Assembly: GCA_017514235.1 (NCBI GenBank)
Contig: JAFWKK010000068.1
Span: 1-50,066 of the forward strand
DNA: 50,066 nt
From: Kiritimatiellia bacterium
GTDB lineage: Bacteria > Verrucomicrobiota > Kiritimatiellia > RFP12 > UBA1067
Reading direction: 5' to 3'
Below are positions 1-50,066 of this stretch, one piece after another. Every line of letters starts with the position of its first letter. The first letter of the stretch is position 1. The position numbers and the translations under genes are program-made. The notes beneath the pieces are model-generated. The model had not been told where the DNA came from. It worked only from the letters and a program-made list of their open reading frames with translations, and did not search any database.

Positions 1-1006
1 GTCGCCCGCCTCGCGCGGGCGTGAATTGAAACAATGCCGCCCTTGATTGCGCGAAAGCCGAGGTAGGGTCGCCCGCCTCGCGCGGGCGTGAATTGAAACC
101 GACTATATGGCGAAGACCACGGGCCGCACGGGGTCGCCCGCCTCGCGCGGGCGTGAATTGAAACCACGGAAAGCGAGGCGGGAAATAAGAACGGGAGGTC
201 GCCCGCCTCGCGCGGGCGTGAATTGAAACCTCGAAGCTGAAGCTATACGTGGCGCTCGTGCAGTCGCCCGCCTCGCGCGGGCGTGAATTGAAACTGCCGT
301 CGCCACCGCCGACACGACCTACCGCCGTGTGTCGCCCGCCTCGCGCGGGCGTGAATTGAAACTCCCAGAAAGCAATCGCAAACATACGCAGCGAATGGGT
401 CGCCCGCCTCGCGCGGGCGTGAATTGAAACAACATGATTGCAACTATTTTTGACATCTGGCTTGTCGCCCGCCTCGCGCGGGCGTGAATTGAAACGATCC
501 CGAGTTGTACAAAACAAATCCAGGCATGGTCGCCCGCCTCGCGCGGGCGTGAATTGAAACTACTCAGGAACGTACCGGCCGACGTCGTGCAAGTCGCCCG
601 CCTCGCGCGGGCGTGAATTGAAACTCCGGCATCAGATCACGCACTTTCAGCCCCAGGGTCGCCCGCCTCGCGCGGGCGTGAATTGAAACACGGTCCAGTT
701 TTCCGTGTACCGCTCATGGTATGTCGCCCGCCTCGCGCGGGCGTGAATTGAAACGGAATTACCTCAATCTCGCGCACCTGGACGGCTGGTCGCCCGCCTC
801 GCGCGGGCGTGAATTGAAACGCTCTGGACTAACTTTACTAAAATGATGGGTGAGTCGCCCGCCTCGCGCGGGCGTGAATTGAAACTCCTGAAAATCCAGC
901 GTCTACGTCCGCTGGTTCTGTCGCCCGCCTCGCGCGGCGTGAATTGAAACGCAAGCGACGCTTTTACCTCGTCGGCCGTCACGGGTCGCCCATGCGGGTG
1001 TGAAAC
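1..1006 (+). CRISPR. CRISPR array, type I-C-like repeat, leader-distal end
   Basis: Fifteen copies of a 32-nt repeat start at 1, 68, 133, 198, 263, 331, 399, 464, 529, 593, 658, 723, 789, 854 and 920, separated by unique 32-36 nt spacers. The repeat begins GTCGCCCGCC and ends GTGAATTGAAAC, with an internal 7-bp hairpin (CGCCCGC/GCGGGCG). Its length, hairpin and ATTGAAAC end match type I-C repeats, so transcription is expected on the plus strand. The copy at 920-950 has lost one G. A sixteenth, badly degenerate copy of 22 nt lies at 985-1006, which marks this as the leader-distal end. The array begins at the first base of the window, so the leader, further repeats and cas genes, if present, are outside to the left. 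No cas gene is in the window. Confidence 0.97.
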
Positions 1007-1008
1007 CC

Positions 1009-1021
1009 GGGGACAGGCCCC
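1009..1021 (-). repeat. REP-like element, copy 1
   Basis: GGGGACAGGCCCC is the reverse complement of GGGGCCTGTCCCC, which occurs twice more at 1822-1834 and 2061-2073. This copy starts two bases after the degenerate terminal CRISPR repeat and is inverted relative to the other two, so the set brackets the RAYT-like gene. It can form a 4-bp hairpin with a 5-nt loop. Confidence 0.5.
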
Positions 1022-1158
1022 ATGAAACCCTTGTGAAACACTCATCTTAAGCATTTGGGCGGGATAGAGGACAACTCAGCTGCAAACCCTGTGTCTTGAA
1101 AAAAAGGCACGAAAAAGGTACGTTCAAGGCCAGCTGTCCGTCAGCTTTTGATATTCTA

Positions 1159-1189
1159 CGCTCGCCTTCGTGGGGGTCCCCACCGAGCG
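1159..1189 (+). other. hairpin in the 5' leader of the RAYT-like gene
   Basis: CGCTCG (1159-1164) pairs with CGAGCG (1184-1189), and inside it GTGGG (1170-1174) pairs with CCCAC (1179-1183) around a GGTC loop, leaving a 5-nt one-sided bulge. It ends five bases before the ribosome-binding site of the transposase-like gene. It could hide that site in the mRNA or be the DNA hairpin the enzyme recognises. Both roles are inference. A possible -10 (TGA-TATTCT, 1149-1157) lies just upstream. Confidence 0.4.
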
Positions 1190-1207
1190 AAAAGAAAGGA
1201 AAATGAC

Positions 1208-2023
1208 ATGGCAAGGACAGCAAGGGTCAAGAAGACCGGCAACGGAACCGCATACTATCACCTCATGTCGCGCACGAACGACAGGAGATTCCTGTTCGAC
1301 AGGGGGAGAGTCAAGACTCAGCTTGTCAACGCGCTCAGGCGCGCGGCGGCGTTCTCTGGGGTTGAGATCGATGCCTACGTCGCTATGGACAACCATTTCC
1401 ACGTTGTCTGCAAGGTGGTGCGTACGGACGAGCCAGTTCCTGAGTCGGAGCTTCTCCGCCGCGTGGCGGCGCTCAAGGGCGACCGGGTGGCCGAGGAACT
1501 TGCATCGCACTGGCAGGAGCTCCGCTGCATCGGCATGGAGTCCGTCGTCATGGAGGCGCAGGACCGGCTCCGCATGCGCATGAACGACATCAGCGAGTTC
1601 ATGAAGACGTTCAAGGAGACGTTCAACGCCTGGTACAAGCGCGATCGCAAGTACACAGGAACGATTTGGAGCGGAAGGTTTATGTCCACCCTTATCGAAG
1701 GCGGGCGTTACCGTGCGATGTGCATGCGCTACGTCTACCTGAACCCCGTGCGCGCGGGAATCGTCGCCAGCGCTGCCGACTACGCCTGGAGCTGGATTGC
1801 TGCTCCCGACGAGCCTTTTGCGGGGCCTGTCCCCGAAGGAAGGCTGATGCGGAGGGTGGCGCAGATAGGGGGAGGGAAGATATTCGGGAGCGAGGCGTTT
1901 GTAGTGGAGATTGCTTTTGCTCTCGGCAACCGCTTCCGGTCACGGCACGTTCCGGCGCGGGTTGTGGAGGGAGTGGGCTTCGCGACGCACGGATGGAGGC
2001 TCGCGAAGGAGGTTGCGTCATGA
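1208..2023 (+). CDS. RAYT/Y1-type (IS200-like) transposase domain protein
   Basis: A 271-residue protein of the Y1/REP-associated tyrosine transposase family, single-strand DNA nucleases that act on hairpin-forming repeats. The HUH motif is clear: DNHFHVV, with His63 and His65. The family pattern after the helical insertion is also present (FN at 139-140, G-T-I-W-S-G-R-F at 151-158, Y-L-N-P-V-R-A-G at 177-184). The residue aligning with the usual catalytic tyrosine appears to be Phe135; Tyr143 is the nearest tyrosine, so catalytic competence is uncertain. The start at 1208 is chosen for the GAAAGGA site 7 nt upstream; longer forms lack one. There are no terminal inverted repeats or partner genes, as expected for a domesticated RAYT. 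A REP-like element is embedded in the gene and encodes FAGPVP (residues 204-209). Confidence 0.85.
   Translation: MARTARVKKTGNGTAYYHLMSRTNDRRFLFDRGRVKTQLVNALRRAAAFSGVEIDAYVAMDNHFHVVCKVVRTDEPVPESELLRRVAALKGDRVAEELASHWQELRCIGMESVVMEAQDRLRMRMNDISEFMKTFKETFNAWYKRDRKYTGTIWSGRFMSTLIEGGRYRAMCMRYVYLNPVRAGIVASAADYAWSWIAAPDEPFAGPVPEGRLMRRVAQIGGGKIFGSEAFVVEIAFALGNRFRSRHVPARVVEGVGFATHGWRLAKEVAS
1822..1834 (+). repeat. REP-like element, copy 2 (inside the RAYT-like gene)
   Basis: GGGGCCTGTCCCC lies within the coding sequence. Together with the preceding TTTTGC it makes a 19-nt block (1816-1834) that is identical at 2055-2073 just after the gene. Confidence 0.55.
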
Positions 2024-2060
2024 AACGGATGTGCAAGGCCTTCTGCAAAGGGCTTTTTGC

Positions 2061-2073
2061 GGGGCCTGTCCCC
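2061..2073 (+). repeat. REP-like element, copy 3 (downstream of the RAYT-like gene)
   Basis: GGGGCCTGTCCCC lies 38 nt after the stop codon of the RAYT-like gene and shares 19 identical bases with the internal copy. The stretch 2024-2131 holds nothing else recognisable. Confidence 0.55.
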
Positions 2074-2131
2074 AAGTGCGCCCCCGTTCGTAGTGCGAGC
2101 CATGCAGCGCGGGAAAGCGCGGTAGAAGAAA

Positions 2132-2140
2132 TGGTATAAT
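2132..2140 (+). promoter_or_regulatory. extended -10 promoter, leaderless start
   Basis: TGG-TATAAT ends only 6 nt before the ATG at 2147. Transcription would start at or within a base or two of the start codon. No Shine-Dalgarno sequence and no convincing -35 box are present. Confidence 0.7.
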
Positions 2141-2146
2141 ACGCCC

Positions 2147-3097
2147 ATGAAAAAGAAAACGCTTTTATCTGCCATGTGCGCGGCGGCGCTTTGCGGCGCA
2201 GCGTACGGCGGCAGCCGACAGGACGCGACTGACTTTCGGGGGCTCTTACCGCCGGACGTCAAGACCGTCGGCATAGTCTCTGTTTCCTCATTGATTCCAA
2301 CCAACGTTTTAGTGCGTGGCACGAATCTGCTCGCCGAGGCCGGATATCGCGTGAAAGTCATGCCCAATGTCCTGAAGATGGAGCCGCCGGGAGTGCGAGC
2401 AAGGCTTTTCGAGCAGGCGTGGATGGATCAGGAGATCGACTTTCTCCTCTTTTCGCGAGGCGGACAGGGCGCATCGAACGTGATTTCGCGCATCGACTGG
2501 AATCGGCTTCGCGGACGCCGCATGCGCGTGTTGGGATTCAGCGACGTCACGTTGGTGCTTGGCGCGATGCTTTTGAAGGACGCGGGCGTTCCTATTTCCG
2601 GGCCGACGCTTTCAACCCTTGCGACCTACTGCTCCAAGGAATCGCGCGAACGCCTGCGCATGGTTCTGGACGGTACACCGCCGCCGCTTCAGCTCAAGCC
2701 CGTCAAGCATTGCGCCTCGGCAGTTGGCGGCAAGCCGGTCGTCGGCCTGCTGTCGCGACTTGTCGTGTTGTCGGACATGGGATATCTTCCTCCGTTCGAC
2801 GGTCGCATAGTATTCATAGAGTGCACGCCGAAATATGCCGCCAGCTCTGAATCGTCACTAGACAAGCTGCTGTCAAAGGGTGCGTTCGACAAGGCGGCAG
2901 CGGTGGTCTTCTGCGACTTCAACCGCAACTGGGAACAAGGCAGGATTGACGCGCTCTTCGCCCGCTTCGCAGCGAAGGTGTCATGTCCAGTGTTTTCCGG
3001 CTATCCATACGGACATGTCCCGCGGAGTTTTGCGATAGACTGCTCCCGACGGCTCGGCATCTCGGCGACGGGGACGCTGGAATGGCAGCAGCGCTAA
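2147..3097 (+). CDS. peptidase S66 (LD-carboxypeptidase / MccF-like), secreted
   Basis: A 316-residue S66-family serine peptidase. The family removes the terminal D-alanine of murein tetrapeptides (LdcA) or cleaves acyl-adenylate toxins such as microcin C (MccF). Residues 1-21 form a Sec signal peptide ending C-G-A-A-Y-G-G, so the protein acts outside the cytoplasm. Family landmarks appear in order: SRGGQGAS near residue 104; the nucleophile Ser in GFSDVT; the catalytic Glu in VFIECTP; and the catalytic His in YPYGHVP near the C terminus. The usual HGP after the nucleophile block reads SGPT. The gene follows an extended -10 by 6 nt and appears leaderless. uup starts 13 nt downstream, suggesting co-transcription. 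Export favours a murein role, but the substrate cannot be decided from sequence. Confidence 0.85.
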   Translation: MKKKTLLSAMCAAALCGAAYGGSRQDATDFRGLLPPDVKTVGIVSVSSLIPTNVLVRGTNLLAEAGYRVKVMPNVLKMEPPGVRARLFEQAWMDQEIDFLLFSRGGQGASNVISRIDWNRLRGRRMRVLGFSDVTLVLGAMLLKDAGVPISGPTLSTLATYCSKESRERLRMVLDGTPPPLQLKPVKHCASAVGGKPVVGLLSRLVVLSDMGYLPPFDGRIVFIECTPKYAASSESSLDKLLSKGAFDKAAAVVFCDFNRNWEQGRIDALFARFAAKVSCPVFSGYPYGHVPRSFAIDCSRRLGISATGTLEWQQR

Positions 3098-3110
3098 AGG
3101 GCATGGCGGA

Positions 3111-4826
3111 GTGGGTGACTTTCTGCTATCGCTGAAGGATGTGTCGCTTGCGTTCGGGGGACCGAGCGTGCTGGACGGCGTGTCGCTATCCGTCTCGAAG
3201 GGGCTTCGCGCCGCGCTCACGGGACGCAACGGCGAAGGCAAGTCCACCTTGATGAAGGTGATTGCAGGCGACCTCGAGCCCGACTCAGGGGAAATCGTCC
3301 GTGCGCCGGGGCTCAGTGTCGCCTACGTCTCGCAGGAAGTCCCGGCGGACCGTCCGGACGATCCGGCTTTCAACGCGCTTTCCGGCGGACGCCGCCGCAG
3401 GAGCATTCTCGAATCGGCCTTGCTGTCGCGTCCCGACCTCCTGCTTCTGGACGAGCCGACGAACCATCTTGACATGGAAGCCATCGACTGGCTGGAGGGG
3501 ATGCTCCGCCGGATGCGCGAGATGGCCGTGATCGTGGTCACGCACGACAGGCGGTTCCTGAGACGCGTCGCGACGAAGATATTTGACCTCGACAGAGGAG
3601 AGCTCTCCGGCTGGGAGTGCGACTACCCGACTTTTCTCAGGCGCAAGGCGGAGCTGCTGGCGGACGAAGCCGTCTACTGGGAAAAGAAGTCAAAGAAACT
3701 CGCTCAGGAGGAAGCGTGGATCAGGCGCGGAGTGAAGGCTCGGACGACGCGCAACGAGGGACGCGTCGCCGCGCTTATGAAGCTCAGGGAGGAGTTTGCG
3801 GCGCGGCGGCTTGCGGCGGGTAGCGCGACTTTGAAACTCGACACTGCTGCGCCTGGAGGGGTTTGCGTTCTCAAGGCAAAGAGCCTCTCGTTTTCATATC
3901 CCGGTTCTGACAGTCCAATCATATCCAACTTTACGGCAACCGTGCTGCGCGGCGAAAGGATAGGCATCCTCGGCTCGAACGGCGTCAGCAAGACTACGCT
4001 CCTTAACTTGCTTACGGGAAGGCTGGAGCCGACGTCAGGCGAGGTGGTGCGCGGAACGAACGTGGAGCTTTCATTCTTCGACCAGTTGCGGAGCGAGATG
4101 CGTCCAGAACTCACCGTGGGCGAGAACGTTGCGTCCGACCGCGACGAAGTTGTCGTTGGCGGAATAAGGAAGCACGTGTATTCCTACCTCTCGGACTTCC
4201 TTTTCACTCCAGAGCGCGTGCGCACCCCCGTCAAGGCGCTTTCTGGCGGCGAGCGCGCAAGGCTGATGCTCGCGAAGCTTTTTCTGAAGCCGGCGAACCT
4301 GCTCGTCATGGACGAGCCCACGAACGACCTTGACGTGGAGACTCTTGAGCTTCTGGAGGAGCAGCTTCTCGCGTATTCCGGGACGCTCCTGCTCGTCAGC
4401 CACGACCGCGATTTCCTGGACAACGTCGTGACCTCGACCTTCGCGCTGGAAGGCGACGGAACGGTAAGGCAGTTCCCGGGCGGATACGACGACTATGTTC
4501 GGCAGCGTGGTGCTATGCGGGAACGCGAAGTAGAGATTCAGGCGGGGAAGCGCGCAAAGCCTCCGGTGCTCGGCGCAGAAGCGCCTGCATCGCGCGACAG
4601 GAAGCTTTCGTACAACGAGAAGCGCGAGCTGGACGCGTTGCCCGGCAGGATTGACGCGCTGGAGAGCGAGCTTGCGGGGATTCGCGAGGCGCTTGCTGAC
4701 GGTTCAATCTACAGGTCGGATCCCGAACGCGCGAAGACGCTTGGCGGGAGGCTGCCGCTAGCCGAAGCCGAGCTTGAAGCGGCGGTGGACCGCTGGGCGG
4801 AACTGGCGGAACGCGGAGGGGAGTGA
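3111..4826 (+). CDS. uup: ABC-F ATPase, Uup-like, shortened first nucleotide-binding domain
   Basis: A 571-residue cytosolic ABC-F protein. Uup-type members act on ribosomes or branched DNA and have no membrane partner. Domain 1 has Walker A GRNGEGKST (38-46), signature LSGGRRRR (from 90) and LLLLDEPTNHLD. Domain 2 has Walker A GSNGVSKTT (288-296), LSGGERARL and LLVMDEPTNDLD. The C terminus is a predicted coiled coil beginning KLSYNEKRELDALPG, the Uup C-terminal domain. Two oddities stand out. About 60 residues normally between the Q-loop and signature of domain 1 are missing, accounting for the short length against about 635 in E. coli. In domain 2 the invariant Walker A Gly before Lys is Ser293 (AGC at 3987-3989, one base from GGC). 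The start is GTG; an ATG at 3103 is out of frame. Confidence 0.9.
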   Translation: MGDFLLSLKDVSLAFGGPSVLDGVSLSVSKGLRAALTGRNGEGKSTLMKVIAGDLEPDSGEIVRAPGLSVAYVSQEVPADRPDDPAFNALSGGRRRRSILESALLSRPDLLLLDEPTNHLDMEAIDWLEGMLRRMREMAVIVVTHDRRFLRRVATKIFDLDRGELSGWECDYPTFLRRKAELLADEAVYWEKKSKKLAQEEAWIRRGVKARTTRNEGRVAALMKLREEFAARRLAAGSATLKLDTAAPGGVCVLKAKSLSFSYPGSDSPIISNFTATVLRGERIGILGSNGVSKTTLLNLLTGRLEPTSGEVVRGTNVELSFFDQLRSEMRPELTVGENVASDRDEVVVGGIRKHVYSYLSDFLFTPERVRTPVKALSGGERARLMLAKLFLKPANLLVMDEPTNDLDVETLELLEEQLLAYSGTLLLVSHDRDFLDNVVTSTFALEGDGTVRQFPGGYDDYVRQRGAMREREVEIQAGKRAKPPVLGAEAPASRDRKLSYNEKRELDALPGRIDALESELAGIREALADGSIYRSDPERAKTLGGRLPLAEAELEAAVDRWAELAERGGE

Positions 4827-4864
4827 AGACGTAAAGAGGTGGTGTGACGCTTTTTATTTCGCCA

Positions 4865-4893
4865 TTGCGAACAGAACGCATTTTTGATACAGT
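4865..4893 (+). promoter_or_regulatory. promoter of rhaM
   Basis: TTGCGA (4865-4870), a 17-nt spacer, then TACAGT (4888-4893) preceded by TG one base away (extended -10). The start codon follows 23 nt later, after a strong AAAAGGAGG site. Confidence 0.55.
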
Positions 4894-4916
4894 ATGTGCC
4901 CAAAAGGAGGACATTG

Positions 4917-5231
4917 ATGATTCGAAAGGCGTTCCGTATGGAGCTTTGCCCCGGCATGGCGGAGGAATATCGGCGGCGGCATGAGGCGTTGTGGCCGGAG
5001 ATGCGCGATATGATTCACGCCCACGGCGGGCGGAACTACTCAATCTTCCTCGATCCTGACACAAACGTCCTCTACGGATACATCGAGCTTGAGGACGAGG
5101 CAAAGTGGGCGGCAAGCGCGGATACGGAGATTTGCCGAAAGTGGTGGGACTATATGGCTCCGCTTATGGCCGTGAACTCCGACAATTCGCCCGTCACGCA
5201 CGATCTTCAGTCGGTGTTTCACCTTGACTGA
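4917..5231 (+). CDS. rhaM: L-rhamnose mutarotase
   Basis: A 104-residue protein of the same length and pattern as E. coli RhaM, which interconverts the alpha and beta anomers of L-rhamnose ahead of isomerisation. Diagnostic stretches are MIRKAFRMEL at the N terminus, EEYRRRHEALWPE with the catalytic-type His, HGGRNYSIFLD, the RKWWDYM aromatic pair, and NSPVTHDLQSVFHLD at the end. The start at 4917 is set by AAAAGGAGG 8 nt upstream; an in-frame ATG at 4884 would add 11 unrelated residues. No rhamnose isomerase, kinase or aldolase is in the window, so the rest of the pathway must be elsewhere. Its presence beside a glycoside-hydrolase locus suggests rhamnose-containing glycans are consumed. Confidence 0.93.
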   Translation: MIRKAFRMELCPGMAEEYRRRHEALWPEMRDMIHAHGGRNYSIFLDPDTNVLYGYIELEDEAKWAASADTEICRKWWDYMAPLMAVNSDNSPVTHDLQSVFHLD

Positions 5232-5263
5232 CGCATTGACGGATACGGACAGTGGCTTTGACA

Positions 5264-5284
5264 GCCGCAGCCTTTCGCTGCGGC
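5264..5284 (+). terminator. perfect 8-bp hairpin after rhaM
   Basis: GCCGCAGC and GCTGCGGC form a perfect 8-bp stem with a CTTTC loop, 33 nt after the rhaM stop and 46 nt before the next gene. The following sequence is only mildly T-rich (ATTAGTTGAGATTTT), so it may be a weak terminator or a 5' leader structure of the OPT gene. Confidence 0.4.
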
Positions 5285-5329
5285 ATTAGTTGAGATTTTC
5301 GCGTTGGCGTCTTTGCAGGTGACGAAAAG

Positions 5330-7039
5330 ATGAACGATTCTAATAAGAAAAAGGAATTGACGCCGACGGCGATTGTCCTTGGCGTGTTGCTTGCCGTCGT
5401 GTTTGGGGCGGCGAACGCATATCTGGGTCTGCGAGTCGGGCTTACGGTCTCGGCGTCCGTCCCGGCGGCGGTGATCTCGATGGGCGTGCTGCGCTTCGTG
5501 CTGCGTCGTGATTCCATTCTTGAGAACAACATGGTGCAGACGATCGGCAGCGCGGGTGAGTCGCTCGCGGCAGGCGCGATATTCACCTTGCCGGCGCTGT
5601 ATCTGTGGGCAGAGGAGCGGCCCGCCGAATTCTCGCCCCCGGAACTCCTCTCCGTTACGCTCATCGCTCTTGCCGGTGGCGTCCTCGGCGTGTTGCTGAT
5701 GGTGCCGCTGAGGCGTCCGCTGATCGTTGCGGACAAGACGTTGGCTTATCCCGAGGGGCTTGCATGCGCGGACGTTCTCCGGGCGGGCGAGGCTGGCGCA
5801 AAACACGCGAAGAACGTGTTCGTGGGGCTTGGAGTGGCGGCAGCCGTGAAGTTCGTGACGGGATGGCTCAAATGGATTCCTGAAAACGTCGTCTGGCCGG
5901 TCAAGGCCGTTCGCGGCGCGATCGGCTTTGAAGTCTCGCCAGCGCTCCTTGGCGTAGGTTATATCGTGGGGCCGAAGGTCTCCGCCTTGCTGTTCAGCGG
6001 TGCGATGTTCGGCTGGATGGTGCTGATACCCGTCATTGTCGCGACGGTTCCCGAAGCGGGCGCCATGTGGGACGCCGGCAAGGTCAAGGCGGTCTGGAGC
6101 GGCTATGTGCGCTATGTGGGCGCCGGTGCCATTGCCGTTGGCGGATTCGTCTCGCTCGTCCGGTCGTTGCCGGTGTTCCTTCGTGCGTTCAAGCCGTCCG
6201 GCTGCACATCCGGCGCAGGTGACGGAGCGGAGCGCAGCGCCGGGCGCGACCTCCCGATGAGGACGGTCATCGGATGCCTCACCTGTGTGGTGGCATTCAT
6301 ATGGCTCGTGCCGGTCGTGCCGGTATCGCTGGCCGGCGCACTGCTGATCGCTCTTTTCGGATTTTTCTTCGCGGCGGTTTCGGCAAGGATGGTCGGGCTG
6401 GTGGGTAGCTCGAACAATCCGGTGTCCGGAATGACCATCGCCACGCTCGTCGTCTCGACGCTGGTCCTGAAGGAGACAGGGTCAGTCGGTGCCGTGGGAA
6501 TGGTCGCGGCGATAGCGATAGGCAGCGTCGTTTGCATTGTAGCGGCAATAGCCGGAGACACGGCGCAGGACCTTAAGACCGGGCATCTGCTTGGTGCGAC
6601 GCCGTGGAAGCAACAGGTCGGGGAGCTTGTAGGCGTAGTTGCGTCGGCGTTGGCGATAGGCGGAGTGCTTGTCCTTCTCCACCGTGCCTGGGGATTCGGG
6701 AGTGACGCTATTTCCGCACCGCAGGCGACGCTGATGAAGGTCATTGTCGAAGGAATCATGGACGGCGGCCTGCCTTGGGGCCTTATCGCGATCGGTGCGG
6801 CGCTTGCGGCGGTCCTCGCGATCTTGCGTGTGCCAGTGATGCCGGTCGCAATCGGCATGTATCTGCCGGTAGGGCTGAGCGTGACGATGTTTGCGGGCGG
6901 ACTCCTGCGTTGGGCCGTGTCGCGGCGGCAGGGTGAAGTAGCCGCGAAGTTGGAGGATACTGGAACTCTGTTTTCTGCCGGACTTGTTGCGGGAGAGGGT
7001 CTGTGCGGCATCATCTTGGCCTTGCTGGCCATGATCTGA
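5330..7039 (+). CDS. OPT-family oligopeptide transporter
   Basis: A 569-residue, highly hydrophobic protein of the OPT family, proton-coupled importers of small peptides or metal chelates. I see about 14-15 membrane spans. Family-typical blocks are the first span followed by AANAYLGLRVGLTVSASVPA, then NNMVQTIGSAGESLAAG, ADKTLAYPEGLACADVLRAG, and SSNNPVSGMTIATL in the second half. Bacterial OPT proteins are often longer, but this one seems complete. The start at 5330 has only a weak AGGTGA ribosome site. The gene lies 98 nt after rhaM and converges on the xylR-like regulator, ending 60 nt from its stop. The substrate cannot be inferred. Confidence 0.9.
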   Translation: MNDSNKKKELTPTAIVLGVLLAVVFGAANAYLGLRVGLTVSASVPAAVISMGVLRFVLRRDSILENNMVQTIGSAGESLAAGAIFTLPALYLWAEERPAEFSPPELLSVTLIALAGGVLGVLLMVPLRRPLIVADKTLAYPEGLACADVLRAGEAGAKHAKNVFVGLGVAAAVKFVTGWLKWIPENVVWPVKAVRGAIGFEVSPALLGVGYIVGPKVSALLFSGAMFGWMVLIPVIVATVPEAGAMWDAGKVKAVWSGYVRYVGAGAIAVGGFVSLVRSLPVFLRAFKPSGCTSGAGDGAERSAGRDLPMRTVIGCLTCVVAFIWLVPVVPVSLAGALLIALFGFFFAAVSARMVGLVGSSNNPVSGMTIATLVVSTLVLKETGSVGAVGMVAAIAIGSVVCIVAAIAGDTAQDLKTGHLLGATPWKQQVGELVGVVASALAIGGVLVLLHRAWGFGSDAISAPQATLMKVIVEGIMDGGLPWGLIAIGAALAAVLAILRVPVMPVAIGMYLPVGLSVTMFAGGLLRWAVSRRQGEVAAKLEDTGTLFSAGLVAGEGLCGIILALLAMI

Positions 7040-7099
7040 CTTGCGGGCAGGATGTGGTCTGTACGCTCTTGACTATGCCATGGTTCGCATGAAGTGACG

Positions 7100-8275
7100 T
7101 CATTTCGACTGCGCTGTGCGCCATTCGCGCATAGTCATGCCGAAGCGCCTCTTGAACATTCTCTTGGCGTGGCTTTGGCATGTGAATCCGCAAGCCGCCG
7201 CAATCTTTCCAATTGAAGTGTTGGACGAAACCAGCCGCCGCTTCAGCTCCGCGAAGCGGATCTTGAGAATGGCTTCCAGGACCGTTTCTCCGTGGCATTC
7301 CTTGAACCGCAGGTCGCATAGCCGCCGCGATACGTGCAGATGCCTGGCGACGTCTGCGGAGCTGATGCCTTTCAGGGCGTTGTGCCGCACGAACGACATC
7401 GCCGCTTCCGCAAGATGCGTCGCAGGCGATATGTGTCGCGCCGATTCGCGCTCCACGATGGACTTTGAGTTGGAACGGAATGTTCGTGCGTGACGAGAGT
7501 TTCTTTTTTTGAGCAGCGACTGGAGCGTGGCAGCGGCGAGCTCGCCTTCCTTGACGTGGTCGGGGTATATGCTGGTGAGTTGCGGAGACGTGAAGTCGCA
7601 CAGCAGCTCGTCGTTGTCGACGCCGATGACGGCCATCTGGTCCGGCACCTTGATCTTCATCATGTTCGCCGCTTCCAGGACGTGCGTGGCGCGCAGGTCG
7701 TGGACGGCCATGACGGCGGTCGGCTTGGGCAGGTCGGCGAGCCACTCGCCAAGCGACGCGATGTCGTCCACCGACCCGTCTTCCATGCCCCTGGCCACGT
7801 ACTGGCGGACGTCCGCCGCAGTTGTCCTCCCCAACTCGGCGAGGAAGCCCTCGTTGCGGAGGATCGAACAGTAGTACGGCACGTTTGTTGGCACGAACCC
7901 AAACGACCGGAACTTGCCTAGCGATTTCAGGAATTCTGCCCCGAAGCGACCGATCGCCGCATCGTCGTTCCGCACGAACGCAAGCGACTTCATGCGCCGC
8001 CCGAGCCATTTCTCGCGTGTGCCGATCACGACAAGAGGTATGGATGATGTCGCGGCATCGGCGGCTAGCGGTTCGCTGGAGATGATTCCGTCGGCTTCCT
8101 CCGGCAGCGGGAACGGATGCCTGCCGTCTTCGCCGGAGAAGGGGAGAAGCCTTATGTTCCAGTGCGCGTTTGCTCTGGCGTAGCGGGATATCCCGTAGAG
8201 TATGTCACGCCCTGAAGCGTAAGAAAGTCGCAGGTACACCCAGATCTTGTTGATTCTGTCGTTCGCTCTTTTCAT
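7100..8275 (-). CDS. XylR-like regulator (sugar-binding domain plus AraC helix-turn-helix)
   Basis: A 391-residue cytosolic regulator with the same architecture and almost the same length as E. coli XylR. Residues 1 to about 270 form a LacI/periplasmic-binding-type sensor (INKIWVYLRLSYASGRDILYG at the start, AVIGVDNDELLCDFTSPQLTS late). Residues from about 285 to the end form an AraC-family double helix-turn-helix (ISSADVARHLHVSRRLCDLRF, then IGKIAAACGFTCQSHAKRMFK). It is transcribed divergently from the beta-strand-repeat gene that heads the 8.4-22.9 kb operon, which makes that operon the likely target. A good promoter and short direct repeats lie in the shared intergenic region. The effector may be xylose or another sugar; gene names from this family should not be taken as proof of xylose sensing. 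Confidence 0.9.
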   Translation of the reverse strand: MKRANDRINKIWVYLRLSYASGRDILYGISRYARANAHWNIRLLPFSGEDGRHPFPLPEEADGIISSEPLAADAATSSIPLVVIGTREKWLGRRMKSLAFVRNDDAAIGRFGAEFLKSLGKFRSFGFVPTNVPYYCSILRNEGFLAELGRTTAADVRQYVARGMEDGSVDDIASLGEWLADLPKPTAVMAVHDLRATHVLEAANMMKIKVPDQMAVIGVDNDELLCDFTSPQLTSIYPDHVKEGELAAATLQSLLKKRNSRHARTFRSNSKSIVERESARHISPATHLAEAAMSFVRHNALKGISSADVARHLHVSRRLCDLRFKECHGETVLEAILKIRFAELKRRLVSSNTSIGKIAAACGFTCQSHAKRMFKRRFGMTMREWRTAQSK

Positions 8276-8286
8276 GGGACGACGGA

Positions 8287-8315
8287 ATTATCCTAAAAGT
8301 CTCGGCAAAAGTCAA
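8287..8315 (-). promoter_or_regulatory. promoter of the xylR-like gene
   Basis: Read on the minus strand, TTGACT (8310-8315), a 17-nt spacer and GATAAT (8287-8292) precede the ATG at 8275. The -35 box and spacer overlap the direct repeats described next. Confidence 0.65.
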
Positions 8316-8322
8316 TAGAGTC
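8295..8322. promoter_or_regulatory. candidate operator: AAAAGTC direct repeats
   Basis: AAAAGTC occurs at 8295-8301 and 8307-8313, with a partial third copy AGAGTC at 8317-8322. The spacing of 12 nt is close to one helical turn. AraC-type activators such as XylR bind direct repeats, and these sit on the regulator's own -35 and spacer, which would suit autoregulation. Assignment to this regulator is inference. Confidence 0.35.
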
Positions 8323-8356
8323 ATGTTTCTTTTGCCTGAAAAGCAATGTTCTGCAC

Positions 8357-8386
8357 TTGCGGGTACAACGAGGCTTTTGGTACAAT
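8357..8386 (+). promoter_or_regulatory. promoter of the beta-strand-repeat gene and operon
   Basis: TTGCGG (8357-8362), an 18-nt spacer and TACAAT (8381-8386), the latter preceded by TGG as an extended -10. The start codon follows at 8434 after an AGGAGA site. Confidence 0.55.
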
Positions 8387-8433
8387 TTGCAATGTCAGGG
8401 AGAAACAGTCTATATAAAAGGCAGGAGAAAGCA

Positions 8434-10752
8434 ATGAACAGAAAGACAAGTGCCATTCAATGCGTGTTGTTCGGTTGCGTGATGATGTTTGCGCTGCCAC
8501 TTTGTGCCAATACGTACGACGCATCAGGCGAGACCGTGCTTTCTAACATTACGGAAACGACACGCACCATCAAGACCAACGGAAGCGGCACGTTGATCCT
8601 AACTGGCACGAACTCGCTTTACGGTCTTCAGATGAGCGCGGGTACGCTCAGGATCAATGGCGGCTTGACGACTGTCACAGGCCCTGGCGGAACTTCTGGA
8701 ACGACGGCCACGTTCGCGCAGGCGGGCGGTACGACGATCATAGAGGGCGGCGCGAAATTGGCTGTGACCTCGACCAGCAGCTATTCATCTGTGAATGTTG
8801 GCGGCAACCTCATGGTGACGAACGGAACGTACGAAATTGCCGGAGAGTTCCTGAATGGCTTTTACGTATCGTCTCATGGTCGCCTGATTGTTCAGGATGA
8901 AGGTGTGTTCAACGCCGGCGTGCTGCGCATCACGCAGACGGGAACCGCATCTTTGACCGACGATGTTGGCCTTTTCCTCAATGCCGGCGGTAAGGTTTAT
9001 GTTAAAGAGTTGTATGTTGACGGCACGGGTCGCTATGGCGTAATTCGTTACGATGGCGGAACTGTCTATAAGACCAATGGTGGCGATCTCTACACCGGCA
9101 AAGCGGAAGCTTGGGATACGGTCCTGTCCTACGTCCAAGAGGGTGGGTTCCATCTGGTAAACGACACGGAAAATTCCATCAACGTTAACAGGCCGCTCTA
9201 CAGCGGCGGCGAGAATGACGGCGGTGCGCACTTCTCGTCCAGCAAGGGGCGGTGGATTTATCTGCAAGGCACGTACGACAACAGCACGTTCAACGGCGGC
9301 ACATGGCTGGAGGGTGACGTCACACTGGTCAGTTACCTCAACGATGCCAGCTTCGGAGCCGTGCCCGCATCGCCGACGAACAACATCTTCTTCAGCGGCA
9401 CCACGACGTTTTTTGGCGGCGGCTCGGACTACACCATCCACCGCAACCGCAATGTCTGGATCGATGCAGGCGCGACGGCGACATTCGGATGTAACAATTC
9501 CGGAACGGGTATGCGCATAGGCGGCGAAATCTCCGTGCCGGACGGCGAAGACGCGGCGAAAGACACCATGTTCAATGCCGGAAACGGCAATTGGGGCGGA
9601 TTTGTCGTGTTCGACCCCGGCGAAGGGCGCACAAACCGGCTCGACAGGCTTCATGTCGTGCGCAATCTCGAAATTGCGAGCGGCGTCACGATCGTGCGCA
9701 GCCCGTCCAAGGGAACGGAAACAGCCGCTCCGCTCTATGTCGAGGGTAACGGTAGCGAATACTCGGGCGGATACAACGCCTACGGAAACTTGCGGGTCAG
9801 CGGCGGCAAGCTGATCATCGAGGGCAATCGGTATTTTCAGGCGAACAAATATGCTAACGTGGTTGTCGATGGCGGCACGGTAAGCGCGCTTACGACGTAC
9901 TGCGAGTATCTCAACGGGTTGTCGGACAAACCCGCGACGCTGACTGTGGAAAAAGGCGGCGTGTTCGAGGTTTACAAGATGCGCGTCTCGCAGGGCGGTC
10001 CGGTCGGGTCGGATGTCAACATCAACACGGGCGGCGTTCTGCGCACGGCCTATTTCTACATGGACAACCATTCAACAGGCCGCATCAACCTGAACGGCGG
10101 AACGATCGCGGTCTATTCGGACAGCGCTGTCTCGACGGCAGACAAAAACACATTCCTCGGCGGCAAGAAGTCGGATGAGGTCTGGAACAATGTCACGGTC
10201 CGCGTGCTTGCCGGCGGTGCGCGGTTCGACACGGCTGGTTATTCACGCCGCGTCAACATGCCGCTTCTCTCGGCGGTGGGCGAAGGCGAGACGGACGGCG
10301 GTCTCACGAAGCTCGGCGAGGGAACGCTGACGATGACGACGACCAACACCTACAACGGCGCCACGCGTCTTGAAGGCGGCACGCTTACCTTTGCCGTTGA
10401 GAACGGGCGCCCCGACGGCGACATCGAGTTCGCGGCGGTGGCGCTGGCGGCATGCACGGATGCGTCCACCCCGCTCCTTTGGGGAATAAACATCGGATCG
10501 TTCCGTTCTGGGTGTGGCTTGCGCGTGACCGAGTGCGAGACGTTGAATGCGCAGAACTGGAAAGGGAGGTGGCACACGGTTGCACGGTTCAACACCGCAA
10601 TACCGGCGATGCCGTCAGTTACGTTCGTCAAGTCCGACGGCACGGTCGTCTCAACCGCAAACGGCTGGGATGGCTGGACGTTCCGCATCAGTGCCGACGG
10701 CCAGAATCTTGAGTTCAAGCGGGTGTACGGCACGACGGTTGTCATACGTTAA
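8434..10752 (+). CDS. secreted beta-strand-repeat (autotransporter-associated type) protein
   Basis: A 772-residue secreted protein. Residues 1-25 form a Sec signal peptide (AIQCVLFGCVMMFALPLCAN). The rest is Gly/Thr/Asn-rich short beta strands typical of parallel beta-helix passengers. Recognisable autotransporter-associated strand repeats occur near the start (GSGTLILTGTNSLYG) and near residue 620 (LTKLGEGTLTMTTTNTYNGA). No C-terminal outer-membrane barrel is seen. The protein ends YGTTVVIR, a form of the ending shared with two other secreted proteins in this window. The start is set by AGGAGA at 8424-8429. It heads an operon of phosphoesterases and glycosidases, so adhesion to or scaffolding on a glycan substrate is plausible but unproven. 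Confidence 0.8.
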   Translation: MNRKTSAIQCVLFGCVMMFALPLCANTYDASGETVLSNITETTRTIKTNGSGTLILTGTNSLYGLQMSAGTLRINGGLTTVTGPGGTSGTTATFAQAGGTTIIEGGAKLAVTSTSSYSSVNVGGNLMVTNGTYEIAGEFLNGFYVSSHGRLIVQDEGVFNAGVLRITQTGTASLTDDVGLFLNAGGKVYVKELYVDGTGRYGVIRYDGGTVYKTNGGDLYTGKAEAWDTVLSYVQEGGFHLVNDTENSINVNRPLYSGGENDGGAHFSSSKGRWIYLQGTYDNSTFNGGTWLEGDVTLVSYLNDASFGAVPASPTNNIFFSGTTTFFGGGSDYTIHRNRNVWIDAGATATFGCNNSGTGMRIGGEISVPDGEDAAKDTMFNAGNGNWGGFVVFDPGEGRTNRLDRLHVVRNLEIASGVTIVRSPSKGTETAAPLYVEGNGSEYSGGYNAYGNLRVSGGKLIIEGNRYFQANKYANVVVDGGTVSALTTYCEYLNGLSDKPATLTVEKGGVFEVYKMRVSQGGPVGSDVNINTGGVLRTAYFYMDNHSTGRINLNGGTIAVYSDSAVSTADKNTFLGGKKSDEVWNNVTVRVLAGGARFDTAGYSRRVNMPLLSAVGEGETDGGLTKLGEGTLTMTTTNTYNGATRLEGGTLTFAVENGRPDGDIEFAAVALAACTDASTPLLWGINIGSFRSGCGLRVTECETLNAQNWKGRWHTVARFNTAIPAMPSVTFVKSDGTVVSTANGWDGWTFRISADGQNLEFKRVYGTTVVIR

Positions 10753-10764
10753 GAGGAGAAAATC

Positions 10765-12198
10765 TTGACACGGAAGAGTTTCCTTATTGGGTCCATGGCT
10801 GTGGCGGCTGCGGGCGCGCGACGGATGTTTGCCGTTCCGGCCGGTACGGTCTGTGGTACGCCCCGCCTCAAGCTGGCGGTGATCAGCGACATCCACGTGC
10901 GCAACGAGGCGTCTCAGAAGACGTTCGAAAAGGTGCTTGAATGGTACCGTGCGCAGGGAGTGGACGCCGTACTGGTGGCGGGCGACATGGCCGACCGCGG
11001 GCTTGTTTCGCAACTCCAGCTTGTCGCTGACGCGTGGTTCAAGGTCTTTCCCGACAACAAGATGCCGGACGGCCGACCCGTCGTGCAGCTTCTCGAATAC
11101 GGCAACCACGACGTGGCGGGTTGGGAGGAGAAGAACTATCCCGATCCGGCGGAACGCGCGCGCAGGCTCATCAAGTTCGATCCGAAGGGATGCTGGGAAA
11201 GGGCGTTCCGCGAGGAGTACAAGCCGGTCTTCTCCAAGACCGTGAAGGGATATACGTTTGTCGGCGCGCACTGGCCGGGTCTGAAAGGGCTGGACGGCTG
11301 GCTCGCCGCTAACGGCGGCAAGATCGACCCGTCTCAACCGTTCTTCTACTTCCAGCATCCGCACCCGAAGGACACGTGCTACGGCGCGTGGGCGTGGGGC
11401 CATGATGACGGCGCCTCCACGAAGTCCCTTTCGCCCTACGCGAACGCAATCGCGTTCTCGGGCCATTCGCACTACACGCTCACGGACGAACGGAGCATCT
11501 GGCAGGGTGCGTTCACCTCGATTGGCACGTCTTCGATCTCCTACCTGTCGCTCGAATACAATTTCCGCGAGAATGCATGGCCGAACGATTTCGGGCAGAA
11601 GGAGAAACGGCAGCGCCAGATGGCTCGCCCGCCTACGGACTCGATAACGTCCGACGGGAAGCAGGGAATGCTGCTCACGGTCTGCGACGACCACATCCGC
11701 ATTGAGCGGCGCGAGTTCACCTGGGGCGAATCATTGGGCGACGACTGGATTCTGCCGATTGGCAAGGCAGCCGAGAAACCGTACACTTTCGCGAAGCGGA
11801 TTCCCGTGCGCCAAGCGCCCGAGTTCCCGAAGGACGCTGCCGTGAAGGTTGCGCTTGTGCCGCCAAAGGCGGAGAAGGACAAACCCGCGCCGAAGGAGTC
11901 GACGCAGGTGGAGGTGTCGTTCCCGTCCGCCACGCCGTGCGGGAAGAGCCGCGTATTCGAGTACGAGGTGCAGGCCGTGGTGGTGGAGGACGACGTGGAG
12001 CTGGTGGCGGCGACGCGGCGCGTGCTGGCGCTGGACTTCTACTACCCGCTGGCGAAGGCGGGGATGGCCGGATCGTGCATCTTCGCGCTCGCTGAGCTGC
12101 CGAAGGGCGTCCACCTCCGCTTTGACGTCACGCCCATTGAATGTTTCGGGAAGAAAGGCAACCCCATCCGGTCCGATGCTCGTTTTTCGGTCGCATGA
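10765..12198 (+). CDS. exported calcineurin-like metallophosphoesterase
   Basis: A 477-residue metallophosphoesterase with the full metal-binding set in order: SDIHVRN, AGDMADRG, YGNHDVAG, FQHPHPKD and FSGHSHYTL. The N terminus (TRKSFLIGSMAVAAAGARR) is an export signal that resembles a Tat signal but has RK rather than RR. The catalytic domain covers about residues 35-260; a second, mostly beta region of unknown role runs to the end. The start codon is TTG at 10765, supported by GAGGAG overlapping the previous stop. It follows the beta-strand-repeat gene by 12 nt. With the phosphodiesterase next door it suggests removal of phosphate or phosphodiester groups outside the cytoplasm. The natural substrate is unknown. 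Confidence 0.87.
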   Translation: MTRKSFLIGSMAVAAAGARRMFAVPAGTVCGTPRLKLAVISDIHVRNEASQKTFEKVLEWYRAQGVDAVLVAGDMADRGLVSQLQLVADAWFKVFPDNKMPDGRPVVQLLEYGNHDVAGWEEKNYPDPAERARRLIKFDPKGCWERAFREEYKPVFSKTVKGYTFVGAHWPGLKGLDGWLAANGGKIDPSQPFFYFQHPHPKDTCYGAWAWGHDDGASTKSLSPYANAIAFSGHSHYTLTDERSIWQGAFTSIGTSSISYLSLEYNFRENAWPNDFGQKEKRQRQMARPPTDSITSDGKQGMLLTVCDDHIRIERREFTWGESLGDDWILPIGKAAEKPYTFAKRIPVRQAPEFPKDAAVKVALVPPKAEKDKPAPKESTQVEVSFPSATPCGKSRVFEYEVQAVVVEDDVELVAATRRVLALDFYYPLAKAGMAGSCIFALAELPKGVHLRFDVTPIECFGKKGNPIRSDARFSVA

Positions 12199-12246
12199 CG
12201 CCATGCGATTGCGGGACAGCCAACAATCAAAGAAAGGTAAAAGTCT

Positions 12247-13173
12247 ATGGTAGCAAGAAAAGCACTCTACAATACCCTGCTTAAAACATGTGTACTCGCT
12301 TCGTCAACCGCCTTGGCGGGTCTTTCCTTCTCGGCGGTGAGAGCTGACAAGCCGAGTTCCCTTTCTTTCTCGCGGATCGGCTATGATACGCTCATTGCAC
12401 ACCGCGGAGAGTCTGTCGATGCGCCGGAAAACACGCTGCCGGCCTACAAGATGGCGGTAGATCGCGGCTTCGGATTCGAGTGCGACGTGTACCTCTCGAA
12501 GGATGGGCGTGTGTTCACGTTCCATGACCGCGACCTTAAGCGCACGACGGCGGGCGCGAACACGAACAAGTGTGCGGACGTGACGTGGGACGAAATCTCG
12601 CGGCTTGACGTAGGCAACTGGGGAAAGTGGAAAGGCTCGAAATACGCCGGCACGCGCCCCGCGCTGCTGGAGGAGGTGCTTGCGCTCGCCCGCGACGGGC
12701 GGTATATCTACGTGGAGGTGAAGCCGGGGCCGGAGATCGTGCCGCACATCAGGAAGGTGTTCGTCGCGCAGAAGAAGGCCACGCCGAAAAACACGCTCTT
12801 CATTTCGTTTGAGAAGGCGACGTGCAAGGCGCTCAAGGAGCAGATGCCAGAATACAAGGTGTATTGGATTACGTCAAGCAAACATTGGAAGACACCGGGC
12901 TATCCGCCTGTCACGGCGAAGGATGTGATCGCCGCCATGCGCGAAACGGGCGCGGACGGCGTTGACTGCCATTTCGATCCGACGGTCGTGACTCCACAGA
13001 TGGTGGCCGAAGTCCGCAAGGCTGGCTACGAGTTCCACGTGTGGACCGTTGACAAGCTGAAGGATACCGAAGAGGCGTTCAGGCGTGGCGCACAGACCGT
13101 AACGACAAACTGCGCCGAAGCCCAACTCAAGGCCGCCAAGGCTGCTGCTGCGGCGGCGAGTGCGTGCCAATGA
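12247..13173 (+). CDS. secreted glycerophosphodiester phosphodiesterase family protein
   Basis: A 308-residue GDPD-family TIM-barrel enzyme, which hydrolyses glycerophosphodiesters to an alcohol and glycerol 3-phosphate. Residues 1 to about 33 are a Sec signal peptide. Catalytic landmarks are present: IAHRGESVDAPENTLPAY (the HR pair and metal-binding Glu), FECDVYLSKDG (Glu and Asp), and FTFHDRDLKRTT with the second catalytic His. The end (WTVDKLKDTEEAFRRGAQTV) matches the GDPD closing block. The start at 12247 has AAAGAAAGG upstream. It overlaps the GH3 gene by 4 nt, so the two are translationally coupled. Possible substrates are glycerophosphodiester groups on teichoic-acid-like polymers, capsules or deacylated lipids. 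Confidence 0.9.
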   Translation: MVARKALYNTLLKTCVLASSTALAGLSFSAVRADKPSSLSFSRIGYDTLIAHRGESVDAPENTLPAYKMAVDRGFGFECDVYLSKDGRVFTFHDRDLKRTTAGANTNKCADVTWDEISRLDVGNWGKWKGSKYAGTRPALLEEVLALARDGRYIYVEVKPGPEIVPHIRKVFVAQKKATPKNTLFISFEKATCKALKEQMPEYKVYWITSSKHWKTPGYPPVTAKDVIAAMRETGADGVDCHFDPTVVTPQMVAEVRKAGYEFHVWTVDKLKDTEEAFRRGAQTVTTNCAEAQLKAAKAAAAAASACQ

Positions 13174-15389
13174 AACTTAGAACGCTTGGAATTCAGCGGG
13201 CGCTGGCCATCTGCGCATTGCTGCAGGTGGCGGTTGCTTATGCCGGCGACGCGCTTGACAGGGCTGAGGCTCGGGCGCGCGAGCTCTGCGTGCGCATGAC
13301 GCTCGAGGAGAAGGCCGGCGAGCTGATGGTCTACGACTACATGGATCTTGGCCCGAAGCACTGGCACATCTACACCAACATGGTCTGCCGAAACGAGATC
13401 GGCGCCATGATGCGCGTGCTGAGCGCGAAGGAGACGCGGCGGATGCAGGAGTACAAGATGGCGCACTCCCGCCTCGGCATACCGCTGATCATCCACGAGG
13501 ACATCACGCACGGATGGGTGACGACGCTTCCGAGCCAGATCGCGATTGCGTGCAGCTGGGACGACGACGCGATAGAGAAGGCGGAAGCCGTTGCTGCGCG
13601 CGAAGCCGCCGCGATCGGTATCCAGCTTACGTATTCTCCGCAGGTCGATGTCTCCGACGATCCGCGATGGGGGCGCATCGGCTGCACGCACGGCGAGGAT
13701 CCGAATCTCTCCGGGCGCGTCGGAGCGGCGCGCGTGCGCGGCTGCCAGGGGCGGACGCTGGAGGAGCTAACGGACGGCGAACACATCATCGCCTGCCCAA
13801 AGCATTTTGCCGGCTACTCTTCGCTTCAGGGCGGAAAGGACTATCGGCACAAGGACTTTTCGCGCCGCGAACTACTGGAAACGCATCTTCCGCCGTTCGA
13901 GGCAACGATAAAGGCGGGCGCACTTTCGCTCATGAACGCCTACACCGTCTGCGAAGGCGTTCCCTGCAACTTCAACCGTTATCTGCTGAAGGACGTCTTG
14001 CGCGACCAGTGGGGATTTCGCGGACAGCTCGTCACGGACTGGACGACGCTCACCTTCTCGATCGACGAGGGCGCGGCGACGGATGTGGAGGACGCCGCGA
14101 AGCGGGGGCTTGAGGCCGGCGTGGACATGGACATGATAAGCCGCGCATTCCTTTCGCTGCCGAAGCTCGTGCGCGAGGGCAAGGTGAGCGAGGCGGATGT
14201 CGACGTTGCCGTCGTCCGGTCGCTTGCGCTCAAGTACCTCATGGGTCTTTTCGACGATCCGTACCGGTTCTGCGACGAGAAGAAGGCGCGCGAAGCGCTC
14301 ATGACGGAACGCAACAAGGCCGACGTCCTCGCCCTAACGCGCGAGTCGCTCGTTCTTCTCAAGAACGACGGCATCCTGCCGCTGGACGTCTCGAAGCCGG
14401 TTGGGCTGACGGGGACCTGGGCGGACGATGACGACGCGCATCGCGGCGGCATGGGCAAGGACATGTTCAACGAGTACGATGTGGATGTCGGCATCAAGGA
14501 AGAGTCGCGCATGAAGATCGACACGATCAAGACCGCGATGGCGAAACGCTGGGGCGCGAATCTCGACTATGAGCCCATGAACATGTTCAACGTGGCGCGC
14601 GGGCTGGGCGGCGGAATGCCCAAGGCCGACACAGTGGTACTCTCCATCGGCGAGCCGACGGAATACACCGGCGAGCGCAGGGGACGCGGACGCATAGAGC
14701 TTCCCGATTCGGAACTTGAGAACCTTCGTGCGCTAAAGCGCGCGGGCAAGAAGATCGTGTCCGTCATTTTTGCGGGGCGACCGTTCATCATGAACGAGAT
14801 CGTGTGGCTGTCTGACGCCGTGATCCTCGCCTGGTATCCAGGCGCAATGGGCGGACAGGCCATAGCCGAAGTCCTGTGCGGTGAAGTCAACCCGTCCGGG
14901 AAGCTCGCGCAGCACATTCCATTTGACGTTGGGCAGATTCCGCTTTCCTACCGCGAGAAGCGCACGTTCATCACATGCTCGTACGCGGACATCCCGTCCA
15001 AGCCGCTCTTCCCGTTCGGATTCGGGATGAGCTACACCACGTTCGAGTACGGCAAGCCGGCGGCGGACAAGGCGGAATATGCGATTGGCGAGAAGGTGCG
15101 CGTCCGCGTTGCCGTCAAGAACACCGGAAAGGTCGCAGGCCGCGAGGTAGTGCAGCTGTATGTGCGCGACGAGGTGGCGAGCGTTCTGCCGCGCGAACGG
15201 GAACTGAAGGAGTTCACCTCGGTCTGGCTCAGGCCGGGCGAGGAGAAAACCGTGGCGTTCACCCTTGACGACAATGCATTCGCGCTATACGACAAGGACC
15301 TGAAGCGCGTAGTGGAGCCGGGTGCGTTCACTGTCTACGTCGGGTCGGATTCCACGACCATGAACGCAACGCAAATTTCATTTAGATGA
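13170..15389 (+). CDS. glycoside hydrolase family 3 (beta-glycosidase)
   Basis: A 739-residue exported GH3 enzyme, a retaining exo-acting glycosidase (beta-glucosidase, beta-xylosidase or related). After a signal peptide come the TIM barrel with QVDVSDDPRWGRIGCTHGEDP near residue 163 and HIIACPKHFAGYSS near 210, then GQLVTDWTTL with the Asp nucleophile near 290. The second alpha/beta domain begins near 390 (LARESLVLLKNDGILPLD-like block), and a C-terminal fibronectin-III-like domain begins around 630 (AVKNTGKVAGREVVQLYV). ATG at 13170 overlaps the previous stop in an ATGA; a GTG at 13164 would add two residues. This layout is that of BglX-type enzymes. Substrate specificity cannot be read from sequence. 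Confidence 0.93.
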   Translation: MKLRTLGIQRALAICALLQVAVAYAGDALDRAEARARELCVRMTLEEKAGELMVYDYMDLGPKHWHIYTNMVCRNEIGAMMRVLSAKETRRMQEYKMAHSRLGIPLIIHEDITHGWVTTLPSQIAIACSWDDDAIEKAEAVAAREAAAIGIQLTYSPQVDVSDDPRWGRIGCTHGEDPNLSGRVGAARVRGCQGRTLEELTDGEHIIACPKHFAGYSSLQGGKDYRHKDFSRRELLETHLPPFEATIKAGALSLMNAYTVCEGVPCNFNRYLLKDVLRDQWGFRGQLVTDWTTLTFSIDEGAATDVEDAAKRGLEAGVDMDMISRAFLSLPKLVREGKVSEADVDVAVVRSLALKYLMGLFDDPYRFCDEKKAREALMTERNKADVLALTRESLVLLKNDGILPLDVSKPVGLTGTWADDDDAHRGGMGKDMFNEYDVDVGIKEESRMKIDTIKTAMAKRWGANLDYEPMNMFNVARGLGGGMPKADTVVLSIGEPTEYTGERRGRGRIELPDSELENLRALKRAGKKIVSVIFAGRPFIMNEIVWLSDAVILAWYPGAMGGQAIAEVLCGEVNPSGKLAQHIPFDVGQIPLSYREKRTFITCSYADIPSKPLFPFGFGMSYTTFEYGKPAADKAEYAIGEKVRVRVAVKNTGKVAGREVVQLYVRDEVASVLPRERELKEFTSVWLRPGEEKTVAFTLDDNAFALYDKDLKRVVEPGAFTVYVGSDSTTMNATQISFR

Positions 15390-15414
15390 GATAATGAAGA
15401 AAGGAACAGTCGAG

Positions 15415-16413
15415 ATGACGAATCATGATTTGAACCGTCGCGGATTTCTCGCGGCGATGCTGGCGACGGGCGCCGCCGGTGCGGCGCGCGGCGACTCCAT
15501 GCCAACCATGCCGAGTGGCCTAGGGCGCGGGGACGCGCAGTCGTCCGCTTCTGGACGGGAGGGCCTGAAGGTTCACGTCACTCCGTACTTCAACGGCGGC
15601 TGGACGATGTACATGTTCGCCGACCGCGGCAACAACGTGATGCTTTCCACGCTCTTCAAGTCGCCGTCTGGAAAGGTGGTGATGATCGACGGGGGCTGGC
15701 CCAAGGATGCGGATTTCCTGGTTCCCGCGCTAAAAGAGCTTGGCGGCACGGTCGATGCATGGTTCCTCACTCATGCGCACTGCGACCACTACGGCGCACT
15801 TGCCGACATTCTTACGAAACCGAGATTGGAAGGGCTGAAGATCAAGAAGGTCGTCCACAAGTTCCTGCCGCTCGACTTCATCGCCGAGACTGAGAACGGA
15901 AGCCTTCCCTACGTGACGCCGTTCCTGAAGAACCTCAAGCAGAGCAGGCTGAAGGTCGAAACACCCAAAGTCGGCCAGGTCTGGAACTTCGGCGAAGGTC
16001 TGACGTTTGAGTGCCTGAACGACTACGACCTCTCCATGCGCGGCAATTCGATCAACTGCTCCAGCATCTGCTACCGCGTGATGAACGGCGGCAAGTCGAT
16101 CCTTGTCACTGGAGACATCGGCTGGCCGATGTCCGACAAGCTGCTGAAGACCGTGTCTCACGACAAGCTCAAGAGCGACATCGTCTTCCTCTCGCACCAC
16201 GGCCAGAACGGCGCGAACAAGAACTTCTACGAGGTCGTTAAGCCGGAAATCTGCGTATGGCCCACGCCGCAGTGGCTGTGGGAAAACAACTCTGGCGGAC
16301 GAGGCCCTGGTTCAGGCCAATGGCTCACTAACTACGTGAAGTGCTGGATGCAGGACATCGGCGTCAGGCGCCAGATACTTCTCACCAAAGATGCTGCGCT
16401 CGGCCCCAGGTAA
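15415..16413 (+). CDS. Tat-exported MBL-fold (metallo-beta-lactamase superfamily) hydrolase
   Basis: A 332-residue MBL-fold protein with a twin-arginine signal (LNRRGFLAAMLATGAAGAARG). The metal-binding motif is T-H-A-H-C-D-H at residues 119-125, followed by a later GDIGW block and FLSHHGQNG near residue 260. It resembles the ComEC/Rec2-type soluble MBL hydrolases. The start at 15415 is preferred because GAAAGGA lies 9-10 nt upstream; the in-frame ATG at 15394 has no ribosome site. It lies between the GH3 gene and the giant glycosidase-like gene, which starts 4 nt after its stop. A similar Tat-exported MBL protein occurs in the second hydrolase region at 37559. MBL enzymes cleave esters, phosphodiesters or lactones; the bond here is unknown. 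Confidence 0.87.
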   Translation: MTNHDLNRRGFLAAMLATGAAGAARGDSMPTMPSGLGRGDAQSSASGREGLKVHVTPYFNGGWTMYMFADRGNNVMLSTLFKSPSGKVVMIDGGWPKDADFLVPALKELGGTVDAWFLTHAHCDHYGALADILTKPRLEGLKIKKVVHKFLPLDFIAETENGSLPYVTPFLKNLKQSRLKVETPKVGQVWNFGEGLTFECLNDYDLSMRGNSINCSSICYRVMNGGKSILVTGDIGWPMSDKLLKTVSHDKLKSDIVFLSHHGQNGANKNFYEVVKPEICVWPTPQWLWENNSGGRGPGSGQWLTNYVKCWMQDIGVRRQILLTKDAALGPR

Positions 16414-16416
16414 TTT

Positions 16417-19400
16417 ATGAAAACAAAAGAGCTTTTTGTTGCGGTGTTCTGTCTTTTCGCCGCTGTGATGGCTGCGTCCGCCGGCCAGTCGGCGGCATGG
16501 CCGTTCATCGTCATCCGTCATACGGGAGCCATCAACGGCGAACCTGAGACGTTCGGGCGGCTGATGGAATGCCATCGCCGCCATCCTGGGGCGTGCGACG
16601 AGTTCTGGTTCTCGGCCGGCGGCAGGGGCACGCCAGCTGCAGTGGCGAAGTCCTGCGAGGATTTCGCGCGTTACCGTCCGCTCTGCGAGGAGGCTGGCAT
16701 CGCGCTTTCGTACCAGCAGGGCCTTACGCTGGGTCACAGCGAGGCGCACGACGGCAAGCCGAAACCAGGAGAGCAGCCGTTCCCTGATGACGCCTGGCAG
16801 GTGGGGCAGGACGGCAAGCCCATGCATTTCCTCTGTCCGCGTTCGCCGGACGTGATTGCCTACGAGAGAGCGTTTGCGAAGGCTGTGATCGGGACTGCTA
16901 ATCCGGAGTCGTACTGGCTTGACGACGACCTGCGGTTGGGCATAAGCAAGCCGAACGGATGCTTCTGCAGACGCTGCATAGCGGCGTTCAACGCAAAGAC
17001 CGGCGGCAGCTGGACGCGTGAGACGCTTGTCGCCAGACTCTTCTCGAAGGCCGCGCGCGAGCCGTTGCGCGCGGCGTGGCTTGACTTCAACGCTGAGTCG
17101 CTGGCGGCATACGCGGCGGCGGTGCGTCAGGCTGCAGATGAGCTGAAGAGCCCCTGTCGCCTTGCGTACCAGTCGGTCTGGGCCGACACGGTTTATACGG
17201 CAAGCAGCTACCGTCCGCTCCTTGAGGCCCTGTCTGGCGCGGGGCGCAAGCCGGTTGGGATACGTCCTGGAGCGGGCTACTACATGGAGGCTGAACCGCG
17301 CGGCATGGTGAAGAAATGCCTCAGCGTCGCTCGCGAGGCCGAACGTTGCCGCGACTACGGCGATCTCGTGGCGAGCGTCTGCTACGAGCAGGAAACGTAC
17401 CCGCGCCATGTCCTGCACAAGTCGCCGGGGGCGATAATGACCGAATGCGCGCTTGCGTTGGCTTCTGGCTGCAATTCGCTTTCGCTGTATTGGTTTGCTG
17501 CCGACCATCCTGAGCCGGTCGAGGAGTATGACCGCTTTGTGCGGACCCTTGCTGAGGCGCGTCCGTACTTCGAGCGGCTGGCGGCTTCCGTGCAAAGGAC
17601 GCGGCTCGGAGGAGTGGCGAGGTTCATCGGCTCCGCGGCGCTGGAGGCTTCGGGCTTCGACCTGCGCGACGAGAAGGATTTTGACCTGGCCTGCGCAGGC
17701 ATACCGGTTACTGTTGCGGAGGCGAAGCCGAAAGTGTGGTATCTTACTGAGAAATCCCGCGTCGCGCTGACGGATGCCGACAGGGCCTTGCTTGCGAAGT
17801 CAGGCGTGGTGAATGTGGCGGACGTCGGCAAGTATCCGCTTGCCAGTCGCCGTGCAAGGCTGCTGGACGATCTCGACAAGGCGACTGGCGGAACGTTCCC
17901 GGTCAGGATTGACGCTTGCCGTCCGCTCCGCATCCTGCCGCGAGTCCGCGAGGACGGTTCGCTTGACAGCGTGACGATACTGAACCTGTCCATCGGCGAC
18001 ACGGACGAGCTGAAGGTGCGGGTGCGCAACCCGGTTTCGGAGAAGGCGTATTGGCAAGGCGTCAAGCAGGGCCTTTCGCCTCTTGCGGTGGAGCGCGGCG
18101 CGTCGGCTGACGAGCGCGTCATAACGATTCCGAACCTGATCGGCTGGCAGGTCGTAACCGTGTTCTTCGAACGCCGGCAGTCGCCGACCGAGGTCGTGCT
18201 GGGCGATTTCACTAGGGATGACGGCGGATGGCGTGCGGCGCATCACGTCAAGGACGTCGAGGTGTCGTCGGAGGGAACGTCGTTCACGGTCACTGGCAAC
18301 GACCCGTGGTTGCTTGGCCCGAAGGTTTCGATTCCGGCCGCTCCGGCAGGTGCCGCGAAGGTGCGTTTCACGATAACCTGTGCGCCGACCTCTTGCGGCG
18401 GCGCCTGGGAGATTTACCACGACCTTGAGGGGAAGGGTTACGACGAAAGGAAGAAGTTTGCGCTTCGCGCGTGTGGTTCAGCGCCATACACGCGGTTTTC
18501 CGTCGATATGCCCGTGAAAGGTCTTTCGCCCGCGAACGGCAGCTTTCGAATCGATCCGCCGGCGCTTGCAGGCGAGAGGTTCACTATAAAGTCGTTTGCC
18601 GCCGAAATCATCAGGCCGCTGTGGTCGTATCGTCCTGAGACACCGCAGAAGCTGGTTCTGCCTGCCGATGCCATCGTCATTGAAGGTGACGGCTGGCGGC
18701 TTAGTCACGATCCTTCGCGCATGGGCGCGTTCCGGTACGAGTCGCACGGCAAGATTGTGGAGGGGAATCCAGGCGAACCATGCGTAGTGCTGTTGAAGGA
18801 CGGTACGCCGCGTCAGGTCGACTGGGCGTCGGTCAAGCCGTCGGTCGAGCGCACGAGAGACGGGTTCACGATGACGGCTGCGACGCGCGACCCGGAAGGG
18901 CGCAGATGGCGCATGTCGCGTTCGTTCGGCAAGGCGGAGAAGGGGCGTGCCCTTGCCATCAGGACGCAGTATGACTGCGACGAGACGCAGGCCCTCCACG
19001 TGCCATACCTTACCATGTTCGCCGAGCGTGCGTCGAACGGACACAAGCGCCAGGCCATGCTTTCCGGCCTTGAGTATCTTGATGACGAGCCTTCTTCCAA
19101 TACGAAGGACATCAGGATGCCCGAAGCCAACAGGCTCATTCCTGCGATTCATCGCATCTGCGCTCCGTTCGCCGCGCTTACCGACGAAAAGGCGTGGCTC
19201 GCGGCGGAATGGACGATGCCGCGCCGGCAGGAATATTCCGTGGTGTTCGACACGCCCGACCGCCAGTTCAACTCTGGCGGGCACCTGCTGGCGTTCTGGT
19301 TCCCTGCCGTTGGCGAGGCCCGCCCTGAATCGGAGCTTAACCTCTACGGGGCAGAGCCATACTCCGGCGGCTCGCAGACTGTAGTTTTGCGCGCTGGCGA

Positions 19401-20829
19401 TGGCGCGACCGTTGCCGCCGCGCTTGCGGCGTTGGTGCGCCGAGACAACTTGCCGCAACGTGACAAGATTGATGAGGTTGCGACACTCGCCCTGCTCTCC
19501 CACGGATGGCTTGATTCCAAGTTGCGCGACGGAACGAAGGTGAGTCATGCCGTCGGCTTCAGCCTCAACCAGGCGTCCGATGCGCCGGCGCTCATGCGGT
19601 GGCTCGCCGCGCAGATCGAACGCCGACCCGCCGCCGACGCGGCTCTCGTGAAGCGCCTTCGCGAAATGGCGTCCGACATGTTCGCGGCGGTCAAGCCGGC
19701 GGACATCGGGCGGACATGCGTTTCGCACATCCAGCGTCCGGTCTCGCCGCTTCTTGCAGGCGACGTCAATGCATGGATCGCGGCGCGAGACGAGCGGCTC
19801 CGCTCCGGCACGAAGAAACTTGCCGACGGCTATCGCGTCTGGAAGGCTTCTCCAGGCGCAAAGTACGACTACGGCGAGACGCTAGGCGCCGCCGACTGCA
19901 ACGGCTATACTGCGATGGCGATGGAGGAGATGCTCATGGATGCCACGTGGAGCGGCGACGAATCAGAGATAGCCCGCGCTCTCACCGCGCTCGACAAGGC
20001 AATCGCCCGCTACAGGGGCACCGTTCCGCGTGGCGCCCAGCCGTGGGAAATGCCGCTTCATACACCCGACATAATCGCTTCGGGACTGATGGTGCGCTGC
20101 TGCGCGCTGGGGTATCTGCTTAAGCCTGACGTAAGGTATCTAAAGGCAGCGCGGTACTGGGCGTACACCGGCCTTTCCATGGTCTATCTCGTTCCTCCGC
20201 CGTTCGAGTTCCCGGCCGGAGCAGACCCGTTCGGCTGCTACGCGACGTGCGGCGTGATGGGCGCAACTCACTGGGATCTCGTCAGTTGGATGGGGCGTCC
20301 CGTGCAGTGGTGCGGGCTGGTCTATTCTGCTGCGCTCTATGACTATAGCCGCCTGTGCCGTCCGGAGGAGACGGCGTTCTGGCGCACGATCGCCGACGGA
20401 ATCGTCGCTTCGGGCGTAAGGCAGTCGCATCCAGCGAGCGAACCTGACAGGCAGGGTCTCTTGCCCGATTCCGTGTATCTGGATGGGCAGACCCGCAATC
20501 CGCCTGCGATCAATCCCGGCGACGTGCAGGAGAACTTGGCGGAAATGCTCGGGTCGCCTTACTATGCGCTCAGGGCCTTCCCGGGCAAGACGCCGGTGCT
20601 GCTTCACATGGCAGGTGACGCCGCGAAGCTGGAGCGCGAGGGCAACGCGCTCGCCTGCCGCATCGAGGCGTGGCCGGAGACGGAGTCACGCCTTGTCCTG
20701 ACACGCATTGACGCTCCCGCTTCCGTGACGTTGAGCGGCAGGCAGCTTGCCTTTGCATATGACGCTGCGCGGCGCATCGCCGTAGTGACGTTGCCTGCAA
20801 GGGCGGAGGGCGTTTTCAAGGTAAATTGA
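16417..20829 (+). CDS. giant multi-domain secreted glycosidase-like protein (1470 aa)
   Basis: A signal peptide (1-23) leads into a TIM-barrel region to about residue 400, with YWLDDDLRLGISKPNGCFC, a Cys-rich CFCRRC and SVCYEQETYPRH. This resembles GH42-like putative beta-galactosidases that pass through a DDDLR block. A Rossmann-like or trimerisation-type stretch (about 410-560) follows, then a beta-sandwich that looks carbohydrate-binding (about 595-735), a long beta-rich region, and an all-helical segment (about 1090-1400) with repeated aromatic pairs (HWDLVSWMGRPVQWCGL), suggesting an alpha/alpha toroid. A small beta domain closes the protein. I cannot assign a CAZy family. The frame is intact over 4.4 kb. 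The weak ribosome site and 3-nt gap from the MBL gene imply coupling. Confidence 0.75.
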   Translation: MKTKELFVAVFCLFAAVMAASAGQSAAWPFIVIRHTGAINGEPETFGRLMECHRRHPGACDEFWFSAGGRGTPAAVAKSCEDFARYRPLCEEAGIALSYQQGLTLGHSEAHDGKPKPGEQPFPDDAWQVGQDGKPMHFLCPRSPDVIAYERAFAKAVIGTANPESYWLDDDLRLGISKPNGCFCRRCIAAFNAKTGGSWTRETLVARLFSKAAREPLRAAWLDFNAESLAAYAAAVRQAADELKSPCRLAYQSVWADTVYTASSYRPLLEALSGAGRKPVGIRPGAGYYMEAEPRGMVKKCLSVAREAERCRDYGDLVASVCYEQETYPRHVLHKSPGAIMTECALALASGCNSLSLYWFAADHPEPVEEYDRFVRTLAEARPYFERLAASVQRTRLGGVARFIGSAALEASGFDLRDEKDFDLACAGIPVTVAEAKPKVWYLTEKSRVALTDADRALLAKSGVVNVADVGKYPLASRRARLLDDLDKATGGTFPVRIDACRPLRILPRVREDGSLDSVTILNLSIGDTDELKVRVRNPVSEKAYWQGVKQGLSPLAVERGASADERVITIPNLIGWQVVTVFFERRQSPTEVVLGDFTRDDGGWRAAHHVKDVEVSSEGTSFTVTGNDPWLLGPKVSIPAAPAGAAKVRFTITCAPTSCGGAWEIYHDLEGKGYDERKKFALRACGSAPYTRFSVDMPVKGLSPANGSFRIDPPALAGERFTIKSFAAEIIRPLWSYRPETPQKLVLPADAIVIEGDGWRLSHDPSRMGAFRYESHGKIVEGNPGEPCVVLLKDGTPRQVDWASVKPSVERTRDGFTMTAATRDPEGRRWRMSRSFGKAEKGRALAIRTQYDCDETQALHVPYLTMFAERASNGHKRQAMLSGLEYLDDEPSSNTKDIRMPEANRLIPAIHRICAPFAALTDEKAWLAAEWTMPRRQEYSVVFDTPDRQFNSGGHLLAFWFPAVGEARPESELNLYGAEPYSGGSQTVVLRAGDGATVAAALAALVRRDNLPQRDKIDEVATLALLSHGWLDSKLRDGTKVSHAVGFSLNQASDAPALMRWLAAQIERRPAADAALVKRLREMASDMFAAVKPADIGRTCVSHIQRPVSPLLAGDVNAWIAARDERLRSGTKKLADGYRVWKASPGAKYDYGETLGAADCNGYTAMAMEEMLMDATWSGDESEIARALTALDKAIARYRGTVPRGAQPWEMPLHTPDIIASGLMVRCCALGYLLKPDVRYLKAARYWAYTGLSMVYLVPPPFEFPAGADPFGCYATCGVMGATHWDLVSWMGRPVQWCGLVYSAALYDYSRLCRPEETAFWRTIADGIVASGVRQSHPASEPDRQGLLPDSVYLDGQTRNPPAINPGDVQENLAEMLGSPYYALRAFPGKTPVLLHMAGDAAKLEREGNALACRIEAWPETESRLVLTRIDAPASVTLSGRQLAFAYDAARRIAVVTLPARAEGVFKVN

Positions 20830-20866
20830 TCAAAAATCTCAAAGACAAACGAAAAGGAGAAATGAC

Positions 20867-21976
20867 ATGAGCAGAATGAACAGAAGGGAATTCCTTAAGG
20901 TTTCGGCGTACGCGGCGGCGGCCGTCGAGGCAGGGTGTGTTTCCGGCGTCGCCAAGACCGCCGCGCCGTTGCCGAAGCTCGGTGACATCCGTGCGGTTCT
21001 GCTGCACCTCGGCCACAACATGTGGTGCGACTGGTTCCCGGCAGATGTCAGCGCCGACGGCTTCAAGTGCAAGCCGGATACCGTCCTCCGCAACAAGGAC
21101 GATCTCTGGAGCAAGGCGATCGACTACGCTGTGAAGAAGGGCGTGAACATGATCGTCATCGACCTTGGCGAAGGCGTTGAGTACCCGAGCCGTCCCGAAC
21201 TGGCGATCAAGGGGTCGTGGAGTCCGGACAAGCTCCGCGCAGAGGTCCGCCGGCTCAGGGCGATGGGCGTGGAGGCGATCCCGAAGCTCAACTTCTCGAC
21301 ATCTCACAACGGATGGCTCAAGCAATACCGCCGCATGATCTCCACGCCGACATACTACAAGGTCTGCGAAGACGTGCTGCGCGACGCCTGCGAGATCTTT
21401 GACAGCCCTCGCTTCATTCACATTGGCTGCGACGAGGAGTCCGCCAAGCACCAGCTTAACATCCTGCACTACGCCTACATCGTCGCGCGGACGAAGGAGT
21501 TCTGGATGCACGACTACTTGCATCTCGTCCGCACGGTGGAGAATCTGGGTGCGCGTCCGTGGTGCTGGAGCGACTACGGCTGGCGGCACCCCGAGTTCCT
21601 GGAGCAGAGCCCGAAGAGCGTCGTGATGTCGAACTGGTACTACGATGAATGTTACGGCGGTTTCGACCCCAAGACGAACAAGACGAGCGATCTTGAGCGG
21701 CTCGTCCAGTTCTGGGATCTGGAGAAGGCGGGCTTCGATCAGATTCCATGCGGCACGAACTGGGTCGGGCATGTCCGGCGCCAGCTGAAGATCGGCGCTG
21801 ACGAAGTCATGGGCAAGCTTGTCAAGACATGCCGCGAGGTCATTGCGCCGGAACGGCTTCTTGGCTTCCTGATGGCGCCGTGGGAATGTCTCAAGGACGA
21901 GGATGCCCTCAAGTTGAACATGCGGGCGGTCGACATCTTTGAGGACGCGCTTCGGCAGCCTTGCGACAGGACATGA
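20867..21976 (+). CDS. Tat-exported GH20-like glycoside hydrolase
   Basis: A 369-residue protein with a twin-arginine signal (MNRREFLKVSAYAAAAVEAG) followed by a Cys, so it may also be lipidated. The body looks like a TIM barrel. The stretch FIHIGCDEESAKH near residue 185 resembles the GH20 active-site block (H-x-G-G-D-E), in which Asp and Glu act in substrate-assisted hydrolysis of N-acetylhexosaminides; here the second Gly is Cys. Other barrel-strand blocks are VNMIVIDLGEGVEYPSR, GVEAIPKLNFSTSHNGW and PWCWSDYGWRHPEF. The start follows AAGGAG by 7 nt. It lies 37 nt after the giant gene and overlaps the next gene by 4 nt. GH20 membership is likely but activity is not assured. Confidence 0.75.
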   Translation: MSRMNRREFLKVSAYAAAAVEAGCVSGVAKTAAPLPKLGDIRAVLLHLGHNMWCDWFPADVSADGFKCKPDTVLRNKDDLWSKAIDYAVKKGVNMIVIDLGEGVEYPSRPELAIKGSWSPDKLRAEVRRLRAMGVEAIPKLNFSTSHNGWLKQYRRMISTPTYYKVCEDVLRDACEIFDSPRFIHIGCDEESAKHQLNILHYAYIVARTKEFWMHDYLHLVRTVENLGARPWCWSDYGWRHPEFLEQSPKSVVMSNWYYDECYGGFDPKTNKTSDLERLVQFWDLEKAGFDQIPCGTNWVGHVRRQLKIGADEVMGKLVKTCREVIAPERLLGFLMAPWECLKDEDALKLNMRAVDIFEDALRQPCDRT

Positions 21977-22911
21977 TGCGCGGCTGCATGGACACGACTT
22001 TCCGGGAAACGCTGTCAGTCTGCGCTTTTGCGGTGCTGATGGCCTTGGCCGGATGCTCGAATAAGACCGAGCAGCTGAAGGACGACTATGTCTTTGCTCC
22101 GGTGACGAATGCGGTCAGGCTGATAGGGATGCTGGAAAATCCGTCAGGGGACGCGAACGCCGTCACGTCGAAGGTTCTTGACGTGAGGGGTTTCACCGCG
22201 CGTGATTTCCGCCGTGAATTGGAGAGGTTTCCCGGCAGGGAGGTCCACGTCTGGATGCCCGGGCGGCAGCTTTGGCTGCTGGTCGGTCGCGCCGGCACCA
22301 ACAGCGTGTCGCTTGCCGCGGCGATGGACGCGCTTGCGCTTGACGATGGCTGTCCGTCGCTTCCGGAAATATTCGCTAACTACGTGGGACGCCGCGAGGA
22401 CGTGCTGCCGGCGTTCTCGAACGACCTGCAGGGCGAGGTGGTGCCGGAGTGGTTCATGACTAGGGAAATACCGGCCGTCGGCTGGCTAGACCCTTCTGGC
22501 ATAGATGACGACATACTTCGTGCGACGCTGGCCGAGATACGTTCGATGCAGGTGGTGCGCAGGGTGGCGTTGGAGGGCGACATGCTGGCCGTCGAGGCGA
22601 AGGACAAGGAAGGGGAGGAGAAGGCTGCGGCTGCATGGGCGCGTGCGCTTCTGCGCAACCCGCGCGACCTTTTCGTGTTGGAACGGCTCGACCGGCTCGC
22701 CCGCAACGCGCACGGGTTCCTTGAGGTTGGCAAGGTGCTTCAGGCGATGAAGTGCTACGAGACGATGGTGCTTGTCAGGCCGGACGCACGGAACGTCCGC
22801 AACTTCGGGCTGTGCCTCAAGAAGATCGGCAAGCTTGACCTTGCGGAGAAGGTTCTGGCCAGGGCGGACGAGCTGCGCAAGGCGGAGGAGCGGAAGGATT
22901 CCGAGAACTGA
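21973..22911 (+). CDS. lipoprotein with C-terminal TPR-like helices, unknown function
   Basis: A 312-residue protein that I cannot assign to a named family. The N terminus carries a lipoprotein signal (AVLMALAGC). A mixed alpha/beta middle contains RELERFPGREVHVWMPGRQ and REIPAVGWLDPSGIDDDI. The last 90 residues look like two to three TPR-type helical pairs (KVLQAMKCYETMVLVRPDARN, then LCLKKIGKLDLAEKVLARA). The start at 21973 overlaps the previous stop as ATGA; ATGs at 21976 and 21988 are also possible. As the last gene of the operon it may be a membrane-anchored assembly or scaffold protein, which is inference. Confidence 0.65.
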   Translation: MMRGCMDTTFRETLSVCAFAVLMALAGCSNKTEQLKDDYVFAPVTNAVRLIGMLENPSGDANAVTSKVLDVRGFTARDFRRELERFPGREVHVWMPGRQLWLLVGRAGTNSVSLAAAMDALALDDGCPSLPEIFANYVGRREDVLPAFSNDLQGEVVPEWFMTREIPAVGWLDPSGIDDDILRATLAEIRSMQVVRRVALEGDMLAVEAKDKEGEEKAAAAWARALLRNPRDLFVLERLDRLARNAHGFLEVGKVLQAMKCYETMVLVRPDARNVRNFGLCLKKIGKLDLAEKVLARADELRKAEERKDSEN

Positions 22912-22920
22912 AAAGTGCTG

Positions 22921-23229
22921 CTAGTGCCCGGCGCGGCCCGTCGTATTCGACGGGAAGCTGACGGCGATGCCTTTCTCGTCTATCGCATAGCGGATGTTAG
23001 CCTGTGCGATCTGCATCGAGTCGTAGCGCAGGGTAAGCGTCTTGGCCTGCATGTCCCACCGGTAGGAGTCCTTCTGGATTCCGTTGTACTTGGCGAGCGC
23101 GGCGACTATCGTGACCTTGTTGCTTTCAGCAAGGCCAGGCATCGTGACGGTCATTTCGCGGATGTCTTCGCGGCGGCAACCGGAAGCTAAGGCGGCGAGG
23201 AGAAGGGCTGTGGCAACGATGCGTGTCAT
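22921..23229 (-). CDS. small lipoprotein with HMA-like fold, no CxxC
   Basis: A 102-residue protein starting MTRIVATALLLAALASGC, a lipoprotein signal with Cys18 as the lipidation site. The remaining 84 residues have the beta-alpha-beta-beta-alpha-beta rhythm of heavy-metal-associated domains (MTVTMPGLAESNKVTIVAAL, then KTLTLRYDSMQIAQANIRYA). The metal-binding CxxC is absent. It overlaps the 3' end of nifS by 4 nt, so the two are co-transcribed. Longer in-frame starts inside nifS are unlikely. Function is unknown; an envelope protein-binding role is one guess. Confidence 0.65.
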   Translation of the reverse strand: MTRIVATALLLAALASGCRREDIREMTVTMPGLAESNKVTIVAALAKYNGIQKDSYRWDMQAKTLTLRYDSMQIAQANIRYAIDEKGIAVSFPSNTTGRAGH

Positions 23230-24404
23230 GAGAATGTGGTCACGTTCTTGTCGGGGCCGAATGGGGAAAGCTCGCGGAGGGCCTCGACGACCCCAGGAAG
23301 CTTTGCGAGAACATAGTCGATGTCGTCCGCCGTGGTGTAGCGAGAAAGAGAGAAGCGCACCGAGCCGTGGACTGCAGTGAAGGGCACTCCCATGGCGCGG
23401 ATGACATGGCTCGGATCGAGTGATCCGCTGGCGCACGCGCTGCCAGTGGAGATGCATATTCCGAGGTCTGAGAGCCGGTAGGCTATCGCCTCACCCTCGA
23501 TGTATTCGAAGGAGACGTTGAGCGTGTTTGGCAGTCGGTGGGCGCGATCGCCGTTGACGCGCACGTTTCGGCAGGTCGCCAGTATGCCGGCTTCAAGGCG
23601 GTCGCGTAGCGCGGTTAGCTTGCGTTCCTCGTCGGCCATGCCGAGGCGGGCGATCTCGCAAGCCTTCGCGAGGCCGACGATGTACGGCACGTTCTCGGTG
23701 CCTGCGCGGCGGGAATGTTCCTGATGGCCGCCAAGCATGAAGGGCTTCAGCCTTGTGCCCCGCCTGACGTACAGGAACCCGATCCCCTTTGGCGCGTGGA
23801 ACTTGTGGCCTGACATCGAGAGCATGTCGACAGGCACCTTCTTCACGTCTACCGGCGTCTTGCCTGCTGCCTGGACTGCGTCGGTATGCAGCGTCGCTCC
23901 ACGTTCGCGGCAGATGGCTGCTATTTCCTTCATTGGAAAGAGGACGCCCGTCTCGTTGTTCGCCCACATCACCGAAACCAGCGCTCCCGGCGTGACAGTC
24001 TTGCGGAAAAGGTCGAGGTCGAGAAGACCGCCAGCATTCACGGGCAGTTCGACAACCTCGTGTCCGAGAGCCTTGAGTCGGCGGCAGGGCTGCAGCACGG
24101 CCGGGTGCTCAACGGCGGTCGTCACGACGCGCAACCCTTGCCCGACGGCTTCGGCGGTGCCCCTTATGGCGGCGTTGTCGGATTCTGTCGCGCATGAGGT
24201 GAAGATCACCTCGTCCGGTTCGGCGTTGATGAACCGGGCGACCTCGTCGCGGGCACGGTCCACATAACGGGCGATTTCGCCGCCAAAGGCGTGCATTGAG
24301 CTGGGATTTCCGTAGAGTTCGCCGAGAAACGGGAGCATGACGTCACGCACCTCGGGGGCGACCTTGGTGGTGGCGTTGTTGTCAAGATAGCAGATCCTCG
24401 TCAT
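23226..24404 (-). CDS. nifS: cysteine desulfurase, NifS/IscS type
   Basis: A 392-residue PLP enzyme that takes sulfur from L-cysteine for Fe-S clusters and thio-cofactors. Landmarks are YLDNNATTKVAPEV at the N terminus, TAVEHPAVLQP with the PLP-stacking His, the PLP-binding Lys in SMSGHKFHAPKG, RAGTENVPYIVGLAKA, and the catalytic Cys in ISTGSACASGS. ATG at 24404 is chosen because an upstream ATG at 24425 would overlap the -10 box. The promoter lies only 9 nt before the ATG and there is no ribosome site. No iscU or sufB partner is nearby. The window's Fe-S-rich NuoEF-like pair is a possible client. Confidence 0.93.
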   Translation of the reverse strand: MTRICYLDNNATTKVAPEVRDVMLPFLGELYGNPSSMHAFGGEIARYVDRARDEVARFINAEPDEVIFTSCATESDNAAIRGTAEAVGQGLRVVTTAVEHPAVLQPCRRLKALGHEVVELPVNAGGLLDLDLFRKTVTPGALVSVMWANNETGVLFPMKEIAAICRERGATLHTDAVQAAGKTPVDVKKVPVDMLSMSGHKFHAPKGIGFLYVRRGTRLKPFMLGGHQEHSRRAGTENVPYIVGLAKACEIARLGMADEERKLTALRDRLEAGILATCRNVRVNGDRAHRLPNTLNVSFEYIEGEAIAYRLSDLGICISTGSACASGSLDPSHVIRAMGVPFTAVHGSVRFSLSRYTTADDIDYVLAKLPGVVEALRELSPFGPDKNVTTFS

Positions 24405-24413
24405 CGGGCGGAT

Positions 24414-24422
24414 ATTATAGCA
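24414..24422 (-). promoter_or_regulatory. extended -10 promoter of nifS, near-leaderless
   Basis: Minus-strand TGC-TATAAT, with the hexamer at 24414-24419 and 9 nt between it and the ATG at 24404. The -35 region would lie under the opposing dnaE promoter. Confidence 0.7.
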
Positions 24423-24429
24423 CAAATTT

Positions 24430-24438
24430 TGTTATAAT
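24430..24438 (+). promoter_or_regulatory. extended -10 promoter of dnaE, near-leaderless
   Basis: TGT-TATAAT with 8 nt to the ATG at 24447. It is separated by only 13 nt from the opposing nifS hexamer. No Shine-Dalgarno sequence is present. Confidence 0.72.
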
Positions 24439-24446
24439 ACGTCTCC

Positions 24447-27400
24447 ATGTCCGACTTCGTACACCTTCACCTTCACACGACGTATTCCCTGCTGGACGGG
24501 CAGTGCCAGATCAAGCCGCTTGTTGCAAAGGCAAAGGCCATGGGCATGTCGGCTCTGGCCGTAACCGACCATGGCAACCTGTTCGCCCTGAAGGCATTCT
24601 ACGACGAGTGCCGCGAGAACGGAATCAAGCCCATACTCGGCGTCGAGACGTATGTCACTTCTACTGGCGACCATACGCTGCGCCATGCGTACTTTCAGCA
24701 GCACAAGGAGGTGAAGGAGAAGCGCTTTCACCTCTGTCTGCACGCAAAGAACCTGACGGGCTACCACAATCTCGTGAAACTCATCTCCGAGGCGCACATA
24801 AACGGCTACTACTACAACCCGCGAATAGACCACGCCCTGCTGGAGAAGTACCACGAGGGCCTTCACTGCTCATCGGCCTGCATCGCCGGCGAGGTGGCAT
24901 ACTACCTTGATGACGGGTTGAAGGGCGGCAACGACCCGGCGAAAGCCGAAGAAGTGGCGCGTTGGTATCAGGGGCTCTTCGGCGAGGACTACTCGTTGGA
25001 GGTGATGATTCACCCGTCAGGAAAGGGCGAGGGCGCGGAGACTGTCCCTGGCCGCGAGCCGATTCCACCGGAGGCCATCGCCGACTTCCGCGACCTGGAG
25101 GCGCGGCAAAGGCGCGTTGCGGACCGCGTGCGCGCCCTGGGCAAGAAACTCGGAATCCGCGTGATCGCCACGAACGACGTGCATTTTCTTGAGAAGGATG
25201 ACGACGATTCCCACGACGTGCTCCTGGCCCTCTCGACGGGCAAGAAGATGTCTGACCCGGGACGCATGATCTATACTGGCCAGGAGTACTTCAAGAGCGA
25301 AGAGGAGATGCTTGCGCTCTTTCCTGATGCGCCGGAGCTTGTTGCCGCGACGAAGGAGGTGGCCGACGGCATTGAGGAATATTTGCTCAATTCCGACCCG
25401 ATCATGCCGAAATTCCCGATTCCGCCCGAGTTCGGCGACGAGGAGTCGTTCAAGGCGAAATACGACGAGAAGACGCTTGCGGGCATGTATCCGGAGGGAC
25501 GCATAGCGAAGTTCGGCGGCTACGAAAAGGCCATACGCATACAGTTTGAGGCAGAGTACCTCGCGTCGCTCGCTTGGGATGGCGCCAAGCGCCGATGGGG
25601 CGACCCGTTGCCGCCGGATACGTCCGAGCGCATGCAGTTCGAACTGGACACGATCCGCACGATGGGCTTTCCCGGTTACTTCCTGATAGTTCAGGATTAC
25701 ATAGCTGCGGCGCGGCGCATGGGCGTTTGGGTCGGGCCGGGGCGCGGTTCCGCCGCAGGTTCCGCCGTCGCGTACGCGCTCGGCATCACGAATGTGGATC
25801 CGCTCAAGTTCGACCTGCTGTTCGAAAGGTTCCTGAACCCGGACCGCATATCGATGCCCGACATTGACGTCGACTTTGACGACTCAGGGCGCCAGAAGGT
25901 GCTCGACTTCGTGACGAACAAGTACGGGCAGGAGCACGTTGCGCACATCGTGACGTTCGCCCAGCTGGCGGCAAAGTCAGTTATCAAGGACGTCGGCCGC
26001 GTGATGGACTATCCGCTCGCCGACACGAACAAGCTCGTCGCGCTCGTCCCCGGCACGCCAAAGATCACCTTCAAGAAGGCGACGAGCCCGAGAGACAAGA
26101 ACGGCGACCCCAACGGGGACTATTCGCAGGGGTTGGTGGACGCGTTCAACTCCAACGACCCGACAGTTCACCTCCTGATGGAACGCGCGAAGCACCTTGA
26201 GGGCGGCATGCGCCAGCCCGGCGTACATGCCTGCGGAGTCATCATCTCGCGCGATCCGCTCATCGAGACGCTTCCGGTGATGCCTACGGAAAACGAGACG
26301 TTGCTCACCACGCAATACGACGGACACTATGTAGAGCCGGTGGGACTGCTCAAGATGGACTTCCTCGGTCTCAAGACGCTGACGGTTGAGAAGGAGTGCG
26401 TCGCGTTGCTAGGAGCGAACAACCCGCGCGTCCCCGAGGAACTGCGGGGGCCGGACGGGATGCTCGCCCCCGACAAAATCCCAGATGACGACCGTGAGAC
26501 GTACGAGCTCTTCGGCCGCGGCGAGACGACGGGCCTCTTCCAGTTCGAGTCGGACGGCATGAAGAAGTGGCTGATGGCGCTGCAGCCCGAGCGCCTTACG
26601 GATCTCGTCGCCATGAACGCCCTCTACCGGCCCGGGCCGATGGACTACATACCGGCTTTTGTCCGGCGCAAGAAGGGCGAGGAGGCTATCGTCTACGATC
26701 ATCCGCTCATGGAGAAATACCTGGCCGACACGTATGGCGTGTGCGTGTACCAGGAGCAGGTGATGCTTCTCTCGCGGCTGCTCGGCGGCTTCACGCGCGG
26801 CGATTCGGACAAGTTGCGCAAGGCGATGGGCAAGAAGCAGGCCGCAGTCATGGAGGCCTTGAAGGTCAAGTTTGTCGAAGGCTGCCTTGCCAATCCCGCG
26901 TTCCGCATCGACAAGTGGGCGGACGAGACGGAGGCCCGCACTCTTATCGACAAGATATGGGACGACTGGCGAGCGTTTGCATCGTATGCGTTCAACAAGT
27001 CCCACGCCGTATGCTACGCCTGGATAGCATACCAGACCGGCTACTTGAAGGCGCACTATCCGGCCGAGTTCATGTGCGCCCAGATATCGTCCGAAATCGG
27101 TAACTTCGACAAGCTCCCCGGCTTTGTCGCCGAGTCGCAGGAGATGGGGCTGGAGCTGCGCCTGCCGGATGTGAACGAGTCCGGTTCGAAGTTCGTGCCC
27201 ACACCAGACGCCAAGGGCATTCGCTACGGGCTGTCGGGAATAAAGGGCGTCGGCGCGGCTGGCGAAGCGATCGTCGAGGAGAGAAAGGCGAACGGCCCCT
27301 ACAAGGGCTTCCTTGACTTCTGCATGAGGCTGGCCGGGACGCCGGCATGCAACAAGCGCGTTCTCGAGAACTTGACGCGCACCGGTGCCTTTGGTTCGCT

Positions 27401-28400
27401 CGAACCGAACCGGGCAAAGCTCTTCAATAACATCGAGTACGCCCTCAAGAAGGCGCAGCAGCGGGCGAAGGAGAAGGCGAGCGCCCAGGCGAGCTTCTTC
27501 GACCTTATGGACGGCGGAGATGAGCGCGTCTCCGACGACGAGCTATCCCCTTCGCCGCCGTTTTCGCCGGCTGAGGACCTCAAGAACGAGCGCGACTTCC
27601 TAGGTGTCTACATTTCCGGGCATCCTCTCCAGAGCTGCCGCCGCGTCATAGCCGAGGTTGCGACGTTCAAGGCGTCGCAGATGGGCGACGAGGAGGCTGT
27701 GGACGCATTGCTTAAGGCGCAGCCGGCGGACAAGTGGAAGAAGAAGTCGAATCCGCACGTGAAGGATCACCGCGCCCTGTCGCACCTTGACGTGCGGCTT
27801 GTCGGCATCCTCACTGCATGCACGGTGAAGACGCCGAAACCGCGCCCCGATGGCACGGTGGGCCAGAAGTGGGCCATACTGCAGGTCGACGACGGCGCGT
27901 TGCTGGACGCATTCTGCTTTGCAAAGACGTGGGAGACGTGCAGCGCCCTGGAGACGGCGGTGGACAAGCTCGTGTTGCTGTGCGGCGAGGTGTCCCACAG
28001 GATCAACTACGAGAAGGACGACAGGTTCGAGAAGCGCCATCCGTCCGTCGGCGACCTCAACTTCACGGTGCGTGAGGCTTATGCGCTTGAGGACGCCATG
28101 CCGATGCTTTCGAAGGGAATGAGGATACGCCTGCGTTACGAAGACCCCGACGTCAAGGCGAAGGCGGAGCGTATTCGCGACGTCATTCGCCGCAGTCCAG
28201 GCCGGCTGTCGGTCGTGCTGGAGATGGCCTGCCCCGGCGGCAAGGTGGTCGACATTGACCTCGGTTCCGGTTTGGGCGTGGCCGTAACGGTCTCTTTCCT
28301 CTCCGAACTGGGCAAGATCGTGCCGCAGTCAGACGTTTCCTTTTGCCCGTCTGACAAGGTCTATCTCGCGCCGCGGGAGCCGAAGCCCTGGGAGCAGTGA
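24447..28400 (+). CDS. dnaE: DNA polymerase III alpha subunit
   Basis: A 1317-residue replicative polymerase, somewhat longer than the 1160 residues of E. coli DnaE. An N-terminal PHP domain begins FVHLHLHTTYSLLDG and includes VTDHGNLFALK. The palm has the catalytic pair in MPDIDVDFDDSGRQ near residue 470 and the third Asp in LKMDFLGLKTLT near 634. The finger block is VYQEQVMLLSRLLGG with GDSDKLRKAMGKK. Tandem helix-hairpin-helix (RYGLSGIKGVGAAGEAIVEE) and OB-fold segments follow. The extra length lies partly in the PHP domain (about 200-230) and partly near the C terminus. This is the DnaE1 type. The gene begins 8 nt after its -10 box and is probably read from a leaderless or nearly leaderless mRNA. 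Confidence 0.97.
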   Translation: MSDFVHLHLHTTYSLLDGQCQIKPLVAKAKAMGMSALAVTDHGNLFALKAFYDECRENGIKPILGVETYVTSTGDHTLRHAYFQQHKEVKEKRFHLCLHAKNLTGYHNLVKLISEAHINGYYYNPRIDHALLEKYHEGLHCSSACIAGEVAYYLDDGLKGGNDPAKAEEVARWYQGLFGEDYSLEVMIHPSGKGEGAETVPGREPIPPEAIADFRDLEARQRRVADRVRALGKKLGIRVIATNDVHFLEKDDDDSHDVLLALSTGKKMSDPGRMIYTGQEYFKSEEEMLALFPDAPELVAATKEVADGIEEYLLNSDPIMPKFPIPPEFGDEESFKAKYDEKTLAGMYPEGRIAKFGGYEKAIRIQFEAEYLASLAWDGAKRRWGDPLPPDTSERMQFELDTIRTMGFPGYFLIVQDYIAAARRMGVWVGPGRGSAAGSAVAYALGITNVDPLKFDLLFERFLNPDRISMPDIDVDFDDSGRQKVLDFVTNKYGQEHVAHIVTFAQLAAKSVIKDVGRVMDYPLADTNKLVALVPGTPKITFKKATSPRDKNGDPNGDYSQGLVDAFNSNDPTVHLLMERAKHLEGGMRQPGVHACGVIISRDPLIETLPVMPTENETLLTTQYDGHYVEPVGLLKMDFLGLKTLTVEKECVALLGANNPRVPEELRGPDGMLAPDKIPDDDRETYELFGRGETTGLFQFESDGMKKWLMALQPERLTDLVAMNALYRPGPMDYIPAFVRRKKGEEAIVYDHPLMEKYLADTYGVCVYQEQVMLLSRLLGGFTRGDSDKLRKAMGKKQAAVMEALKVKFVEGCLANPAFRIDKWADETEARTLIDKIWDDWRAFASYAFNKSHAVCYAWIAYQTGYLKAHYPAEFMCAQISSEIGNFDKLPGFVAESQEMGLELRLPDVNESGSKFVPTPDAKGIRYGLSGIKGVGAAGEAIVEERKANGPYKGFLDFCMRLAGTPACNKRVLENLTRTGAFGSLEPNRAKLFNNIEYALKKAQQRAKEKASAQASFFDLMDGGDERVSDDELSPSPPFSPAEDLKNERDFLGVYISGHPLQSCRRVIAEVATFKASQMGDEEAVDALLKAQPADKWKKKSNPHVKDHRALSHLDVRLVGILTACTVKTPKPRPDGTVGQKWAILQVDDGALLDAFCFAKTWETCSALETAVDKLVLLCGEVSHRINYEKDDRFEKRHPSVGDLNFTVREAYALEDAMPMLSKGMRIRLRYEDPDVKAKAERIRDVIRRSPGRLSVVLEMACPGGKVVDIDLGSGLGVAVTVSFLSELGKIVPQSDVSFCPSDKVYLAPREPKPWEQ

Positions 28401-28452
28401 CAATCGGAGCAATATAGACATTCCATTTTGTGGTGACCTGTCCGTGCTGGAG

Positions 28453-28481
28453 TTGCAAGGATTTTGGAAATAGAATATAAT
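28453..28481 (+). promoter_or_regulatory. promoter upstream of the Nramp-like gene
   Basis: TTGCAA (28453-28458), 17-nt spacer, TATAAT (28476-28481). This is the best conventional -35/-10 pair in this part of the window. It gives a leader of about 125 nt before the transporter start. Confidence 0.65.
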
Positions 28482-28494
28482 ATCACCGTTTTCA

Positions 28495-28599
28495 ATGGCA
28501 AGGGTCAAGACTAAAACGGAAAAGGCAAAGGGCAGGCAGATTCTGACAGGCAATGGCTTTGCGGCGTCGTGTCCTTCGCCTCGTCTCATTTTGCCATGA
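28495..28599 (+). CDS. possible 34-codon leader ORF
   Basis: An ATG at 28495, a few bases after the expected transcription start, opens a 34-codon frame rich in Lys and Arg (MARVKTKTEKAKGRQ). It ends at 28599, 16 nt before the transporter start. No ribosome site is present, but several genes in this window lack one too. It could be a regulatory leader peptide or chance. Confidence 0.25.
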   Translation: MARVKTKTEKAKGRQILTGNGFAASCPSPRLILP

Positions 28600-28615
28600 A
28601 CAGGTCGATGTGAAG

Positions 28616-29854
28616 ATGATGGCGAAACGGCAAAATTCTTGGCTGTCATTGTTGTCTCTGATTGGTCCGGGCATATTCGCCATAGGCTACACGATCGGCA
28701 CGGGGTCGGTCACGTCGATGGCCAAGGCCGGTGCGGACTACGGGCTTGGTCTTCTCTGGGTGCTCGCGTTGAGCTGCATTTTCTCCGGAGTCCTGATGTC
28801 GGCATACGGACGCTTTGCCGCCGTCACGGGCGAAACGGCGCTTCACGGCATCATCCGATTTCTGCCTGGCGGCAAGTGGATCGCTGCGGCAGTGTTCGTC
28901 GGCGTGGTCATGGGGCAGTACACGTGCCTTGGCGGCATCATGATCCTCACGGCGGGAGCGATTCGCGAGGCGTTCTCCCTTTCAATCGGGACATTTCCTA
29001 TCGCATGTGCGATCATGGCGGTCATGTATGCCCTGATGATGGTGGGGCGGTATTCGTTCTTCGAGCGGTTGCTTGCGTTCTTTGTCGCCCTTATGGTGAT
29101 TACGTTTGTCTTTTCCGTTTTCGCGACATGGCCGGACGCCTCGTCGGTTAAACGGGCAGTTATGCCGGTTCTGCCGAATGATGCGGCTTCGCTTCTTATG
29201 CTGGCGGCGTTCGTGGGAACGACCATGGCAGCGCCGACGTTTGTGACACGTCCGCTGATCATACGGGAAAAGAGCCTTGGGGCAGAGGACATCGGGCGCG
29301 AGCGTATGGACGCGGCGGTTTCCGCGACGCTGATGTTTGTGGTTTCGGGGGCGGTCATGGCCGTGGCAGCGTGGACGCTATGGACGACAGGCGGCAGCGT
29401 CGTGAATGTTCTCGACATGGCCGAGACGCTCCGTCCGCTGATGGGGAGGTTCGCCGTGGCGCTGTTCATGTGCGGCACGCTGGCGGCGGGGCTTTCGTCC
29501 GTGTTCCCTATCATGATGGTTGCGCCTTTGCTTGTCGGCGACTGGCGTGACGGGCGCATGCGAACCGATACGCCGCTTTTCCGCATCATCTGCCTTGTCG
29601 CCGCTGTCTGGGGACTGGTCGTTCCCGCCGTCGGCTCAAATCCGGTGTCGGTGACGATACTTGCGCAGATATCGAACGTCTTTGTATTGCCGCTGACCGT
29701 GGCCGTTATCCTGTGTCTTGTGAACCGTCGGGATGCGATGGGCCGTTTCCGTGCCGGCATTCTTCTGAATGCGCTTTTGATTGCGGCGTTTGTCTTTTCG
29801 CTGGCGGTGGCGTATGTCGGGGTGAAGACGCTGTCGGGACGATTTTGCCAGTGA
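28616..29854 (+). CDS. divergent Nramp-family transporter
   Basis: A 412-residue membrane protein with about 11 spans. The opening (LSLIGPGIFAIGYTIGTGS) and LLWVLALSCIFSGVLM match the start of Nramp divalent-metal transporters. The metal-binding DPGN motif of span 1 is replaced by a GTGS-type sequence near residue 28. The span 6 MPH motif region reads TTMAAPTFVTRPL. Both hallmark sites are therefore altered, so Mn2+ or Fe2+ transport should not be assumed; related divergent branches carry other ions. The start is placed at 28616, and the ATG at 28619 is equally possible; the ribosome site is weak. It lies 215 nt after dnaE with its own promoter. Confidence 0.8.
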   Translation: MMAKRQNSWLSLLSLIGPGIFAIGYTIGTGSVTSMAKAGADYGLGLLWVLALSCIFSGVLMSAYGRFAAVTGETALHGIIRFLPGGKWIAAAVFVGVVMGQYTCLGGIMILTAGAIREAFSLSIGTFPIACAIMAVMYALMMVGRYSFFERLLAFFVALMVITFVFSVFATWPDASSVKRAVMPVLPNDAASLLMLAAFVGTTMAAPTFVTRPLIIREKSLGAEDIGRERMDAAVSATLMFVVSGAVMAVAAWTLWTTGGSVVNVLDMAETLRPLMGRFAVALFMCGTLAAGLSSVFPIMMVAPLLVGDWRDGRMRTDTPLFRIICLVAAVWGLVVPAVGSNPVSVTILAQISNVFVLPLTVAVILCLVNRRDAMGRFRAGILLNALLIAAFVFSLAVAYVGVKTLSGRFCQ

Positions 29855-29860
29855 TGTAGC

Positions 29861-29897
29861 CTATGAAAGTCATGAAAACCTATGAACTATGAAAGTC
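29861..29897 (+). repeat. short direct repeat before the SGNH gene
   Basis: CTATGAAAGTC occurs at 29861-29871 and 29887-29897, each followed within two bases by ATGAAAA. The second copy leads into the start codon at 29900. It looks like a local duplication of the translation-initiation region. Confidence 0.5.
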
Positions 29898-29899
29898 TT

Positions 29900-31405
29900 A
29901 TGAAAAAAATGATAATGCCGTTAGTCGTGTTGTTGGCGTTTTCTGCGCTTGCCGACATTCGTTCGGTCACGCCAGTTTCGCGCGAGAGCGAGCCATGGTG
30001 GCGTGAGAGACATCAGCAGAAGCTGGCCGAAATTGCGTCCAACACAAATCGCAGTTATGATGTGGTTTTCGTCGGCGATTCGATCACCGACTTCTGGGAG
30101 CGTCGGCACAGAAAGCGCTGGAACCATTGGTTTTCATACGGCAAGCTGCGTGCGCTGAATCTTGGATTTTCCGCCGATCGCACCGAGCATGTGCTCTGGC
30201 GCCTTGAAAACGGCGAGCTCGACGGTTATTCGTCGAAGGCGGTCGTGCTGATGATAGGAACAAACAACAGCGGACAGCTTGAGCCGGAGGACGAGGCTCC
30301 GGCGGACACGATCATTGGCGTCAAGAAGATCATGAACGTCATTCGTGCGAAACAGCCGAACGCGCGAATAATCCTGATGGCCATCTTCCCGCGCGGCAAG
30401 GATGCGGACGATCCGGTTCGCAGGCGGAATGAAGTAGTAAACCGCGAGCTTGGCAAGCTCTGCGACGACCATGCGACTGTTTGGATGGACGTCAACCAGC
30501 GTTTTCTGACGGCTGACGGTCGCCTTTCGCGGCGCATCATGCCGGACTATCTCCATCCTTCGGACGAAGGATATGACATATGGGCAAGTGCTGTTCTGCC
30601 GCTTCTGCGGGAGATATGCCTGTCACCTACTGGACGAAGCACCCCCTATCCGAAGACGTTGCCGCCATGCATCCCGGATCGGGACTGGACAGACCGTCCG
30701 GCCGAGACCGTCGGGGATACGCACGTCTCCAGCCAGGTGCACAACCGCGAGGAAGGTCCGTTCGGCGACTGGTGGTGGCTGAACCGCCTGTACAACCGCC
30801 GCGTGCAGGTTATTGCGGCAAAGGGCAAGACAGTCGATGTTGTTCTGATGGGCGATTCCATCATGCACTTCTGGGAATGGCGGCATCCCGAATCGTGGAG
30901 GAAGTTCACCAGCCGGTATTCGGCCATCAACTGCGGGTATGGCGGCGACCGTACGCAAGATGTCGTCTGGCGGGCAGAAAACGGCGAGCTGGACGGCTAC
31001 ACGGCGAAGGCAGTCGTTCTGGAGATCGGCACCAACAACGCAACGCTCGGATCGAGTGCAGAGGATACGGCCGAAGGCATCAGGGAATGCATTGCGGTCA
31101 TACGGCGCAAGCAGCCGACGGCGAAAGTCATTCTTCATCCCATATTTCCACGCGGGCATGACACGGCGAAATCGCGAGCCGCCCATGAGCGCGAGCGCAT
31201 GGTGAACGAAAAGGTCAATGCAATCATCAAGTCGTACGCCGACGGCAAGGATGTCATCTGGGTTGATTTCAACGACAGGTGGCTTCCTGACGGCTGGGGC
31301 GTTCCGCCGGCCTTGATGGCCGATGCGATTCATCCGTCTGATGAAGGATATGACCTTTGGATGTCGGTGTTGAATCCGATTTTGGACCGTATATTGGGCG
31401 TTTGA
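29900..31405 (+). CDS. secreted tandem SGNH/GDSL hydrolase
   Basis: A 501-residue protein with a signal peptide (MKKMIMPLVVLLAFSALA) and two SGNH-family esterase domains. Domain 1 has VVFVGDSITDFWE, a GTNN block and DYLHPSDEGYDIW. Domain 2, from about residue 310, has VVLMGDSIMHFWE, GTNN and DAIHPSDEGYDLW. The Ser, Gly, Asn and Asp/His catalytic residues are all present in both copies. ENGELDGY is repeated in both, which shows internal duplication. Such proteins commonly remove acetyl groups from plant or algal polysaccharides. Start 29900 is chosen for the signal peptide; 29882 is an alternative. It overlaps the next regulator gene by one base. Confidence 0.87.
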   Translation: MKKMIMPLVVLLAFSALADIRSVTPVSRESEPWWRERHQQKLAEIASNTNRSYDVVFVGDSITDFWERRHRKRWNHWFSYGKLRALNLGFSADRTEHVLWRLENGELDGYSSKAVVLMIGTNNSGQLEPEDEAPADTIIGVKKIMNVIRAKQPNARIILMAIFPRGKDADDPVRRRNEVVNRELGKLCDDHATVWMDVNQRFLTADGRLSRRIMPDYLHPSDEGYDIWASAVLPLLREICLSPTGRSTPYPKTLPPCIPDRDWTDRPAETVGDTHVSSQVHNREEGPFGDWWWLNRLYNRRVQVIAAKGKTVDVVLMGDSIMHFWEWRHPESWRKFTSRYSAINCGYGGDRTQDVVWRAENGELDGYTAKAVVLEIGTNNATLGSSAEDTAEGIRECIAVIRRKQPTAKVILHPIFPRGHDTAKSRAAHERERMVNEKVNAIIKSYADGKDVIWVDFNDRWLPDGWGVPPALMADAIHPSDEGYDLWMSVLNPILDRILGV

Positions 31406-32541
31406 TGAGGTCGAAAGGGTTTCCCGAGACTGCAATTTGTCCGTTCAAGTTGGATCGGGCAAGTCGGGACAGCCTCACGGATCAGCTGACTAACGGTTTA
31501 CGCGATGCAATTCACTCCCGGTTCTACAAGGCTGATGATGTTTTGCCTTCGATGCCGGAATTGGCAAGGCATCTGGGCGTAAGCGAGATCATTGTGCGCA
31601 CAGCGTACCGCAGGCTTGCGGAGGAAGGTCTTGTGCTGGCGCGTCCAAGGCGTGGCACAGTCGTTTTGCCGTCCAAAAGCCCCGTCTGGCGAGGTCATGT
31701 GCTGTGCGTGATGTGCGACCACGACTTCAACAGCCAGATGGCCATCGGCATCGAGAAGATACGCGAGGTGCTTACGCACAATGGCTTTCTCTTCTCGCAG
31801 GTTTCTGTGCTTGACAACAAGGATGCGATTACCGACCTTTCAGGATTGGATATCGCGTTGTCACGCTCGATAGACTTCATCATATTGTTCTATGATCGTC
31901 CACAGGTGATAAAAAGACTATCCGAGTCAGGCGTGCCATTTGTGGTCATCGGTGGCAAGGGTGACGAACCACCCGGCTGTGTTGGACGGATTGCCGTTTC
32001 GCCCAAGCAGGCCATCGACGAGTTTGTCCGGCATTGCCGCCGAGCGCGAGTCTCTTATGTGGAAATCGTGTCGTGCAGCCGATACGACATGTATGAGAGG
32101 TTGATCGCAAAGGCGCTGAAGAGCGTGGGTGTTTCTGTCAGGCGTACTGTCGTTCCTGTGCAGGACCACATTCCGTACCGGTGCGAGAACGTCATGCATG
32201 TCGGCTATGAGTTCCTGTCGAGGATCCTTGCGGGGAAGAACTTCAAGTTTCCGTCCCTGTACTTTGTTATGGACGACTGGCTCGCTTCGGGTATGCTCTG
32301 TGCGTTTCAGGCTCATGGTGTCCGTATCCCTGACGATGTCAAGTTTGTCTGCTACACCAATCGCGGATTCGGACCGATTTATTCAAAGCCGATAACGTTC
32401 TTCTCATGTGATCCGTTCAAGATGGGTGATGAGTTCGCACGGCGCATATACGACTACCTTGTCCTGCACAAGCCATTCCCAAATACATATGTGAAGTGCG
32501 AATACATACTAGGCGGGACGTTCCCCGACGTGAACACATAG
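31405..32541 (+). CDS. GntR-type regulator with sugar-binding (LacI-like) domain
   Basis: A 378-residue regulator. Residues about 14-85 form a GntR winged helix (TDQLTNGLRDAIHSRFYKA, LPSMPELARHLGVSEIIVRT, AYRRLAEEGLVLARPRRGTV). Residues about 95-378 look like a periplasmic-binding/LacI-type sensor (GHVLCVMCDHDFNSQMAIGI, with FVVIGGKGDEPPG and VMDDWLASGMLCAFQAHG). This is the AraR-like arrangement used for arabinose and other sugars. The ATG at 31405 shares its A with the SGNH gene stop (TGATG), so translation is coupled. The next gene has its own promoter 43 nt downstream, so this protein may control the 32.6-46.1 kb genes; that is inference from position. Confidence 0.88.
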   Translation: MRSKGFPETAICPFKLDRASRDSLTDQLTNGLRDAIHSRFYKADDVLPSMPELARHLGVSEIIVRTAYRRLAEEGLVLARPRRGTVVLPSKSPVWRGHVLCVMCDHDFNSQMAIGIEKIREVLTHNGFLFSQVSVLDNKDAITDLSGLDIALSRSIDFIILFYDRPQVIKRLSESGVPFVVIGGKGDEPPGCVGRIAVSPKQAIDEFVRHCRRARVSYVEIVSCSRYDMYERLIAKALKSVGVSVRRTVVPVQDHIPYRCENVMHVGYEFLSRILAGKNFKFPSLYFVMDDWLASGMLCAFQAHGVRIPDDVKFVCYTNRGFGPIYSKPITFFSCDPFKMGDEFARRIYDYLVLHKPFPNTYVKCEYILGGTFPDVNT

Positions 32542-32583
32542 CCCATTCCGTATATTCCGTATAAAAGAAGTCCGCATTTGGCG

Positions 32584-32612
32584 TTGTATTCCCATTTGCG
32601 ATATGGGATAAT
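32584..32612 (+). promoter_or_regulatory. promoter of the 89-residue secreted protein gene
   Basis: TTGTAT (32584-32589), 17-nt spacer, GATAAT (32607-32612), preceded by TGG as an extended -10. Confidence 0.6.
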
Positions 32613-32643
32613 TTTACCTGCCAACATGAAAGGAAGAATGACA

Positions 32644-32913
32644 ATGAAAAGAATGTTGTCAATGGCAAGCGCGGCGATGCTCGCCCCGCTCATGTCTTCT
32701 GCGGCAAACAGCTGCATCATCAGCGGCGACCCTGTTGCGGCGGCCACTGTGAACAGTAGTGCCAAAGTTTCGGCCAGCACGGCACTCGTGTCTGGTACTT
32801 TATCCAAACTGACGACGGCATCTTCACTTGAAGCCCGATACCGCACTTGGAAGCTTTCCAATGGCACCGCGCTTTGTTCCGACAAGGCTGGAATGACAAT
32901 CGTGGTGAAGTAA
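32644..32913 (+). CDS. small secreted protein with shared C-terminal ending
   Basis: An 89-residue protein starting MKRMLSMASAAMLAPLMSSA, a Sec signal peptide. It is followed by a Ser/Ala/Thr-rich segment and a C-terminal stretch ending GMTIVVK. That ending matches GMTITIH of the beta-strand-repeat protein at 39269 and YGTTVVIR of the one at 8434. It therefore looks like a signal peptide joined almost directly to the C-terminal module of those larger proteins. I do not recognise a family. The start at 32644 is chosen for GGAAG 7 nt upstream; 32626 and 32638 are alternatives. It could be functional or a remnant of a larger gene, but the promoter and ribosome site are good. Confidence 0.6.
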   Translation: MKRMLSMASAAMLAPLMSSAANSCIISGDPVAAATVNSSAKVSASTALVSGTLSKLTTASSLEARYRTWKLSNGTALCSDKAGMTIVVK

Positions 32914-32969
32914 CCGTAACAAATCACAACCATCTATCAATCTCGCAAGAGAGAAAGAGATCGACCAAA

Positions 32970-34388
32970 ATGAACATCAAGATAATGACTGTGGCCGCCA
33001 TGGCGGCGACAATGGCGTCAACCCTCACGGCGACTGTGCCACAGGTGGGCAGTGTTACGATGACACAGGCGTCTGGCGGACGGCTTGTGACCATAACCTA
33101 TACGCTTGCGGACGAGCCGGCCGTCGTGACGCTGGAAGTGCAGACCAACGCGAACACAAGCGCGGCGGCGGATGACCCCGGCTGGACTTCCATCGGCGGC
33201 GCGGCGGTCTGTAATGCAAAAGGCGACGTGTGGAAGAGGGTTGAGGTGGGAAATCGCACGATTACGTGGCGGCCCGACCTCTCATGGCCTGATCATGTGA
33301 TTGCCAACGGCGGCGCGCGCGCGAAGGTGACGGCATGGGCTCTCGACAACACGCCCGACTACATGGTCGTGGATATCTCTGCTGGTGCGCAACGGGAAAC
33401 GCAACGATACTATCCAAGCGTTGATTACCTTCCGGGCTCCACGCTTGGGCAGGTGGGTGCCATCACCAACAATGCGGCGTACAAGACTACGAAGCTAGTA
33501 ATGCGCAAGATCATGGCAAAGGACGTTGAATGGGTGATGGGCAGCATCAAAGAGACGGGCAGGTCATCGCGAGAGAATGCCCGCAACGTGACGCTTACGA
33601 ACAACTACTATATGGGCGTATTCGAGGTCACTCAGGCGCAATGGGCGCTCGTGGTGACGAACAAGGCGACGTCTGCCAACGGCGGCGCGTTGGCATTCTT
33701 CACGGCGGATGCGGCCATGCGCCCGATGGAGCAGGTCTGCTACAACGAAATCCGCACGACGGCGAACAGCACGACGGCGAACGCGACTTATTACTGGCCT
33801 GCCGCCCCCAATCCTGTATCCTTCCTCGGCCTTCTACGGCTGAAGACCGGCATCGACTTTGACTTGCCGTCCGAGGCTCAATGGGAATTTGCGGCACGCG
33901 CAGGGTACGGCGAGAACACGTGGCCGGACGGCTATCAAATGAATCTCTACTGGAAGGCTGGAAACAGGCCATCTGACAACTGGTACGATGATCACATCCC
34001 TGTAATGACGCGCTGCCAGCACACCTATCCGACAGTGGCTCCGAACAACGCCGTTGCTACAACTCGCGCGGCGGATGGCGGTACGGCGATCGTGGGAAGC
34101 TACGAGCCGAATGACTGGGGACTTTACGACACGGCAGGAAACGTCTATGAATGGGTTTTGGACTGGTATCAAGCTGATGTCGCAAAATACAACGGGCAGG
34201 TGAACATCAATCCGTCTAATCCTGCAAAGCCTATTGAGGGCGATGCCTCTTACAGGCTTATGAAAGGCGGCGACTGGAAGTTTGATGACACAAGGGGGCT
34301 TCGCCCCGCATCTTGCAGCGTCGACAGCGGTAGTGCTCGTGGCATGCATATCGGTTTCCGTGTTTATTGCCAGGCTGGGTTGCAGTAA
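32970..34388 (+). CDS. secreted SUMF1 (formylglycine-generating-enzyme-like) domain protein
   Basis: A 472-residue secreted protein: signal peptide (1-23), a beta-sandwich-like segment (about 25-150), then a SUMF1/FGE-type domain from about residue 185. Typical blocks are TNNYYMGVFEVTQAQWALVV, DLPSEAQWEFAARAG, LYDTAGNVYEWVLDWY and RLMKGGDW, ending HIGFRVYCQAG. The paired Cys used by true formylglycine-generating enzymes is not evident: the equivalent region reads RPASCSVDSG with a single Cys. No sulfatase gene is in the window. It is more likely a SUMF1-fold binding or modification protein than a sulfatase activator. ATG at 32970 is selected because it opens the signal peptide. Confidence 0.83.
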   Translation: MNIKIMTVAAMAATMASTLTATVPQVGSVTMTQASGGRLVTITYTLADEPAVVTLEVQTNANTSAAADDPGWTSIGGAAVCNAKGDVWKRVEVGNRTITWRPDLSWPDHVIANGGARAKVTAWALDNTPDYMVVDISAGAQRETQRYYPSVDYLPGSTLGQVGAITNNAAYKTTKLVMRKIMAKDVEWVMGSIKETGRSSRENARNVTLTNNYYMGVFEVTQAQWALVVTNKATSANGGALAFFTADAAMRPMEQVCYNEIRTTANSTTANATYYWPAAPNPVSFLGLLRLKTGIDFDLPSEAQWEFAARAGYGENTWPDGYQMNLYWKAGNRPSDNWYDDHIPVMTRCQHTYPTVAPNNAVATTRAADGGTAIVGSYEPNDWGLYDTAGNVYEWVLDWYQADVAKYNGQVNINPSNPAKPIEGDASYRLMKGGDWKFDDTRGLRPASCSVDSGSARGMHIGFRVYCQAGLQ

Positions 34389-34406
34389 AGGGTCTGTCCA
34401 AGCGAT

Positions 34407-35585
34407 ATGCGCTTCGCTTTTTTGATGTTGGCTGCGGCAGTCGCCACGGCGAATGCCGCGTCGCTGTCGGGCCCGAGGGTGTTGCTTCACGGATGGGATT
34501 TCCTTGAAACGACACCCGAGGACATCCTTGACAATGCGGCGAGTTTCGCCAAGCTGCCGATAGACGGCGTGATGGTGACGCTGCCGCCGACGAAACAGGC
34601 GGACGGCACGAGCATCGGCTCCCTTTCGCTTCCGCAGGACGTTGCGTGGCAATACGAGTCGCTTGCGAAGTACGAGCCGACGCTGAAGGCGATATGCGCC
34701 GAAGAGAGTCTGCACGACAGCATGCTGCTCTGCGCGTGGTTCTACACTAAGGGACCGCGCTTCTCGCTCTTAGACGATGCGGCGTGGGCGCGGTTCGGCG
34801 GAAACATGCGGATGCTGGCGAGGCTTGCCGCCCGCAGCGGCATGCACGGAATATGCATCGATGCGGAGGAGTACACGAAGGCGAAGCAGTGGGAGCCCGA
34901 CGCCGGGCAGGACTACGACACGGCGGCGCGGCTTGCCCGCCAGCGCGGACGTGAGGTCCTTGCCGGCGCGTTCGAGGAGTTCCCGAACGCCGTCGTGCTT
35001 TCGTTCTGGTTCTATTCGCATTGCTGGCGTTGCGTCAATACGCCCGATCCCCTTGCAGCGGCGAAGCGCCTGAACTACCTTTGGCCGCATTTCATAAACG
35101 GTATGCTTGACGTGCTGCCTAAGACTGCGATATTCGTGGATGGCGACGAGGACGCCTACAGATACGACGGACGCGCCATGTTCGACGCCGGGGTTGTGAA
35201 GCAGACGCGCCGCTGTGCGCGGTTCGTTCCGCCGGAGCGGCTCGACAAGTTCTTCGCGCGCCAGCGCATCGGATTCGGTCAGTACGTGGATTCGTACACA
35301 AACCCGACGAACAGCTACTATTCGTTCGGGCCGGTGGATGGTTCGCGTGTAAACCATCTCAGGCAGAACTTCAAGGCCGCTTCACACAGCGCCGACTACG
35401 TCTGGCTGTATGGCGAGCATTTTTCGTGGATAAACTGGGACGACACGCGTCATCCGAAGTTGCCGTACAACTTCACGTACGAACGCCATGTGACGTGGGA
35501 GGACAAGTTGCCCGGCTTCTGGCAGGCGGTTTCCGAAATGCGCGACCCTGCCGCCGCCGAAAAGAAGAAGGAGAATCGGCAGTGA
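34407..35585 (+). CDS. secreted glycosidase-like (TIM-barrel) protein, family unassigned
   Basis: A 392-residue protein with signal peptide MRFAFLMLAAAVATANA. The pattern of hydrophobic strands and acidic ends suggests a TIM barrel: GVMVTLPPTK, MHGICIDAEEYTKAKQWEP near residue 150, NAVVLSFWFYSHCWRC, and YVWLYGEHFSWINWDD near the end. DAEEY and YGEHF are candidate catalytic sites. I cannot name the family. AAAGGG overlapping the previous stop serves as the ribosome site. Its stop overlaps the next start by 4 nt (GTGA), so they are coupled. Confidence 0.65.
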   Translation: MRFAFLMLAAAVATANAASLSGPRVLLHGWDFLETTPEDILDNAASFAKLPIDGVMVTLPPTKQADGTSIGSLSLPQDVAWQYESLAKYEPTLKAICAEESLHDSMLLCAWFYTKGPRFSLLDDAAWARFGGNMRMLARLAARSGMHGICIDAEEYTKAKQWEPDAGQDYDTAARLARQRGREVLAGAFEEFPNAVVLSFWFYSHCWRCVNTPDPLAAAKRLNYLWPHFINGMLDVLPKTAIFVDGDEDAYRYDGRAMFDAGVVKQTRRCARFVPPERLDKFFARQRIGFGQYVDSYTNPTNSYYSFGPVDGSRVNHLRQNFKAASHSADYVWLYGEHFSWINWDDTRHPKLPYNFTYERHVTWEDKLPGFWQAVSEMRDPAAAEKKKENRQ

Positions 35586-37540
35586 CGCAAAAAAGCGCTT
35601 GGCGCATTCTTCTTGCTTTCGCCTCGACGGTTCTTGTTGCGGCGAGGGCGTCGGCCGAGCTGCTGCAGCCGGTTGTTGGTGTCGGCTGGACGAATAGCTG
35701 GGTGCGCGAATGGCGTTCTGACGTTCCGGGGCTTTGCATCACCGACTCGCGTGTGCAGGTGTCGGACTCTCTGACAAAGGTCGTCCGCCGTTGGACTTGG
35801 ACTGGCGATAGACCCATTGAACAGGTCACGCTTTGCGTCAGATACCATGTCGCCGGCGATTCCGCCTCGCTAAAGCCGTTCATCCCCGGCGTCTTACTCT
35901 ATGGCAATCCATCCAATAAGGGACGCACCGACGGGCGTGTGCCGGTGTTTGCCGGAGAGTCGGGCGAGTTTGCGATCTTTGAAGAGCATAGAATCCCGAT
36001 GCCTTTCGCGCTTCTTGAAAATGCGCGGACGGGCGGGTATGCCGCATTGCACGTCTTGCCGTCACCTGTGCGCGGCGCACGGCGCGACGACCTTTGGTGG
36101 AGCCTTGGAGTGGAGGTCGTGGAAGGCGGCACGGACATCGTGATGATGTCGGGTCCCGTCGGATACAACCGGCGGCGTTCGGTCGTAAAGGCGCTGCAGA
36201 GCGGCGCGATGGCGTATGACGACGCGTATATGACGCTTCAGCCGGGGCAGACCGTGGAAAAGACGTTCTGGGTGGAGACTGGCAAGGCTTCGGATGAGGC
36301 ATTTGGCTTTGAGCGGGCGTTGGACACGTCGCTTGACTTGTTCAAGCCGTATTTCGCCGAACGGTTTGCGTCGTTTGGCGAAATCGTCAAGTCGAAGAGG
36401 GACTTTGCGGTGACGAGGTGGATCGAGGGGCCGATGCCGGGGGCGTGTGGATTTGCTAAATACGACCTCAATGCGCAGTGGCGGCACGTCGTCATCGGCT
36501 GGTGCGGATGCGCGGCGACTTGCGCCTACGCGCTACCGGTATTGGATTTTGCGCCAGGAGATTGGGATAAGGCACAGCGTTCGCTGGATTTCCTGTGCGA
36601 TGCCTTTGGCGACAAGATTGCGCCTACGGGCGGCGTGTTTGACGTGACGTTTGACATGAACACGGGTCGGACTTGGCCGGGCGATCCCGTCTCGTGCGGG
36701 CAGGGGCTTTATTCCATCGTCAAGGCTATACGGTTTGCGGAGAAGAAGTCCGGCGGGCGGCTCAATGCCACGAAATGGCGCGCGTTCGCCGTCAAGGCCG
36801 CAGATGCGATGTCGCGAGAGGTTTTGCGCGGCGACTGGCGGGAGCCGGATTCAAACGGTCCCGGCTTTGAGGTTGCTCCGTTGGTCGAGGCTTCGGAACT
36901 TTTGGGGCGGCGTGATTTCCTGGCGGCGGCGGAGAAGATGGCCGCTGCGTTTGAACGCAGATACTTCGGCTACGAACATGTTTATTGGGGCGGTACGCTT
37001 GATGCGTCGTGCGAAGACAAGGAAGGGGCTTATGCTGCATTTCAGGGATATGAGGCGCTGCTCCGCCATGCCGTCAAGACGGGAGATACCGCCGCCGAGA
37101 AGAGATATGCGAGGCTGGCGCGCCATGCGATGAACATTATGCTTTCATACACGATGGTCTGGGACGCCACCTATCCGCCCGGGCGGCTGAGCGACCATGC
37201 CTTCAAGTCGACGGGGTGGACGGTTGTTTCCGCGCAGAACCAGCACCTTGACGCGTTCGGCGTATTGACGACGCCTGAAATATGGCGGATGGGCGAATAC
37301 CTTGGCGACGAGCGGCTGAAGCGGCTCGCAAGCGTCATGTACCGGTCGTGCTTCCAGCTGGCGGACGCGATGGGATCGCAGGGCGAGCAGATTCAGCAGA
37401 CCAATTTTGCGCAGCATGGCGACATGAGCGACGTGCGCAAGCTGCGCGGCGGCTATGCCGAACGCTGGACTGTCTTCTGGCTGACTGCGCACTTTCTCAA
37501 TGCGGCGGCGCAGTTCAAGGAAATGGGTGTTGAGCTGTAG
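35582..37540 (+). CDS. secreted alpha/alpha-toroid protein, probable polysaccharide-active enzyme
   Basis: A 652-residue exported protein. The start is GTG at 35582, supported by AAGGAG 9 nt upstream and GTGA overlap with the previous stop. A signal peptide (AWRILLAFASTVLVAARASA) is followed by a beta-sandwich region to about residue 270 (NSWVREWRSDVPGL, YGNPSNKGRTDGRV). From about 290 the protein is helical with repeated aromatic motifs (WRHVVIGWCGCAATCAY, GQGLYSIVKAIRFAEKK, TGWTVVSAQNQHLDAFG), fitting an alpha/alpha toroid as in many lyases and hydrolases of uronate-rich or unsaturated oligosaccharides. The helical half recalls the end of the giant protein at 16417. I cannot assign a family. 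Confidence 0.65.
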   Translation: MTQKSAWRILLAFASTVLVAARASAELLQPVVGVGWTNSWVREWRSDVPGLCITDSRVQVSDSLTKVVRRWTWTGDRPIEQVTLCVRYHVAGDSASLKPFIPGVLLYGNPSNKGRTDGRVPVFAGESGEFAIFEEHRIPMPFALLENARTGGYAALHVLPSPVRGARRDDLWWSLGVEVVEGGTDIVMMSGPVGYNRRRSVVKALQSGAMAYDDAYMTLQPGQTVEKTFWVETGKASDEAFGFERALDTSLDLFKPYFAERFASFGEIVKSKRDFAVTRWIEGPMPGACGFAKYDLNAQWRHVVIGWCGCAATCAYALPVLDFAPGDWDKAQRSLDFLCDAFGDKIAPTGGVFDVTFDMNTGRTWPGDPVSCGQGLYSIVKAIRFAEKKSGGRLNATKWRAFAVKAADAMSREVLRGDWREPDSNGPGFEVAPLVEASELLGRRDFLAAAEKMAAAFERRYFGYEHVYWGGTLDASCEDKEGAYAAFQGYEALLRHAVKTGDTAAEKRYARLARHAMNIMLSYTMVWDATYPPGRLSDHAFKSTGWTVVSAQNQHLDAFGVLTTPEIWRMGEYLGDERLKRLASVMYRSCFQLADAMGSQGEQIQQTNFAQHGDMSDVRKLRGGYAERWTVFWLTAHFLNAAAQFKEMGVEL

Positions 37541-37558
37541 AAACGGTAAAGGGTTCAC

Positions 37559-38887
37559 ATGAATGGGAGAAGAGATTTTGTGAAGGCATTGGCGTCTGCT
37601 CCGCTTCTGGGTGCGACGCTTCAGGTGGATGGCAAGGAGCGGCGCGTTGAGGACAACGCGCCCTACCAAGGCTCGACTCATCCTTTGACGGGTAAAGTGC
37701 TTCCGGCATGGCGCGAGGGCGAGTTTCAGGTGCATTTCATTTATACTGGTGTCGCCGAAAGCATGTTCTGGATTCTGCCGGACGGTACATCTATGCTCCT
37801 CGACTGCGGCGACCATCAGGCGATTGAGCGAGGGCGCAATGCCGTATGGGTGCTGCCGAGTGCAAGCCGCCATGCAGGAGAGTGGATTGCGCGGTATGTG
37901 GAGCGCGTCAATCCTAACGGAAGGGACGTGGACTACATGATGCTGTCGCACCACCATTCCGACCACGGCGGCATGGAGGGATGGGGCGCAGGCGTTCGCG
38001 AATGGAAAGGGCGGCGGTTGTCTGTCAGCGGTTTTCTTCAGGCGGCGGATACGCTGAAGTTCAAGATCGGCTTTGACAGAGGCTGGCCCGATTTCAATGA
38101 TCCGATTCCCAACGAGCGGTGCGACGAGGAATGCTTGTCGCACGTCAAGAATGTCATTGCCTATCTCGGTGAACGTGACGGGCTGAAGATGGAGCGGTTT
38201 CGCGTCGGCGCGGTGAATCAGGTTGAGATGCGCCATGGTGCTGCGGAGCATCCTTCGTTTTCGATTGCGAACATAACGGGGAACGGCAAGATTCTGTGCC
38301 GTGATGGGAGCGTACGCGATCTTTATGCCGAGATGCACGATGCCAAACTGCTGAACGAGAACGGCATGAGCCTCGGTCTCATGGTGCAATATGGACCGTT
38401 CCGTTTCTTCTCGGCCGGAGACTTCTCAGATACGATTTCGCTTCCCGACGGCTCACGTCGGAACATTGAGACGGAGCTTGCGAAAGAGCTTGAGCCTGTT
38501 GACGTGGCGAAGATGAACCACCATGGGTGGCGGTCGATGCCAAAGTCTCTAGTTGCCGCTCTTCGAGCCCGCGTATGGACGGCTTGCATCTGGGACAGGC
38601 TTCACATGACGGCCGATGCGATGGAGAACATGTGCGACCGGTCGGCGTATCCAGGACCGCGCCTTGTCGCGCCGAATGTCTTTACGCCCGTGCGCCGGAT
38701 AGAGGATGCGGGGCGTCCGTATTTGGCGGACGTTGCGCCAGAGGCGTTCGAGGCTGGGCATGTGGTGCTGACCGTCGCGCCTGGCGGCGCAACGTACAGT
38801 CTTGCGTATGTTACGGCGGATGACGAGAGCATGAAGGTGACTGGAGCCTATGATTTCGTTTCGTGTAGGGGTCGGAGGGCAGAATGA
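37559..38887 (+). CDS. second MBL-fold hydrolase with Tat-like signal
   Basis: A 442-residue protein. The N terminus GRRDFVKALASAPLLGATL is a short twin-arginine-type signal. The MBL metal site is LSHHHSDHGGM near residue 130, with a later FFSAGDFSD and KMNHHGWRSMP supplying further ligands. It is larger than the MBL protein at 15415 and has an insertion (about 150-260). Its position between an alpha/alpha-toroid gene and a beta-strand-repeat gene parallels the first operon. AAAGGG 5 nt before ATG 37559 is the ribosome site. Substrate unknown. Confidence 0.83.
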   Translation: MNGRRDFVKALASAPLLGATLQVDGKERRVEDNAPYQGSTHPLTGKVLPAWREGEFQVHFIYTGVAESMFWILPDGTSMLLDCGDHQAIERGRNAVWVLPSASRHAGEWIARYVERVNPNGRDVDYMMLSHHHSDHGGMEGWGAGVREWKGRRLSVSGFLQAADTLKFKIGFDRGWPDFNDPIPNERCDEECLSHVKNVIAYLGERDGLKMERFRVGAVNQVEMRHGAAEHPSFSIANITGNGKILCRDGSVRDLYAEMHDAKLLNENGMSLGLMVQYGPFRFFSAGDFSDTISLPDGSRRNIETELAKELEPVDVAKMNHHGWRSMPKSLVAALRARVWTACIWDRLHMTADAMENMCDRSAYPGPRLVAPNVFTPVRRIEDAGRPYLADVAPEAFEAGHVVLTVAPGGATYSLAYVTADDESMKVTGAYDFVSCRGRRAE

Positions 38888-39152
38888 CAGTGTGTTGCAT
38901 TATAGCGTCAATGTTTACGGCATTCGGCCAGCCTGTCGAGGCGGCGAATCCGCTTGTACCGCTGATGGGGTGATAGAGTTGGAATTTACGGAGGCACACC
39001 CCTGCCATCATGAGTGCTGGAGAAGTTACGCCGACGATGGCAATGTTTGTGAATGGCGCGGCGTGATGATGCGCAGGGCGGATTACAACTTGGCGAGGAT
39101 GTCGGGAATGTTGGACTTGTTGTGCGGAACAGGCCAAATTATTGTGGGGTGA
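38884..39152 (+). pseudogene. possible gene remnant after the MBL gene
   Basis: An ATG overlapping the MBL stop (ATGA) opens a 29-codon frame whose product (MTVCCIIASMFTAFGQPVEA) looks like a signal peptide, then stops at 38973. A different frame continues from there without a stop to 39152 (GVIELEFTEAHPCHHECW...). Together these could be a small secreted protein broken by a frameshift, but no family is recognised. The rest of 38888-39268 holds only the promoter at 39178. Confidence 0.25.
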
Positions 39153-39177
39153 GCCCCTTTCGCCGAAACGGCGGGTA

Positions 39178-39186
39178 TGGTATAAT
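39178..39186 (+). promoter_or_regulatory. extended -10 promoter of the second beta-strand-repeat gene
   Basis: TGG-TATAAT, with a weak TTTCGC -35 candidate 17 nt further up. The likely GTG start is 83 nt downstream with a good ribosome site. Confidence 0.65.
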
Positions 39187-39268
39187 TTGCGGCGTGAAAT
39201 GAAGACGTACTCCCATAGTGTCGCATGGAACGCGCGTAGAATGCGCGTTGAACAAGGGGACAAAGGCT

Positions 39269-41719
39269 GTGAAGAAACCATTGATAATGACATGTGCGGC
39301 AGTTGCCGTTGCACTTGCCGCCACCGCTCTTGATGAACCGATCTACACGGTTACGACCTCTGGCACGGGCACGAACGACATATCCGCCGCCACAATCGAG
39401 GTGACGGCGAACGGCGAGACTACCACAAAGTCTTTCTCTGAGATCTCGTTCACGACGGGCACCATCCGCAAGCGCGGCACCGGTTTTTTGCGCTCGGCGG
39501 CAAGTCTCGTGAGCTTCACGGGCACGATTCTGGTGGAGGAGGGTGCATGGCTCGCCACGGCGAACGGACACTTGGGATATTCGGTGCATCCTTATACGGA
39601 CAGCGCGAACGTCGTGATTTCCAACGGCGCGTCGGTGGTGTACGCGATACCGTCCGGCTCGGCGCAGTTCCGTCAGGCAGTCACTTTCGGCGGCACGGGG
39701 TACAATGGCATGGGCGCGATCTGCATCGAAAACAAGGTACCAGACCTTATCCAGTTCTTCTGGAACACGCACTGGACTATGTCGGACGATGCAACGATCG
39801 CCGTCCATAACACAGCCTCTTCAATCACCGCCGGCTATCTAACTTTTCATATGGAAGGGCACACGTTGACATTTCAGGGCTACGGCAGCGGAACGGGCAG
39901 CACATTCACTTTTCAGTACCCGACCATCAGCAATCCAGGGAACATCGTATTGGATGGGACACGCTGGGCGTTCAATATCGACTCTGTCGGGAGTTCCGGG
40001 CGCGTCGTTCGCGAGTTGTCCGGAACGGCGGCGAACACGATTGAACTGAAGAAAGGAACGAGAGTGGCGAACGAAGCTTGGTTCCACATGGTCAACATGA
40101 ATCCGACCTCGCCCTGGAAGGTTATTTCCCACGATGGAGGAGTTATGCGCGCTACGCATGGTCAATGGGGGTCCACAAACCTTGCGGCATGGGCGGGACC
40201 GGTGGAACTTGCGGATGGCATGTTGGCCGTCAGCGGCAATCACGGTAATTCATTTTCGTACTACAATACGATCTCCGGTGCGGGCGGACTTTCCTGTTCA
40301 CGTGGTCAGCAGGTTGTCCTTGCGAACGGCGGCAACTCCTTCACGGGCGAGGTGCGCATCAACACAAGCCGTGCGGATGGCGAGGGCGAATTGCGCCTTT
40401 TTGCGGACGGCGCCCTGCCGGCGAATGGTGCCGGCGCAAAGCTCTACGACAGTTCGCTGGAATTGGCTGGATATCGTGGCACCTACCATCTTCCGTCGCT
40501 TGTCTTTGATGTCAAGACAGGTCTCACGGAGACTTTCAGGGGCGGCACGAACGGCGTGGTGAAGTCGCTGAGGAAGATTGGCGTCGGCACATTGGATGTC
40601 AGTGCGCCGGTGACGGTTACTGGCGTCACCGAGATTGCCGCAGGAACGTTGCGCGTTCCCTACGCCCATGCCGGACTCATCGCGGGCGGCATGGCGTCAG
40701 TATCGCCTAACTACCCATCCGATCAGCTTAAATTGATCGATACGCTCGTGCTGACAAACCGTGTTGCGCTTGGTGCCGATCTCGCCTACACGGACGAAGA
40801 GGGGTATTGGCTTCGCGATCAGGTGACATGGGGCGGACGTGCGCTTTTCACCTATCACGGCTACCTGTGGAACCGGTCGGGCGTAACGCAGGACTGGACG
40901 TTTGCGTTGAACATTTCTCAGGGAGCAAATCTTTATCTGAATGGCTCGGCTGTTGCCAATCTCTATGCGACTGATTACCGTGCCAATGGGTTCGTAAAGT
41001 TCAAGACGATCCCGGTGCCGCCTGGCGCAAACCGTTTTGATCTGCGCATCTACACGACAGTCGCATACGGTCCTTCCTTTGACTGGAGCGAATATCGCAG
41101 AGGCTATACCTACAAGAAGAACTCGAAGGATGGTGAAAAGCTGGCGTGGAAACCAAATTTCGGCTTTGCCATCGACACGCAGGGGCGTGAAAGCACGAAT
41201 GCCGTGGACTATGTGTCGGCAGTTGATCCGGGCGACGGTTCGCTTCTGACGGTCTCGGTTGACGGGCTGGATGACGGCGTTGCGGCGGTTTTGCCGAAGT
41301 TCGACCACCTGAAGTTCACGGGCGGTGCGCTCGACACGCGCGGCAGCGACGTCACGGTGCCGGTTCTGGAGGGCGTGAACGGCGCGGTCACCAACTCCAA
41401 CGCCTATTATCCGGGCGGCTCCCTGACTGTAGGCGAGAAGTGGATTGTTTCTGGCGCTGCCACTGCAAACAAGACGCTGAAGGTGACGGGCAGGCTGAAG
41501 TTCGCCGATGGCGCAACGCTTGACTGCACCGATCTCTCGCATCTCTCCCGCAAGACGGCGCACACGCTTGCCACGGCGACGGGCGGCATTGACGGCATGC
41601 CCGCGTTCGACGACAACGCGCCCGGCAACAAGGGCTGGCATCTCGTCAAGGAGACCGTCGGCGGCGTGGAGTCGCTGAAGTTCTTCTGGCGGCTCGGCAT
41701 GACGATTACAATCCATTGA
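39269..41719 (+). CDS. secreted beta-strand-repeat protein with PA14-like domain
   Basis: An 816-residue secreted protein. GTG at 39269 opens a signal peptide (KKPLIMTCAAVAVALAATA) and follows AAGGGG by about 10 nt; the ATG at 39218 would add 17 residues with no signal. Most of the protein is short Gly/Thr/Asn-rich beta strands, with strand repeats such as LRKIGVGTLDVSAPVTVTGV near residue 435. Residues about 500-620 resemble a PA14-type carbohydrate-binding domain (YLWNRSGVTQDWTFALNIS, ANLYLNGSAVANLY, VPPGANRFDLRIYTT). It ends GMTITIH. No membrane barrel. Like the protein at 8434 it is a probable surface adhesin or scaffold for the neighbouring enzymes. It stops 11 nt before the next glycosidase gene. 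Confidence 0.8.
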   Translation: MKKPLIMTCAAVAVALAATALDEPIYTVTTSGTGTNDISAATIEVTANGETTTKSFSEISFTTGTIRKRGTGFLRSAASLVSFTGTILVEEGAWLATANGHLGYSVHPYTDSANVVISNGASVVYAIPSGSAQFRQAVTFGGTGYNGMGAICIENKVPDLIQFFWNTHWTMSDDATIAVHNTASSITAGYLTFHMEGHTLTFQGYGSGTGSTFTFQYPTISNPGNIVLDGTRWAFNIDSVGSSGRVVRELSGTAANTIELKKGTRVANEAWFHMVNMNPTSPWKVISHDGGVMRATHGQWGSTNLAAWAGPVELADGMLAVSGNHGNSFSYYNTISGAGGLSCSRGQQVVLANGGNSFTGEVRINTSRADGEGELRLFADGALPANGAGAKLYDSSLELAGYRGTYHLPSLVFDVKTGLTETFRGGTNGVVKSLRKIGVGTLDVSAPVTVTGVTEIAAGTLRVPYAHAGLIAGGMASVSPNYPSDQLKLIDTLVLTNRVALGADLAYTDEEGYWLRDQVTWGGRALFTYHGYLWNRSGVTQDWTFALNISQGANLYLNGSAVANLYATDYRANGFVKFKTIPVPPGANRFDLRIYTTVAYGPSFDWSEYRRGYTYKKNSKDGEKLAWKPNFGFAIDTQGRESTNAVDYVSAVDPGDGSLLTVSVDGLDDGVAAVLPKFDHLKFTGGALDTRGSDVTVPVLEGVNGAVTNSNAYYPGGSLTVGEKWIVSGAATANKTLKVTGRLKFADGATLDCTDLSHLSRKTAHTLATATGGIDGMPAFDDNAPGNKGWHLVKETVGGVESLKFFWRLGMTITIH
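41633..41677 (+). repeat. 45-nt direct repeat, left copy (in frame)
   Basis: This segment encodes GWHLVKETVGGVESL near the C terminus of the beta-strand-repeat protein. A copy identical at 39 of 45 positions by hand alignment lies at 44436-44480. Confidence 0.8.
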
Positions 41720-41730
41720 GAAGGTACGAA

Positions 41731-44508
41731 ATGAAACACATGACGTTTGCCATGGCCGTCGGAGTGATGGCCGAAGTTGTCTTTGCCGGTGCGCCGGTTG
41801 AATTGAAGAACGCGGGCTTCCACCAGACGGACGGCAAGGGCGGTGCCGTCGGCTGGAGCCACCATCCGAACTGGCACGCCGAAAAGGCGGGGCACAACGG
41901 CTCCGGCGCGCTCGTGTGGGAATGCGCTTCGGAGAGCGAAATCAAGAACGGTGGACCGGGGCAGGAAGTGACGCTGAAGCCCGGCAAGCGCTACGACTTC
42001 TCGGCGATAATCAAGGCCGACAACTTGGTTACGCAGCGAAAGTCGCCGTATCAGGGATTGACCATTTACGTGGAGGGCTACGATGCCAAGGGCAAGTGGA
42101 TGTTTGGCGACACCGCTCGCCCTGCCGTCGCCGGCACGTCGTCGGACTGGGTCAAGGTCGAGGGAGTGACGCGCGAGATTCCCGAAGGTGTGGACAAGGC
42201 GTATTTCAGGGTAATTGCGAAGCGCTGCATCTCCGGGCGCGGCGCGGTCGATAACATGTTCCTTGCCGAACGCGAGACGGTGGCGGTGGAAGGTGTGTTC
42301 CCGCACGTCTATCGCCGCGAATCGACGGGCGGGCCGGTGCGCTTCTCGGCGTCGATAAACTCGGATGTGCATGAGAACCGGATTGAAGACTACGCGGCGA
42401 AGTTCACGTACGTCGCAGCAGGCGGCAAGCGCGTGACATTGGATGGCAAGGTCGTGTCGCCAGTCGAGGCGGTGGCCACGCTTGATACGTCGCTTTTCGC
42501 GCTTGGCACGAACGACGTGGTCTGCACGCTATTCCTGAGGGACAAGGAGATCGGTTCTGCATCGGTTCCGTTCGCGCACCTCGCAAAGCCCACGCCGCGC
42601 CGTGTGTACATTGACCGTCATCTGCGCACCATCGTCGATGGCAAGCCGTTCTTCCCGCTCGGCATGATCCACTGGGGCAACGTGACGAAAGAGAACATCG
42701 AGCGCTATGCGGAAGGCCCGTTCAACTGTCTGGACACTCGGTGGAGGATGCCGCGCGAGCATCTTGACATATGCCATGCCAAGGGGCTGCTCGTGACCTG
42801 CGGCGTGGACAATGGCTTCGACCATGCCGACGAGGGAAGAAAGTGGCTCACGGAGCGCGTGAACGCGCTGAAGGATCACCCGGCGCTGATGGGATGGTTC
42901 GTGAGCGACGAGCTGCCGCTTTCAGACCTTCCCATGCTGAAGCGGCGGCAGGGTTGGATGGAGGCTCTCGACCCCGACCATCCGACCTGGTACGCACAGG
43001 ACGTGGTGCGCGAGGCGCGGCACTATCTCGGCGTCGCCGACGTTATCGGACTCGATCCCTACCCGATTCCTACGAAACCGATCGGGCTGGTGTATTCAAC
43101 CGAGTGCCAGGCCGTGACCAACACGTTCGGAGCGGTTGCGAAGTGGATGATTCCGCAGGCGTTCGGCTGGGGCTGGCTCAAGCGGCGCGAGACGAAAGGC
43201 CAGCGCGCGCCAACGCAGAAGGAGATGGCGAACATGGGCTGGCAGTCGATTGCCGGCGGTGCGAACGGACTCATCTTTTACGCATACCAGCACCTCTCCG
43301 AGCCGCACGACGACCCGGAGGACGCGTTCGAGCCGGCGTGGGCGCGGACGAAGGCGATGGCCGAGGAGTTCAAGAAGTACGTTGACGTGTTTCTTTCGGT
43401 CGATCCGGCTCCGGCGGCGAGCAGTTCCAACGGCGACGTCGCCGTGCGCACATGGCGATACAAGGGCGACACGTATCTCCTCGCCGTGAACTGCACTACG
43501 AACGCGCAGGCGGCGACGCTCGCGCTTTCGGAGAATGTAGGCAGGCTTGTCTCGTGCGATTTCGGCTCCGCGCCGAAGGTTGACGGCAAGACGATGGAGG
43601 TCTCATTGGAGCCGATTGGTTACCGGATGGTACGGTTGACGGGTTTCGCAGAGATGAAGGCGGTGCTCACGGTGCCGCATGAGCTGGATGTGCTTATCAG
43701 GTCTGGACACATTCAGGGCGCATGCTGCTCTGAACAGGGCGTATACCTTTCCCACCAGCTGGGCATAGACAAGATCGGCTGGGACGGCAAGCTCATCAAG
43801 CACATAGACGCTCCCGCGCATTTGGGCGACAGCGCATACGCGAACGGCAAGATATACGGTGCATTCGTGATTCGGGACAAGAAGATGCGGAAGGACGGCA
43901 AGCAGGGGCTGGTGCGGGTATGGGACGAAAACCTGAATCAGCTGAACGAGGCCTGGTTTGACGAAGCGCTGGATGGCATTGCAGTCCTTGGCGACACGAT
44001 CTACGTGGGCGTTGACAGATGGGGGTATCCTAAGCATCCGCTTTGCTGCGTGAAGCGTCTAGGGCTCGACCTGAGCGACAAAGGGAACGTCGACATCGAC
44101 CTTGGCTATGAGATTCATTATGGCGTTCAGACGATGGCGACCGACGGCAAGGACCTCTTCTTCGGGAACTATGGCGGCACGTCGCGCGTAAGTGCCGACC
44201 TGAAAACAAGCGATCGAGTGCATTTCTCGTGTTCCGAAGGCTTCGGGCTTGTCCCGAAGTCCGTCATCGGACGCGATGCGAAGGTGTTCTTTGTTGTGCG
44301 GGCTTTGGGCGGCAACATGCAAGGCTGGCGCAAGGATCCCGTAAACAATCCGCCTCGCATCCGCCTTGATTTCCACGAGTTTTCCGGAGACGATTTCAAG
44401 GATATTACGATATTGCGTAATGATGGAGCGGCAGGGGCCGGCATCTCGTCAGGGGAACCGTCGACGGCGTTGAGTCGCTGTTACTGCAGTAACCCACGAC
44501 TCCGTTAA
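41731..44508 (+). CDS. large secreted glycoside hydrolase with binding and propeller-like domains
   Basis: A 925-residue protein. Signal peptide 1-20, then a CBM4/9-like beta-sandwich (about 25-165: LKNAGFHQTDGKGGAVGW, GQEVTLKPGKRYDFSAIIKA). A linker beta domain leads into a TIM barrel (about 295-570) beginning RTIVDGKPFFPLGMIHWG, with MGWFVSDELPLSD, IGLDPYPIPTKP and GGANGLIFYAYQHL; the Glu of SDE is a candidate acid/base. A small beta domain follows, then from about 650 a probable beta-propeller with repeated GVYLSHQLG and ANGKIYGAF-like blades. The last 23 residues arise from reading a repeated DNA segment in a foreign frame, so the natural C terminus may have been replaced. ATG 41731 with AAGG upstream is chosen over TTG 41716. 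Confidence 0.78.
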   Translation: MKHMTFAMAVGVMAEVVFAGAPVELKNAGFHQTDGKGGAVGWSHHPNWHAEKAGHNGSGALVWECASESEIKNGGPGQEVTLKPGKRYDFSAIIKADNLVTQRKSPYQGLTIYVEGYDAKGKWMFGDTARPAVAGTSSDWVKVEGVTREIPEGVDKAYFRVIAKRCISGRGAVDNMFLAERETVAVEGVFPHVYRRESTGGPVRFSASINSDVHENRIEDYAAKFTYVAAGGKRVTLDGKVVSPVEAVATLDTSLFALGTNDVVCTLFLRDKEIGSASVPFAHLAKPTPRRVYIDRHLRTIVDGKPFFPLGMIHWGNVTKENIERYAEGPFNCLDTRWRMPREHLDICHAKGLLVTCGVDNGFDHADEGRKWLTERVNALKDHPALMGWFVSDELPLSDLPMLKRRQGWMEALDPDHPTWYAQDVVREARHYLGVADVIGLDPYPIPTKPIGLVYSTECQAVTNTFGAVAKWMIPQAFGWGWLKRRETKGQRAPTQKEMANMGWQSIAGGANGLIFYAYQHLSEPHDDPEDAFEPAWARTKAMAEEFKKYVDVFLSVDPAPAASSSNGDVAVRTWRYKGDTYLLAVNCTTNAQAATLALSENVGRLVSCDFGSAPKVDGKTMEVSLEPIGYRMVRLTGFAEMKAVLTVPHELDVLIRSGHIQGACCSEQGVYLSHQLGIDKIGWDGKLIKHIDAPAHLGDSAYANGKIYGAFVIRDKKMRKDGKQGLVRVWDENLNQLNEAWFDEALDGIAVLGDTIYVGVDRWGYPKHPLCCVKRLGLDLSDKGNVDIDLGYEIHYGVQTMATDGKDLFFGNYGGTSRVSADLKTSDRVHFSCSEGFGLVPKSVIGRDAKVFFVVRALGGNMQGWRKDPVNNPPRIRLDFHEFSGDDFKDITILRNDGAAGAGISSGEPSTALSRCYCSNPRLR
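44436..44480 (+). repeat. 45-nt direct repeat, right copy (out of frame)
   Basis: A degenerate copy of 41633-41677. In its own frame it would encode GRHLVRGTVDGVESL followed shortly by a stop at 44489, but the glycosidase gene reads it in another frame. Together with the left copy it brackets the whole glycosidase gene. Confidence 0.8.
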
Positions 44509-44532
44509 GCTGACGCACGCAATCTCGATTTT

Positions 44533-44541
44533 TGGTATAAT
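44533..44541 (+). promoter_or_regulatory. extended -10 promoter of the GH39-like gene
   Basis: TGG-TATAAT, 31 nt before the ATG at 44573. No clear -35 box. Confidence 0.65.
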
Positions 44542-44572
44542 TATGCCATTCCCGATACGGGAGATGGGAAGA

Positions 44573-46111
44573 ATGATGAACAAGATAATTGTGCTGTCAG
44601 TCTGTTGCGCCATGGCTTCGCTCTGCGCGTTGCATGCCGCCGAGCCGATGGCGACGGCGGAGGTCTCGGTCGATGTCGGCACTGTGCTGGGATCGGTGAA
44701 GCCGATGCATGCGGTGAACAACGGACCGAGCGTCAACAAGCCCGGCGGCGACCAGAAGCGCGGGAACTTCGAGGAATACCGCGCCGCGAGAATACCGTTC
44801 GCGCGGACGCACGATTCCATTAACTGCGTGTCCGGCGGGGCGCACACGTGCGACATAAACGTATTGTTCCCGAATTTCAACGCGGACGAGAAAGATCCGA
44901 AAAACTACGACTTCGTCTTCACCGACCATTACCTCGACAACATCCGCCGCGCCGGGACCGAGGTGTTCTTCCGCCTCGGGCAGACGATAGAGCACGGTCC
45001 GAAGAAATACGGCGTCCTGCCGCCGAAGGACTTCGCAAAGTGGGCGCGCATCTGCGAACATGTGATACGCCACTACAACGAAGGCTGGGGCTGGGGTGCG
45101 GATGACGCGTACACGACAGTCAACGTCGCGTGGTCCAACCAGTTCAACATCGCCTATTGGGAGATATGGAACGAGGCGGACCTTGATCCGTCGGACGGCG
45201 AGCTGCCCAAGAACCCACGCTGCTGGGGCGGCACGGTGACGAACTTCTTTGAGTTCTACGAGACGGCGGCGAAGCACCTGAAGGGGAAATTCCCGGACCT
45301 AAAGATCGGCGGCCCGGCGATATGCGGGCGCGAGGATTGGGGCGCCCGGTTCCTCGCCTACTGCCGCGACCGCAGTGTGCCGCTCGACTTCTTCTCCTGG
45401 CATGTCTACGCCGTCGATCCGCGCAGACTGTCAGAGAAGGCCGTGCGCATACGGAAGATGATGGACGAGACCGGGTTTGTCAAGGCGGAGTCCATATTGA
45501 ACGAGTGGAACTACGTGAAAGGGTGGCTGGACGACTTCGTGTACACCCTTGAGGTGGAATCAGGCCGCTTCAACCAGAAGAGCGCGGCGTTCATCGCTGC
45601 GTCCATGGTGGACTGCCAGTACGCGCCACTTGACATGCTCATGTATTACGATGCTAAAGTCGGCTCGGTGATGAACGGGATGTTCGACGGCACGACCCTG
45701 TGGCCGAAAAAAGGCTACTATCCGTTCTATGCCTGGTCGAAGGTTGTGGATCGCGGCAGTCAGGTCGCCGCCATCGTGAAGGAGGGGCGCGGAGTGAAGT
45801 CGGACGCGGCGACGGGCGTGGTTTTCCCGGTGGCGACGAAGGAAAAGGCCGACGGACAGTTCCGCGCAGTTGCGGCGAAAGGCGAGGGCGACTCCTTGGC
45901 GGTGCTTGTGGTGCGCTACGCAGCAAGCAACGATGTGACGGACACCGGTGCGGTTGTTCTGCGTGTTCCAGGCCGTTCGCTTGCCAAAGCGCGTTGTCAC
46001 ATCACAGACGCCGTTCGCACATATACGGAGGTTCCTCTGGTCCGGCAGCTGGATGGCTCGGCAATGTTTTCGCTTATGCCAGATTCTTTTGCATTGATTG
46101 AGGTGGACTGA
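44573..46111 (+). CDS. secreted GH39-like glycoside hydrolase
   Basis: A 512-residue exported TIM-barrel enzyme resembling GH39 beta-xylosidases and relatives. The signal peptide is MMNKIIVLSVCCAMASLCAL. Barrel blocks are VKPMHAVNNGPSV, RTHDSINCVSGG, and IAYWEIWNEADLD near residue 200 with the acid/base Glu of NEA. The nucleophile candidate is the Glu in SILNEWNYVKGW near residue 310. A C-terminal beta-sandwich follows the barrel (VLVVRYAASNDVTDTGAVVL). Two adjacent ATGs at 44573 and 44576 share a GGGAAGA site. It is the last gene of the second hydrolase region and has its own promoter. Xylan or another pentose polymer is a plausible substrate, by family only. Confidence 0.85.
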   Translation: MMNKIIVLSVCCAMASLCALHAAEPMATAEVSVDVGTVLGSVKPMHAVNNGPSVNKPGGDQKRGNFEEYRAARIPFARTHDSINCVSGGAHTCDINVLFPNFNADEKDPKNYDFVFTDHYLDNIRRAGTEVFFRLGQTIEHGPKKYGVLPPKDFAKWARICEHVIRHYNEGWGWGADDAYTTVNVAWSNQFNIAYWEIWNEADLDPSDGELPKNPRCWGGTVTNFFEFYETAAKHLKGKFPDLKIGGPAICGREDWGARFLAYCRDRSVPLDFFSWHVYAVDPRRLSEKAVRIRKMMDETGFVKAESILNEWNYVKGWLDDFVYTLEVESGRFNQKSAAFIAASMVDCQYAPLDMLMYYDAKVGSVMNGMFDGTTLWPKKGYYPFYAWSKVVDRGSQVAAIVKEGRGVKSDAATGVVFPVATKEKADGQFRAVAAKGEGDSLAVLVVRYAASNDVTDTGAVVLRVPGRSLAKARCHITDAVRTYTEVPLVRQLDGSAMFSLMPDSFALIEVD

Positions 46112-46147
46112 CGAAGTGTGGAGCTGTCAATAGATGATGCGCTTACG

Positions 46148-46175
46148 GGGCGCGTCGATTCACGCGACGACGCCC
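46148..46175 (+). terminator. strong hairpin between the GH39-like gene and der
   Basis: GGGCG pairs with CGCCC and, inside a one-base A bulge, CGTCG pairs with CGACG around a 7-nt loop. It lies 36 nt after the stop codon. No T-run follows, so intrinsic termination is uncertain. Confidence 0.4.
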
Positions 46176-46219
46176 TATCGGATTGACGAAGAATCTCTTT
46201 GGAACTGTCGCGTCGCGAA

Positions 46220-46248
46220 TTGCAGCGAGGGAACCGCTGTGTTATAAT
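46220..46248 (+). promoter_or_regulatory. promoter of der, near-leaderless
   Basis: TTGCAG (46220-46225), 17-nt spacer, TATAAT (46243-46248), with TGT as an extended -10. Only 8 nt separate the hexamer from the ATG at 46257. Confidence 0.78.
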
Positions 46249-46256
46249 ACGCGGCG

Positions 46257-47627
46257 ATGAACGTGGTTTCGCTAGTCGGGCGCCCGAACACGGGCAAGAG
46301 CGCGCTTTTCAACCGCCTCGTGCGCAAGCGCGTGGCGATCGTCTTTGACCAGCCGGGCGTCACGCGCGACCGCGTCACGCGCGAGGTGGAGCTGGGCGGA
46401 AGGCGCCTGATGCTCGTGGACACCGGCGGCATAGCCTTCGACCGGCGCGTTACGGGCGACCCGCTTGACGAGGAGACCCGAAGCCAGGCCGCTCTGGCAG
46501 TCGAGGACTCCGCCGTATGCGTGGTCGTCGTCGACGCTCGCGCCGGCGTGACGCCGCTAGACGCGGAGGTCATCGCAAGGGTGAGGGCTTCGGGAGTGCC
46601 GTGCCTCATCGCGGCAAACAAGTGCGACACGCCGGATGACGACGTGCGCACCTCGGAGTTCGCGGACTTCGGGCTTCCCGTGTTTGCCGTTTCCGCCGAG
46701 CACGGGAGAGGCGTCGAGGAACTTGTCAGGCAGGTCGTTTCGCGCCTGCCGCCTGAGGAGGCGGACGAGTCGGCGGCGCGGCCTCTCCGCGTGGCGGTCG
46801 TCGGGCGGCCGAACGTCGGCAAGTCGTCATACGTCAACCGGCTGCTCAACGCGCCGCGCGTCATCGTCAGCGAAATCGCCGGCACCACGCGCGACGCGGT
46901 CGAGGTCCCGTTCACGATCGGCACCGGGCCGGAGGCGCGGCACTACATGCTCGTCGACACGGCCGGCATGAAGCCGCACACGAAGATGTCGAAGACTTCA
47001 GTGGACAACTTCTCCCTCTTCCGCAGCGAGCAGGCGATAGAGGAGGCTGATGTCGTGCTGCTTCTCATAGACGCGAAGATGGGGCCGACCATGCAGGACA
47101 AGCGGATAGCAGGCAAGATCCTCGCGGCGAACCGCGCTTGCGTAGTCCTCTGCCAGAAGTGGGATCTCGCGCAGGCCGACGGCATAACGGAGACGAAGGC
47201 CCTGCCGGCGTTGCGCCAGATGATGCCGTTCCTGAACTTCGCCCCGGTGGTGTTCTGCTCCAACACGTCCGGCTACAACATACGCCGCACCGTCGACGCC
47301 ATAGACCGCGCGGCGGCCAGCGCGTCGGAGCATCTGCCGACCGGAATGCTGAACCGCGTCATCGAGACGGCGACGAAGAAGACTCTCGCGCCGATGATAC
47401 GCGGCAGGCGGCTGAAGGTCTACTACGGGCTTCAGGTGTCGACGAACCCGCAGACTATCTGCCTGTTCGTGAACGACCCCAAGCTCGTGACGCCTGCCTA
47501 CCTCTCGTTCATCGAGAAGAACATCCGCGCACGGTTCGGCCTTGAGGGTGCGCCGTTGCGCATCTTCCTCAAGGCGCGCCCAAGGAAGGGCCTTCAGGCG
47601 GAAGGCAAGCCTGCTATCCCACGGTAA
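46257..47627 (+). CDS. der: ribosome-assembly GTPase Der (EngA)
   Basis: A 456-residue tandem GTPase needed for 50S subunit maturation. GTPase 1 has GRPNTGKS (8-15), DTGG and ANKCD. GTPase 2 has GRPNVGKS (about 183-190), DTAG, and QKWD (about 300) where the NKxD guanine-specificity motif is expected, so Asn is replaced by Gln. The C-terminal KH-like domain is complete (RRLKVYYGLQVSTNPQTICL, FIEKNIRARFGLEGAPLRIF). ATG 46257 lies 8 nt after the -10 box and there is no ribosome site. Its 3' end overlaps the opposing NuoF-like gene by 14 nt. Confidence 0.96.
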   Translation: MNVVSLVGRPNTGKSALFNRLVRKRVAIVFDQPGVTRDRVTREVELGGRRLMLVDTGGIAFDRRVTGDPLDEETRSQAALAVEDSAVCVVVVDARAGVTPLDAEVIARVRASGVPCLIAANKCDTPDDDVRTSEFADFGLPVFAVSAEHGRGVEELVRQVVSRLPPEEADESAARPLRVAVVGRPNVGKSSYVNRLLNAPRVIVSEIAGTTRDAVEVPFTIGTGPEARHYMLVDTAGMKPHTKMSKTSVDNFSLFRSEQAIEEADVVLLLIDAKMGPTMQDKRIAGKILAANRACVVLCQKWDLAQADGITETKALPALRQMMPFLNFAPVVFCSNTSGYNIRRTVDAIDRAAASASEHLPTGMLNRVIETATKKTLAPMIRGRRLKVYYGLQVSTNPQTICLFVNDPKLVTPAYLSFIEKNIRARFGLEGAPLRIFLKARPRKGLQAEGKPAIPR

Positions 47628-49365
47628 CGGCGCCGAACTTGCACGTCGCCGCGCATGCGCCGCACTTCACGCACTTCGCGGCATCTATCGCGTGCGGCCC
47701 TCTCAAGACGCCCGAGATCGCCTTTGCCGGACACTTCCGTGCGCATGCCGTGCAGCCCTTGCACTTCGCCGCGTCTATGGAATACGTCCTGAGCGCGGCG
47801 CATTCGTGCGCCGGGCACCGCTTTTCGCGAATATGCGCGTCGTACTCGTCGCGGAAGTAGCGTATGGTCGTGAGCACCGGGTTCGGCGCTGTCTGGCCGA
47901 GACCGCACAGGGCCCCGTCCTTGATGCCCTTGCACAGCTCCTCCAGAAGCTCCACGTCTCCTTCACGTCCCTTGCCCTCGGTTATGCGCACGAGCGTCTC
48001 ATGGAGGCGCTTCGTGCCGATGCGGCAGGGCACGCACTTGCCGCAGCTTTCCTTTGCCGTGAAGTCGAGGAAGAATCGTGCCATGTTGACCATGCACGTC
48101 GAGTCGTCCATCACCACCATGCCGCCGGATCCCATGATCGCCCCGGTCGCGCCCAGCGCCTTGTAGTCGATGAGCGTGTCAAGGAGCGATTCCGGTATGC
48201 ATCCGCCGGACGGGCCGCCCATCTGCACGGCCTTGAACTTGCGCCCGTCGCGTACTCCGCCGCCGATGCCGAATATGACGTCGCGGAGCGTCAGCCCCAT
48301 AGGAACCTCGACGAGCCCCCCTCGCCTGATCTTGCCGGTCAGCGCGAACACCTTCGTGCCCTTGGAGGTCTCGGTGCCCATCGCCGCGAACGCCGCGCCG
48401 CCGTTCAGCATGATCCACGCGACGTTGGCGAACGTCTCGACGTTGTTTATGTTCGACGGCTTGCCGGTATACCCCTTCTCCGCCGGAAAGGGCGGCTTCA
48501 GCCTCGGCATTCCGCGGCTGCCCTCCAGCGACTCGATGAGAGCCGTCTCCTCTCCGCAGACGAACGCGCCGGCGCCTGCCTTGATGCGCAGGCGGCAAGA
48601 GAAGCCTGTGCCGAGTATGTTGTCGCCAAGCAGGTTGGCCGCCTCGGCGTCTTTTATCGCCTTCTGCAGGCGGACGATGGCGAGCGGATATTCCGCGCGC
48701 ACGTAAACGAACGCCTGCGCCGCGCCGATGGCGTATGCCGCTATCAGCATCCCTTCGATCAGGGAGTGCGGATCGCTCTCGATGACGGCGCGGTCCATGA
48801 ACGCGCCGGGGTCGCCCTCGTCTGCGTTGCAGATGAGGTACTTCTCGTCGCCGGACGCCTTGCGCGCCGCGTTCCACTTGAACCACGTCGGGAAGCCTGC
48901 GCCTCCGCGCCCCGCAAGGCCGGAGACCTTTATCTCCTCGATGACCTGCTCTGGCGTGAGGCCCGGCGCTCCGCCGACGCCGAGGATGTTCGCTATGGCC
49001 TTGTAGCCGTCGGCCGCACGGTAGGCGTCGAGCGACTCCGGGTCGATGAGGCCGCAGTGCCTGAGCGCGATGCGCGTCTGCTTGGCAAGGAAGTCCTCGT
49101 CTTCCGCCGATATCCTGAGGTCGGCGACGCCGGCGAGGTCGCCCGACGATGCCGCCGCCGCGATCCGCGCCGCGTCCCCGTCCCGCACTCTCACGAGCCG
49201 GGCGGCGAGCGAGCCGCCGTCGTAAAGGTCGACGATCGGCTCCAGGTAGCACATGCCGATGCAGCCGGTGATGCCGACGTCCGCGCCAAGCGCAGTCAGC
49301 GCCGCGTGAACCTTGCCCGCGCCCGCAGCGAGGCCGCAGCTTCCCTCTCCGACGACGATTCTCAT
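47614..49365 (-). CDS. NuoF/HydB-like NADH-binding Fe-S flavoprotein
   Basis: A 583-residue flavoprotein of the NuoF family in the long form found in electron-bifurcating [FeFe] hydrogenases (HydB/HndC). Residues 1-100 are a thioredoxin-like [2Fe-2S] domain (GEGSCGLAAGAG, TGCIGMCYLEP). The FMN/NADH part has SGLAGRGGAGFPTWFKW, LICNADEGDPGAFMDR and FVCGEETALIESLEG. A [4Fe-4S] motif CGKCVPCRIGTKRLHE is followed by a C-terminal double [4Fe-4S] ferredoxin (CKGCTACARKCPAKAI and CVKCGACAATCKFGA). ATG 49365 overlaps the NuoE-like stop by 4 nt. No catalytic hydrogenase or other partner is adjacent, so the complex is unknown. Confidence 0.92.
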   Translation of the reverse strand: MRIVVGEGSCGLAAGAGKVHAALTALGADVGITGCIGMCYLEPIVDLYDGGSLAARLVRVRDGDAARIAAAASSGDLAGVADLRISAEDEDFLAKQTRIALRHCGLIDPESLDAYRAADGYKAIANILGVGGAPGLTPEQVIEEIKVSGLAGRGGAGFPTWFKWNAARKASGDEKYLICNADEGDPGAFMDRAVIESDPHSLIEGMLIAAYAIGAAQAFVYVRAEYPLAIVRLQKAIKDAEAANLLGDNILGTGFSCRLRIKAGAGAFVCGEETALIESLEGSRGMPRLKPPFPAEKGYTGKPSNINNVETFANVAWIMLNGGAAFAAMGTETSKGTKVFALTGKIRRGGLVEVPMGLTLRDVIFGIGGGVRDGRKFKAVQMGGPSGGCIPESLLDTLIDYKALGATGAIMGSGGMVVMDDSTCMVNMARFFLDFTAKESCGKCVPCRIGTKRLHETLVRITEGKGREGDVELLEELCKGIKDGALCGLGQTAPNPVLTTIRYFRDEYDAHIREKRCPAHECAALRTYSIDAAKCKGCTACARKCPAKAISGVLRGPHAIDAAKCVKCGACAATCKFGAVTVG

Positions 49366-49853
49366 GACGCTTTCCCTTCCGCCGCAATCCTGCGGACGAT
49401 TTCCCTGGCCTTCTGCGGCGTAAGCGAGCCGTAGGCCGTTTCGTTGATCATCATGACCGGCGAGAGCGAGCAGCAGCCGAGGCACGCCACCTCTTTCAGC
49501 GAGAAGAGCCCGTCAGCGGTCGTTCCGCCGTCCTCGATGCCCAGTTCGTCCTTGAGCGCGGCGGCGATCGAGTCGGCGCCGTTCACGTGGCACGCCGTGC
49601 CCTTGCACAGCAGTATGAGGTTCTTGCCGACCGGCTTGAGCCTGAATTGCGAATAGAACGTGGCCACGCCCATCGCCTTCGCAGGGGAGACGCCCTGGCG
49701 CTCCGCAATGCGGTAGATGACGTCGGCGGGCAGGTAGCCGTATATCTCCTGCGCCCGCTGCAGTATCGTAACGAGAGCATGCCTGTCGCCCTCGAACTCC
49801 CTGAATACGGGTTCGAGCTTCGACAGGTCGCTCGCGGCACAGTCTTTGCACAT
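49362..49853 (-). CDS. NuoE/HydC-like [2Fe-2S] subunit
   Basis: A 163-residue thioredoxin-like [2Fe-2S] protein of the NuoE family, partner of the adjacent NuoF-like subunit. The pattern is LQRAQEIYGYLPADVIYRIA, GVATFYSQFRLKPVGKN, then the four cluster cysteines in CKGTACHVNG (first two) and VACLGCCSLSPVMMIN (last two). MCKDCAASD at the N terminus adds two more cysteines not usual for the family. ATG 49853 is chosen for a strong GGAAGGAGG site 8 nt upstream. Its promoter is at 49897-49905. Confidence 0.92.
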   Translation of the reverse strand: MCKDCAASDLSKLEPVFREFEGDRHALVTILQRAQEIYGYLPADVIYRIAERQGVSPAKAMGVATFYSQFRLKPVGKNLILLCKGTACHVNGADSIAAALKDELGIEDGGTTADGLFSLKEVACLGCCSLSPVMMINETAYGSLTPQKAREIVRRIAAEGKAS

Positions 49854-49896
49854 CGTCGTAACCTCCTTCCGCACCATGCGGAAAACATATCATCAT

Positions 49897-49905
49897 ATTA
49901 TACCA
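49897..49905 (-). promoter_or_regulatory. extended -10 promoter of the NuoE-NuoF-like operon
   Basis: Minus-strand TGG-TATAAT, 43 nt before the ATG at 49853, with a proper ribosome site between. Confidence 0.65.
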
Positions 49906-50039
49906 TAATCCGCGCGGCTGGCGCACGCTGGAATATCCCCAGTTTTTGATGTCTGAAACGAGTCGGATGCCTGATTCCATTGGGCGGGATGCGTTTTCGG
50001 AAGTGAAATAAGCGAAAAGTCGGTTCCACTTGTTGGGTG

Positions 50040-50048
50040 TGGTATAAT
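50040..50048 (+). promoter_or_regulatory. extended -10 promoter at the window edge
   Basis: TGG-TATAAT, followed 5 nt later by a GTG at 50054 (GTG CCA AAA ACC). A leaderless gene may start there and continue past the window end, but only four codons are visible. Confidence 0.55.
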
Positions 50049-50066
50049 GCCACGTGCCAAAAACCA

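Follow-up and report, generated by a model that had tools for sequence, protein, structure and literature searches.

The extended -10 promoters that sigma70 reads in E. coli and Bacillus (TRTGN) carry a TG one base before the hexamer and a T two bases before that TG. Leaderless genes are already known in bacteria, and the form that they take here is unusually strict. In the account of Zheng (2011, PMC3160421), TA-led leaderless genes of Actinobacteria and Deinococcus-Thermus have their -10 element some 10-12 nt ahead of the start codon, high-GC groups have a degenerate TAnnnT, and a TG peak appears in several low-GC genomes, e.g. Lactococcus. A report on Deinococcus-Thermus (PMC12340547) places a -10 region adjacent to ~30% of ORFs and describes lower expression when the motif is mutated and disturbed expression when the distance to the start codon is too short; the word 'extended' is absent from its main text. 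For Akkermansia muciniphila, Cappable-seq is reported to assign 10% of start sites to annotated gene starts, with a YR initiator motif (PMC4782308). We found no 5'-end data for the Kiritimatiellae lineage in the open-access literature.

We analysed a stretch of 50,066 nt (hereafter the window) from a Kiritimatiellia genome, for which an earlier note had proposed leaderless transcription as a local rule, driven by extended -10 elements set close to start codons. The observation itself was confirmed, and the interpretation is supported in part. It is very probable, judging from sequence evidence, that TGNTATAAT is the main vegetative extended -10 of this organism, which would yield leaderless mRNA at a distance of 6-10 nt from the start codon and short leaders at about 17 nt or more.

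Exact and variant motif copies in the window

The eight exact TGNTATAAT sites listed in the earlier note all lie at the positions and on the strands given there, and its estimate of fewer than one site by chance agrees with dinucleotide shuffles (mean 0.23, maximum 2). By type, four of the eight are leaderless, three are leadered and one (39178) has an uncertain start.

At the four leaderless-type sites the hexamer adjoins the start codon and there is no Shine-Dalgarno (SD) sequence, as had been claimed. The copy TGGTATAAT at 2132..2140 (plus strand) ends 6 nt before the ATG at 2147 of an LD-carboxypeptidase S66 family gene (2147..3097, plus strand; Pfam PF02016/PF17676). The promoters of nifS and dnaE stand back to back with 7 bp between them: TGCTATAAT at 24414..24422 (minus strand) lies 9 nt before the start of nifS (24404), which encodes cysteine desulfurase (23226..24404, minus strand; above the TIGR03402 cut-off in a profile scan begun from 24425), and TGTTATAAT at 24430..24438 (plus strand) lies 8 nt before the ATG of dnaE, DNA polymerase III alpha (24447..28400, plus strand; NF004226/TIGR00594, above cut-off). 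The nearest relatives of this DnaE are from rumen-type Kiritimatiellae. A further TGTTATAAT at 46240..46248 (plus strand) stands 8 nt before the ATG of der, the ribosome biogenesis GTPase gene (46257..47627, plus strand; TIGR03594), which is here of leaderless type.

The remaining exact copies are all TGGTATAAT. That at 39178..39186 (plus strand) lies 31 nt before a candidate GTG at 39218, with no SD seen, and that at 44533..44541 (plus strand) has a short leader, with candidate starts 22, 31 or 34 nt away. The minus-strand copy at 49897..49905 most likely leads an SD-led gene starting at 49853, where GGAAGGAGG precedes an ATG 43 nt downstream of the motif; the alternative ATG is at 49877. The copy at 50040..50048 (plus strand) is at the window edge, and the sequence beyond it can be read on contig C17 of the same genome, part of which is identical to the window's final 127 bases. 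On C17 a leader of 34 nt, bearing an SD-like AAGAGGAA, separates the motif from an ATG, and the frame of the GTG at 5 nt stops after 15 codons (both by eye); the suggestion that this edge gene is leaderless does not hold. Of the three variants proposed, those at 4885 (TGATACAGT) and 8378 (TGGTACAAT) were recovered, and the third, at 32604, reads TGG-GATAAT and contains no TANNNT hexamer. By eye, SD-bearing leaders lie downstream of all three.

Spacing and start-codon context across the genome

Genome-wide, TGNTATAAT occurs 545 times, versus 11 for the reversed pattern used as a control. Spacing statistics were drawn from a sample of 1.05 Mb (G+C 0.61) with 165 sites; contig C17 overlaps the end of the window, so that one of these sites enters the count a second time. 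Almost all of these sites (160/165) are intergenic, in a sample where intergenic DNA makes up 18% of bases. TGN stands in front of 165 of 231 TATAAT copies, against 5.8% expected. At 5-10 nt from starts there are 71 TATAAT copies where 18 are expected, and 64 of the 71 have the TG; TANNNT hexamers other than TATAAT and TATACT number 140 at these distances versus 157 expected. The -35 signal is weak: TTGACA with up to two mismatches precedes 26% of leaderless genes (control 18%) and 35% of leadered genes (control 16%).

The positional enrichment that the earlier note had named as its check is present genome-wide. From the motif to ATG, distances peak sharply at 6-10 nt (78 ATGs), fall to background level at 11-16 nt (15 ATGs) and rise again from about 17 nt. 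With gene starts computed by a simple purpose-made gene caller, 66 of 709 called genes are of leaderless type with an exact motif. None of 65 such starts has an SD, a result to which the position of the motif contributes, since the -10 sits where an SD would be; within the motif-to-start interval, one of the 66 genes has an SD-like tetramer. A pyrimidine occupies position -1 in 50 of the 66 leaderless-type genes versus 121 of 287 SD-led genes (P = 1e-6), including all 11 genes at distance 6. This excess is as a YR transcription initiator predicts, and it fits the proposal that transcription would begin at or just before the start codon.

The same exact motif also precedes SD-led genes, at distances of at least 19 nt. 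Outside protein-coding genes, TGNTATA(A/C)T lies 12-21 nt upstream of all five tRNA genes found in this genome (0.013 expected for each), and is therefore a promoter and not a ribosome site. Because SD-led genes and tRNAs share the motif, leaderless transcription is not a local rule. The shared motif, the SD split, the YR signature and the tRNA promoters together suggest that leaderless and SD-led genes, the two modes that the earlier note had proposed, coexist and share a single extended -10 promoter. The further proposal that housekeeping genes are mostly leaderless and secreted ones SD-led fails, as signal-peptide-like N-termini, by a crude hydrophobicity rule, occur in 23 of 66 leaderless and 19 of 51 leadered genes (P = 0.85), and the S66 protein, cited as leaderless, itself begins with a signal-peptide-like sequence (by eye).

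RpoD (G000:C9) scores above the TIGR02393 cut-off, and a residue-level alignment pairs it with two SigA chains of solved structures (SigA/RpoD) over what we take to be the canonical DNA-binding regions. An intact anti-SD was read from the 16S tail (GGATCACCTCCTTTCT) in four relatives, with a fifth 16S locus (L165) left out; the organism's own 16S was not found in the assembly.

Conservation and proposed switching among relatives

The nifS arrangement is conserved, with TGNTATA(A/C)T kept 8-12 nt from the ATG in 14 of 16 same-genus orthologs. In an alignment of 13 of the 14 motif-bearing loci (L305 left out), mean identity over the stretch between 60 and 5 bases upstream of the motif is 0.24-0.27, which is chance level, the near-identical L304 being excluded from the means; the identity of 0.92 within the motif is by construction, the rows being anchored on it. 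In nifS genes of other families the motif is missing in 11 of 11 genomes. For dnaE, the leaderless type occurs in six of 12 same-genus genomes, three of three of a second family and none of three of a third. The leaderless arrangement of der is kept in only three of 16 same-genus orthologs; the spacing is 8 nt in three genomes and 20-25 nt in four, all of the same genus, and der is SD-led in some relatives.

Enrichment of the -10 element shortly before start codons was also observed across the order. TANNNT without TG shows no excess at 6-9 nt in any of the four tested genomes of the order. G084 shows a weak excess at 6-9 nt, with a count of 14 compared with 19 at 26-29 nt. For G026 (68% GC) only motif-centred counts were used, because its gene calls look unreliable, and G020, from another family of the class, gave one match in 56 kb, which is too little sequence. 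Across five other genomes of the class, TGNTANNNT lies within 60 nt of only five of 17 tRNAs. RNase P RNA, chosen for its defined 5' end, has no TGNTATAAT in the preceding 60 nt at any of 27 loci (one has the looser TGNTANNNT), but this gene seems to trail another closely, by eye a short zinc-ribbon-like frame, which makes these loci uninformative. Small SRP RNA, sought for the same purpose, was matched in none of 30 genomes.

On balance we favour a reading for this Kiritimatiellae order in which leaderless initiation would need an obligate extended -10, near-invariant as TGNTATAAT in the organism's own genus, despite 61-68% GC. Two classes of leader length would be allowed, separated by a forbidden gap, and genes would flip between leaderless and SD-led within the genus simply because 12-17 nt are gained or lost in the interval from the -10, itself unchanged, to the start codon.

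Proposed mechanism, alternatives and known systems

In the proposed mechanism, the ordinary RpoD sigma factor would read TGNTATAAT as an extended -10 (TNTGNTATAAT once the T favoured two bases ahead of the TG is included), with little contribution from a -35. With 6-10 nt from hexamer to start codon, RNA polymerase would begin at or within ~4 nt of that codon, and the leaderless mRNA would be initiated without SD pairing, presumably by 70S or initiator-tRNA-loaded ribosomes. A start about 17 nt or more downstream would give the transcript a short leader, in many cases containing an SD able to pair with the intact anti-SD. Starts at 11-16 nt may be avoided as too far for a 5'-terminal AUG and too near for an SD.

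The TATAAT-like element could instead be an AT-rich translation signal and no promoter, a non-SD ribosome site of the kind proposed for Bacteroidetes. It does adjoin the starts of SD-less genes, and an earlier survey (PMC10783764) counts Akkermansia, a member of the wider phylum, among bacteria in which SD sequences are scarce. We regard this as very improbable, given that the element needs TG and an almost always exact TATAAT at fixed spacing, that it stands ahead of tRNAs and of SD-led genes, and that the base before ATG resembles a transcription initiator. Slightly less improbable is that the hexamers are promoters with true starts further downstream, behind ordinary leaders, and that the spacing to ATG arises by chance; starts were assigned by computation, and the sites at 44533 and 49897 show that such cases occur. 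However, the ATG peak sits at 7 nt, with its valley at 11-16 nt, when any frame is counted. Of the 78 ATGs at 6-10 nt, 55 share the frame of a called gene, versus four of 15 at 11-16 nt, and nifS and dnaE orthologs retain the arrangement although the DNA upstream has diverged. That the local cluster reflects chance or AT-rich composition has no supporting point that we could find and is refuted by the window and genome-wide counts at a G+C of 0.61; we give it practically no weight.

If TGNTATAAT is such a promoter, an uncultured gut lineage joins the bacteria with many leaderless genes. At 61% GC the exact motif would give nearly noise-free prediction of promoters and transcription starts and could correct gene starts misplaced by callers, and close relatives reveal the same gene changing its mode of initiation.

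Compared with the extended -10 of E. coli and Bacillus, TG and T are placed alike, and here TGN accompanies 165 of 231 TATAAT copies. As in the TA-led genes described by Zheng (2011, PMC3160421), the -10 lies near the start codon and SD-led genes occur alongside; unlike the groups described there, this 61% GC genome has a nearly exact TATAAT with an obligatory TG, which runs counter to the published GC trend. Akkermansia muciniphila, a member of the wider Verrucomicrobiota, is reported to have leaderless transcripts and a YR initiator (PMC4782308), and belongs to a different class. The architecture is the same as that reported for the -10-adjacent ORFs of Deinococcus-Thermus, but these comprise ~30% of ORFs (PMC12340547), whereas the leaderless type here comprises 66 of 709 genes, in another phylum and with TG required.

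Abundance and placement of the extended -10 motif

The eight exact TGNTATAAT sites claimed for the window were confirmed (8 vs 0.23 expected). The motif, TGN directly before TATAAT, occurs 545 times across the genome that the window belongs to (3.96 Mb in 82 contigs), compared with 11 for the same pattern read backwards. Placement was analysed in a 1.05 Mb sample comprising the window and fetched stretches, with 709 genes called by a simple codon-usage script; it holds 165 motifs (one counted twice via a contig overlap), or about 30% of the sites in the genome. Among these 165, 160 are intergenic, though intergenic DNA makes up 18% of bases.

Distances were counted from the end of the hexamer to the start codon. 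ATGs in any frame number 13, 31, 15, 10 and 9 at 6, 7, 8, 9 and 10 nt, fall to 2, 5, 1, 4, 1 and 2 at 11 to 16 nt, and rise broadly from 17 nt; this peak at 6-10 nt bears out, in 1.05 Mb of the genome, the enrichment near start codons anticipated in the earlier note. At 6-10 nt 55/78 ATGs share the frame of a called gene, vs 4/15 at 11-16 nt. A further 16 ATGs stand immediately after the hexamer (distance 0) and, being too close to it, are taken as reflecting base preference at that position. After gene assignment, 66 sites are of leaderless type, with a computed start 6-10 nt past the hexamer (56 ATG, 9 GTG, 1 TTG), 51 are leadered, with the start further downstream, and the other 48 had no start assigned within 60 nt. 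A Shine-Dalgarno (SD) sequence was found at 34/51 leadered sites when the choice of start preferred one (33% in shuffled leaders), and at 23/51 without that preference and under a narrower SD definition; no start with an SD lies nearer to the hexamer than 19 nt.

The window's eight sites comprise four of leaderless type, three leadered and one of uncertain class. The gene following the motif at 50040..50048, at the window's end, had been put forward as a possible leaderless case and proved to be leadered; an identical copy of the final 127 bases (49940-50066) stands on contig C17 of the same genome, apparently through an assembly overlap, and reveals the next gene. The proposed division between leaderless housekeeping genes and secreted products with ribosome sites did not hold: signal-peptide-like N-termini, scored by a crude hydrophobicity rule, occur in 23/66 leaderless vs 19/51 leadered genes (P = 0.85) and in 148/592 other genes, and the S66 peptidase (2147..3097, plus strand), itself cited there as leaderless, has such an N-terminus by eye.

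At 8323-10752 and 39218-41719 the window encodes large proteins with autotransporter-type passenger or beta-strand repeats (PF12951, TIGR02601); the surrounding gene runs include several genes without a match in the one library scanned.

Sequence of the motif and the start of transcription

Hexamers were compared at all in-frame candidate starts with TANNNT 5-10 nt upstream, without motif-based selection. TATAAT stands out (71 vs 18 expected, 64 bearing TG); the runner-up, TAATAT (12 vs 5.7), overlaps TATAATAT, TATACT is near expectation (6 vs 5.2), and TANNNT pooled without TATAAT and TATACT gives 140 vs 157 expected. TGN precedes 71% of all TATAAT copies (5.8% expected), a T lies two bases ahead of TG at 85% of sites, and the -35 element is weak. 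TANNNT lacking TG shows no surplus 6-9 nt before ATG in the four genomes tested (the window's own, G084, G026 and G107); TANNNT with TG occurs there 118, 14, 15 and 11 times, respectively, compared with means in other distance windows of about 57, 9, 6 and 1. A later window in G084, at 26-29 nt, exceeds that at 6-9 nt (19 vs 14), and G107 (68% GC) has a looser hexamer, often TAGAAT or TAGACT, with TG retained.

The sample yielded five tRNA genes, all with TGNTATA(A/C)T 12-21 nt ahead of the mature 5' end (0.013 expected each), and a reading of the motif as a ribosome site cannot account for its presence there; among five other genomes of the class, even TGNTANNNT lies within 60 nt of only 5/17 tRNAs. 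The base just before the start codon is a pyrimidine in 50/66 leaderless-type genes vs 121/287 SD-led genes, and in 11/11 at distance 6. Because this fits the YR motif at -1/+1, which passages of PMC4782308 describe as universal for bacterial start sites, the sequences support a start on the A of ATG in leaderless-type genes. The anti-SD is intact in the four relatives whose 16S tail was read, and RpoD is ordinary; the sigma factor and ribosome steps of the leaderless proposal are ones that we infer.

Two other RNA genes drew attention. The small bacterial SRP RNA (RF00169) was matched in 0/30 genomes of the order and in 11/14 control genomes, and the order's SRP RNA may be of another form, divergent or absent. 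RNase P RNA appears, by eye, closely behind a short zinc-ribbon-like frame at many of 27 loci (L213-L239), which suggests cotranscription.

Conservation at nifS, dnaE and der, and spread among relatives

Upstream of nifS (23226..24404, minus strand), TGNTATA(A/C)T is kept 8-12 nt before ATG in 14/16 same-genus orthologs; one of the remaining two has TGGTAAAAT at 20 nt and the other no motif. The upstream DNA, once aligned, has a mean pairwise identity of 0.24-0.27 between 60 and 5 bases ahead of the motif, rising to 0.51 over the last 5; the high identity within the motif itself arises by construction. The motif lies within 60 nt of 0/11 nifS genes examined in other families of the order. For dnaE (24447..28400, plus strand), the leaderless type is found in 6/12 same-genus genomes, 3/3 of a second family (two of these stretches are cut at the edge; the matching loci L007 and L008 are complete) and 0/3 of a third. 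At der (46257..47627, plus strand), the motif stands at 8 nt in the window's own genome, G118 and G239, at 14 nt in G121, and at 20-25 nt in G116, G115, G124 and G122, the first three of these with SD-like leaders; the other 8/16 same-genus orthologs have no motif. Judged from sequence, this shows der switching between arrangements among same-genus genomes.

nifS and dnaE are divergent, their extended -10 elements (24414-24438) lying back to back in a 42-bp gap; because the elements are only 7 bp apart, polymerases at the two promoters should exclude each other. The same genome holds a second DnaE-like polymerase gene (contig C31, 10700-13060), which matches the window's DnaE at 63% identity in the best segment.

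Motif counts were compared with a control pattern in 115 sampled genomes of the phylum. Within the family, enrichment is strong in G084 (281 vs 15) and G101 has just 19 vs 10; a second family of the order has six strongly enriched genomes (59-113 vs 1-8), and sites are few in G098 (10 vs 4) and G107 (8 vs 2), both of the order. The remaining class genomes are mostly about 1:1, judged by eye, and moderate enrichment appears in some outside the class (G025, 106 vs 22; G089, 106 vs 24; G009, 141 vs 48). A survey of spacing in 146 class genomes, counting TATANT 6-9 nt vs 12-15 nt before ATG, gave 347 vs 138 for the window's own genome and a ratio of at least 1.7 in 13/17 members of the order (not in G101, G130, G217 and G236); the other 129 genomes are mostly near 1 by eye, with exceptions including G053 (29/9), G020 (27/10) and G214 (36/11).

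Relation to known leaderless genes

None of the matches listed in the literature search dealt with leaderless genes in Kiritimatiellae, and the examined text of PMC10783764 mentions the group solely where it tabulates anti-SD types. In bacteria, leaderless genes whose -10 element lies about 10 nt ahead of the start are an established class (PMC3160421, PMC12340547, PMC9581028), and in Akkermansia, of the wider phylum, 10% of start sites are leaderless by experiment (PMC4782308). PMC3160421 describes a degenerate TAnnnT in high-GC groups and a TG peak in several low-GC genomes; from this GC trend in leaderless -10 elements the window's own genome departs.
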